This document shows, in pieces, positions 1 to 38,391 of a DNA stretch of 38,391 bases (position 1 is the stretch's first letter; the number at the start of each line of letters is the position of its first letter). The translations under genes and the position numbers were made by a program. The notes beneath the pieces were generated by a model. The model saw only the letters and a program-made list of their open reading frames with translations, made no database searches and was not told the DNA's origin. The stretch is taken from assembly GCF_900182725.1 (NCBI RefSeq), contig NZ_FXTO01000033.1, positions 1 through 38,391 on the forward strand, given 5' to 3'. Source of the DNA: Thalassovita litoralis. GTDB lineage: Bacteria; Pseudomonadota; Alphaproteobacteria; Rhodobacterales; Rhodobacteraceae.

Positions 1-95
1 GCGGTATTCCTTGCGAGCATCGATCTTGATCGCCTGCGTGACACTCATGCCGCTGGCCAGAACATCACTCACCAGCTTGAAGAGCGTCAGATCGA
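1..95. repeat. Left copy of 95-bp terminal direct repeat (circular overlap)
   Basis: These 95 bases are identical to the last 95 bases of the window (38297-38391). The same reading frame of the ParB-like gene runs through both copies, which is what the overlap of a circular assembly looks like and not what a biological terminal repeat would show. The unique circle length would be 38,296 bp. Confidence 0.95.
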
Positions 96-1416
96 GCGTG
101 GCCTCCGGATGCAGCGCCATCGCGGCCCCAAGCGCCATGGCTCGCTCGGTCTTGAGGTCCTCAGCCAGTGAGGCCGGGTAGGTGATTTCGCCCGGGTCCG
201 GGGCCTCCTCCCCGGTCGGGCTAGCCGAGGAGCCGCGCGCGCCCTCCTCTTTGACGGTGTCTTCCGGGCGGACGAGGCCCACATGGAGCGTGATCTGCCC
301 ACCCTGCCACGACGCTATCACCCCAGACCGCGCGAGGTCCTCGGCGCTGTAGGCTTCCTGCAGATCGCGGGCTTCCTCTTCCAAGGCGTCGACGCGGTCG
401 TAGAGGGCATTGTACGCGTCCTCCTCGAGCCCTTCATCCTCCATCTCGAGTTGCAGTTTCTCGAGCTCGGCGGTGATTTCCTCGATGCGCTTTTGGGCCG
501 CCTCATCGGGCTCGGTCGGGCCGGGATAGACGCGGCCGTAGTCGGCCATGGTCGCGTAATCATAGCGCACCATCGCATCGGCCCAGGCAAAGCCCAGCCT
601 CATACGGGCCTCTTCGGCAGCGGCACCGAGCTTTTCGAGCAAGATGGTTTCGACCAGCGCCGCATCCTCGAGCACCGAATGCTCTTCAAGAAGGTCGGCA
701 GCGATCGCCCCGCCGCGCGCCTCATACTCCTCGCGCACAAAGGCCCCGATATCGTCGCTGACCTGCACGCCTCGGGACTTGAGCGCCTGACGCACGGTGT
801 AGGCTTGCAGGTAGCTGTCTTCCTTGGTCAGCGCCTCGAAGACCTCGCGCTGCACGTCCTGGCTCGGATGCTCCGCAAATGCCTTCATCGTGTCGAGCGT
901 GATCGTCTTCGCACGGGCCGCAGCGCGGATATCCGGATGAATGAGGCCGTAGCGCAACCGGCCTTTCACGGCGGCCACCGTGGTGCCGAAGGTTTTTGCT
1001 ATGGTCTCGGGCGTCTGGCCGTCGACCTCCATCATCCGCGCGAAGGCCTCGAACTCGTCAATGGCGTTCATCGGCGCCTGGGTGACGTTCTCGGCAAGAG
1101 ACAACGCCGTGGTGACATCGCAATTTTCCGGCACGAGGCGGCAGTCCACCTTGGTCTTCGCTGTAAACCCCTTGGTGGCCTTGTCAGCGATCAGCTCCTT
1201 CAGGGCTGCATGGCGCCGACCTCCGGCGAGGACAGCGTATTTGCCGTCAAGCTTCTGGACCAGGAGCGGCTGGAGCAGGCCCAGCACAGCGATGCTGGCC
1301 TTCAGATGCGCGATGTTCTCGGGGTCATAGGTTTCCGGCGAGTTGCTGCGCACATTTGCGGGATGCGAGACCAGATCGCCGATGGCGACGGAGACGGGTT
1401 TGAAGCTTGTGGTCAT
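1..1416 (-). CDS. Large ParB/RepB/Spo0J-family protein, N-terminal 472 codons (continues at 38296)
   Basis: The minus-strand frame from the ATG at 1416 is open to base 1 and continues in frame from 38296 to a stop at 37730. Joined, it encodes 660 aa. Residues about 8-120 are a ParB nuclease-like domain with GGRRHAAL at 65-72 and ENVTQAPMN at 109-117, followed by a helix-turn-helix region. Residues about 310-370 are acidic and probably coiled coil (runs of E, L and K). The protein is about twice the length of a classical ParB and has no ParA beside it. The plasmid already has RepA/RepB, so a role other than standard partition is possible (chromatin or nuclease-like plasmid ParB). It follows the ardC block on the same strand. 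The start is the first ATG after a hairpin-rich leader. Confidence 0.88.
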   Translation of the reverse strand, partial: MTTSFKPVSVAIGDLVSHPANVRSNSPETYDPENIAHLKASIAVLGLLQPLLVQKLDGKYAVLAGGRRHAALKELIADKATKGFTAKTKVDCRLVPENCDVTTALSLAENVTQAPMNAIDEFEAFARMMEVDGQTPETIAKTFGTTVAAVKGRLRYGLIHPDIRAAARAKTITLDTMKAFAEHPSQDVQREVFEALTKEDSYLQAYTVRQALKSRGVQVSDDIGAFVREEYEARGGAIAADLLEEHSVLEDAALVETILLEKLGAAAEEARMRLGFAWADAMVRYDYATMADYGRVYPGPTEPDEAAQKRIEEITAELEKLQLEMEDEGLEEDAYNALYDRVDALEEEARDLQEAYSAEDLARSGVIASWQGGQITLHVGLVRPEDTVKEEGARGSSASPTGEEAPDPGEITYPASLAEDLKTERAMALGAAMALHPEATLDLTLFKLVSDVLASGMSVTQAIKIDARKEYR

Positions 1417-1447
1417 GGCGTTTCCTTTTCGGTGGGTTTGGAGCGGC

Positions 1448-1467
1448 CCGCGCATTCAGATGCGCGG
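1448..1467. promoter_or_regulatory. Perfect hairpin in the ParB leader
   Basis: CCGCGCAT and ATGCGCGG form an 8-bp perfect stem with a 4-base loop, 32 bases upstream of the ParB start. With the terminator-like hairpin at 1494-1535 it makes a two-hairpin leader. It may be an operator or an RNA element controlling ParB. The function is inferred from position only. Confidence 0.45.
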
Positions 1468-1493
1468 CCAATCCCCGTCTTCAGGGATCACCA

Positions 1494-1535
1494 CAACAAA
1501 AGGCCCACTCTCCCTTTGAGGGGTCAGCGGGCCTT
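1494..1535 (-). terminator. Terminator-like hairpin between the DUF3768 gene and ParB
   Basis: Read on the minus strand, AAGGCCC and GGGCCTT form a 7-bp stem with a loop of about 22 bases, followed by TTTTGTTG. It lies after the DUF3768 stop and before ParB, in a run of same-strand genes. It could end the upstream transcript or attenuate read-through into ParB. Confidence 0.5.
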
Positions 1536-1570
1536 CATCGCCTGGGCTGTCAGGAGGGGTGTCCCCTCCC

Positions 1571-1960
1571 CTACCAGTCGCGCGCCAGCATGATGGTCAG
1601 CACGCGCATGGTGGTGGCGGGATTGTCCGGGGCCTCGGCGCCATAGCGGAAGTCGGAATCCGCTTCGTACAAATCCAGTTTCCAGAACACGGTCTCGCCG
1701 CGGACCTCGACCGCCCCGAAATCATGCCATCCTTCGGGATCGTTCTCGGGCTCGAAGGTCTCGAACATGCCCGTGGCCTTCACCGCCTCGGCCATGAAGC
1801 CGTCACCGGCATTCATAATTGAGCGGGTGACATGCATGCGGCCCTGAATAGACTGGGCGGTTGGCACACCGAGGCACGCGAGCTTGCGAAACGCGTCGTT
1901 CTGCGCTGCGATCACACTCGGATCTGGGCGGTCTGTCTGGGGTTGTCCTGTCATGGACAT
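1571..1960 (-). CDS. DUF3768 domain protein
   Basis: Encodes 129 aa. The sequence shows the DUF3768 pattern: an early IAAQNDAFRK stretch, an ENDPEGWHDFG core, then VFWKLDLYEADSDF and a C-terminal TTMRVLTIMLARDW. The family is found mainly on alphaproteobacterial plasmids and islands, and its function is unknown. The start at 1960 is chosen because GGAG lies about 8 bases upstream; an open frame extends further but lacks a ribosome site. It sits in the minus-strand ardC-parB gene block and is probably transcribed with the 69-aa gene upstream. Confidence 0.85.
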   Translation of the reverse strand: MSMTGQPQTDRPDPSVIAAQNDAFRKLACLGVPTAQSIQGRMHVTRSIMNAGDGFMAEAVKATGMFETFEPENDPEGWHDFGAVEVRGETVFWKLDLYEADSDFRYGAEAPDNPATTMRVLTIMLARDW

Positions 1961-2048
1961 GGGGTGCTCCTTTGAGAAGTTGAAACACCCTTCCAAAAGC
2001 CAGCTTTTTCTTTTTCCCCCTGGCGGCAGGACAGAAGCAGAAGGGGCC

Positions 2049-2258
2049 CTACCCGAACAATCGCTTGGGTCTGTAATTCGGGTTGGGGATGGTTTCGATC
2101 CAGCCGCCTTGGTGCTTGATGGTCTCAAGTGCCGCCGAGAGCGGATAAGCGCCCTCGGACGGGCTCCACCAATAGGCGCCGTGCTTGAAGGTGATGATCT
2201 TGCGGCGGCCGTCGTTGAAGCAGGCCACCCGCAGCGTCTTGGGTTCCTTACGTGACAT
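2049..2258 (-). CDS. Small hypothetical plasmid protein (69 aa)
   Basis: Encodes a basic 69-aa protein with a central ITFKHGAYWWSP segment. I do not recognise a named family. The ATG at 2258 follows a GGAG-type site (about 8 bases upstream). The gene is 23 bases downstream of ardC and on the same strand, and codon use matches its neighbours, which supports a real gene. It is probably part of the antirestriction and maintenance block. Confidence 0.65.
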   Translation of the reverse strand: MSRKEPKTLRVACFNDGRRKIITFKHGAYWWSPSEGAYPLSAALETIKHQGGWIETIPNPNYRPKRLFG

Positions 2259-2281
2259 GGGCGTCTCCGTTCTCCCTGTGG

Positions 2282-3220
2282 TCAGGCGGCCTTGGCTCGG
2301 CCCCCTGCCCTGCCCGCCTCCGATCTGGCGATCAGGTAATCACAGGCGCGCTGCGCATCCGCGGCGTGCTTGAAGATCGCACCCTTGTCCGACCGAAGAA
2401 CGCGCAACCAGTTATGGAGGTAGGCAGCATTCATCTCGAGCGTATGCGCCGTAAAGCCGAGCGTCTGACCCAGGAACACCGAGGTCAATTCCGCGACGAT
2501 CTCCTCGCGCGCGTAAGAGGTGTTGCCAAACTTCGAGAACCCGAAATCACGGTTCAGTCGATGCCGGGCCTTCGTGGCATGGGCCAGCTCATGCGCCCAG
2601 ACCCCGTAGAAATTGCGCGGGTCCTGGAACCGCGTGATGGATGGCATGTAGACCTTGTCCACGGGGGGCAAATAGTACGCCTCCGTGCCCGTGAAGACGG
2701 TCGTGATGTCGATGGCATCGAAAAACGCCTGCATGTGCGGGATGGGCTCGGACGGCGGATGCTCGGGCGCGGGCTCCGGGTCTGGGAAGAAGCTGTCGGG
2801 CAGGCCATCGATCTGGCAGGCATTGAACACGCGGTAGGATTTCTGGAAGCGGAAGATGCGGGCTTCCTCGGAGCGATCATCGCCATCGCTGCGGTCGTCC
2901 TCGCCGCCCGCGTCTTTCCGGCTTTGGCCGTAATAGACGACGACAGAGGATTTCTCGCCCTTGCGGACCTTTGCGTCCAACGCATTGGCCTGAGGCAGAG
3001 TCATCCAGAAGGGAGAGCTGTGGCCCGCCATCACGGTCCGCATCGTCAGCAGGAAGTTGTTCACCCCCTGGTAGGGTTCGCCGCCCACGCGCAGGGGGCG
3101 TGAGCTGCCGCCTGCGGTCCAGGGCTTGCGCCACGGCAGGACGCCGCGCTCGATGATGCGGATGATTTCGTTTGTGATGACCTCGGAGGCATCGAATTTG
3201 GGCGTGGGGGATCGGGCCAT
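2282..3220 (-). CDS. ardC: ArdC-like antirestriction protein with zincin metallopeptidase domain
   Basis: Encodes 312 aa. The N-terminal half (about 5-140) matches the ArdC N-terminal single-stranded DNA-binding domain, with the signature region around GVLPWRKPW and NNFLLT. The C-terminal half is a zincin-like domain with HELAH at 210-214 and a downstream glutamate region (REEIVAEL) expected to supply the third zinc ligand. Known family members protect incoming plasmid DNA against host restriction. It is cotranscribed on the minus strand with the small genes that follow. The linker around 100-120 is rich in D, E, G and R and is probably flexible. Confidence 0.9.
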   Translation of the reverse strand: MARSPTPKFDASEVITNEIIRIIERGVLPWRKPWTAGGSSRPLRVGGEPYQGVNNFLLTMRTVMAGHSSPFWMTLPQANALDAKVRKGEKSSVVVYYGQSRKDAGGEDDRSDGDDRSEEARIFRFQKSYRVFNACQIDGLPDSFFPDPEPAPEHPPSEPIPHMQAFFDAIDITTVFTGTEAYYLPPVDKVYMPSITRFQDPRNFYGVWAHELAHATKARHRLNRDFGFSKFGNTSYAREEIVAELTSVFLGQTLGFTAHTLEMNAAYLHNWLRVLRSDKGAIFKHAADAQRACDYLIARSEAGRAGGRAKAA

Positions 3221-3260
3221 GGCTGGCCTCCTTTCGAATGTTTGTGAGAGGGAGTGGTGA

Positions 3261-3731
3261 TCAGATTGACTGACGGGGCCGCGGATCGTTGACGATCCTC
3301 GCGCCGAGCCGCTCGACCGTGTCGATGTAGGTGGTCAGCGAGACGCACCTGCCGGCACCTGAAAGGTCAGGATCGACAGATCTGTCCCGCGCCACCCGCG
3401 GCAAGTTCGCGAATGCGATAACATCGGTGACGGGTCGGATATCGATGAACGGGGTCCCTCGTGCGACCGCAAGAGCGGCCAAGGGAAAGCGTTCGATCGG
3501 CGCGAAAGTCGACACTGTGGTCCAGCCGAGATGAAGGAACGTCCCACCCTCCCCGCAGATCACATGCGCGTTTGGCAATAATGCCGCCTGCCTGAGGTAG
3601 CCAAGATCGCGCAGGACGGTCTCGCGCTCGAGTTGCCGCGATAGCGCCGTCTGGCCAGTTCTGCGCAGCTCTCTATGCCGCCACCAGGAGGCGGCGGTTG
3701 TGCGGAGCACGCGCAAGACACCTGTTTCCAT
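3261..3731 (-). CDS. Hypothetical protein (156 aa), head of the ardC block
   Basis: I do not recognise the family. The frame has the high-GC third positions of its neighbours and is uninterrupted, so it is probably real. The first 45 residues are rich in Arg and Trp (SWWRHRELRRTG). The rest is a mixed fold with GEGGTFLHLG and an Ile/Val-rich core (TPFIDIRPVTDVIAF). I chose the ATG at 3731, which has AAGGGC upstream; an ATG at 3746 lacks a ribosome site. It is 40 bases upstream of ardC on the same strand. Confidence 0.55.
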   Translation of the reverse strand: METGVLRVLRTTAASWWRHRELRRTGQTALSRQLERETVLRDLGYLRQAALLPNAHVICGEGGTFLHLGWTTVSTFAPIERFPLAALAVARGTPFIDIRPVTDVIAFANLPRVARDRSVDPDLSGAGRCVSLTTYIDTVERLGARIVNDPRPRQSI

Positions 3732-4190
3732 TAGAATGCCCTTCATTAGGAAAGACAGACCGGAATCCGGTCCGGACCCATCCGAGGGACCCCAAAGGCC
3801 CTCATCCGTCAGTCACAAAACCCGAAGGACACTTTTACTTTTCAGCAGCCAACTGGTCCGGGGTAACGGCCGAGGGTCCGACACCACCGCGGACCCCAGT
3901 GACGGCATGCAGTAAGTGGCGGTTTCGATCCAAGATCGGCAAGCCATATCGGCAACTCCGGCCCGACTGCTGCAGTCTTTCTCATATTATCAATAGCTTA
4001 TCTGACGTTCTCGATCGGCAAAAGCGCTCCAACGGTGACCTCTCAGGCCCAAAGATCAGGATTTGCTTCGTTCAGAGCACTGCAGCGTTACGGATAAGCA
4101 CGGGAAACGAAGGCGCAGCGCCTCCTGTCAGCTTGAATTTCAGCGATGTTGCCGCTATATACCGTCAGTATCACCGTAGGAGCATAGATC
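3732..4190. other. Intergenic region, no convincing gene
   Basis: Short open frames here show no coding bias. I see two hairpins: GACCGGA-A-TCCGGTC at 3758-3772, just upstream of the hypothetical gene, and GGGTCCG/CGGACCC at 3874-3896. The right end holds the promoter of the RES/Xre pair. The minus-strand promoter of the ardC block must also lie here, but I cannot place it. Confidence 0.6.
4133..4161 (+). promoter_or_regulatory. Promoter of the RES/Xre toxin-antitoxin operon
   Basis: TTGAAT (4133-4138) and TATATA (4156-4161) are separated by exactly 17 bases. Just downstream are two copies of ACCGT (in ATACCGTCAGT and ATCACCGTAGG), which could serve as the antitoxin operator. AGGAG precedes the ATG at 4191. 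Confidence 0.7.
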
Positions 4191-4541
4191 ATGCACATCA
4201 CGAACTTTGCTGAAGCTGGGCAATTCGAACCGCGCAAGATCGCCGCGGTGCTACGCACATCAGCAGAAGAGATCGCATTGACCGTCGGCTTGGGCAAAGA
4301 CGCGTTGCAGAGGCGAGCCCGCATCGGTTCGGACAAGACGCAGCGCCGCCTGCGCGAATTGGTAGAGGTGCTGAACAAAGTTGAGCCCCGCTTCGGCTCG
4401 GAACTGATGGCCTATGCATGGTACCGGTCAGAGCCCCTGCCCGGCTTTGATGGCCGGACAGCCATGCAGCTGGTGCAGGAAGGCAAAGCTCAGCAAGTTC
4501 TGGAATACATCGATGCGGTCGATGCGGGCGTCTTTGCCTGA
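4191..4541 (+). CDS. Xre/MbcA/ParS-type antitoxin (DUF2384)
   Basis: Encodes 116 aa. An N-terminal helical DNA-binding part (about 10-60, with a LRTSAEEIALTVGLGKDALQRR helix-turn-helix-like segment) is followed by the DUF2384 toxin-binding end, recognisable by AYAWYRSEPLPGFDGRTAMQLVQEGKAQ and a final helix EYIDAVDAG. It neutralises the RES toxin encoded next and is expected to repress the shared promoter. AGGAG at about 4177-4182 supports the start. Its stop overlaps the toxin start by one base (TGATG), as is usual for translationally coupled pairs. Confidence 0.9.
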   Translation: MHITNFAEAGQFEPRKIAAVLRTSAEEIALTVGLGKDALQRRARIGSDKTQRRLRELVEVLNKVEPRFGSELMAYAWYRSEPLPGFDGRTAMQLVQEGKAQQVLEYIDAVDAGVFA

Positions 4542-5053
4542 TGCCGCTGAAAGATGGACGCTACACAGGGCCACTCTATCGCGCCCTGAACCCGGTCTAT
4601 GCGCGTGAACCTCTGTCCGGACGAGGCGCTGAACTCTATGGAGGGCGCTTTAACGCCAAGGGCACCCCTGCCCTCTACACCTCGCTGGATCCCGCGACCG
4701 CTCTTAGAGAAGCCAACCAGGTAGGCAGCCTGCAACCCACGATCCTGGTGTCCTACAAAGCCGACCTTGGGCCTATTTTCGATACCCGCGATCAGGACAA
4801 GCTCGAACGGTATGGTGTGACCGAGGCGATGCTTGCCGACTCTGCATGGCGCATGAAGATGCTCGATGGCCAATTGGTACCGACACAGGAGCTAGCACGC
4901 GCCCTTATAGCAGATCGGTTTGCGGGGCTTCTGATCCAAAGCTTTGCGAAGGGTGCGTCATCAACGGACTTCAACATCGTCCTGTGGGCCTGGACTGCCA
5001 ACAAGGGTTCTTTGGAAGTGGTGGATGACGAAAAGCGGCTGTCGCGCATGTGA
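4541..5053 (+). CDS. RES-domain toxin (NAD-degrading or ADP-ribosylating family)
   Basis: Encodes 170 aa covering one RES domain. Visible family residues are R14 in YRAL, GGRFN at 34-38 (R36), Y46 in LYTS and E57 in ALREA. The R-Y-E spacing of 10 and 11 residues equals that of characterised ParT/MbcT-type toxins. A later Ser-rich stretch (GASSTDF) probably supplies the conserved serine. Family members either hydrolyse NAD+ or ADP-ribosylate a metabolic enzyme; which applies here cannot be read from sequence. It forms an addiction pair with the upstream antitoxin, probably stabilising the plasmid. Confidence 0.9.
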   Translation: MPLKDGRYTGPLYRALNPVYAREPLSGRGAELYGGRFNAKGTPALYTSLDPATALREANQVGSLQPTILVSYKADLGPIFDTRDQDKLERYGVTEAMLADSAWRMKMLDGQLVPTQELARALIADRFAGLLIQSFAKGASSTDFNIVLWAWTANKGSLEVVDDEKRLSRM

Positions 5054-5077
5054 GTTGTGAGACTTGGTGCCGGATCT

Positions 5078-5093
5078 GTCCACCGCGGTGGAC
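5078..5093. promoter_or_regulatory. 16-bp perfect palindrome, probable parS site 1
   Basis: GTCCACCGCGGTGGAC is a perfect palindrome, repeated exactly at 5211-5226. repABC plasmids carry 16-bp palindromic RepB-binding centromeres, often just outside repC, so these two copies are the best parS candidates. Binding by RepB is inferred. Confidence 0.75.
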
Positions 5094-5210
5094 ATCGGCG
5101 GGTCGGAGGTACATGGATTGACTGTGTAGTATCGCCCTAGTGGAATTTGGCTCTGTCGCTTTGATGCATGTGGCGAGACCGCGCGTCATTGGACTAGTTG
5201 ATGGCCAGAC

Positions 5211-5226
5211 GTCCACCGCGGTGGAC
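5211..5226. promoter_or_regulatory. 16-bp perfect palindrome, probable parS site 2
   Basis: Second exact copy of GTCCACCGCGGTGGAC, 133 bases from the first. It ends two bases from the repC stop codon. Being outside the coding region and identical to the other copy argues for a protein-binding role. Confidence 0.75.
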
Positions 5227-5227
5227 A

Positions 5228-6283
5228 CTAGGCGGTTTGCATAGCAGTTTTGGATAGACGCTTGATCAAAGCCACTGGATCAAACTGGTCTTGACGTTGG
5301 CCCAAGGTGATACTGTGAAAGTACGCTCCAAAATCCCTGATGCGTTGTCCAAGTTGTAGCATGATGAAGATCGCGCATGACGCTTTCTGAGCTCCTACTG
5401 CATTCTTGGCTTTCTCAAATGTTTCTGGGTGAATCCCCATCATGGGTGCAAGAGTTCGAGCATGGTTTTCAATGTCCAACCAGTCTCTAAGTCTCTCTGT
5501 GGAGAACGATGTCGCTTGATCGCAGACTGAGGTTAGCAAGTCTGGTTTCAGAGCTTCATTGCCTGTGTTGCTATCTAAATCTTTTTTTTCTTCTTCAGAC
5601 ATAGATTGGTGCCGGACAGTTTGTCCGTCATTGGCGGGCAACTCCACAGTTTCTGGTGGGTTATCTGGGGTATACAAAGTCTGGCATTCTTTGTCCGTGT
5701 CGGCGAGCAGCGCGTGGTATTCGGTAAGGCTCAGCTTCCTGCGTAGAGCTCTCCGTGCGTGGTTGATGAATGTGTTGCTGGGATCATGCTCTTCCAAATG
5801 GGCGAGCTTTGTCAGGATCTGTTTGCGGACAAATATCCGATCCCGCCGGTTATTTTCCATCTCATGTGCGATGGCGATAAGCTCGCTCGCACGTTGGAGG
5901 AGGGGGGTTAGAGACAGTCCATAGCTGATGCATTCCCCGCTGGATGAGCGAACGCGGTAGCGCTTTCTGTTCGAGCTGTCATTGCGTTTGATGAACCCGA
6001 GTTCGACGAAGCGGTTGATGTGCCTGCGGAGTGTCCGTTCGTCGATTCCGCCGACGCGCTGGCAAATCGAGTCGTTGGACGCGAAAACCGTTTCGCCATG
6101 GCCGGGCTTCAAGAAACTGAGCATGGCTTGAAGTGTTTGGATATGGCCAGGACGCAGACCGAATACGCTACGTGCATCTCTTAGTGCCCTGAAGATGGTC
6201 CAGATGTCGGTTTCAGCCGCAGAAATTGAGCCGCGTGATGCATCAGCATCAGCGGTTCTGATCGATAGTTTTGTAAATGCCAT
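5228..6283 (-). CDS. repC: RepC plasmid replication initiator
   Basis: Encodes 351 aa from the ATG at 6283. The frame is open to a GTG at 6370, but that codon lies inside a terminator-like hairpin and has no ribosome site. The N-terminal winged-helix part (about 20-125) has the RepC pattern, including FASNDSICQRVGGIDERTLRRH and FIKRNDSSNRKRYR, typical of rhizobial and roseobacter RepC. The C-terminal domain (about 255-351) is separated by a polar E/K/D/N-rich linker. RepC binds an origin within its own coding sequence. Third gene of repABC; GC content is clearly lower than in the rest of the plasmid. Confidence 0.93.
   Translation of the reverse strand: MAFTKLSIRTADADASRGSISAAETDIWTIFRALRDARSVFGLRPGHIQTLQAMLSFLKPGHGETVFASNDSICQRVGGIDERTLRRHINRFVELGFIKRNDSSNRKRYRVRSSSGECISYGLSLTPLLQRASELIAIAHEMENNRRDRIFVRKQILTKLAHLEEHDPSNTFINHARRALRRKLSLTEYHALLADTDKECQTLYTPDNPPETVELPANDGQTVRHQSMSEEEKKDLDSNTGNEALKPDLLTSVCDQATSFSTERLRDWLDIENHARTLAPMMGIHPETFEKAKNAVGAQKASCAIFIMLQLGQRIRDFGAYFHSITLGQRQDQFDPVALIKRLSKTAMQTA
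5571..5610. other. AT-rich patch in repC, candidate oriV
   Basis: This stretch contains eight consecutive T followed by CTTCTTC and is the most AT-rich part of repC, encoding the linker between its two domains. In studied repABC plasmids the origin lies inside repC in an AT-rich segment. The assignment here is by analogy. Confidence 0.45.
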
Positions 6284-6351
6284 GGTTTCTTCACGACGAC
6301 CGTTCGGCCCACAACTTCCCAGTCTCTTCCCGAGATTTCGCTCAGAAAAAG

Positions 6352-6383
6352 GCAATAAAAACCCGTCCACCGAATCGGTGACT
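6352..6383 (-). terminator. repC leader hairpin (S-element-like attenuator)
   Basis: On the minus strand CACCGA-T-TCGGTG forms a 6-bp stem and is followed by GACGGGTTTTTATT, the form of an intrinsic terminator. It sits in the repB-repC gap ahead of the repC start. In repABC plasmids such a hairpin forms when the antisense RNA binds the leader, which stops repC transcription. Confidence 0.6.
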
Positions 6384-6384
6384 C

Positions 6385-6413
6385 TTGACCGGTTTGCTGG
6401 AGGTTGCTACATC
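6385..6413 (+). promoter_or_regulatory. Promoter of the candidate repC antisense RNA
   Basis: TTGACC (6385-6390) and TACATC (6408-6413) are 17 bases apart on the plus strand, opposite the repC leader. Position and direction match incA/ctRNA promoters of other repABC replicons. Confidence 0.5.
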
Positions 6414-6419
6414 ATGAGT

Positions 6420-6472
6420 GCTAATCGAATGATGAGGGCTCTCCAGGGGAAACTTTGGGGGGCTCTTTTCTT
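6420..6472 (+). ncRNA. Candidate incA counter-transcribed RNA
   Basis: A plus-strand RNA from the promoter at 6385-6413 would start near 6420 and end at a weak hairpin (CTCCA at 6441-6445 with TGGGG at 6456-6460) followed by a CTCTTTTCTTT tract. The length of about 50-55 bases and the place between repB and repC match the antisense RNA that sets copy number and incompatibility in repABC plasmids. There is no direct evidence of transcription. Confidence 0.45.
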
Positions 6473-6523
6473 TCTGGTCTTCGCTTTTCTCCTCTGCTCG
6501 AGTTACTCTGTGTGGCTCGGGGC

Positions 6524-7492
6524 TTAGGACCCAGAGCCGCTCTCATTCCGCCACTGTTCGAAGAGCTTCAAAAGCGCTGCCTCCGCGCGCTCTTCGATCC
6601 ATTGGCCGAATTCTGGGTTGTCCTTCTTGGTGATCTTGATAGCGATCGTTTTCTGGTCGACTGTCAGCGTTCCCACAGAGCTACCGTCCCCATCTTTGAC
6701 AACGGACGTTAGGCTGCGGTTGGCTTGCTTCTTGTCGCTACGCGCCTTGTTCGAGCAAGCCGAGTAGACTGCCTGAAACTTATCCGCGCTTGGAGTGTCG
6801 TCGGGCAGGGCGGCGATCACCTCTTTGGCTGTGTTCACCAGATCTATCTTTTTCGACAAAGCGGCCAGGTCACCCCATTGCCGTCGTCCGATGCCATGTG
6901 CCGGCCCGATCAGCTGTACAAGCCCTTCTGGCAGTTGCTCTATGACGACGCGATGATTGGACACGCCCTGCCGTGTCAAGCCGAGAGCATCCTGAATGAC
7001 GTTTGGCTTGTAACCTGATTCCTGCATCTCTTTGATAAAAAGAGATTTCTCAATGAAAGACGGGTCTAGTCGGAGGTTGTTCTCTTGGCCCTGTGCGATC
7101 AGAGATGCGTCGTCATCCAGGCTTCGAACGATCGCCTTGACCGTTCCGCCGACCATGCGGATCGCTGCGAGCCTGCGTCGTCCGTAGATGATACGGTATC
7201 TGTCCGGTTGCGCTGATGGACGGACCATAATTGGTACTTGTTGCCCATGCTTGCGAATGCTTTCGGCCAACTCATCAATACTGGAATCCTCCAGCACCAA
7301 CCGATCGCGCAGACCATCCATGTCAATCTGATCGGGCTCGATGTCACGGATCGAATTCGCGGTAATCTCGCGCAAAGAGTCGCGCAATCCGCCAACAGAT
7401 CCTGGCAGTTTTGCTGCTTTTGGCGGGGTAGGGGAGGGGGCCGCGCTCTCCTTCTCGTCCTTTGGAGGCTGATTGAAGATATTTCGGGCCAT
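6524..7492 (-). CDS. repB: RepB plasmid partition protein (ParB family)
   Basis: Encodes 322 aa. The ParB/sulfiredoxin-like N-domain spans about 50-145, with IYGRRRLAA around 102-110 and GQENNLR around 135-141. It is followed by a helix-turn-helix (VIQDALGLTRQGVSNH) that should read the parS palindromes, and a C-terminal dimerisation part. The first 45 residues are Pro/Lys-rich, where RepA is contacted in relatives. The ATG at 7492 overlaps the repA stop by one base (TGATG), so the two are translationally coupled; an upstream ATG in the same frame is less likely. Confidence 0.94.
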   Translation of the reverse strand: MARNIFNQPPKDEKESAAPSPTPPKAAKLPGSVGGLRDSLREITANSIRDIEPDQIDMDGLRDRLVLEDSSIDELAESIRKHGQQVPIMVRPSAQPDRYRIIYGRRRLAAIRMVGGTVKAIVRSLDDDASLIAQGQENNLRLDPSFIEKSLFIKEMQESGYKPNVIQDALGLTRQGVSNHRVVIEQLPEGLVQLIGPAHGIGRRQWGDLAALSKKIDLVNTAKEVIAALPDDTPSADKFQAVYSACSNKARSDKKQANRSLTSVVKDGDGSSVGTLTVDQKTIAIKITKKDNPEFGQWIEERAEAALLKLFEQWRNESGSGS

Positions 7493-8691
7493 CAGCGACG
7501 CCCCCATGCCATTTGGATTGTCTGTTCCAACTCATCTCCAACGCCATTCACGCTGGTCAGAGCGCGATCAATCGTTTTTCTAATGAATTGGCTCGGATCA
7601 ACTTCGTAGACGGTTTGCTGGGTCATACCGGCGTCCGAGATTGCTGTAGATTTCAGCATTGGCTCAGTCATGACCTGTCCGGCCAAGATCGATCTCAGGT
7701 AGCCCGCCATCTGGGTCTGAGGCCCGTCCGACGGCTCGTATCTCGTGATCAAGAACTTTACGAAGTCCCATGTAACGCGCCTGCCAATGGCTTCTTCGAC
7801 AGCCTTTACCGTTTCCGAAGCAAGTTTCAGGAACTGGCTCATTGAAGCAATGTCGAGCATGCCAGGCACGACCGTTACTAGGAGTCCCGTCGAGGCTGCC
7901 AACGCCGTTAGGGTCAGAAAGCCAAGTTGAGGTGGGCAGTCGATCAGAACGATGTCGTAATTCGCCTCTACTTCCTCAAGCGCTAAGGCAAGACGCTCCG
8001 CAAATATGGGTTGCACCCGGCGGGCGAGGGCGTTTGCCGTCTCAGTTTCGTATTCCGAGAGCATCAGGCCCGCTGGGACCATATCGAGCTTATGGAAGTA
8101 GGTTTTTTGGATGACGGCTGAGAGCGGAACTTGTTCCTCATATCTCAGGGCATCATAGATTGTGCCGCCTTCGGCGAACTCGAGCTCTGGCCGAAAGCCG
8201 AAAAAGGTGGTCAAACTTGCCTGCGGATCGAGATCCAAGACCAACACTCGGTAACCTCGCAAAGCATACCGTTGTGCAAGATGGATCGTTGCTGTTGTTT
8301 TTGACGATCCGCCTTTGAAATTGACGACAGATATCACCTGGAGACGATCGCCTTCACGTCGACCGGGGCGGTAGCTTTCTGCGTTCTTTCCGGTGCGCCC
8401 CAGAATGTCGCGCAGCTTATCGATCTCTTGGGCTGTGTAGAACCGGTGTCCGCGGTTGTCTGTATGAACTTCCGGGAAGCTGCCGTCCTTGTGCCGGTTG
8501 CGCAGGTTAGATGTGCTAACGCGCAGGAGGCTGGCAACTTCGGTAGAACTGAATCGGCGCAGGGACTTTCGTTCTTCGGGCTCGAAAGCGATCTTCATCT
8601 GGCGATCCAAAGATTCAGCCAGATTGTCGGCAAATGCTCCGATGTCGGAAGAGCCTATGCCTTGCGCGTATCCAACGTTACGATCATCCAT
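7492..8691 (-). CDS. repA: RepA plasmid partition ATPase (ParA family)
   Basis: Encodes 399 aa. Residues about 46-100 form a MerR-like winged helix-turn-helix (FSSTEVASLLRVSTSNLRNR). The deviant Walker A motif KGGSSKTT is at 126-133, LDLDPQ follows near 155, and DIVLIDCPPQLG forms the second motif. RepA positions plasmid copies with RepB and represses its own operon. First gene of repABC; the dyad operator lies about 40-90 bases upstream. Confidence 0.95.
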   Translation of the reverse strand: MDDRNVGYAQGIGSSDIGAFADNLAESLDRQMKIAFEPEERKSLRRFSSTEVASLLRVSTSNLRNRHKDGSFPEVHTDNRGHRFYTAQEIDKLRDILGRTGKNAESYRPGRREGDRLQVISVVNFKGGSSKTTATIHLAQRYALRGYRVLVLDLDPQASLTTFFGFRPELEFAEGGTIYDALRYEEQVPLSAVIQKTYFHKLDMVPAGLMLSEYETETANALARRVQPIFAERLALALEEVEANYDIVLIDCPPQLGFLTLTALAASTGLLVTVVPGMLDIASMSQFLKLASETVKAVEEAIGRRVTWDFVKFLITRYEPSDGPQTQMAGYLRSILAGQVMTEPMLKSTAISDAGMTQQTVYEVDPSQFIRKTIDRALTSVNGVGDELEQTIQMAWGRR

Positions 8692-8731
8692 GTCCTGCCG
8701 CCCACTCTCGGCCTCTGTTGAGGCTCTTGGT

Positions 8732-8778
8732 CATTCTGACGGTGTACAGCGCGACTGACGCGTTTTACCGTCAGAATG
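8732..8778. promoter_or_regulatory. Dyad operator upstream of repA
   Basis: CATTCTGACGGT (8732-8743) and ACCGTCAGAATG (8767-8778) are perfect 12-bp inverted arms separated by 23 bases. A further TTCTGACGGTGT half-site lies at 8985. The layout suits autorepression of repABC by RepA with RepB. Confidence 0.7.
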
Positions 8779-8832
8779 GGAATGCCACGATCAAGTGAGT
8801 CCGGCAAGAAGAATCTAGATGTAGTGTGAAAG

Positions 8833-8841
8833 TTATCCACA
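8833..8841. promoter_or_regulatory. DnaA box
   Basis: TTATCCACA matches the consensus DnaA box exactly. It lies between repA and the resolvase gene. A single copy may assist replication or regulate repA. Confidence 0.55.
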
Positions 8842-9033
8842 GCACCAATACGTACAGTCACATCAAGATAACTGCAAGTTGTTGATTTTATGGTGATAAA
8901 TCCAAAAGACCGTGCTTCAAGCCATTCATGGGGATTGTTTGGATGGTATTGGCTAAACCCATGCAACCAATGGCACAATTGACCTTCTGACGGTGTTTAG
9001 AGCGATAGATTCAGCTGTTTGAGCCTCTGCTAG

Positions 9034-9942
9034 TTACAGTTGGGAGTGAGCCGATTCTGATGAAATTAGGCCAAGCCGCTCCGCTCGTTCGAGCAACATT
9101 TTGACCGAAGACGGCTGCCAGCTGGCACGACCTCGAGGGGTCCGTTCGCGCATCGACTCTAGCCGATCGCAGATCGCCTGCAGCGTGATTTCGGGGTCCG
9201 CGCCTTTGATCGCTGCGACGATGGCCGGCAGGCGGTCATCGGTTTCGCGGCGTCCGGCGCGGCCAAGCACCTCGGCAGGAAGGAACCCGTCGCGCACATA
9301 TGCCTTCACAGCGCGGAGCAGTCGGCCTTGTGTCCAATGGTGATCTGGGGGCAGGGGGGCATTGATAATTCGCAGCACGTCTTCCCAAGCCATATCGGGG
9401 CGCAGGCGGCGCACATGAGGCACCCAATCCTGCGCGGTCTCGTTCAGGCGTTCCATATAGCCGTCCTGCCGTGCCAGCCGCACCTTGCGCAGCGCGGCGG
9501 GATCCTTGGCGCGTAGCCCTGGGTTGCCGCCTACGCGCCCTTTGGCGCGCGCAGAGGCAAGCCCGGCCTTTGTGCGCTCGCGGATCAGAGCGCGTTCGAA
9601 CTCAGCCGCAGCGCCCAGAACCTGCAACGTGAACTTGCCCTGGGGCGAGGCAGTGTCGATCGGGTCCTGGAGCGAGCGGAAGAACGCCCCCTTTCCCTCC
9701 AGTCTTTCGATCACCTCCAGCAAGTGCGACAGAGATCGCGCAAGCCGGTCGATCCGCACAACGACCAGCGTATCGCCGCTCTGGACGCGTTCGAGCACGC
9801 GTGCCAGCACCGGTCGCGCGCGATTGCCGCCCGAGGCGTGCTCTTCAAAGATCTCGGCGCATCCCGCAGACTGCAGGGCCTCAGACTGGGGCAGGGGGGT
9901 CTGATCCTCTGTGGAAACACGGGCGTAGCCTATCAGGGGCAT
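9034..9942 (-). CDS. Serine recombinase, resolvase/invertase family
   Basis: Encodes 302 aa. The N-terminal resolvase domain has GYARVSTEDQ with the catalytic serine at residue 10, then RIDRLARS and AEFERALIRERTKAGL, the conserved arginine-containing motifs. The C-terminal part (about 150-302) is much longer than the short helix-turn-helix tail of Tn3 or Hin recombinases and holds two helical DNA-binding-like segments. It probably resolves plasmid multimers or belongs to a lost transposon. Near-palindromic sites lie directly upstream of its start. Confidence 0.9.
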   Translation of the reverse strand: MPLIGYARVSTEDQTPLPQSEALQSAGCAEIFEEHASGGNRARPVLARVLERVQSGDTLVVVRIDRLARSLSHLLEVIERLEGKGAFFRSLQDPIDTASPQGKFTLQVLGAAAEFERALIRERTKAGLASARAKGRVGGNPGLRAKDPAALRKVRLARQDGYMERLNETAQDWVPHVRRLRPDMAWEDVLRIINAPLPPDHHWTQGRLLRAVKAYVRDGFLPAEVLGRAGRRETDDRLPAIVAAIKGADPEITLQAICDRLESMRERTPRGRASWQPSSVKMLLERAERLGLISSESAHSQL

Positions 9943-9944
9943 GA

Positions 9945-9990
9945 AAACGGGCCGTTTGCAATTTTATGTATCATCAATAAACGACCGTTT
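9945..9990. repeat. Two near-identical palindromes beside the resolvase (candidate res site)
   Basis: AAACGGGCCGTTT at 9945-9957 and AAACGACCGTTT at 9979-9990 are two short dyads 34 bases apart, immediately upstream of the resolvase start. Serine resolvases act at paired dyads next to their own gene, so this may be its crossover site and operator. Confidence 0.5.
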
Positions 9991-10143
9991 GTAAACGAAA
10001 GCAAGTAAGTGCTCGCTCGTCGTGCTCGTCCAAAAACCCTTGGTTTCCTTGCGCTGAGCGCGATCAGAGAGCCCTCGCCGACCATCGCCCGCGCGTGCTA
10101 TCTAAGAAGCGTGGGTCCACTCTGACAAAACCCTTGGGTAAAA

Positions 10144-10165
10144 TGCAAAAATCCAGTATTTTGCA
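10144..10165. promoter_or_regulatory. Inverted repeat directly before the DUF1612-like gene
   Basis: TGCAAAA and TTTTGCA form a 7-bp dyad with an 8-base centre, ending three bases before the ATG at 10169. No Shine-Dalgarno sequence is visible, so this may be an operator over the transcription start of a short-leader or leaderless mRNA. Confidence 0.45.
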
Positions 10166-10168
10166 CAT

Positions 10169-11236
10169 ATGAAGCCTCAAGCGCCTGCCTTTCATGATGA
10201 ATCGGACGCTCTCTTTCTCGATGCTGAGGGGGTGGAACAGTCGTCCGAGGACGATCTTTGGTTCTTGCCCGGTCCCATGGAAGAGGAGCCGGATTATCTG
10301 CCGCCCGGACCACGGGCCGAACCGCGCGAAACCGAAGTCCTTGATGAATGGCGGAAAGCAGAGGCGGGTCTCGCCGCGCGTCTTGCCAGTGTAGCTGGTC
10401 GCGTCGGCGCGCTGGACGACCGCCTGAAGCGCGGCCCCGAAGGATGGCGACACAGGCTTGCCCTGATCGAGGCAGCTGACCTCAGCTGGTTTGTGGGTGA
10501 TCGTATCGTCCCGGATCGCCTTGCTCTTTGGATATCCATGCGCCTGTCAGGCGTTCAGGAGGACACCGCAGCACTCGCGCGTGTCGGATGGGCAGTTCGC
10601 CGTTTGAGCGGCGGGCCGGGGCCCGAGGTGGACCTTTCCGCCTTTCTCGACCGCCGCGACCCCGAGAACCTTGGTGATGATGCCGAACCTTTCATGAATC
10701 GTGCGAGCGGCTGGCTGGATCTGATGGCGCGAGCTGTCGATCTGCATCCGATCAGCCGCGCCTGCATGGGTTTCCACCTCTGGAACCTCGCTGGTCTTGG
10801 ACAGCACGGAGACGGGATGGAGGCGGCAGTCACAGCCGCAAGGATTGCGGCCGGTGAGGGAAGGGGGGCAGTCTTTGCACCTCTGGCCATGGGCGGATCA
10901 GGGGGGCTGCGCGCTGGCGGCCCACCCGCTGACCGTCTGGCGCGTTGGCTCGATGGGATGATGACAGCATCCTTGAGCGCGATGCGGCACCTAGACGACA
11001 TAGAGGCATGGGCTATGCGCGCAGACGCCGAAATGGCACCGCTCTCGGGCAAGACGCCACCTGCTCTCCGCGCCTTACTGACCGAGTGGCCACTCGTCTC
11101 TGCACCGATGACCGAAATCTTGACTGGCGCCAGCCGCGCCGCCGTCCAGCGCAACCTTGGCTGGTTGGAAGCGCGGGGTCTGATCCGTGAGGTGACCGGG
11201 CAGGGGCGCTATCGGATGTGGCGTGCAACGATATAG
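10169..11236 (+). CDS. DNA-binding protein resembling RHE_PE00001/DUF1612 family
   Basis: Encodes 355 aa. After an acidic N-terminus (Asp/Glu/Pro-rich, 1-55) comes an alpha-helical body (about 60-300) and a C-terminal helix-turn-helix, MTEILTGASRAAVQRNLGWLEARGLIREV. The arrangement of a helical body with RLALIEAADLSWFVGDR and a C-terminal winged helix resembles the RHE_PE00001 (DUF1612) family of alphaproteobacterial plasmid proteins, whose role is unknown. I recognise this from memory only. It is divergent from the resolvase and next to repABC. Confidence 0.6.
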   Translation: MKPQAPAFHDESDALFLDAEGVEQSSEDDLWFLPGPMEEEPDYLPPGPRAEPRETEVLDEWRKAEAGLAARLASVAGRVGALDDRLKRGPEGWRHRLALIEAADLSWFVGDRIVPDRLALWISMRLSGVQEDTAALARVGWAVRRLSGGPGPEVDLSAFLDRRDPENLGDDAEPFMNRASGWLDLMARAVDLHPISRACMGFHLWNLAGLGQHGDGMEAAVTAARIAAGEGRGAVFAPLAMGGSGGLRAGGPPADRLARWLDGMMTASLSAMRHLDDIEAWAMRADAEMAPLSGKTPPALRALLTEWPLVSAPMTEILTGASRAAVQRNLGWLEARGLIREVTGQGRYRMWRATI

Positions 11237-11349
11237 TAGAGAAGCCTTTTTGGATTTAGCCCTTTGCTGACCCAGTTGGCGCGTGAACGTCTAGCATTGA
11301 AATCGCTATTCAACCCTCTGCTTCTCGCGGTTAAGTGAAAATTTAACCC

Positions 11350-11380
11350 TTGAACCTCTAGTTGCTAGACGTTTTAGCGT
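11350..11380 (+). promoter_or_regulatory. MerR-type promoter/operator 1 (L,D-transpeptidase)
   Basis: TTGAAC, then CTCTAG-TTG-CTAGAC, four bases, then TAGCGT, giving a 19-bp spacer. The core TCTAG-TTG-CTAGA (11357-11369) is a perfect dyad. Same architecture as the other five MerR sites on this plasmid. Confidence 0.8.
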
Positions 11381-11438
11381 CGAGCAAATCGATCTGACAG
11401 ATCCGACACCGAAATAGAAACTGCGCGGAGCACGATAC

Positions 11439-12104
11439 ATGCTGACAAGACGACACTTCATCCAGACGACTACCGCATTGTTCTCGGCGTCTATCTCGAG
11501 TCCGCTCCTCGCTGACACCTGGCCCACTGAAGCGGAAAAGGCTGCTTGGGATGCACAGGTTACACCGCCGGGCTATAATCCAGCCACATCAAACCCGTGG
11601 GGCCTGCATCCGCGCTTTCTGCCGCAGCGGGTTGTAGCTAAAGATGGTCTTGTGGCCGGTGACATCCATGTCGATGCTGTTGCGCGCTATCTTTACCATA
11701 TCGAGGAAGGCGGAACGGCGATGCGCTATGGCGTAGCGATTGCTCGTGGCAAACTTTATGAGCCGGGTGTCTACACGATTAAGCGCAAGGTCAGGTGGCC
11801 GCATTGGCAGCCAACACAGAACATGATTGACCGCGACCCGGAGCTCTACGCCGATATCGCTGACGGTATGGAACCCGGACCTGAGAACGCGCTCGGGTCA
11901 CGGGCGCTTTATCTCTTTGTCGGGGACCGAGACACCTATCTGCGCATCCATGGTACACCACAGCCGCGAAGCATCGGCGGCCGAGCAAGTTCCGGTTGCG
12001 TCCGGATGGTCATGGCGCACATAAACGATCTGTATCCGAATGTGGAGATTGGCTCGATGGCGTTCCTATATTCGGCCGAGGACAGCGTGACTCCGCAGAG
12101 TTGA
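11439..12104 (+). CDS. L,D-transpeptidase (YkuD domain), Tat-type signal
   Basis: Encodes 221 aa. The N-terminus (LTRRHFIQTTTALFSASIS) is a twin-arginine-like signal peptide. The YkuD domain follows, with catalytic signature H171-G...S-S-G-C187-V-R. Such enzymes make 3-3 peptidoglycan cross-links or attach proteins to peptidoglycan. GGAG about 9 bases upstream supports the start. The gene is monocistronic behind MerR-type site 1 and faces a small lipoprotein gene. Metal-induced cross-link remodelling is the inferred role. Confidence 0.92.
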   Translation: MLTRRHFIQTTTALFSASISSPLLADTWPTEAEKAAWDAQVTPPGYNPATSNPWGLHPRFLPQRVVAKDGLVAGDIHVDAVARYLYHIEEGGTAMRYGVAIARGKLYEPGVYTIKRKVRWPHWQPTQNMIDRDPELYADIADGMEPGPENALGSRALYLFVGDRDTYLRIHGTPQPRSIGGRASSGCVRMVMAHINDLYPNVEIGSMAFLYSAEDSVTPQS

Positions 12105-12143
12105 CCCAAGCCGCGCCGTCAATCCGACGCTTGGACGCGTCAA

Positions 12144-12413
12144 TCAGGATTGGCGCGCGACGCAGATGGGATTGCCGCCTGCCGATCGCAACGGGACCAA
12201 GGTCGTTTCCACAGGCCCACTATGCGCATACCAATAGCAATTATCTTCGGGACGTAGCCGTGCCGTGTTGAGATCCTGGTCGGGTGCAGCGAGGGCTGCG
12301 ACAGATTCTGGAATATTCCCGACCCTGAATGGATCGTTGTCTTCCTTCGGAGGTACCGCACAGCCAGCCAGGGCCAATGTTGCAACCATGATCACCGCAT
12401 ATTTTTGAAGCAT
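12144..12413 (-). CDS. Small lipoprotein of unknown function (89 aa)
   Basis: Encodes 89 aa beginning MLQKYAVIMVATLALAGC, a lipoprotein signal with lipobox LALAGC and acylated Cys at about 18. The mature part contains NCYWYAHSGPVETTLVPLR and ends ICVARQ, leaving two further cysteines that could pair. The start at 12413 is chosen because the signal peptide begins there. It converges with the L,D-transpeptidase (39 bases between stops). I recall similar short lipoproteins beside L,D-transpeptidases in Rhodobacterales; that is not verified here. Confidence 0.75.
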   Translation of the reverse strand: MLQKYAVIMVATLALAGCAVPPKEDNDPFRVGNIPESVAALAAPDQDLNTARLRPEDNCYWYAHSGPVETTLVPLRSAGGNPICVARQS

Positions 12414-12518
12414 ATCTATCTCACTTTTTGGCAGGTCAGCCGCGTCCACAGACTTGGCAACGCGTTTCAAGGTTCCGCAGATCGGTGTCCTTACTTGACC
12501 AAGTTTCTGTTTTAGCTC

Positions 12519-12549
12519 TTGAAGCTCTAGTTACTGTAGGGGCTATCTC
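12519..12549 (+). promoter_or_regulatory. MerR-type promoter/operator 2 (P-type ATPase)
   Basis: TTGAAG, then CTCTAG-TTA-CTGTAG, GGGC, then TATCTC with a 19-bp spacer. It lies 34 bases upstream of the ATPase start. Confidence 0.85.
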
Positions 12550-12582
12550 AATGTGGAATGAACGAATCCCGAGGTCAATCCC

Positions 12583-14979
12583 ATGTCTTCCAATGGCCAC
12601 CGCCACGACCACAAGCACAGCTCTGACTGCAGTCACGATCATGTTGATGATCACAAACATGCGAGCGTAGCTCGCTACTCTCATGGAGATGGTGCTGCGT
12701 GCTGCGGTGCTGGAGCCAACACGGGACCGGCAGAATCCATCCCGTCGAATGGGCGAAGTTTTCAAGTTTCCGGTCTGGATTGTGCCGAAGAGGTGGCAAT
12801 CCTGAATAGGGTGGTCGGTCCAAAAGTCGGCGGGACTGAGCATCTGGCGTTCGATGTCATCAATGGGCGGATGACAATTCTGGATACCGCAGTCGGGATT
12901 TCGGACAACGAGATTTCGCAACTGGTCGCGAGTACCGGCATGAGCGCAAAACCGTGGGACGCCGACAACGCAGCAGAGAATCAGGCCGCGCATCTGGCAC
13001 GTCAAAAGCGGTTTACCGCGCTCAGCGGCGGCTTCTGGGTGGCAGGTTTTCTCTACCACATCGTCGAAACCGGCATGGGTGGTGCGCTCGGGCTATTCGC
13101 AGGGCACGGAGAAATGCCGATGCCACTCGCGGAAGCAGGGTTATTCGCGGTGGCAATTCTCTTCGGGGTCTGGCTGGTCGCGCCCAAGGCTTGGTCTTCC
13201 GCGCGACGGTTTTCCCCTGACATGAACTTGTTGATGGTGGTCGCAGTGGCGGGTGCCATCGGGCTGGGCGAATTCTTCGAGGCCGCGACGGTTGCGTTTT
13301 TCTTCTCACTTTCGCTTTACCTTGAGAGCTGGAGTGTGGGGCGGGCCCGCAACGCGGTATCGGCCTTGCTGGATCTGGCGCCGCCGACAGCTCGGGTGAT
13401 CCGATCAGATGGCAGCGAAACCGATGTGCCTGCGGCAGAGGTCGCCGTGAACGATCGCTTCATTGTGCGCGGCGGCGACCGCATCCCCCTCGACGGTGAA
13501 GTGGTGGAGGGGGCGGGAGCCGTCGATCAGGCTCCCATTACCGGAGAAAGCGCGCTCGTGCCAAAGGAGCCGGGCGATGAGGTCTATGCCGGCACGATCA
13601 ACGGCGAAGGCACACTGACGGTACGAGCGACCAAGGCAGCTTCCGACACAGTGTTGGCCAAGATCATCCGTCTGGTCGGTGATGCCCATGCCCGCCGCGC
13701 GCCGGTCGAGCAATGGGTGGCGAAATTCGCGCGCATTTATACACCCATCGTGATGGCGGTGGCGATCACCATCGCGGTGGTGCCGCCACTCTTGCTCGGC
13801 GGCGCCTGGGACTATTGGTTCTACAATGCGCTGGTCCTTCTTGTCATCGCATGTCCTTGCGCACTGGTCATTTCTACGCCGGTGTCCATTGTAGCAGCGC
13901 TGGCCGCTTCGGCGCGAGCAGGGGTGCTCATCAAGGGCGGCGCTTATGTCGAAGCGCCAGGGCGCACCACAGCGCTGGCGATGGACAAGACGGGAACGAT
14001 CACCATGGGCGAGCCTGAGGTGGCGGCGGTTCACCCGCTGGGTGAAGCCTCCGCTCGCGAAATCATCACGCTGGCAGCCAGTCTGGAGGCGCGGTCCTCG
14101 CACCCGCTGGCACGCGCCATCCTCGCGCGCGCAGAAAGCGATGGTGTTTCCGTGTCTGCCGCAGAGGACACGCGGACCGTGCCTGGGCGCGGGCTCGAAG
14201 GACGCGCCGACCGGCGCGCGATCTGGCTCGGATCAGATCGGTTTGCCCAAGAGAAAGGTTTCAGCAATGCCATTCCGGCGGATCTTCGGGACCGGATCGA
14301 AGGGGCAGGCAGCACCCTGGTTGCCGTGGGTGACGAGACCGGCGTGACCGGCGTGCTGGAGCTTCGTGACCGCATTCGCCCCGATGCAAAGGGTATCGTT
14401 GCGCGTCTGCACGCGCAGGGTGTGAAGACAATCGTGATGTTGACGGGCGACAACGAACGCACCGCACGTGCGGTGGCGGCCGAGGTCGGCATTGACGAGG
14501 TGCGCGCCGAACTCTTGCCAGAAGACAAGGTGAAGGCCATCGAGGAACTGGTGGAATGCCACGATATGGTGGCGATGATCGGCGACGGCGTGAACGACGC
14601 GCCCGCAATGGCGCGCGCGCATTATGCCATTGCCATGGGGGCTGTCGGATCGGATGCGGCGATCGAAACGGCAGATATTGCACTGATGACCGACGATCTG
14701 GCTCGAGTGCCGTGGCTGATTACTCACTCTCGGCGGACAATGACGATTATCCACCAGAATATCGGTATATCGCTGGCAACAAAGGCGCTGTTCGTCGGGC
14801 TGACCGCGTTCGGGATGGCCTCGATGTGGGGCGCCATCGCTGCGGATGTAGGCGTTTCCCTGTTGGTGGTCGCCAATGCGCTGCGGCTTTTGAACGGCCA
14901 TCGGATCAAGGACGGGCCTTCGGGCGGTGAACCGGTGGGCGAGCAGATGGCGAAGGGAGCACTGGCGCACGGTCATTGA
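12583..14979 (+). CDS. zntA: Heavy-metal P1B-type ATPase (Zn/Cd/Pb/Co exporter)
   Basis: Encodes 798 aa. Residues 1-35 are rich in His and Cys (HRHDHKH, CSHDH), a metal-binding tail. The HMA domain (about 58-130) has GLDCAEE with a single Cys (C67) instead of the usual CxxC. The membrane CPC motif is at 424-426, the phosphorylated Asp at 468 (DKTGT), and GDGVNDAP begins near 667; TGES lies near 320. CPC with these features places it in the divalent Zn/Cd/Pb group of efflux pumps in the inner membrane. It is preceded by MerR-type site 2 and probably cotranscribed with the next gene (63 bases). Confidence 0.93.
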   Translation: MSSNGHRHDHKHSSDCSHDHVDDHKHASVARYSHGDGAACCGAGANTGPAESIPSNGRSFQVSGLDCAEEVAILNRVVGPKVGGTEHLAFDVINGRMTILDTAVGISDNEISQLVASTGMSAKPWDADNAAENQAAHLARQKRFTALSGGFWVAGFLYHIVETGMGGALGLFAGHGEMPMPLAEAGLFAVAILFGVWLVAPKAWSSARRFSPDMNLLMVVAVAGAIGLGEFFEAATVAFFFSLSLYLESWSVGRARNAVSALLDLAPPTARVIRSDGSETDVPAAEVAVNDRFIVRGGDRIPLDGEVVEGAGAVDQAPITGESALVPKEPGDEVYAGTINGEGTLTVRATKAASDTVLAKIIRLVGDAHARRAPVEQWVAKFARIYTPIVMAVAITIAVVPPLLLGGAWDYWFYNALVLLVIACPCALVISTPVSIVAALAASARAGVLIKGGAYVEAPGRTTALAMDKTGTITMGEPEVAAVHPLGEASAREIITLAASLEARSSHPLARAILARAESDGVSVSAAEDTRTVPGRGLEGRADRRAIWLGSDRFAQEKGFSNAIPADLRDRIEGAGSTLVAVGDETGVTGVLELRDRIRPDAKGIVARLHAQGVKTIVMLTGDNERTARAVAAEVGIDEVRAELLPEDKVKAIEELVECHDMVAMIGDGVNDAPAMARAHYAIAMGAVGSDAAIETADIALMTDDLARVPWLITHSRRTMTIIHQNIGISLATKALFVGLTAFGMASMWGAIAADVGVSLLVVANALRLLNGHRIKDGPSGGEPVGEQMAKGALAHGH

Positions 14980-15042
14980 TCCGACGTCTTCGGTAGAGTA
15001 ACCTCTGGCACCAACAGACCTCGCAAAAAGGGGCGTCGAGCA

Positions 15043-15555
15043 GTGACAAACACCAGATTTCCACGGCGCGCCTTTTTGATGGGCGGATTGGCCTCCTTCC
15101 TGTCAGGTTGTGCCAGCAAGTTCCGGTCTTACAACGGACCCGAAGTGACCCGGCTACGCATGTATAAGGCACAGCGGTTTCTGGTTCTGGACGGGGTGGA
15201 TGACGTCTTGCGGACCTATCCCATCGGATTAGGCTTCGCGCCCGAAGGTCACAAGCAGTTCGAGGGGGACGGCCGTACGCCGGAGGGCTCCTACGTGATT
15301 GATCGGCGCAACCCGGAGAGCCTCTTTCACCTGTCGATTGGCATCTCATATCCCAACGCGGCAGACATCGCTTTTGCGCAGGCTCAAGGAAAGTCGCCCG
15401 GTGGCGACATTTTCATCCACGGAGGACCGCGCAAGGGGATCGACCCAATGAATGTCCGCGACTGGACGGCAGGCTGCATCGCCGTCACTGACCGCCAGAT
15501 CGAGGAAATCTATGCCATGGTCAGGGACGGGACACCGATCGACATTTACGCCTAA
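15043..15555 (+). CDS. L,D-transpeptidase lipoprotein (YkuD domain)
   Basis: Encodes 170 aa from a GTG start. The N-terminus has FPRRAFLMGG (twin-arginine-like) running into lipobox FLSGC, so it is probably a Tat-exported lipoprotein. The YkuD catalytic signature is HGG at about 126 and DWTAGC with Cys145, followed by IAVTD. It is a different subfamily from the 11439 enzyme (HGG...TAGC rather than HGT...SSGC). It follows the P-type ATPase by 63 bases on the same strand, suggesting shared induction. An acylated substrate for LspA and Lnt is thus encoded on the same plasmid. Confidence 0.9.
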   Translation: MTNTRFPRRAFLMGGLASFLSGCASKFRSYNGPEVTRLRMYKAQRFLVLDGVDDVLRTYPIGLGFAPEGHKQFEGDGRTPEGSYVIDRRNPESLFHLSIGISYPNAADIAFAQAQGKSPGGDIFIHGGPRKGIDPMNVRDWTAGCIAVTDRQIEEIYAMVRDGTPIDIYA

Positions 15556-15558
15556 GGA

Positions 15559-16317
15559 TCAGGTGAAGCGGCGCCGCAGTGCGACGTTGATCGCCTCAAT
15601 GGCCATGACCATGACGACGACCGCAATCGTGACGCTGGCGGCCTTATCATACTGGAAGGATCTCACGTAGGTCTGGATGTAGAAGCCGATCCCACCCGCG
15701 CCGACGATGCCGAGGATCAGCGACTCGCGCAGGTTCAGTTCGAACCGGAAAATCGTGTCGCGGGCAATGACTGGGGCCATCTGCGGCCAGATCGCATGCC
15801 TGAGCCGCACGAGCGGTCCGGCGCCGGCGCTTTCCAGTGCTGCGATCGGCGCGCGGGACACGCCGTCGATCGCCTCGGCATAGAACTTGGCGAGCATCCC
15901 CGTTGCATGAAAGGCGACCGCGATGATGCCGGGCAGCGGCCCGAGCCCGACAGCGCCCACCATAAGCATGGCCACGAGGATCAGCGGCACGGCCCGGATA
16001 AAGGCCAGCAGCGCGCGCACAGGGCCGAACACCATGCGCGAGACCATGGTCTCGGAGGCGAGGATGGCCAGAGGGATCGACAGGATCACAGCGCCGAGGG
16101 AACCGAGGATCGCTATTCTCAGCGTTTCCGCGCTGCCCTTCCTGATCTCGGCCATCACTGTCGGATCGGGCGGGAACATCCGCCCGAGAAAGTCAGCGAT
16201 CCGCGGACCGGCCGAAACGAGACGCGACAACTCGACATCGGTCGTGGCGAAGGACCAGAGGATTGCGCCTGCGATCAGGGTGCTGGTCGCGAAGCCGCCG
16301 AACCTGCGGTGGCCCAT
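15559..16317 (-). CDS. ABC transporter permease, PhnE type
   Basis: Encodes 252 aa with about six membrane segments and the inner-membrane permease signature around ARDTIFRFELNLRESLILGIVGAGGIG (EAA-loop region). It matches PhnE-type permeases of phosphonate/phosphite importers. The ATG at 16317 overlaps the stop of the ATPase gene by one base. Last gene of the operon from 19851. The substrate is not evident: the operon lacks phosphonate-degrading genes and sits beside mntR, so a metal or oxyanion is possible. Confidence 0.88.
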   Translation of the reverse strand: MGHRRFGGFATSTLIAGAILWSFATTDVELSRLVSAGPRIADFLGRMFPPDPTVMAEIRKGSAETLRIAILGSLGAVILSIPLAILASETMVSRMVFGPVRALLAFIRAVPLILVAMLMVGAVGLGPLPGIIAVAFHATGMLAKFYAEAIDGVSRAPIAALESAGAGPLVRLRHAIWPQMAPVIARDTIFRFELNLRESLILGIVGAGGIGFYIQTYVRSFQYDKAASVTIAVVVMVMAIEAINVALRRRFT

Positions 16318-17099
16318 CAGGACACCGCCCGGAGGCCGGAACCGGGCATCGGCTCTGCCTCCCGGTAGAGAGCCGCCGTCGCCTCGTCCTGCAACTCGGA
16401 TGTCGGCACATCGAACACGATCCGCCCGTTCCGCATGCCGATGATGCGCTGCGCGAAACGCCGCGCCAGGTCGGGCTGGTGCGAGGAAAACAGCGCCGTT
16501 GCGCCGCGCGCTTGCGCCGCCCCGGTCAGCAGCGCCAAGACCTCCCCAGCGCGGGTGGGGTCGAGGTTGCTCACCGGCTCGTCGGCGAGGATCAGCCGTG
16601 GCTCCTGCGCGAGACACCGCGCAATGGCCACGCGCTGCCGCTGGCCGCCGCTGAGACTGTCGACCCGGCGTTCGGCGAGATCGGCAATGCCGCAATCAGT
16701 GAGGGCTGTGCGCGCAATGTCGAGATCATGTGGCCTTGGCGACCCCAGCAGGGCGCGCAGGGGCGCCATCCGGCCTAGGCGGCCGTTGAGCACGTTGCGC
16801 AGAACCGTGGAGCGTTCGACCAAGGCGAATTCCTGAAATACGAAACCGGTATCAGGTCGGCTTGCGCGCGGCGGCGGTTGGTCTGGATCGAGCGGCGCAC
16901 CCAAGACTGAAACGCGCCCGCGCCAGCCGTGGAGCCTGCCATCGAGCAATGCCAGCAGCGTTGTTTTTCCTGCCCCGGACGGGCCGAGCAAAGCGACGCT
17001 TTCGCCGGTCGAAATCGTAAGCGAGACTCGCTCCAGCGCCGGAACACTCCCGCCCGGATGGGCAAAGTTCAGGTCGTCGATCCGGATGGCGGTGGTCAT
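16317..17099 (-). CDS. ABC transporter ATP-binding protein, PhnC type
   Basis: Encodes 260 aa. Walker A GPSGAGKTT is near 39-47, the signature LSGGQRQR near 149-156, Walker B LILADEP follows, and the switch His is in FSSHQPD. It is close in length and motif spacing to PhnC proteins. The gene overlaps the binding-protein gene upstream (ATGA, 17096-17099) and the permease gene downstream, so all three are coupled. Confidence 0.9.
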   Translation of the reverse strand: MTTAIRIDDLNFAHPGGSVPALERVSLTISTGESVALLGPSGAGKTTLLALLDGRLHGWRGRVSVLGAPLDPDQPPPRASRPDTGFVFQEFALVERSTVLRNVLNGRLGRMAPLRALLGSPRPHDLDIARTALTDCGIADLAERRVDSLSGGQRQRVAIARCLAQEPRLILADEPVSNLDPTRAGEVLALLTGAAQARGATALFSSHQPDLARRFAQRIIGMRNGRIVFDVPTSELQDEATAALYREAEPMPGSGLRAVS

Positions 17100-17971
17100 T
17101 CCAGGAGCCCATATCGCCGTGCCATGTCGCGCACGCCGTCATAGGCGGCAGGGTCGGCCCTGACATAGCCGTCCGGCCCGTAGAGATAGCGCAGCTTGTC
17201 GCGGTTCTCGGGCTCGTTGAGCCGCAGCATCGCGTTGGTGAAGCGGTCTTGCACCTCGGCATCCAACCCGGGTCGCGCGATCACGACATGGCTGGGGATT
17301 GGCGGGCTTTCCGCGATCCATGTCACCTGTGCTTGCTGCTGCGGCGTCAGGAGCAGGTCGGCATACTGGCTGGCACCCGCAGCGTCGACCAGACCTTCGG
17401 CCATCGCCTGCATGGCCTGCTGATAGCCGCCTGCGAAGAAGACGCGGCCGAAGAATGCCTCCGCCGCGCCTGGGCCGTCGATCAGCCGAGCCTCGACGAA
17501 TTCGGCGAGCGGGTAGAGATAGCCCGATTCCGAGATCGGATCGGCGAATGCGATGTCGCGTCCGCGCAGGTCTGCAAGCGCGCCGATGCCACTGTCGCGA
17601 CGCACGAAAATGCGTCCCGTATAACTCGGCGCGTCGCGGTAGACCTCGGAGAGAAGCGGCACCGCGCCGATCTCGGCCTCGGCCAGAACGAAGGGCAGGG
17701 CGCCCATGAAGGAGATGTCGGCGTCGCCGTTTCTCAGCGCCTCGACCGCCGCCGCATGGTCGATGGTGACGAACCCTTCGACGGGGACGCCGATCTCACT
17801 GGCCAGCCAGCCGCTGATGGCCTCTATGTCGCCCAGGAGCTTCTCGGGGTTCTCCTGCGGGATGAAAGCCAGCCGCAACGCAGTGTCCTGCGCGGCCAGC
17901 GGGGTTGCGAGCGATACTGCGCCCGCAGCGGCCAGCGCCAACATCGTTCTGCGGTTCATATGGATCGCCAT
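17096..17971 (-). CDS. Periplasmic binding protein, PhnD family
   Basis: Encodes 291 aa with a signal peptide (NRRTMLALAAAGAVSLATPLAAQ). The mature protein has the PhnD-family pattern (LRLAFIPQENPEKLL, then DADISFMGALPFVLAE and FADPISESGYLYP). The family binds phosphonates and phosphite, and some relatives bind arsenite or other oxyanions. The start at 17971 overlaps the peroxidase stop by one base. It is followed by its own ATPase and permease, so a complete importer is present. Confidence 0.9.
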   Translation of the reverse strand: MAIHMNRRTMLALAAAGAVSLATPLAAQDTALRLAFIPQENPEKLLGDIEAISGWLASEIGVPVEGFVTIDHAAAVEALRNGDADISFMGALPFVLAEAEIGAVPLLSEVYRDAPSYTGRIFVRRDSGIGALADLRGRDIAFADPISESGYLYPLAEFVEARLIDGPGAAEAFFGRVFFAGGYQQAMQAMAEGLVDAAGASQYADLLLTPQQQAQVTWIAESPPIPSHVVIARPGLDAEVQDRFTNAMLRLNEPENRDKLRYLYGPDGYVRADPAAYDGVRDMARRYGLLE

Positions 17972-19851
17972 CAGAATGCCCTCTCTTCGATTGCGTCGGC
18001 TTCGGACTTGAACGCGGTCCAGCTTGTTTCGGCAGCCACCCAGTCATCAGTACGAACGGCGTCACCAACCTCGGCCAGACGTTGGGCCAACGCGTAGACT
18101 TCAGGCCGCGCAGCCAGGTTCGACATTGTGCTGGCGTCCGCCGAAAGGTCCGCGGCCACGGTGTCGGTCAGCAGCAGGATATGTTTTGCATCCCGCTGCG
18201 GCAGCAGCGTATCAAGCGTCGAGGCGAAGGTCGTCAGTTCGGAGAATGCCAGCCGGAAGGCGGTGTTCTCGGCGTCGAATGCCTCATAGGGCTCGTCCGC
18301 TGCGCCCACGGTCTCCAGATAGGCCGTCAGGTCGGCCCGTTCCGCTCCGGTCAGGCCGAGCGACTTCGATTCGTCGAACCAGTCCACGACAGCGGCCAGG
18401 GTCGGCAGCGACCCGTCGTGGAAATAGGGCGCGGTGTAGACGGTGCCGAGCAGCGTGGGTGTATCCATCGCACCGGTGCGGGCGCCATCGTAGGCCAACG
18501 CAACCGAGCCGATATCATGGGCCTGCCGGTCCAGGAAGTTCGTGTCCGGGACGTGGCAGCTGGAGCAGGAACGGTCGCCGAGCGCCGCGAAGGGTGTATT
18601 GAAGATCGCTTCGCCGCGCTGCGCTGCCTCGGGAGCGGCTTCGGTCAGCTGACCATCCGGTGTCAGCATGGAGTTGGGCAGGAAGTCGAATTCGAGCATG
18701 TAGGCGAGCAGAGCATCCAGCATGAAGGGCGTCGGTTCATCGCCGCCGAACTCGTTGACGATGACGTTGCGGGTGAAATCGCGCAAGGAGGCGAAGCGGC
18801 CATCGCGGCCGTAGGGCCCGGTGAAGCGCAGGCCACGGAGGCTGGGGATGTCAATCGGATCATCACGCCGGTCATTGAAGATCGGGTTGAAGAAGGCGCC
18901 ATCGACATCGATCGCGCCTGGTTGATGGCTCGCACCCGGAATGAAAAGCCTCTGGTTAACGTCCGATCGGTTGTGACAGGTCGAACAAGCGACCCCGAGA
19001 CCCTGCGCCGGATTGCCAAAGATTTGCGCGCTGTCGAATAGCATGTCGCCATAGGCCACCAATGGCAGGTCGGTCTCGTCGATGCCCTGCTCCTCGAAAT
19101 TGAGGACGAGGCGCGGCAGCGGATCCTGATCGAAGATGTCAAACCCCGGCGGCAGGCTAGGCGGCACCTCGATGGTGCGGCCACTCAGGACAACAGTTTC
19201 CGGCAGCGCGCTCAGCGTCCGGCGCGGCGCGAAATCGTCAACGAGGTAATTCTCGGCGAGATAGAGGGAGATGACTTCGCGCGCGGCTTCCATGGTTTTG
19301 CGACTCGCGGGTGTGGCACCAGCACCAAGAACACCGGCGGAACCTGTGCTGCTGTTGAGTTCCAGCCAGGCGAGGCCGATGCGTCTCGAAGCGTCGGGAT
19401 CAGCAGCCGCGATACCGTCCGCGAACGAGCGATAGAGTTCTCGGGCTGTCCGCACGGCCTGCTGCGCACGTGCAGGGTCGTCGGCCATGACTGCTCGGTC
19501 CAGTTCCTCGTCGATCCGGCGCGCGATCAGCCGCGTCGCCTCGGCAAAGACCGCCTGGCGGTCTTCGCGAGTGATGGCGTCCAGAAGGGGGGCGGGTCCG
19601 ATGTCGCTGTTGCCGTCCAGCCATGCCAATGCACCAACAGAGAATTCCGAACCCCGGTAGGGTTCGGCCCAGGCGGTCCCGACGTCATCCCAAGGCAGCG
19701 GTTCGAGATTTCCGAGGAAGAGAGTCAGCCGGTAGGCCGCCGCCTCGGGAAGCCATGGAGCCTCCTTGGCAGGCGTCGCAGCGACAGGTCCGGACAGGAC
19801 GAGCGCACTTGCGAGTGCGACAATGAACGCTCCAAGGAATTTCTGAATCAC
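17971..19851 (-). CDS. Long di-haem c-type peroxidase (MauG/CcpA family)
   Basis: Encodes 626 aa from a GTG at 19851 with GGAG about 9 bases upstream; a TTG six codons earlier is less likely. A signal peptide (1-30) is followed by a helical N-terminal extension of about 200 residues, the di-haem core with haem motifs CSTCH (289-293) and CSSCH (429-433), and a C-terminal helical extension of about 100 residues. Typical bacterial di-haem peroxidases are 320-400 aa, so both extensions are unusual. It is the first gene of an operon with a PhnD/C/E importer and faces mntR. A role in oxidising the transported substrate or in redox-linked metal uptake is inferred. Confidence 0.87.
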   Translation of the reverse strand: MIQKFLGAFIVALASALVLSGPVAATPAKEAPWLPEAAAYRLTLFLGNLEPLPWDDVGTAWAEPYRGSEFSVGALAWLDGNSDIGPAPLLDAITREDRQAVFAEATRLIARRIDEELDRAVMADDPARAQQAVRTARELYRSFADGIAAADPDASRRIGLAWLELNSSTGSAGVLGAGATPASRKTMEAAREVISLYLAENYLVDDFAPRRTLSALPETVVLSGRTIEVPPSLPPGFDIFDQDPLPRLVLNFEEQGIDETDLPLVAYGDMLFDSAQIFGNPAQGLGVACSTCHNRSDVNQRLFIPGASHQPGAIDVDGAFFNPIFNDRRDDPIDIPSLRGLRFTGPYGRDGRFASLRDFTRNVIVNEFGGDEPTPFMLDALLAYMLEFDFLPNSMLTPDGQLTEAAPEAAQRGEAIFNTPFAALGDRSCSSCHVPDTNFLDRQAHDIGSVALAYDGARTGAMDTPTLLGTVYTAPYFHDGSLPTLAAVVDWFDESKSLGLTGAERADLTAYLETVGAADEPYEAFDAENTAFRLAFSELTTFASTLDTLLPQRDAKHILLLTDTVAADLSADASTMSNLAARPEVYALAQRLAEVGDAVRTDDWVAAETSWTAFKSEADAIEERAF

Positions 19852-19872
19852 CGCAGTCTCCGAATTCAAAAG

Positions 19873-19916
19873 TTAGACACGGCTAATTTATCTACCCTAA
19901 GCAAACAAGTTGTCAA
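19873..19916 (-). promoter_or_regulatory. Promoter of the peroxidase-transporter operon with probable MntR operator
   Basis: On the minus strand TTGACA (19916-19911) and TAGATA (19894-19889) are 16 bases apart. The dyad TTAG-N6-CTAA (19873-19886) covers the transcription start region, and another CTAA half-site is at 19897-19900. Facing mntR, it is the natural binding site for that repressor. Confidence 0.6.
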
Positions 19917-19945
19917 TCCTGCAGTTTCCCTGCAAAGTCCCAACT

Positions 19946-20416
19946 ATGACAAAGCTGCAATCACAGGAACATGAACCGTTCGAAACTGTCGACAGGGCTC
20001 CCGAAGCACAGGCTGAGGGGTTCGCGACCGTGCGTCAGGCACATGAGAGCGAAATGGCGGAAGATTACGTTGAACTGATCGCCGAACTGATCGAGTCGCG
20101 CGGAGAGGCAAGGCCGGTGGAAATCGCCGAACGTTTTGGAGTGAAGCCGCCGACCGTGACCAAGAACATCTCGCGGCTCAAAGCTGCTGGCCTGGTGCGG
20201 CGGGAACCTTACCGCGCCATATTCCTCACGGATGCCGGTCGGGAGTTGGCCGAGGCCTGCCGCCGACGACACAGGATCGTCGTCGCGTTTCTCCTCAGCC
20301 TGGGAATCGACGAAGAGACTGCGGAACGCGATGCGGAAGGGATCGAGCATCACGTCAGCACGACCACGCTGGAGGCCTTCGAACACGCCCTCCTGCAATC
20401 TCAAAGCGGCAAGTAG
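19946..20416 (+). CDS. mntR: MntR, manganese-responsive DtxR-family regulator
   Basis: Encodes 156 aa from the ATG at 19946; an upstream in-frame TTG at 19910 overlaps the control region and is less likely. The winged helix-turn-helix (about 38-95) contains ARPVEIAERFGVKPPTVTKNISRL. The C-terminal metal-sensing and dimer domain has SEMAEDYVELIAELI (a ligand-bearing first helix, as in proteobacterial MntR), RRRHRIVVAFLLSLGI and EGIEHHVS with Glu and His ligands. It probably represses the divergent peroxidase-transporter operon when Mn(II), or Fe(II), is sufficient. Confidence 0.88.
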   Translation: MTKLQSQEHEPFETVDRAPEAQAEGFATVRQAHESEMAEDYVELIAELIESRGEARPVEIAERFGVKPPTVTKNISRLKAAGLVRREPYRAIFLTDAGRELAEACRRRHRIVVAFLLSLGIDEETAERDAEGIEHHVSTTTLEAFEHALLQSQSGK

Positions 20417-20659
20417 CGCAGCATCAAGTTCTCGCGAAATTCAGAAAAGCAAGACTCAGGAGGCGGCGGCGTCAGCAGTCAAAGGCTGGTGGGTTGGCAT
20501 TTGTTCTGATGGTCAACCTTAGTGCAGAAAATCGTTCGTGTCCTCTGAGCTTGGCCAGCCCGAGATAGTGTGCCCAAAATCTCTGACTGCGACGACGGTG
20601 CAGCGAGAATGTCGATCGCGGGAAAAGACGTGGATACAACCTTTGATTTGCTCCTCTGT
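20417..20659. other. Gap between mntR and ctaG, no gene seen
   Basis: These 243 bases lie between two genes whose 3' ends converge. Short open frames in several phases have no recognisable domain or ribosome site. I see no clear terminator hairpin. It may be the scar of an insertion or deletion joining the Mn unit to the metal/envelope operon. Confidence 0.4.
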
Positions 20660-21652
20660 TCAAAGCGCATAGACAATTGTCACCACCGTCGTCATGACGA
20701 TGAAGAACATGACCAAGGCACCTATGGCGAGCGTCCGGCCCATGTCGCGGTTTGGCTCTGCTACTTTCAGACGCAATTCTTCGGCCGTTTCCGGAAACTC
20801 GAGCGCCGCGGAGTTTGACCCTCGCACCAACTCGTATCGTGAATTCCAGCGACGCACCTCGGCCGCGTTCCACCCGTTCATGACCAGAATGATCGCGGCG
20901 ATCATCAGCATCGAGGACGGGACCCAGATCGTGTAGCCACCCATGGTTTCGTCGGACAGGGGATCGAGAAACCCGGTTCCCGCCGTTTGGTAGGAAGCAT
21001 AGAGGCTCACCTCTTTGAGTGTCGTCAAGGAACCCAGAAAAATGTTTGAAACGATCACCGCGAAACCGGAGATCAGCCTTGCGCCGCGCCTCGCGCCCTC
21101 AGGGGGATCTCTCGGGTCGAAGAGCATGCCGAAATACCAGATCCCTGCCAGCACCATCGCAAAATGGGCGAACACCTCGATCGCCGCGATGCGCTGAGCA
21201 AGTCCGTAAAGCACTGGAATCTGCCAGATAAAGAGCGACGTGATGAGCGCGGCAGTGGCGGTTACCGGATGTGCCAAGAACCGAAATGCAAAAGATTTTC
21301 CAAGAGCGTCGAGGTATCGACGCCACCGTCTGTTCAAACCGGCTTGCAATAATCGCCACGGCTGAGAGACCGCGAAGAGTAGTGGTCCTGCAAGGCGGAG
21401 GAGAAGGTGCTCCACTTGGTGCACCGAAAAGAGGCTATGCCCCAACGAAGCCAGAGGCGCATTTGTGGCCGCGAGAATGCAGGTCAAGCCAGCGAGGAAC
21501 AGGGCTTGCCGCCACATAGACACCGTCCCGCGAATGCGAGCGGATCGCACGAGGCCGCGCATGTAGACCCATGCGGCCAAGCTGACGGAAACAAGGGACA
21601 CTGGCGAAATCGCATACCCAAACGGGTCGAAAAGGAGGAAGTAAGTGATCAT
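20660..21652 (-). CDS. ctaG: caa3-type cytochrome oxidase assembly protein CtaG
   Basis: Encodes 330 aa with seven or more membrane segments. The family pattern is visible in HSLFSVHQVEHLLLRLAGPLLF (conserved His pairs) and HPVTATAALITSLFIWQIPVLY. The family is linked to copper insertion into the CuA/CuB centres of terminal oxidases and to copper import. Last gene of the long minus-strand operon; its ATG overlaps the stop of the penicillin-acylase-like gene (21649-21652). It differs from Cox11-type CtaG. Confidence 0.87.
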   Translation of the reverse strand: MITYFLLFDPFGYAISPVSLVSVSLAAWVYMRGLVRSARIRGTVSMWRQALFLAGLTCILAATNAPLASLGHSLFSVHQVEHLLLRLAGPLLFAVSQPWRLLQAGLNRRWRRYLDALGKSFAFRFLAHPVTATAALITSLFIWQIPVLYGLAQRIAAIEVFAHFAMVLAGIWYFGMLFDPRDPPEGARRGARLISGFAVIVSNIFLGSLTTLKEVSLYASYQTAGTGFLDPLSDETMGGYTIWVPSSMLMIAAIILVMNGWNAAEVRRWNSRYELVRGSNSAALEFPETAEELRLKVAEPNRDMGRTLAIGALVMFFIVMTTVVTIVYAL

Positions 21653-23568
21653 CGGCTCCTGTCATTTTGTATTGTCGGCGTATCGACGGATACCGGTGAA
21701 AGTCGGGATGTTCCCACAGCGCCACCCCGGGCCAAGGACAGATCAGTGGACATCGTGAGATATTTGCCCTGCATCCACATGAGAAAAAGGTTTTCATAGA
21801 AACGTGAGAGCGGGTGGCCGGACTGACCGGCTGGCGCGATGAAATAGGATCCGGCTTCTTCCGAAAACGACATGACCGCCTGAAAATTGGTGCCCGCGCT
21901 GGCCGCGAAGGGGCGGTCATTGTCAGAAGATAACAGCGTTGCAATCAGTGTGTATGGATCGCCCGAAGATGGGGCTTCGAGAGACAGCAGATCGCTGATG
22001 ATCCCACTCGATCGGATTGGCGCCCACCCCATATTCAAAGCGTGTGCTTCGCCCCAGACCCAATCTGACGGATCGGGTCCGTAGCGGTCGACAAGCCAGC
22101 CGATGGCATCATCCAGGGCCGCACGAACCTGATCCTGGCAGGTCTCGATGCGGGTGGACGGGCGGATGTCGCACCAGATTGCGCTCCCTCCGCGATCTGA
22201 AAGCACCGCAAATAGGATATCGGCATTTGGCCTGGCCCAGACCGTTGTCGCGGATGGAAATTCATCCTGAAGTATCCGTTTTTGCAACGCGCGCGCCCAG
22301 GCCCAGAACACGAGCGGTTCCGGTGAAAAGCGATCCATGTCGCCATTCCATTGGGCAAGTTGACCCAGAATATCGCCGCGAAACTCATCTGCGCGGTTCT
22401 CTTCGAGAGCGCCTGCGGAACCCACGAACCAGAGCTCTTTTGCCATTATAGGAAGAAGCGCCCGCGCGGCAGTGCTGACCGTGTCGCGCTGCGCCGCAAT
22501 CGCGCCCTCGACCGAGAATATCGGTTGCCGCACATCAAGAGCTGCCAGACGGGCGTCTCGAAACGAGAAAGGCGTTTCGACCTCCCTGTCAGGCCAGCGA
22601 GCAAGGATTTCTCGGCCGATGGCAAGAATCTCCAATCCGGCTGGTGCCAGGTTCATGCTTGCGTCCATAGCATCGTTCACATCGGCGGACCGCGCCAGAC
22701 GGTCAAGCATCATCAGAAAATTGCCGGCCTTGGCAGCGGTGGGACTCACTGGCTCTTTAAGGGCAGTCAGTGACAGAGATCGGAACGCCCAAGCGACGCG
22801 TTCGCTGCGACCGACGACAATGAAGGGCACACCCGGCATTGTAGCCCCAATCGCGGCTCCGGTCGGGAGTTGAATATCCGCCAGGTACCATTCAGAAGGC
22901 AGCGATAAGGGGCCACGTATATCGGCGGCGAGAATTGGTGCTCCCGAAGCTGTTCTGTCTCCAGGCAACGCCCAAGCATCGAGGCTGACCTTGGGCGAGG
23001 TCACAAACAGCTCGGGCAAAAGAGGTCGATCTGACAAGCCGGACAGGTCACTCTGGCGTCTCTCGGGTTGAAGATCGTTCAGAAACGCTTGGGCAAGTCT
23101 GAGACTATCGACGGGTCTCCAGGCAGCGATCATTCTCTCATCCGCGATCAACAGATCGGGTGAGCCTCTGCCGCGCCCGCCTTCGGATACCAGACCAAGC
23201 CACGCGTTGACACCAGCGGCATATGCGTCGAGCGCTTGGGCTGTCGAAGGCTCGACTTCGATCGTCTGGTCAAGTGGCAACAAGGCTTGCGCTGCCCGCC
23301 TTGCCCTCAATAACTGGCCAAGCCTGTCCTGAGCGTGAACGAAACCAAGCGCGAAATAGGCGTCCGCAGCGGAGTCTGCAGAAATGTGCGGTATGGCCGC
23401 AGCATCTCGCAGAATATCGACTGGACCTTCGATTCCCGCAACACTGAAATCCTCGTCATAGTCGGGGACGGAGGCGCGCAAAAGAAAGTAGACGACACCG
23501 GATACGGCCAGTCCTGATGCAAAAATCGCCAGGAGCAAGTACAGTAATATGTTGAACAGTCGTTTCAA
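21649..23568 (-). CDS. Penicillin-acylase-like protein (peptidase S45 fold), probable inactive nucleophile
   Basis: Encodes 639 aa from a TTG codon, with an N-terminal membrane anchor (LLYLLLAIFASGLAVSGVVYFLL). The alpha-chain signature is present: VDILRDAAAIPHI, then YFALGFVHAQDRLGQLLRARR. At the beta-chain start, where active enzymes have S-N-x-W after the autocleavage point, this protein has S195-L-D-A-W199, so position W-3 is Leu196 instead of Ser. The downstream DRTASGAPILAAD stretch is conserved. At 639 aa it is shorter than the usual 750-850. It may be a binding protein or pseudoenzyme in the envelope. Confidence 0.8.
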   Translation of the reverse strand: MKRLFNILLYLLLAIFASGLAVSGVVYFLLRASVPDYDEDFSVAGIEGPVDILRDAAAIPHISADSAADAYFALGFVHAQDRLGQLLRARRAAQALLPLDQTIEVEPSTAQALDAYAAGVNAWLGLVSEGGRGRGSPDLLIADERMIAAWRPVDSLRLAQAFLNDLQPERRQSDLSGLSDRPLLPELFVTSPKVSLDAWALPGDRTASGAPILAADIRGPLSLPSEWYLADIQLPTGAAIGATMPGVPFIVVGRSERVAWAFRSLSLTALKEPVSPTAAKAGNFLMMLDRLARSADVNDAMDASMNLAPAGLEILAIGREILARWPDREVETPFSFRDARLAALDVRQPIFSVEGAIAAQRDTVSTAARALLPIMAKELWFVGSAGALEENRADEFRGDILGQLAQWNGDMDRFSPEPLVFWAWARALQKRILQDEFPSATTVWARPNADILFAVLSDRGGSAIWCDIRPSTRIETCQDQVRAALDDAIGWLVDRYGPDPSDWVWGEAHALNMGWAPIRSSGIISDLLSLEAPSSGDPYTLIATLLSSDNDRPFAASAGTNFQAVMSFSEEAGSYFIAPAGQSGHPLSRFYENLFLMWMQGKYLTMSTDLSLARGGAVGTSRLSPVSVDTPTIQNDRSR

Positions 23569-23592
23569 TTCGTTGCCGGTGCCAAAGCAATC

Positions 23593-23760
23593 TCAAGACG
23601 TGATGCGCAAGAGGATCACCGAGGCGAAAAAAGCGAGTAGGCCGAAAGCAATACCGAAGCCTGTCGCGTATTGAAGTATATCCAGGCGGTTCCCTTTCTG
23701 CCGTTGCGCCAGATAGCCACCCCAGAGCGCCCCTCCGACAAAGCCTGCGAGCACCAGCAT
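23593..23760 (-). CDS. Small two-helix membrane protein (55 aa)
   Basis: Encodes 55 aa with a glycine-rich first helix (MLVLAGFVGGALWGGYLAQ), a short basic loop (RQKGN) and a second helix (FGIAFGLLAFFASVILL). The start at 23760 has GGAGG about 9 bases upstream and overlaps the lnt stop (TGATG), strongly supporting translation. I do not recognise the family. It lies between lnt and the acylase-like gene in the same operon. Confidence 0.75.
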   Translation of the reverse strand: MLVLAGFVGGALWGGYLAQRQKGNRLDILQYATGFGIAFGLLAFFASVILLRITS

Positions 23761-25331
23761 CACGATTCCTCCGATTTTGATTTTTCTGAATTGAAACGTC
23801 GTCTGGCCGATCCGACGGTAAAGGCTAAGGCCCAGACCGCACAGATGAGCGCCAGCGATGTCCAATCACCGAAACGTGCGTAAGGTGTAGGCGCAAGCGC
23901 TGTCGGCAGGGTGGCATCTATGACTCCAGTTTGTCCGGTCTCGAGGCGCGCGATGATCTCTCCCTTGGCGTCGATGATCGCGGAAATCCCCGTGTTGGCC
24001 GCCCGGACCACAGGAAGCCCTTCTTCGACCGCGCGCATGCGCGCGGAGGCGAGGTGCTGCTCGGGGCCGATGCTGGTACCGAACCAGGCATCATTTGTTG
24101 CGTTGAAAATCCAGTCGGGGCGAAAAAGGTCATCGACCACCTGGCCCGGAAAAATGATCTCGTAACAGATCGCCACCGCGACCAGAGGCGCACCCGGGAT
24201 CGCCAGCGTGCGTGGCCCTGGTCCTGGCGTGAAATCGCCCAAACCTTCGGTGAGCCGCTCGATCGGCAGCCAGCCTCTCAGGGGCACATATTCCCCGAAC
24301 GGAACAAGATGATGTTTTGCATATCCCGTCAGAATTTCGCCGTTGCCGTCATAGGCTTGAACCGTGTTGAAATATCGGGTTTCCCCATCGCCCTCTACGC
24401 GGTCAGGCACTCCTGTCAAAAGGATCCTGCCGTCTGGCAGAACCGTGGATAACCGCCTGCGCGCCAAGGCGTCCTCGTCCAGAAAACCGGGAAAGGCCGT
24501 TTCCGGCCACAGCAGCAGGTCGAAGCGTCCAGGTTGCGCAGACAAGCTCAAGTATTTTTCCAGTGTTCGCTCGCGGCTGCCCGGTGCCCACTTCTCGACT
24601 TGCGGCACATTGCCCTGGACGATGCGCAAAGCGATGTCCGTCGGCGGCACATCCGTCCCTGAACGCAGCGCGCCGCCACCCCAGAGGCCCATCACCGCAG
24701 CGGCGAAGAGCACGAGAACAGGCACGCGTCTGTTTGGTGCCGCCACAATCAACACACCGGGCAACAGCCCGATAAAGACCGTGAGAAAGCTTAGCCCATA
24801 GCTTCCGACCCAGGCGGCCGGTTGGCGCAGGGCGGCATGTTCGACAAGAGCATAAGCGGCAAGGTTCCAGGGAAACCCCGTCAGGACATGACCGCGCAGC
24901 CATTCTGCGGCAACCCAGCAGGTTGCAAGCAGAAGACCTGCCGTAATGCCGCCGACAGCACGGCGCTGCATGATGGTGGCAAATAACATCGCCGCAATCG
25001 CTGGGAATATGGCCAGTCCGGCGGACAGTCCCGCGACTGCCGGGATCGCAAGGGCACCGAAACGTTCGGCATCGACGTAGAAGCTCTCGGCGATCCAGGA
25101 AACTCCAAACCCGAACTGGCCCATTCCGAAGACCCAGCCGATGAAGAAGGCGGGCGCTGTCGAAACCTGCCGGAGGACGAGAAAGAGTGCTGAGAAGGCG
25201 ACCGGAACAACGATCAGCCATGAGAATGGTGGAAGGGTTAAAACCGTTAAACCGCCCGCTGCAAAGCTAATCCCTGATCGCAGGGGAATGTAACGGCCAC
25301 GACCCGTCAGTGGTCGCAAGCCCGCCATCAT
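23760..25331 (-). CDS. lnt: Apolipoprotein N-acyltransferase
   Basis: Encodes 523 aa: about six to eight N-terminal membrane helices (to about 220) followed by a periplasmic nitrilase-like domain. The catalytic triad is visible as E277 (WPETAFPGF), K339 (AKHHLVPFGEY) and C389 (AICYEIIFP), close to E267/K335/C387 of the E. coli enzyme. It adds the third acyl chain to lipoproteins. The ATG at 25331 overlaps the lspA stop. A plasmid-borne extra copy, next to lspA, suggests extra demand for mature lipoproteins during metal stress. Confidence 0.95.
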   Translation of the reverse strand: MMAGLRPLTGRGRYIPLRSGISFAAGGLTVLTLPPFSWLIVVPVAFSALFLVLRQVSTAPAFFIGWVFGMGQFGFGVSWIAESFYVDAERFGALAIPAVAGLSAGLAIFPAIAAMLFATIMQRRAVGGITAGLLLATCWVAAEWLRGHVLTGFPWNLAAYALVEHAALRQPAAWVGSYGLSFLTVFIGLLPGVLIVAAPNRRVPVLVLFAAAVMGLWGGGALRSGTDVPPTDIALRIVQGNVPQVEKWAPGSRERTLEKYLSLSAQPGRFDLLLWPETAFPGFLDEDALARRRLSTVLPDGRILLTGVPDRVEGDGETRYFNTVQAYDGNGEILTGYAKHHLVPFGEYVPLRGWLPIERLTEGLGDFTPGPGPRTLAIPGAPLVAVAICYEIIFPGQVVDDLFRPDWIFNATNDAWFGTSIGPEQHLASARMRAVEEGLPVVRAANTGISAIIDAKGEIIARLETGQTGVIDATLPTALAPTPYARFGDWTSLALICAVWALAFTVGSARRRFNSEKSKSEES

Positions 25332-25801
25332 GTGCCAGTTTTCAACTTGGCGCTCAACCAAGGGGCTATGAGCAGTAGGCCCACGCCACTGACCACGAAA
25401 ACATCCGCCATGTTGAAGGCGGGCCAATGCGTGGATCCGACATAGAAATCGAGGAAGTCCGTCACACCCCGAAACCGGATGCGGTCGAGGACGTTGCCGA
25501 GCGCGCCACCGATAATCGCACCATAGGCGATAGCCTCGGCCCGGTTGTCAGTGCGCAATAACATGACAGTCAACCAGCCGCAGACCGCGAGGGCCAACAC
25601 TGTAAGGCTCCACCATGGCGCTCCACCAAGTAATCCAAATGTCACGCCATCGTTGCGCAGGTAGATGAGATTGAAACCGGGAAAGACCGGAACTCCGGCG
25701 CTCAAATCTGCCGCATTGGCGACGACAATTGCTTTTGTCACCTGATCGACAAGAAAAGCAGTTCCAGCCGCAAAGAAACCTTGGAAATGGGACTGTTTCA
25801 T
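25328..25801 (-). CDS. lspA: Lipoprotein signal peptidase
   Basis: Encodes 157 aa with four membrane segments and the catalytic aspartate motifs GNVLDRIRFRGVTDFLDF and FNMADVFVVSG. It removes signal peptides from prolipoproteins. GGAGG about 8 bases upstream of the ATG at 25801 sets the start, which lies one base after the ZIP gene stop. LspA homologues are recurrent passengers of metal-resistance operons (for example the pbr lead-resistance genes), which fits the MerR-type control here. Confidence 0.93.
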   Translation of the reverse strand: MKQSHFQGFFAAGTAFLVDQVTKAIVVANAADLSAGVPVFPGFNLIYLRNDGVTFGLLGGAPWWSLTVLALAVCGWLTVMLLRTDNRAEAIAYGAIIGGALGNVLDRIRFRGVTDFLDFYVGSTHWPAFNMADVFVVSGVGLLLIAPWLSAKLKTGT

Positions 25802-25802
25802 C

Positions 25803-26654
25803 TCATCCTCCCAGCCATACATCGAGGAACAACATGATCACCAGGCCAACCGCGAGACCGAGTGTCGCCCTGTTTTGATGGCCAGAACGGTGGGTTTCGG
25901 GAATGATTTCGTGGCTGATGACGTAGAGCATCGCCCCGGCGGCGAAGGCGAGGCCCCATGGCAACAGCGGCTGCGAGATGCTGATGATCCCAGCCCCAAG
26001 AAGCCCGCCTACCGGCTCGACAAGACCTGTCAGGGCGGCAATGCCCCACGCACGGCGCCTGGAATATCCCTCACCAAGCAATGAGACCGCTACGGCGAGA
26101 CCCTCGGGAGCGTTTTGCAGCCCAATGCCAATCGCAAGCGGCAAGCCACCAGAAAGACCGTCAGCCCCGAACCCGACACCAACGGCGAGTCCTTCGGGGA
26201 AATTGTGGATCGTGATCGCGATGATGAAGAGCCAGACGCGGCGCAGCGAAGCAGAGTCAGGGCCTTCCCGCCCCGACTTGAAATGCTCATGCGGCAGCCG
26301 TTCGTTCATCAGAGCGACCGCGCCCATGCCAAGCAAGATAGCAACACAAACGATGGCCGCCGGGAGAGCACCGTTGTCGAACTGTCCTTCGGCTGCATCG
26401 AGAGCCGGGATGATCAGCGAGAAAAACGATGCAGCGAGCATGACACCCGCTGCAAAGCCAAGTAGCAGATCGCGTGTAGCCCGGGATGGGATGCGCCCGA
26501 AAAGAACGGGGATCGCCCCGACCGCTGTCAGCGATCCGGCGGCCAGACTTCCTAGAAAGCCAAGGGTAATTGGGGAGAGGGGTTCCAAGCGTTGAGGTCT
26601 CGTCGATACGTCAGTCAGCGGCCGAATAACTGCTAAAGATCTCGGTCGATCCAT
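25803..26654 (-). CDS. ZIP-family divalent metal transporter
   Basis: Encodes up to 283 aa with about eight membrane segments. The metal-site helices are visible as ITIHNFPEGLAVGVGFG and GIGLQNAPEGLAVAVSLLGEG, the paired HNxPEG and QNxPEG motifs of ZIP proteins similar to ZupT and GufA. ZIP proteins generally bring Zn, Fe or Mn into the cytoplasm; some members act in the other direction. The ATG at 26654 lies inside the end of the DUF411 gene (44-base overlap) and has a poor ribosome site, so a TTG near 26588 is an alternative start. Confidence 0.88.
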   Translation of the reverse strand: MDRPRSLAVIRPLTDVSTRPQRLEPLSPITLGFLGSLAAGSLTAVGAIPVLFGRIPSRATRDLLLGFAAGVMLAASFFSLIIPALDAAEGQFDNGALPAAIVCVAILLGMGAVALMNERLPHEHFKSGREGPDSASLRRVWLFIIAITIHNFPEGLAVGVGFGADGLSGGLPLAIGIGLQNAPEGLAVAVSLLGEGYSRRRAWGIAALTGLVEPVGGLLGAGIISISQPLLPWGLAFAAGAMLYVISHEIIPETHRSGHQNRATLGLAVGLVIMLFLDVWLGG

Positions 26655-27069
26655 CGCCGCGGATCAGGAAGACCTCATAAGCCTCTCGATCGTCTTCCGG
26701 TCCCATGCCCGGCGATCCATAGGGCATTCCGGGCACCGCCAACCCCACTGCATCTGGACGCTCATCCAACAAACGCTGAATGTCTGATGCCGGTACATGT
26801 CCTTCGATCACGTAGCCGTCGACCAAAGCCGTATGGCAGGAGACCATGCGCTGAGGCACGCCATTGTCGAGTTTGAAGCGCACAAGAGATCCCCCGAACA
26901 TGTCCTCGCCTGTCGGCGCGAATCCGCTTTCCTCGAGGTGCTTCATCCAGGACAGACAACAGCCGCAGCCGTTTGTCTTCCGGACATCAATCTGGATCGC
27001 ATCGGCGACCGCTTGCGCTGCGGGAAACAAGGCCAGCGTGACTGCAAGGGCGGGAGCCAGTCGTTTCAT
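26611..27069 (-). CDS. DUF411 periplasmic metal-binding protein
   Basis: Encodes 152 aa with a signal peptide (KRLAPALAVTLALFPAAQAVA). The mature N-terminus has VRKTNGCGCCLSWMKHLE, the Cys-rich DUF411 hallmark, and SCHTALVDGYVIEGHVPA follows, together offering Cys and His ligands. The C-terminal GMPYGSPGM stretch is also typical. Members are usually found in copper or heavy-metal resistance clusters. AAAGG precedes the ATG. Confidence 0.9.
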   Translation of the reverse strand: MKRLAPALAVTLALFPAAQAVADAIQIDVRKTNGCGCCLSWMKHLEESGFAPTGEDMFGGSLVRFKLDNGVPQRMVSCHTALVDGYVIEGHVPASDIQRLLDERPDAVGLAVPGMPYGSPGMGPEDDREAYEVFLIRGDGSTEIFSSYSAAD

Positions 27070-27072
27070 GGA

Positions 27073-28446
27073 TTAAAGCCTTTCGGTTGTTGTTTGCACA
27101 AATTCGCTGGTGAGCCTCTCGGCCAGTAGCGAGCGTGCCTCAGCCAATCGCTCAAGTGCAGCCGTGTCATCCGCATCCCGCTCGGCCGCCTCTGCCAGTC
27201 TGTCGTCTGAGAGAGGATCGGTCGGGCGACCATCGACTAGAACCTCATAATGGAGATTTGGGCCGGTCGCGGTGCCGGTCGCACCGACGCGACCGATCAT
27301 GTCTCCGGCCAAAACGCGCTGCCCTTGTTCGAGTGTGTCCGGCACCTCGCTGAGATGTGCGTATCGTGTCAGGGTGTCGGATCCATGCGCTATCTCCACC
27401 ACCCGGCCATATCCACCACGACGTCCGATGAAGCTCACGCGTCCGGGTGCTGTCGCTTTCACCGGCGTACCGCGGGCCGCAGCAAAGTCGACCCCGGTGT
27501 GCATGCGCACATTCCCATAGACCGGGTGTGTGCGACGGCCAAAGACGGAACTCAGCCGCGCTCCTTCCACCGGTTGGGCAAAAACACGCAGGACCTCTCC
27601 ATCGACATAGATCGTTGCTTCACCGCTGCCGTCATCCGGCCAGACGATCTCGTAGACCGTTTCACCAAGGTCCAGTGTGGCAAAGGCAAGTTCGGGCTGA
27701 CCGATCCTCTCGTTTCCGTCGCGGGCTTCGCGCCAAAGAATACGCATCGTCTCGCCACCGGAAAGTTCGCGTCGAAAATCTACTGTGCCGCCCAGCATCT
27801 GCGCCATGTCGACCGCAAAACGAGCAGGGATGCCTGCTTTGTCCAACGCCGCGAAGACAGAGCTTTCGATCACTGCCTCGCCCGCGAACGTCACCATTTC
27901 AGGGTCTGGCTCCAACACGCGTGTGACAAGTTCTTGACCAAAGACCGTTTCGATCCGCACCCCATCGTCAACTGCCAGTTCCACGCGGCTCGGATTTCCG
28001 TCCACCTTTGAGATCACAGTGATCTCATGGCCCGGGCGCAATCGGCGCAGGTCATATTCTGCACCAAGCGCGAGCGCGATTTCGGCACGCGCAGGCGCAG
28101 CGATACCCGCGTTCGCCAGGACCGCATCCAGCGTCTCGCCCGACGCGATCTCACGCGACCAAGTGATCAAAGGCGGTTCAATCTCGGGCAAGGCGGTTTC
28201 TGCGAAGACAGATTGCAAGAGCGGCAGAGGTCGCATTGGGCTAGCATTGTCGGCGTGAAATGCAGCGGGCGGTGTCACATCGTAGTCGGCGATCTGAGGC
28301 ATCGAGAGCGGATCGGGAGTCCAGAGGGTCGCTTCAGCAATCGCAGGAGGCACTGGCTCTTTAGAAAGAACGCCAGAAATGGCGATGGCGGTCAGCGAAA
28401 AAGCGCCTGCGACCACAGCGCTCGCCAAAACAATTCTAATCTTCAT
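27073..28446 (-). CDS. M23-family peptidoglycan endopeptidase
   Basis: Encodes 457 aa with an N-terminal anchor or signal (KIRIVLASAVVAGAFSLTAIAIS). The middle region resembles OapA/LysM-like substrate-binding domains (ASGETLDAVLANAGI). The C-terminal LytM/M23 domain carries zinc-ligand motifs RMHTGVDFAA and LHYEV, followed by a charged helix rich in Ala, Glu and Arg. It should cut peptide cross-links in peptidoglycan. The ATG overlaps the stop of the SCO gene upstream. It complements the two L,D-transpeptidases of the plasmid. Confidence 0.92.
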   Translation of the reverse strand: MKIRIVLASAVVAGAFSLTAIAISGVLSKEPVPPAIAEATLWTPDPLSMPQIADYDVTPPAAFHADNASPMRPLPLLQSVFAETALPEIEPPLITWSREIASGETLDAVLANAGIAAPARAEIALALGAEYDLRRLRPGHEITVISKVDGNPSRVELAVDDGVRIETVFGQELVTRVLEPDPEMVTFAGEAVIESSVFAALDKAGIPARFAVDMAQMLGGTVDFRRELSGGETMRILWREARDGNERIGQPELAFATLDLGETVYEIVWPDDGSGEATIYVDGEVLRVFAQPVEGARLSSVFGRRTHPVYGNVRMHTGVDFAAARGTPVKATAPGRVSFIGRRGGYGRVVEIAHGSDTLTRYAHLSEVPDTLEQGQRVLAGDMIGRVGATGTATGPNLHYEVLVDGRPTDPLSDDRLAEAAERDADDTAALERLAEARSLLAERLTSEFVQTTTERL

Positions 28447-29069
28447 GTTGCCCCCTCTACGTCTTCTGTCAGTGCACGCCGGATCTTCGGCACTGCGAAT
28501 TCTCTTGGCTCGTGATAGTCAATCATGGTGACGAGTTCACCCTTGGCATCGAACAGGAATACGCTTGCCGTATGGTTCATTGTATAGTCGCCGCCTTCGG
28601 TCGGGACGCGCTCATACGAGGCACGAAATCCTTCTGCAGCGCGGGCAACCTGGTTTGCCGGCCCAGTCCAGCCGCGAATAGCCGGATGAAAATAGCCGAC
28701 ATATTCGGCCATGGCCTCGACCGTGTCCCGCTCCGGATCGACTGTGATGAAGACCACGTTCATCCGCGCGGCGTCGTCCCCGAGATCTTCAAGCCAACCT
28801 GAGATATCCGATAACGTCGTGGGGCAGACATCCGGGCAGTAGGTGAACCCGAAAAACACCATGGTCGGGCGTCCGATCAGGGTTTCCGGGCCCACTTCAT
28901 TGCCTTCGTGATCGGTCAGTCGGAAATCCATCGCCGACAGGGGGAGAGGCCTTTGGCCGGCCGGTTTTGGTGCACCGGGACCATCCACCCGCCACCAACC
29001 GACGCCGAGCATCAGAGCGACAGCGCCTACACCGGCTGCACCGTATTGGACCACATGTCGACGCTGCAT
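28443..29069 (-). CDS. SCO1/SenC-family copper chaperone (copy 2)
   Basis: Encodes 208 aa with an N-terminal anchor beginning RRHVVQYGAAGVGAVALML. The thioredoxin-like domain has FGFTYCPDVCP (CxxxC copper site) and the distal ligand His in YTMNHTASVFLFD. SCO proteins deliver copper to, or reduce, the CuA site of cytochrome oxidase. The start overlaps the PCu(A)C gene stop by one base. A second SCO gene (30649-31251) is in the same operon. Confidence 0.93.
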   Translation of the reverse strand: MQRRHVVQYGAAGVGAVALMLGVGWWRVDGPGAPKPAGQRPLPLSAMDFRLTDHEGNEVGPETLIGRPTMVFFGFTYCPDVCPTTLSDISGWLEDLGDDAARMNVVFITVDPERDTVEAMAEYVGYFHPAIRGWTGPANQVARAAEGFRASYERVPTEGGDYTMNHTASVFLFDAKGELVTMIDYHEPREFAVPKIRRALTEDVEGAT

Positions 29070-29536
29070 CAGCTCTCCGGCCCGCGCGCGGCGATCCCCA
29101 GAATTGGGACCTCAACAGTCACTTCACCACCGTCCGAGAACGTCAGTGTCAGTGGGAAGGTCTCGCCTTCGATCATCGGGTTTTGCAGCTTCATGAGCAT
29201 GGCGTGCAGCCCTCCCGGTTCCAATGCTACGCTTTGGCCCGGTTCAATCGTGATTTCGTCAGCAGGCGCCATAGAACTGACGCCGTCGGCGTTGGTTTTC
29301 GTCTCATGGATCTGGGGCATCACGGCCAGTGGTGTTGTAAGCCCGGTCAGCGTGACCGTGTCTTCACCGGTGTTGCGCACAGTCATATAGGCCGCACCAG
29401 GGCGGTTGACCCCGATTGAAGCACGGGACCACGCGTTTTCGACGACCACATCCTCCGAACCGGCAAATGCCGGAGTCGACATGCCCGAGAGTAGCAAGAC
29501 AAGGGGCAAACCATTGATGTAAGATCGTTTTGTCAT
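29069..29536 (-). CDS. PCu(A)C periplasmic copper chaperone
   Basis: Encodes 155 aa with a signal peptide (YINGLPLVLLLSGMSTPAFA). The conserved H(M)x10Mx21HxM-type copper ligands are visible: MPQIHETK, then SSMAP, then GGLHAMLMKL. PCu(A)C passes Cu(I) to SCO or directly to cytochrome oxidase. GGAG precedes the ATG at 29536. Its pairing with a SCO gene is the classic arrangement. Confidence 0.93.
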   Translation of the reverse strand: MTKRSYINGLPLVLLLSGMSTPAFAGSEDVVVENAWSRASIGVNRPGAAYMTVRNTGEDTVTLTGLTTPLAVMPQIHETKTNADGVSSMAPADEITIEPGQSVALEPGGLHAMLMKLQNPMIEGETFPLTLTFSDGGEVTVEVPILGIAARGPES

Positions 29537-29564
29537 GAAGAATTCTCCTGTATCTGGCCGAGCA

Positions 29565-30224
29565 TCAACTTTGGCTGGCCGCAACTTCCGCAGCCACCAG
29601 TCGCCGCAGTTCGGCCTCACCGAACGGGTCTAATGGCTTGGCGTTGACGAAGAACGTGGGCGTTTGTCGCACGCCTACCGCTTCGACATCAGCGCGGTCC
29701 TGATTGAGCACCGCCACGACACCGGGGGCCAGCATCTGTGTCCGAGCAGCTTCGACATCCAGACCACCGCTTGCGGCAATCTCAAGGATCAAACCCGGTG
29801 CCGGAGTGCCATGGGACGCCCATCGCGGCTGCTCGCGCAGGACCGCTTCCAGCACGGGTTCGAACACATCCTGCATCCGCGCAGCTTCGAGAACACGGAT
29901 CGCTTCCACCGAAGCGTCCCCGTGAAACGCGGTGTATCGAATTACGACACGGATCGCATCACCGTGCTCAGCCATGATCTCTTTGACCACGGGATAGAAT
30001 GCGCGGCATGCCTCGCAAGCTGGATCGAAAAACTCGACAATCGTGACAGGTGCCGTTTCGGGGCCGAGGATCGGGGAATAGGGCCGGATCAGCACATCGT
30101 TCACTTCGGGCGCGACAGGGACTGCCTCTGCCATGGGTTGGGGGCGGGTGGCATACCAGGCCGCGCCGCCAAAACCTGCGGCGCCAACAGCCAGAACGGA
30201 TAGAACGAGGCCGCGTCGATTCAT
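29565..30224 (-). CDS. DsbA-like thiol-disulfide oxidoreductase
   Basis: Encodes 219 aa with an N-terminal signal/anchor (NRRGLVLSVLAVGAAGFGGAAWYA). The thioredoxin fold has VEFFDPACEACRAFYP (active site CEAC), and the cis-proline loop is at VRQTPTFFVNA. It is of the type that partners with the DsbB-like protein encoded just upstream. The ATG at 30224 overlaps the dsbB stop (ATGA). It probably forms or maintains disulfides in periplasmic metal proteins. Confidence 0.9.
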   Translation of the reverse strand: MNRRGLVLSVLAVGAAGFGGAAWYATRPQPMAEAVPVAPEVNDVLIRPYSPILGPETAPVTIVEFFDPACEACRAFYPVVKEIMAEHGDAIRVVIRYTAFHGDASVEAIRVLEAARMQDVFEPVLEAVLREQPRWASHGTPAPGLILEIAASGGLDVEAARTQMLAPGVVAVLNQDRADVEAVGVRQTPTFFVNAKPLDPFGEAELRRLVAAEVAASQS

Positions 30225-30643
30225 GTTTGTTTTTCCTTCAGTGAAAGGGCCGACAGCATCCCGATCATCGTGAAGGCGACAAGCGCCAACAGCGGAATCG
30301 GAATGCCGAAGACCACCTGGTTGTCGTCGGTACAAGAGGGGCCGGTCGCCGTGCAGGGCTGGATCGCCTCGGGGATCAGCCCGACATAGAGGCCGATGTG
30401 ATACAACGCCACTGCCGCCCCCCCAAGCGCTAGCGCAACGCCATAGCGCCCCACGCGGGGATCCTGCCACCACAGCCCGAGCCCAAGAACGATAGCCAGG
30501 GGGAACATGAAGGCGCGCTGGAACCAGCAAAGGACGCAAGGCGTTTGACCAAGCACCTCGCCAATAAAGAGCACGGCAAGCGATGCGATAAGCGCAATGA
30601 TCCAAGCAAGAACAAGGGCCGCTTCTCCGGAAAGGCGGGTCAT
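30221..30643 (-). CDS. dsbB: DsbB/BdbC-family disulfide bond formation protein
   Basis: Encodes 140 aa with four membrane segments. Redox cysteine pairs are PCVLCWFQR (CxxC after helix 1) and a periplasmic-loop pair (QPCTATGPSC), as in DsbB-type quinone-linked oxidases. It reoxidises the DsbA-like partner encoded next. It follows the first SCO gene by 5 bases. Confidence 0.92.
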   Translation of the reverse strand: MTRLSGEAALVLAWIIALIASLAVLFIGEVLGQTPCVLCWFQRAFMFPLAIVLGLGLWWQDPRVGRYGVALALGGAAVALYHIGLYVGLIPEAIQPCTATGPSCTDDNQVVFGIPIPLLALVAFTMIGMLSALSLKEKQT

Positions 30644-30648
30644 GGCAA

Positions 30649-31251
30649 TCAGATCCTCTTTCTCAGATCCGCAAGGATCTCTTCGGCGGGTGTGCCGTAG
30701 GGCCAGGAATTGGCGAAGCCCGCCCGCGGATCAAAAAGAAACAGGTGCGATGTGTGCCCCATTGTGTATCCACCCGGCGCGGTGGCCTCCTCGATCCTCT
30801 CAAAGAAAATTGGGAAGGTCTCGGATGTTGCGGCGATCTGCTCCGGCGTGCCGGTCAGCCCGATGATCCCAGCGTCGAACAGGGGCACATACCCGGCAAG
30901 TGCTGTCGGCGTATCCCGCTCCGGATCAATCGTTATAAAGATCGGCTGGACCTTTGCCGCCTCGTCGCCCAAGCCCTCCATCACGGCCGCGACTTCGGAC
31001 AGTGTTGTTGGACAGACGTCGGGGCAATTGGTGAAACCAAAGAAGACCAGCATCCAGCGCCCTGCGAAATCTTCGTCTGTTTGGACCATGCCGCGATGAT
31101 CCGTGAGTTCGAACTGCGCAAAGAAAGGTGGTTCGGTCTCGGCTTGGGCAAGGTCGGCGCGGTAGTCCGCCCACATTAGCAGCCAGATGAAAACGAACGC
31201 CGCCGCGCCCGCCAAAACCCATAGTACTTTCTGAAGATTTGAAAGCTTCAC
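30649..31251 (-). CDS. SCO1/SenC-family copper chaperone (copy 1), first gene of the long operon
   Basis: Encodes 200 aa from a GTG at 31251. An N-terminal anchor (VLWVLAGAAAFVFIWLLMW) precedes the thioredoxin-like domain with FGFTNCPDVCP and the distal His in YTMGHTSHLFLFD. It is the promoter-proximal gene of the 13-gene operon; MerR-type site 3 lies about 36 bases upstream, putting the expected transcription start about 30 bases from the GTG. It differs clearly in sequence from SCO copy 2. Confidence 0.92.
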   Translation of the reverse strand: MKLSNLQKVLWVLAGAAAFVFIWLLMWADYRADLAQAETEPPFFAQFELTDHRGMVQTDEDFAGRWMLVFFGFTNCPDVCPTTLSEVAAVMEGLGDEAAKVQPIFITIDPERDTPTALAGYVPLFDAGIIGLTGTPEQIAATSETFPIFFERIEEATAPGGYTMGHTSHLFLFDPRAGFANSWPYGTPAEEILADLRKRI

Positions 31252-31286
31252 GCGCTCCGCCCGAATTTGATTCTATATTTTCAGCG

Positions 31287-31317
31287 CGTTTACACCCTCT
31301 AGCTACTGTAGGTTCAA
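31287..31317 (-). promoter_or_regulatory. MerR-type promoter/operator 3 (13-gene operon)
   Basis: On the minus strand: TTGAAC, then CTACAG-TAG-CTAGAG, GGTG, then TAAACG with a 19-bp spacer. It directs transcription toward the SCO gene at 31251. Confidence 0.85.
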
Positions 31318-31389
31318 GACTTATTATGGATGGAAGAGCGATGTTCACTGACCTGTGAGATGCCAAGCGGAACTTGTGCAAAAAAACGC

Positions 31390-31420
31390 TTAAAGCTACA
31401 CGGGCTGTAGATAGTCTGGA
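31390..31420 (+). promoter_or_regulatory. MerR-type promoter/operator 4 (merR autoregulation)
   Basis: TTAAAG, then CTACAC-GGG-CTGTAG, ATAG, then TCTGGA with a 19-bp spacer. The CTACA/TGTAG arms are perfect, but the -10 is poor, which suits low basal expression. It lies just before merR. Confidence 0.65.
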
Positions 31421-31428
31421 GAGATGAT

Positions 31429-31857
31429 ATGCTGACAATCGGCACTTTGGCAAAAAAGACCGGGACGAAGGTGCAGACGATCCGCTATTACGAGCAGATC
31501 GGACTCTTGCCCGAGCCCGGGCGATCGGCTGGCGGTCAGCGGCGCTATGGAGATAGTGAGCTTGACCGTTTGTCTTTCGTCCGGCATGCGCGGCAACTCG
31601 GGTTCTCGCTGGACGCGATCCGTGAGCTTCTCGATCTGAGCGATCATCCGGACAAGTCTTGCGCGGAGGCCGATGCCATCGCTCGCAGGCAACTTAAGCA
31701 GGTTGAGCAACGTATGGCCCGACTTGAAGCCCTTCGGACAGAATTGCAGAGGATGGTGCATGAATGCAGCGGCGGGCACACGGCCGATTGCCGTGTGCTG
31801 GAGGTGTTGCGCGACCATTCCGAGTGCCTGACGGACCACGACGAGATCGGCGCCTGA
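31429..31857 (+). CDS. MerR-family metal sensor (PbrR/CadR/ZntR-like)
   Basis: Encodes 142 aa. The N-terminal winged helix-turn-helix is [20 protein letters not shown] with the usual wing ([13 protein letters not shown]), then a long dimer helix (about 80-112). Metal-site residues are C78 (SCAEAD), C113, H117 and C121 (CSGGHTADC), and C133. A Cys at position 78 is the mark of divalent-metal sensors (ZntR, PbrR, CadR); Cu(I) sensors have Ser there. GGAGAG precedes the ATG. It should activate the six 19-bp-spacer promoters of this plasmid. The inducing metal (Zn, Cd, Pb, Co or Hg) cannot be fixed from sequence. Confidence 0.92.
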
Positions 31858-31858
31858 G

Positions 31859-32185
31859 ATGACCGCAGTGCTCGTCTATCCGCTCGCGGCCTTGGCTGAG
31901 ATCGCCGGATGCTTTGCCATCTGGGCATGGTGGCGTCTTGGCGCGTCCCCTCTTTGGCTTGTCCCCGGTGTAGCGGCGCTGGTGGCGTTCGGCTGGCTTC
32001 TGGCTCAGGTCGACACTGTGGCTGCGGGACGCGCCTTTGCGGCCTATGGTGGGATCTATATTGCCGCGTCCATTCTCTGGATGTGGCTCGCCGAAGGGCA
32101 CCGGCCGGACAGGTGGGATCTGCTCGGCACCGCTGTATGCTTGTTGGGTGCCGCTATCATCCTCGCGGCACCCCGCGGAGCGTAA
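31859..32185 (+). CDS. ynfA: YnfA/UPF0060 family membrane protein
   Basis: Encodes 108 aa with four membrane helices. The family core is visible as [20 protein letters not shown] and [20 protein letters not shown]. YnfA is a small multidrug-resistance-type membrane protein; its substrate here is unknown. The ATG lies one base after the merR stop, so the two are cotranscribed. Confidence 0.92.
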
Positions 32186-32194
32186 AAAACGGCA

Positions 32195-32225
32195 TTGCTC
32201 CTACAGTAGCTTTAGCTTTTACAAC
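32195..32225 (+). promoter_or_regulatory. MerR-type promoter/operator 5 (ccdA)
   Basis: TTGCTC, then CTACAG-TAG-CTTTAG, CTTT, then TACAAC with a 19-bp spacer. It lies about 38 bases upstream of the ccdA start. Confidence 0.85.
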
Positions 32226-32263
32226 GGTGCGCGTTTCACAGGCTAAAGCAAGGCAGGAATTGA

Positions 32264-32998
32264 ATGTTCGAAATCTCAGGTGTTGGAATCGTCGCGGCTT
32301 TTCTGGGTGGCGCTATATCCTTTCTGTCGCCTTGCGTCTTGCCTCTTGCACCTGGCTACGTCTCTTACATCGCGGGACAGCCCGCCGCGAAATCCGGGGC
32401 GGCGCGCAGCATTGCCGAACGGGCGCGCAGCGTGGTCCTGAGTTTGTGGTTCGTGCTCGGGTTTTCGACAGTCTTCGTGGCGCTCGGGGCCGGGGCAAGT
32501 CTTTTGGGCGGGATGCTCTTGCGCTGGAAATACGAACTCGGGCTTGCGGGTGGCTTCTTGATCGTCTTGTTCGGACTTGTCATGATGGGCGCGATCAAGA
32601 TCCCCGCAATGATGCGTGACACGAGGCCCGACGTAAAAGTTGACGGCGGCAGCGCCGTTGGAGCCTACCTTTTGGGTCTTGCCTTTGCCTTTGGCTGGAC
32701 GCCCTGCATAGGCCCTGTGCTTGGGTCGATCCTGGCAGTAAGCGCGACATCTGGAGCGGACGGGATGGCCTTGCTGGCAATCTACTCCGCAGGGCTTGGA
32801 CTGCCGTTTCTAATCATAGCGCTCTTCACCAACGAGATTGCAGGCAGGCTAAAGCGGATCGGTGCGGCTGGTCGATGGCTCTATCGTATATCGGGCGGAC
32901 TGATGGTGCTGATGGGTATCGGCGTGATGACAGGTCAGATCAGCCGCCTTGCCTTCTGGCTGCTCGAAACCTTCCCGGCCCTTGGCACTATCGGATAG
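32264..32998 (+). CDS. ccdA: CcdA-type thiol-disulfide transporter (cytochrome c biogenesis)
   Basis: Encodes 244 aa with six membrane helices. The paired redox cysteines are in SFLSPCVLPLAPGY and FGWTPCIGPVLGS. CcdA moves reducing equivalents from cytoplasmic thioredoxin to periplasmic thiols such as SCO, PCu(A)C or haem-lyase partners. It has its own MerR-type promoter. It would counterbalance the oxidising DsbA/DsbB pair of the long operon. Confidence 0.93.
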   Translation: MFEISGVGIVAAFLGGAISFLSPCVLPLAPGYVSYIAGQPAAKSGAARSIAERARSVVLSLWFVLGFSTVFVALGAGASLLGGMLLRWKYELGLAGGFLIVLFGLVMMGAIKIPAMMRDTRPDVKVDGGSAVGAYLLGLAFAFGWTPCIGPVLGSILAVSATSGADGMALLAIYSAGLGLPFLIIALFTNEIAGRLKRIGAAGRWLYRISGGLMVLMGIGVMTGQISRLAFWLLETFPALGTIG

Positions 32999-33031
32999 AG
33001 CTGTGATCGAAAGTAACATTTGAGAAAAGGC

Positions 33032-33062
33032 TTGTCTCTCTAGTCACTGTAGAGATTAAGAC
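33032..33062 (+). promoter_or_regulatory. MerR-type promoter/operator 6 (transglutaminase-CDF)
   Basis: TTGTCT, then CTCTAG-TCA-CTGTAG, AGAT, then TAAGAC with a 19-bp spacer. It is nearly the same dyad as site 2. Confidence 0.85.
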
Positions 33063-33091
33063 TCCTCGTGAACGATTCGAGGAGAGACCCT

Positions 33092-33862
33092 GTGGCACCC
33101 ACCGATTCCTATTTAACCGCAACAAGACTGCTGGATTTTGACTCGCCCTCAATCTCGAACCTGGTACGAGATCGTGGCTGGCATGACCTTGCCCGTGTCG
33201 ACCGGATTGGCGCGGTTTATGACTTTGTCCGGAACGTGATTGCGTTCGGCTACAACCGCGTCGACGACATTCCCGCCTCTGCGGTGCTGACCGACGGCTA
33301 CGGGCAGTGCAACACGAAAGGGACGCTTCTCATGGCACTGCTGCGCAGCGTAGGCATCCGCTGCCGACTGCACGGCTTCACCATCCACAAGGCCCTGCAG
33401 CGTGGCGTGGTGCCCGAATTGGTCTACCCCCTCGCACCGTCCGAAATTCTGCACTCGTGGGTCGAAGTCGAAACAGAAGAGGGCTGGATCAATCTCGAAG
33501 GCTTCATTCTGGACGCCCCCTTCCTGCAGTCGCTTCAGAAGGAATTCAGCGAAACAGAAAGCCTTTGCGGCTACGGCGCTGGAACGGATTGCCTGAGTGC
33601 GCCACCAGTCAGTTGGAACGGCGGCAGCACTTATATTCAGAAAACCGGTATCGTTCGTGATTTTGGAACCTTTGATGCGCCCGATGACTTTTATTTGAAA
33701 TATAGTCAGAACTTCGGATTTGCGCGTGACTTTCTCTATCGCCACGTCATCCGTCACTGGATGAATGCCCGGGTTCGCCGCATCCGTCGTGGAATGTTGC
33801 CAAAGGTCCCTGGTCTCAGTCGACCGAACCACAGCCATGAGGAGAACAACCGTGCCGCATGA
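33092..33862 (+). CDS. Transglutaminase-like domain protein
   Basis: Encodes 256 aa from the GTG at 33092, chosen because GGAG lies about 8 bases upstream; an earlier GTG at 33068 would sit on the predicted transcription start. The transglutaminase-like core has C73 (GYGQCNTKG), H121 (ILHSWVEVE) and a following acidic/Asn region (WINLEGFILD). No signal peptide is visible, so it is probably cytoplasmic. Such domains are proteases or amidases in many bacteria; the substrate is unknown. It overlaps the CDF exporter fragment and shares its promoter. Confidence 0.85.
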   Translation: MAPTDSYLTATRLLDFDSPSISNLVRDRGWHDLARVDRIGAVYDFVRNVIAFGYNRVDDIPASAVLTDGYGQCNTKGTLLMALLRSVGIRCRLHGFTIHKALQRGVVPELVYPLAPSEILHSWVEVETEEGWINLEGFILDAPFLQSLQKEFSETESLCGYGAGTDCLSAPPVSWNGGSTYIQKTGIVRDFGTFDAPDDFYLKYSQNFGFARDFLYRHVIRHWMNARVRRIRRGMLPKVPGLSRPNHSHEENNRAA

Positions 33863-34274
33863 TCATGGCCATACCCACATTGATCCTGAATCAGGTGATC
33901 GTAGGGTCTCCATCGCAATCTGGGCCAACGGGCTTCTGACCGTCGCGCAGATCGTTGGCGGCATCCTTTCCGGCAGCCTGGCGCTGATCGCAGATGCCCT
34001 ACACAATTTTTCGGACATGGCGTCACTGGTGATCGCGTTCGTTGCGCGCAAAATCGCCAGACGACCCGCCGATGAACGCATGACATTCGGCTATGGTCGG
34101 ATTGAAATCGTCGCGGCACTCATCAACTACACGACCCTGATCCTGATCGGTTTCTACCTGATCTATGAGGGTGGCATGCGGATGATCGACCCGCCCGAGG
34201 TCGCTGGTTGGACGGTGGTGATCCTGGGCGGTGTGGCACTCGTCGTCGACACGTTGACGGCGCTGCTCACCTAG
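33852..34274 (+). pseudogene. CDF-family cation efflux protein, truncated after TM4
   Basis: The frame begins at a GTG (33852) with AGGAG 7 bases upstream; the N-terminus is His-rich (HDHGHTHID). It matches CzcD/ZitB-type exporters through four membrane segments, including the metal-site helix ALIADALHNFSDMASL. It ends at 140 aa in DTLTALLT followed by TAG. Intact family members are about 290-330 aa and have two more membrane helices with the second half of the metal site, plus a cytoplasmic domain. The sequence after the stop is unrelated, so the gene was cut by recombination and is probably non-functional. Confidence 0.88.
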
Positions 34275-34475
34275 GGGGTGTCCCTCAGTCCTGACGTGCG
34301 GATGCAGTGAAAAAGAAAAAGCAAGCTTCTGAATTTGTGCCTTAAAACTCGGTGAAGAATGAGATCTTCGCCGGGATTTTTGACTTGCCCGAAACCCTTG
34401 ACAGAGGCCCGCCCCATTACGGAAGCGGGCTTTTTGTCCTTTGGAACTCAGACCCTGATCCAAAGGAAAATCCCC
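34275..34475. other. Island/backbone junction region
   Basis: No gene is visible. The region starts exactly where the CDF gene is cut (GGGGGTGTCCCTCAG after the stop) and ends at the start codon of the helicase remnant. It contains the terminator at 34407-34435. I looked for a matching terminal inverted repeat elsewhere in the window and saw none. Confidence 0.55.
34407..34435 (+). terminator. Intrinsic terminator upstream of the helicase remnant
   Basis: GCCCGC and GCGGGC form a 6-bp stem with a 12-base loop, followed by five T. It would stop plus-strand transcription coming from the metal island. Confidence 0.75.
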
Positions 34476-35427
34476 ATGTCCAAACCCAGAACGGCCAACC
34501 CGGCTCTCGCAATCTCCGAAGCCGATCTCGCCTCTGATCGACAAGGACGGGGTGCTGCTCGAAGAGCTTCCCCCGATCCAGCGGTTTCTCAACCGGGTGC
34601 TTGCCCTTCCCATCCACATGCAGAACGCGCTCTTTGCCGAGTTCATGCGCCGGATTGCCGATCAGTCTGAGCGGGCGCGCGCGGCGGGCACGCTCGATCT
34701 CGGCGTGGAAACCCTACGTGGCGAAAAGATCGAGCAGGTCTCCACCGAGGATCTCTGGACCTGCCCGAAATCCGGCGCCGTGACGCGGATTATCGGACTT
34801 GAGGTGACGGACCCAGTGTATGTCCTGGTCGCCGAAGAGGCCATATCGCGCAATCCCGACAAGCTGCCGATGGTGAATCGCGCCTCCGGTCGCGCGGCGC
34901 TCATCTCGGCGCGGCCCATGCAGATGTATGACGAGGACATTGTCACGCTGATGCGCAAGGCGGTGCGGCCAAACGGGTCGAGCTATCTCGAAGAGGCACG
35001 GTTTGAGTCCTCGGCTTGGGAAGAGATCGACAGGCCCGAATTTGCGCAGATTTGGGAGGCCGAGGCTGCGTCCCTGCCAAAAACCACCACGACCAAGCTC
35101 TACCTGCTGACCGGGCTGCTGCTGCCGATCTGGAAGGACATTCCGACCACCAATGAGCGGATCTACCGTGTCACGCCAGACGGGGCGACGGCCATGATCG
35201 GGCGGACGCTGAGTGAGGAAGGGGCGGCCTCGCTGCGCGCCCGCTTCCTCGTCTCCAATCCGCAAACGCCACAGGAGATGTTGACCGCCGCCCTCGGCAC
35301 CACCGCACCTGTCGATCTGGGCCGGGGTCTGACCCTGACCCGTCGCCGGGTCGCAGGCGAGATGCGCCTTGAGTTGGGCGGTGCGGATCGGGGCATGATC
35401 GATGGCCTCAATGCCAAAGGGTCATAG
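34476..35427 (+). pseudogene. Strawberry-notch-type helicase/methylase gene, C-terminal remnant with out-of-frame N-terminus
   Basis: From about 34525 to 35427 the frame reads PLIDKDGVLLEELPPIQRFLNR and continues as the C-terminal domain of the very large strawberry-notch-like helicase proteins of alphaproteobacterial plasmids (over 1,400 aa as I recall). About 300 aa remain, from RVLALPIHMQNALFAEF onward. A normal gene start (ATG at 34476, with AAAGGAAAA upstream) lies in a different frame and encodes MSKPRTANPALAISEADLA before running off at 34670. The simplest reading is an internal deletion that joined the start to the end out of frame. Translation from the GTG at 34552 would yield 291 aa, but the motor domains are missing. 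Confidence 0.8.
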
Positions 35428-35440
35428 CAAGCTGGCCCAC

Positions 35441-35959
35441 TTACCGATCGGGCACCGCTTCAAGGGATTTCTCGAACCGCTTGCCTGCCGCTGCAGCTTC
35501 TTTCAAGAGCGCGTCGAAATTGTCAGGTGGGTTGCCATCTTCCAGCATCCCTTTGAACGTCGCATAGGCATCCGTCTTGCTGCCATAGGCGCGCAGGGTC
35601 TTGTCGTCGTTCACCCATGCCACCACGATGACCTTCGCATCGCTGTTGAACCGGTAGAACAGCCGATACTGCTGGAAGAATTTCGCCCGGAACCAGTGCT
35701 TGCGGTGATCGCCGAGTGTGCCGCCTTGCCGGAAGGCGGCGGCACCCGGATCTGCAGGTATGGCCTCGGTGACCAGCTTGAAGATGGCGGCCAGCCGTTT
35801 CGTCGGGTTTTTCTTGTGCCAGGTCTTGGGATCGCGAGCCTTACGCGCCTCTACCTCCTCGACCAGCCCTTCGAGCTGGTCCAGAAAGAGTGGGTGCGCA
35901 TAAATCGACCATCCATTCACGACAAGGGGCGCTTGGGCGGGCACGCTATCGCCGCTCAT
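35441..35959 (-). CDS. yhaV: YhaV-family toxin (RelE-like mRNA endonuclease)
   Basis: Encodes 172 aa. The YhaV pattern is clear: HPLFLDQLEGLVEEVEA, then KNPTKRLAAIFKLV and HWFRAKFFQQYRLFYRF followed by VIVVAWVNDDKTLRAYGSK. Family toxins cut mRNA in a ribosome-dependent way. It follows the PrlF antitoxin with a 4-base ATGA overlap (35956-35959). It converges with the helicase remnant (13 bases between stops). Confidence 0.93.
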   Translation of the reverse strand: MSGDSVPAQAPLVVNGWSIYAHPLFLDQLEGLVEEVEARKARDPKTWHKKNPTKRLAAIFKLVTEAIPADPGAAAFRQGGTLGDHRKHWFRAKFFQQYRLFYRFNSDAKVIVVAWVNDDKTLRAYGSKTDAYATFKGMLEDGNPPDNFDALLKEAAAAGKRFEKSLEAVPDR

Positions 35960-36282
35960 TCATCCTCGAGCGATAGCGGCGCATCGAGATCGACATCAAC
36001 GTCTCCGACCAGTGCTGCAAGACGGTCATGCAAAGCCCCATCGAAAGCCCGAATGCGGTCCGGATGCGCCTTGATATCGGCCTCGACAAAATCGAGAAAG
36101 GCTCCGAGCACGGGATCTTCCTCGTCGCTGCGCACGGGCTCGATATAGACCCTGCCACTCGGCTCGGTGCAGTAACGAATCTGGTCGCCCTTGCCCAGCT
36201 TGAGCTGTTTGCGCACACCCGCCGGCACGGTCGTCTGATACCGATCCGTGAGTTTCGAGACATCTTGTGCGAGGGCTGTCAT
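35956..36282 (-). CDS. prlF: PrlF-family antitoxin (AbrB-like)
   Basis: Encodes 108 aa. The N-terminal swapped-hairpin (AbrB) domain is SKLTDRYQTTVPAGVRKQLKLGKGDQIRY (about 9-37). The acidic C-terminus (VGDVDVDLDAPLSLEDE) should wrap the toxin. It neutralises YhaV and represses the shared promoter, whose palindromic operator lies upstream. Second addiction module on this plasmid. Confidence 0.92.
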   Translation of the reverse strand: MTALAQDVSKLTDRYQTTVPAGVRKQLKLGKGDQIRYCTEPSGRVYIEPVRSDEEDPVLGAFLDFVEADIKAHPDRIRAFDGALHDRLAALVGDVDVDLDAPLSLEDE

Positions 36283-36320
36283 GGCAGTCTCCTGAAGAAA
36301 AGGTTCTTTGCTGCCCGCGA

Positions 36321-36349
36321 TAGGTAATGCATTTGCATTGCCTTGTCAA
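36321..36349 (-). promoter_or_regulatory. prlF-yhaV promoter with palindromic operator
   Basis: On the minus strand, consensus TTGACA (36349-36344) and TACCTA (36326-36321) are 17 bases apart. The spacer contains the palindrome AATGCA-AA-TGCATT (36339-36326), which is well placed for autorepression by PrlF. Confidence 0.75.
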
Positions 36350-36406
36350 GACAAGCCGCAGCATCTGCTGTCGCCGGGCAGGTCGATGAACCGTCCGGCG
36401 CAGGAC

Positions 36407-37060
36407 CTAATTTCGCCCCGCCAGGAACTCCGCCAGCACCGGGCTAGCCGCACCTTTCGCGGAGCTGAGCAGCTCCGAGCCCGCAAGCGAGGCCTTCGAC
36501 AGGCGTACGAGCCCACCAGTTTCCTCGATGCGGTAGCAGCGGCGCTTTTGCCGCCCGCGCCTGTAGTGGGTCGCGGTGACAATCTGGCAGGTACTGCCAT
36601 CGGTGAGCGTCACAGGTGCTGCGAGCTTGATCTTGTCGCCTTCCTCGTAGTCCGGGATCGCAGCCCAGTCCTGGCAGCGCTGGCGCCAGGCATGAGCATA
36701 GCTGTCTGGGTCTTTCAGCTCGGACAGCAGGGCCAATAGGCTCAGTGGCGCGCGGGATTCGACCGGTCCCGCGCTTTCCTCCATGTCCTTGTAGCCCCAG
36801 CAGCCGTCATCATATCGGGTAAGGAATACGGCGGCGAACGTGATGGAGCCATCCGCATCGGTCACATAGGTCGTGTCTTCGACAGCGGTGCCGTCGATAT
36901 TTGTGACCTTTGCCGCCGCGTACCAGGTGGAGCCCACCTTGCAGGCTTTGACCAGTTCCGTCTTGCGCGTGTCGCCATGAGAGGTGCAGAGCCGGGCGAT
37001 TTCCGCTTTCTCATCCGCGTAGGTCTGGACGCGACCGTCGGTATAGAAGAGCCAACCCAT
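36407..37060 (-). CDS. Plasmid-backbone hypothetical protein (DUF6927-like)
   Basis: Encodes 217 aa beginning MGWLFYTDGRVQTYADEKAEI. It contains a Trp/Asp/Gly-rich region (LTRYDDGCWGYKDMEESAGPV) and an Arg-rich stretch near the end (HYRRGRQKRRCYRIEE). I associate it with DUF6927 from memory; the function is unknown. The ATG at 37060 overlaps the stop of the upstream gene by one base (TGATG). Such proteins travel with the ParB/ArdC block on rhodobacterial plasmids. Confidence 0.7.
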   Translation of the reverse strand: MGWLFYTDGRVQTYADEKAEIARLCTSHGDTRKTELVKACKVGSTWYAAAKVTNIDGTAVEDTTYVTDADGSITFAAVFLTRYDDGCWGYKDMEESAGPVESRAPLSLLALLSELKDPDSYAHAWRQRCQDWAAIPDYEEGDKIKLAAPVTLTDGSTCQIVTATHYRRGRQKRRCYRIEETGGLVRLSKASLAGSELLSSAKGAASPVLAEFLAGRN

Positions 37061-37653
37061 CACGCCGCCCTCCGGTCATCGATTTCCATCAGCGCATCGA
37101 GCGGCACGCGGTAGGGCTGCATGGCGTCGAAATCCTCGCAATTGCCGCAGTTCTGCACGATCGCGAAGGTGTCGCAGGCATCCTTCAGGATGACCCGGAA
37201 GGTGCCGCCGAGGCCCGAGGGCACCTCGTAGGTCCCGCCGATGAGATAATCCGAGGCCCGGCGCACGAAGACGCGGATGCTGTGGCCATCGGTGGCGAGC
37301 CGGATCGCCCCCCGCCCCCGGTCGATGAGAACCTGCACGTCATCCAGGATGTCGGTGTAGAACTGGCCGGTCAGATCACGAAACGCCATGCGGCGCTGCG
37401 CCATCCAGTCGGTGTCCCGAAACGGGTTCATGCCATTGGCGAAAGCAAAGGAAGGATCGGCCTGTTCGGTGGTGACGATACGGGTGGTCGTGCCATCGAT
37501 GCCATTTGAGCGCAGATGCACACCATTGCCGACGATGAGGATCAGGGCGGGCCTGTCCACGGGCCCGTTCCAGTTGGGCAGGAAGGTCTTGCAGGCGCGC
37601 GCATGTGCGATTTGCGCCGCAACTGCGGAGGCAGAGAACATGAGAATAGCCAT
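37060..37653 (-). CDS. Plasmid-backbone hypothetical protein (197 aa)
   Basis: I do not recognise a named family. The start MAILMFSASAVAAQIAHARACK at 37653 is chosen because codon bias begins there; the longer open frame upstream runs through a hairpin. Features include a conserved-looking FRDTDWMAQRRMAFRDLTGQFYTDILDD segment and a C-terminal pair of cysteines (NCGNCEDF). It is translationally coupled to the DUF6927-like gene and follows the ParB-like gene by 76 bases. Confidence 0.7.
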   Translation of the reverse strand: MAILMFSASAVAAQIAHARACKTFLPNWNGPVDRPALILIVGNGVHLRSNGIDGTTTRIVTTEQADPSFAFANGMNPFRDTDWMAQRRMAFRDLTGQFYTDILDDVQVLIDRGRGAIRLATDGHSIRVFVRRASDYLIGGTYEVPSGLGGTFRVILKDACDTFAIVQNCGNCEDFDAMQPYRVPLDALMEIDDRRAA

Positions 37654-37684
37654 GGGGATGTCTTTCGGTTGAGTGTGGGAGGGT

Positions 37685-37720
37685 CGACCCGCGCGGGCGG
37701 CATGGTCCACGCGCGGGTCG
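37685..37720. repeat. 11-bp perfect inverted repeat after the ParB-like gene
   Basis: CGACCCGCGCG (37685-37695) and CGCGCGGGTCG (37710-37720) form a strong GC-rich hairpin with a 14-base loop. It sits between the ParB-like stop and the next gene and has no U-run. It may stabilise or separate transcripts, or bind a protein. Confidence 0.6.
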
Positions 37721-37729
37721 CGTGATGGC

Positions 37730-38391
37730 TCAGGCCGCTTGCGCGACCTCGCCGTCAGGCTCCGGGGTTTCTGCGATGGGCTCCGCCTCATCAAAGGCGA
37801 TACCGGCGGTCTGCATCATAGGCGGGCACCAGGCGGCCACGGCAGCGCGCTGCGCGTCCGTGAGCGTCGCGAAGGGCTCGGCGAAGAGCTTGTCGCAGAA
37901 GGCGACGATCTCCTTCTTGCTCGACGAGGCCAGCGTCACCGCCTCCTGGGTCAGACCCAGATCCTCGCCGAGGATCTTCAGGAGCCAGGCTTTCTTGAAG
38001 CGGTTGAAGAGTGCAGCATTCGGCGCCCAGTGGGCGCGGATGTCGGGCATGATCTCGATCTCGAACGCATGCATCAGGTTGTCGCGCTGGCGGTCCCGCG
38101 CGAAGCAGGACTGCGTGGTGCTGGCGGTTGCAAAGGCGACGAGCTTGGCCTTCTCCCCTGCCTCCAGCGCGCGAAACGCCGCGAACTGATCGGCGGGCGC
38201 GCGGGTGTCATCGAGCCAGGAGAGATCAAGCGCATCATGCGCCGCCGCCACCTGCTCAAGCGAGGTCTCGTCGATCTCGTCCATTTTGGCATGGCTGCGG
38301 TATTCCTTGCGAGCATCGATCTTGATCGCCTGCGTGACACTCATGCCGCTGGCCAGAACATCACTCACCAGCTTGAAGAGCGTCAGATCGA
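37730..38391 (-). CDS. Large ParB-like protein, C-terminal part (joins 1-1416)
   Basis: The C-terminal 189 codons of the 660-aa ParB-like protein (38296 to the stop at 37730); bases 38297-38391 duplicate 1-95. This part is alpha-helical and has no motif I can name. It includes ALDLSWLDDTRAPADQFAAFRALE, a helical segment with ARDRQRDNLMHAFEIEI, and a Pro/Glu-rich tail (EAEPIAETPEPDGE). An ATG in this frame at 38368 is internal and not the real start, since the frame is open into the N-terminal part. Confidence 0.88.
   Translation of the reverse strand, partial: DLTLFKLVSDVLASGMSVTQAIKIDARKEYRSHAKMDEIDETSLEQVAAAHDALDLSWLDDTRAPADQFAAFRALEAGEKAKLVAFATASTTQSCFARDRQRDNLMHAFEIEIMPDIRAHWAPNAALFNRFKKAWLLKILGEDLGLTQEAVTLASSSKKEIVAFCDKLFAEPFATLTDAQRAAVAAWCPPMMQTAGIAFDEAEPIAETPEPDGEVAQAA
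38297..38391. repeat. Right copy of 95-bp terminal direct repeat (circular overlap)
   Basis: Identical to 1-95 and in the same ParB reading frame. It should be removed once to give the circular sequence. Confidence 0.95.

Follow-up and report, generated by a model that had tools for sequence, protein, structure and literature searches.

Does a single metal sensor govern a whole set of dispersed transcripts on a plasmid? The question is raised by a plasmid-borne gene cluster of Thalassovita litoralis (GCF_900182725.1, contig NZ_FXTO01000033.1, positions 1-38,391 of the forward strand; this 38,391-nt stretch is called the window below), for which a first-pass annotation had claimed six promoters of identical architecture. 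MerR-activated promoters have a dyad centred within a 19- or 20-bp spacer between the -35 and -10 boxes. The letters quoted in the annotation are present at all six coordinates, and five sites share one form, TTGnnn, the dyad CTnnAG-N3-CTnnAG, an exact 19-bp spacer and TAnnnn, with the dyad so centred; the claim of identity thus holds for these five, but not for the sixth, at 31390. The five -10 boxes are weak apart from the TA, and the sites lie 34-76 bp ahead of gene starts, as measured on the identical copy of the cluster on the P24 plasmid of Phaeobacter inhibens, the reference for gene borders and site-to-start distances. The observation is thus largely borne out, and from their sequence the five are predicted to be promoters of the MerR/CadR type (Table 1).

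Table 1. Predicted promoters, operator and genes of the cluster, in window coordinates.
Feature	Position	Strand	Details and basis
MerR-type promoter 1, before LDT1	11350-11380	+	TTGAAC, dyad CTCTAG-TTG-CTAGAC (11356-11370), 19-bp spacer, TAGCGT; 1 mismatch to pattern
L,D-transpeptidase LDT1 (YkuD)	11439-12104	+	Pfam PF03734
MerR-type promoter 2, before P1B ATPase	12519-12549	+	TTGAAG, dyad CTCTAG-TTA-CTGTAG (12525-12539), 19-bp spacer, TATCTC; exact match
Heavy-metal P1B ATPase	12583-14979	+	CPC motif, His-rich N-terminus; TIGR01525 and TIGR01512 above cut-off, motifs
Second L,D-transpeptidase	15043-15555	+	PF03734
MauG-PhnDCE block	15559-19851		
mntR	19946-20416	+	
13-gene run headed by promoter 3	20660-31215	-	Pfam; borders by offset from P24 plasmid annotation
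MerR-type promoter 3, before 13-gene run	31287-31317	-	TTGAAC (31317-31312), dyad 31311-31297, 19-bp spacer, TAAACG (31292-31287); exact match
merR own promoter-like element	31374-31402	+	TTGTGC (31374-31379), N17, TACACG (31397-31402)
merR operator, proposed autorepression site	31396-31410	+	CTACAC-GGG-CTGTAG, overlapping merR -10
merR, divalent-metal-class regulator, 142 aa	31429-31857	+	PF13411, PF09278, PF00376 all above cut-off
YnfA/UPF0060 membrane protein, directly after merR	31859-32185	+	NF002586 above cut-off, PF02694
MerR-type promoter 4, before CcdA	32195-32225	+	TTGCTC, dyad CTACAG-TAG-CTTTAG (32201-32215), 19-bp spacer, TACAAC; exact match
CcdA/DsbD-type membrane thiol reductant carrier	32264-32998	+	PF02683
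MerR-type promoter 5, before transglutaminase-like gene and CDF	33032-33062	+	TTGTCT, dyad CTCTAG-TCA-CTGTAG (33038-33052), 19-bp spacer, TAAGAC; exact match
Transglutaminase-like protein	33092-33862	+	PF01841, found on frame from 33068
CDF cation efflux gene, truncated	33852-34274	+	PF01545 partial, on frame 33765-34274

The long minus-strand run encodes SCO, DsbB (named from annotation alone), a DsbA-like protein, PCuAC, another SCO, M23, DUF411, ZIP, LspA, Lnt, a 55-aa protein, a member of the penicillin-amidase family and CtaG; adjacent genes overlap or are at most 28 bp apart, their translations are free of internal stops, and the run is probably a single transcript. The second L,D-transpeptidase gene, 63 bp behind the ATPase gene (99 bp if the P24 plasmid's annotated start is used), is probably cotranscribed with it. 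The CDF gene has 140 codons in the window against 314 in the P24 copy, and the homology shared with other plasmids stops at 34273. Membership of MauG-PhnDCE in the long minus-strand transcript was rejected, as mntR intervenes on the plus strand; because of this separation, and because mntR and the MauG-Phn block are both missing from one diverged copy, MauG-PhnDCE is probably outside the regulon. A terminator scan between this block and the run found 2, with 1.6 expected. The regulon would very probably comprise five activated transcripts with about 19 genes (P1B ATPase, truncated CDF, ZIP, two SCO, PCuAC, CtaG, DsbA/DsbB/CcdA, LspA/Lnt, M23, L,D-transpeptidases and others) under one MerR of the Zn/Cd/Pb type.

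By itself, the loose core CTnnAn-N3-CTnnAn is unspecific: both strands of the window hold 31 matches, 10 of them falling on the six sites and the other 21 outside them, compared with 9.0 (sd 3.2) in shuffled windows. The full form, TTGNNNCTNNAGNNNCTNNAGNNNNTA, occurs in the whole 4.11-Mb assembly as four exact sites and one with a single mismatch, every one inside the window, while the other 24 of its 29 matches carry two mismatches (one is site 12519 read in reverse, 23 lie elsewhere). At 0-1 mismatch, 40 shuffles of the window gave none. With a matrix from 28 sites of relatives, chosen by the fixed pattern and partly orthologous to those in the window, the six places are the top six distinct places in the window (41.6, 37.3, 30.7, 25.3, 17.8 and 15.3; best of 100 shuffles 13.5). 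The reversed pattern was rejected as a clean null: at two mismatches it has 180 matches in the own genome versus 29 for the true pattern, an excess probably due to the scarcity of CTAG-like words there; at zero mismatches in 101 genomes, it has 34 versus 92. A search of Rfam gave no match at the gathering threshold.

In relatives, the sites are kept before the same genes although the flanks have diverged. An exact site precedes the transglutaminase gene in 15/15 distinct upstream regions and the P1B ATPase gene in 11/12, and the SCO gene heading the 13-gene run has one at 0-1 mismatch in 18/20; the control genes YnfA, LspA, M23 and MntR gave 0/35 at up to three mismatches. Pairwise identity among the transglutaminase sites is 1.00 at fixed and 0.61 at free in-site positions, and falls to 0.36 in the 25 bp upstream and 0.48 in the 20 bp downstream. 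Conservation is weaker before CcdA (0-1 mismatch in 6/10 distinct upstream regions, no site at up to two mismatches in the other four) and LDT1 (7/15; the other eight have no site, with at least five mismatches within 130 bp), and one half-site of promoter 1 is altered in the window copy, which would fit a conserved regulon restricted to three promoters (ATPase, SCO and transglutaminase), with local copies of little value before LDT1 and CcdA. Both sites are nonetheless one-mismatch or exact in the window, have the correct spacing and are kept in several diverged copies, and we regard so reduced a regulon as rather unlikely.

The place upstream of merR is built differently. Site 31390 deviates from the full pattern by three mismatches, lacks the TTG and has no -10 box at 19 bp, the claimed one (TCTGGA, 31415-31420) overlapping the ribosome-binding site GGAGAG before the merR ATG at 31429. 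An element of the form TTGnnn-N16/17-TAnnnn, with its -10 box inside the dyad, is present in 24 of 33 distinct regions ahead of merR (N17 in 23 of them, N16 in one) and arises in 0.15% of shuffles, and 31390 was rejected as a sixth activated promoter. Were all six nevertheless identical MerR-activated promoters, merR's own included, the sensor would amplify itself; this agrees with the conserved position of the merR dyad (loose form in 27/33 distinct upstream regions) and its sixth rank by the relatives' matrix, but is highly improbable given the anatomy just described, the absence of full-pattern sites at 0-1 mismatch from all 35 distinct merR upstream regions, and the lack of self-activation by P. 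aeruginosa CadR at its promoter, reported in section 3.4 of PMC12301328. Since the merR -10 box lies inside the dyad in 24 of the 33 regions, autorepression at the operator is probably likelier than activation, to judge by anatomy and conservation. That relative lends repression no support, because according to the same section CadR leaves its own gene unaffected in vitro.

The regulator has an N-terminal MerR helix-turn-helix and a C-terminal MerR DNA-binding/dimer domain and belongs to the metal-responsive branch; one cysteine where the dimer helix begins and two in the loop place it in the divalent-metal subclass (CadR/PbrR/ZntR). These residues, C78, C113 and C121, match the cysteines of CadR in an alignment and, like H130, C133 and H137, do not vary among 14 sequences; the protein is predicted to sense a divalent metal of the Zn/Cd/Pb type. 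No NCBIfam equivalog cut-off is reached (CueR 120.3 against 147.4; CadR-PbrR 110.5 against 151.45; MerR 111.7 against 150.85; ZntR 105.9 against 167.95). A ZntR-like loop histidine was rejected as metal ligand, H117 being unconserved; the invariant C-terminal HxxCxxxH may form an additional metal site that times the firing of the whole set. Seven other MerR-domain matches occur in the genome, of which four, read by eye, lack the cysteine set and three are weak, in frames of 406-417 residues (one is the ParA of the window), so the first-pass view of a single divalent-class MerR stands.

Across 292 genomes, gathered mostly by MerR similarity and not independent of each other, an exact site is present in 164/165 with a homologue at 1e-30 versus 14/127 without. 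Among the 48 genomes with the closest homologues, 22 have two or more homologues at 1e-30; the remaining 26, with one each, average 3.04 sites. Because such a genome-wide tally overstates the targets per regulator, some counted sites belonging to other MerR proteins, we added a count of exact sites within 25 kb of the homologue, which omits 10 sites of a CTGTAG-N3-CTACAG dialect: at 73% identity or more, 42 sites at 17 loci (mean 2.47); at 60-72%, 10 at 12 (0.83); and at 50-59%, 13 at 16 (0.81). Distant homologues thus have about one site per locus and close ones one to six; many targets are not universal among the latter, since 5 of the 17 loci have a single exact site in this range. Another locus tally was kept out of the rates, many of its loci being near-identical, some incomplete and two counting one overlapping place twice. 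These counts support the view that the sites follow this regulator, and with it the earlier proposal of one sensor with a regulon of about 20 genes, whereas the six transcripts of that proposal are reduced to five activated promoters.

The same association bears on a copper response, in which a CueR-type protein on contig C21 rather than the window MerR would control the cluster. SCO, PCuAC and CtaG serve copper centres, and a 138-residue MerR frame resembling CueR (named by eye) follows a P-type ATPase on C21; yet the sites track homologues of the window MerR, the 400 bp ahead of the C21 gene contain no such dyad, the C21 protein has a serine (by eye) where the window MerR has its third cysteine, C78, and one target is a CPC-type ATPase that passes the cadmium-subfamily cut-off and narrowly misses the copper one, all of which makes copper control very improbable indeed. 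It is next to impossible that the repeats represent a dispersed element or a product of chance with no part in regulation, for common as the loose core is, 0-1-mismatch matches are absent from the shuffles and the rest of the assembly, and the conservation of fixed positions amid differing flanks already contradicts it.

We therefore hold with good confidence that one MerR sensor runs the cluster, activating the five 19-bp-spacer promoters and limiting its own synthesis; the sites, their conservation and their tie to the regulator were computed, while binding, direction of control, metal and physiological purpose are inferred. The merR gene would be transcribed from a standard promoter with a 17-bp spacer and with its -10 box inside the sensor's operator, so that the sensor would cap its own synthesis. 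Without metal, dimers would occupy the five dyads and keep activity poor; with Zn, Cd or Pb on the conserved cysteines, the dimer would distort the spacer and RNA polymerase would fire all five promoters, steps that follow the known mechanism of MerR proteins (general knowledge, also given in the introduction of PMC12301328). Metal would then leave the cytoplasm via the P1B ATPase and the CDF protein (truncated here), and a second output would serve functions of the periplasm and envelope that are possible targets of poisoning by such metals: provision of CuA/CuB for cytochrome oxidase by SCO, PCuAC and CtaG, thiol chemistry by DsbA, DsbB and CcdA, processing of lipoproteins by LspA and Lnt, and cross-linking of the wall by L,D-transpeptidases and M23.

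Systems of the CadR/PbrR/ZntR type share the three sensor cysteines, a CTnnAG-N3-CTnnAG type dyad, the 19-bp spacer and a P1B ATPase target, the CadR binding sequence of P. aeruginosa being CTGTAG-TTG-CTACAG (PMC12301328, Table 1). They differ in that five promoters are found here, no equivalog cut-off is reached and the ATPase gene lies about 16 kb from merR on the same strand, whereas cadR typically forms a divergon with cadA (PMC12301328, PMC1526738). The usual one or two targets with which the first-pass annotation had contrasted the cluster apply to CadR, for which PMC12301328 gives cadA and zrd, but not to the family, as P. aeruginosa CueR, likewise a single metal-sensing MerR with several dispersed promoters, binds five sequences (PMC7922089). 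CueR senses copper, and its targets are copper transport, chaperone and efflux-pump genes; here the regulator is of the divalent class, the set is plasmid-borne and the targets mainly concern envelope and respiration assembly. Since multi-target MerR regulons such as that of CueR are already known, the cluster is best seen as an enlarged form of an established type. The pbr operon of Cupriavidus metallidurans pMOL30 is also plasmid-borne, with a MerR-type regulator, a 19-bp spacer, a P-type ATPase and, alongside it, a predicted signal peptidase, PbrC; its six or seven genes form two divergent transcripts, and in passages on the operon in PMC3431237 and PMC1526738 genes for copper assembly, Dsb proteins or L,D-transpeptidases are not named. 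In Mesorhizobium metallidurans and strain STM 4661, a CadA-type ATPase and the CcdA encoded downstream of it are both induced by Zn and Cd, and a signal peptidase II by Zn; we count these genes of another alphaproteobacterium as published support, though passages of PMC3668242 give them as lists to which no single regulator or operator set is assigned. Judged by title and start of abstract, no paper among the matches listed describes this regulon.

With somewhat less than even confidence, we suggest that a mobile stress regulon has grown here by promoter recruitment, from a single-target sensor-pump pair to five to seven promoters serving mainly protection and repair of envelope assembly rather than efflux, the repair targets being CuA/CuB loading, disulfide chemistry, lipoprotein maturation and L,D-cross-links. 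If this is true, MerR-type metal sensors turn from pump switches into commanders of envelope and respiration protection, and the programme travels among marine bacteria by plasmid. The site series in relatives, with few sites near distant homologues and up to six near close ones, would make bacterial regulon growth directly testable, and the gene list hints at periplasmic processes that metals of the zinc, cadmium or lead type may damage. Two points weigh against the reading of one Zn/Cd/Pb-type sensor: the copper-assembly genes are also compatible with a copper response, and a 102-kb plasmid of Dinoroseobacter shibae with annotated copper and cobalt genes, which may or may not include this cluster, left copper, cobalt and zinc resistance unchanged, with only silver resistance slightly higher, according to PMC9426580. 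In Roseovarius-type copies, cytochrome c maturation would be a further addition to the recruited set.

MerR dimers sit in 19-bp promoter spacers, repressing transcription without metal and activating it with metal. The first-pass annotation had proposed six such promoters in the window, of the form hexamer, CTnnAn, N3, CTnnAn, N4, hexamer, and these letters are indeed found at all six coordinates. The loose core CTnnAn-N3-CTnnAn has 31 matches on both strands, compared with 9.0 (sd 3.2) in shuffles; 10 of them fall at the six sites and 21 elsewhere, so the core alone is not enough to single the sites out. The full form (TTG, two CTnnAG half-sites, exact 19-bp spacer, TA), unlike the loose core, does single them out: in the 4.11-Mb assembly it occurs four times exactly and once with one mismatch, always on C33, the contig that makes up the entire window (38,391 bases), while the remaining 24 of 29 matches carry two mismatches each (23 lie elsewhere, and one is site 12519 read in reverse). 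It was absent at up to one mismatch from 40 shuffles of the window, and the core CTNTAGNNNCTNTAG has three occurrences in the assembly, all inside the window. A matrix was also built from 28 exact sites at 17 loci in relatives, leaving out any 30-mer that was identical to a window site. The six distinct places in the window that it scores highest are the six named sites, compared with a top score of 13.5 across 100 shuffled windows, although it is not fully independent, since its training sites were chosen with the fixed pattern and include some orthologues of the window sites.

Features of the window and of one related locus, with matrix scores and conservation of the full-form site upstream of orthologues
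Feature	Position	Strand	Genes or sequence	Matrix score	Upstream regions with site at 0-1 mismatch
Site 11350	11350	+	L,D-transpeptidase (LDT1)	30.7	7/15
Site 12519	12519	+	P1B ATPase, second L,D-transpeptidase	41.6	11/12 (other at 4 mismatches)
SCO promoter	31317-31287	minus	13-gene run, gaps of at most 28 bp or overlaps	37.3	18/20 (other two at 7 mismatches)
Site 32195	32195	+	CcdA	25.3	6/10
Site 33032	33032	+	transglutaminase-like protein, CDF	17.8	15/15
Sixth site	31390		before merR	15.3	0/35 (best 2 mismatches)
Dyad before merR	31396-31410				
Claimed -10 of sixth site	31415-31420		TCTGGA		
merR promoter-like element	31374-31379, 31397-31402		TTGTGC, TACACG		
merR start codon	31429		ATG		
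CDF gene, truncated	33852-34274				
mntR, MauG, PhnDCE-type transporter block	15559-20416				
Core shared with other plasmids	30600-34273				
RepC	5228-6370				
ParB-like	6524-7507				
ParA-like	7492-8691				
Cytochrome c maturation and DsbD block of Roseovarius	L100 12676-20248				

The sites are conserved, with their spacing, in relatives. Orthologues were located by tblastn in the window, 24 fetched loci and 80 genome-collection loci, and their 130-bp upstream regions were thinned to less than 85% identity. No shuffled upstream region held a site at 0-1 mismatch, and within the same 130 bp no site at up to three mismatches precedes cluster genes for which none was claimed (YnfA 0/6, LspA 0/14, M23 0/10, MntR 0/5). 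Each gene's site keeps an almost fixed distance from the start codon: 33-35 bp for the transglutaminase gene and, in most cases, 76 bp for SCO and 36 bp for the ATPase. When the 15 sites before the transglutaminase gene are compared in pairs, identity is 1.00 at fixed positions and 0.61 at free positions within the site, falling to 0.36 over the upstream 25 bp and 0.48 over the downstream 20 bp. This pattern is better explained by selection on the operator than by recent common descent.

The sites are also tied to the regulator. Among 101 relatives, 45 places carry a homologue of at least 50% identity; the count comprised 92 exact sites minus 10 of a CTGTAG-N3-CTACAG dialect, left out one-mismatch sites such as 11350, and covered some regions cut short by draft contigs. 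Within 25 kb, the 17 loci with homologues of at least 73% identity hold 42 exact sites (mean 2.47, range 1-6), the 12 loci at 60-72% hold 10 (mean 0.83) and the 16 at 50-59% hold 13 (mean 0.81); in that range, five of the 17 loci in the closest group hold a single exact site, which counts against a simple rule. We also binned 292 genomes of the order by the exponent of their best E-value. The mean number of exact sites was 3.75 at -73 or lower (180 sites, 48 genomes), 2.07 at -72 to -56 (27 genomes), 1.37 at -55 to -31 (90 genomes) and 0.14 in the 127 genomes without a homologue at 1e-30 (14 with any site), totals that take in sites of other MerR proteins and are not independent trials, since the genomes are related. 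At least one exact site is present in 164 of the 165 genomes with a homologue at 1e-30. Several homologues are carried by 22 of the 48 closest genomes, and the 26 with one average 3.04 sites. At three loci (L119, L117 and L111, with homologues of 68, 74 and 85% identity) the sole exact site precedes a P1B-type ATPase gene (by Pfam in L111 only); the regulon may have grown from a single target. The CTGTAG-N3-CTACAG dialect stands beside MerR proteins of ~40% identity (e.g. G003:C19:72386, G004:C8:24781, G056:C31:14161), is similar to the CadR site published for P. aeruginosa, and coexists with the first dialect in some relatives' genomes.

The regulator (31429-31857, 142 residues) scores above cut-off with all three MerR Pfam models and below it with the four closest NCBIfam equivalogs for metal regulators (CueR, 120.3 of 147.4 bits; CadR-PbrR, 110.5 of 151.45; MerR, 111.7 of 150.85; ZntR, 105.9 of 167.95). 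Among solved structures it is closest to CadR and to 5gpe, another MerR-family protein (E ~3e-26). C78, C113 and C121 align with the CadR cysteines and are invariant in 14 sequences, as are H130, C133 and H137 of the tail; H117 is not invariant in this set. The H130-x2-C133-x3-H137 motif is a possible second metal site. From the third cysteine and the ATPase type we infer a metal of the Zn/Cd/Pb class; the CPC ATPase passes the cut-off of the cadmium subfamily and narrowly misses that for copper (391.5 of 397 bits). The genome has eight MerR-domain matches, including the regulator. Four others are one long protein, two proteins without the cysteine set, and a CueR-like protein on contig C21 that adjoins a P-type ATPase and, by eye, has serine at the divalent-cysteine position; the other three, weak matches within frames of 406-417 residues, include the window's ParA. 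This ParA-like partition protein matches a MerR-type helix-turn-helix at its N-terminus.

The sixth site does not hold up as a promoter of this type: its claimed -10 overlaps the GGAGAG preceding the merR start codon, and none of 35 distinct merR upstream regions carries the full pattern at 0-1 mismatch. A different element, TTGnnn-N17 (N16 in one)-TAnnnn with TA starting in the dyad's left half-site, is present upstream of merR in 24 of the 33 distinct regions, and in 0.15% of shuffles, or 4.3% if shuffling is confined to the upstream 45 bp and the dyad is left intact; in the window, its TACACG lies inside the dyad. Most simply, merR would have an ordinary promoter that its own product represses. 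P. aeruginosa CadR left its own transcription unchanged in vitro (PMC12301328), which argues against activation of the merR promoter and gives no support for repression either.

The earlier estimate of about 20 genes agrees with the predicted membership, 19 under the five promoters and 21 with merR and ynfA. Gene spacing suggests cotranscription within the transcripts. The 13-gene run encodes SCO, DsbB (by annotation), DsbA-like, PCuAC, SCO, M23 and DUF411 proteins, followed by ZIP, LspA, Lnt, a 55-residue protein, a penicillin-amidase family protein and CtaG. The window carries a truncated CDF gene, with homology to other plasmids ending at 34273, and may lack a functioning CDF exporter. MauG-PhnDCE probably lies outside the regulon, since mntR intervenes on the opposite strand between it and the 13-gene run, and since, in the Pacificitalea copy (L099), both mntR and MauG-PhnDCE are missing from the interval between CtaG and the second L,D-transpeptidase. 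The mntR-MauG-PhnDCE block may be a module of its own, related to manganese or phosphonate.

We suggest that the regulon would serve metal efflux together with protection of the envelope and of respiratory assembly. In published work, a Rubrivivax gelatinosus cadA mutant had less active cbb3 oxidase under Cd (PMC7283390), and in Mesorhizobium CadA and CcdA were induced by Zn and Cd and signal peptidase II by Zn (PMC3668242); both observations support this working model. Multi-promoter MerR-type regulons already exist: P. aeruginosa CueR has five bound sequences (PMC7922089). For P. aeruginosa CadR two targets are known (PMC12301328), and in the pbr system a MerR-type regulator already controls a P-type ATPase together with a predicted signal peptidase (PMC3431237, PMC1526738). 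The window regulon differs from these in promoter number, gene content and spread (six plasmid records, three genera).

The window contains a RepABC-type plasmid replication set. The 3.7-kb core at 30600-34273 matches the six plasmid records, from Phaeobacter, Tritonibacter and Celeribacter, at 100.0% across 99% of the query, which points to transfer between genera in the very recent past. In one Roseovarius copy (L100), SCO is separated from merR by a cytochrome c maturation block (CcmF and others) and a DsbD gene. These have their own site, which precedes CcmF, and the SCO promoter is repeated 436 bp before DsbD; this repeat, at the block's far end, is accompanied by a remnant like the SCO gene start. 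The same pair of sites is present in L128, L129, L131, L133 and L134 (CcmF by Pfam in L128 only). Individual relatives carry extra sites, located before a third L,D-transpeptidase in L098, a CtaG gene in L181 and a CBS-domain gene in L170. At L170 11142 and L181 8606, a site like that of the transglutaminase promoter stands before CBS-domain protein genes (by Pfam for the L170 protein only), perhaps following loss or replacement of the transglutaminase gene.
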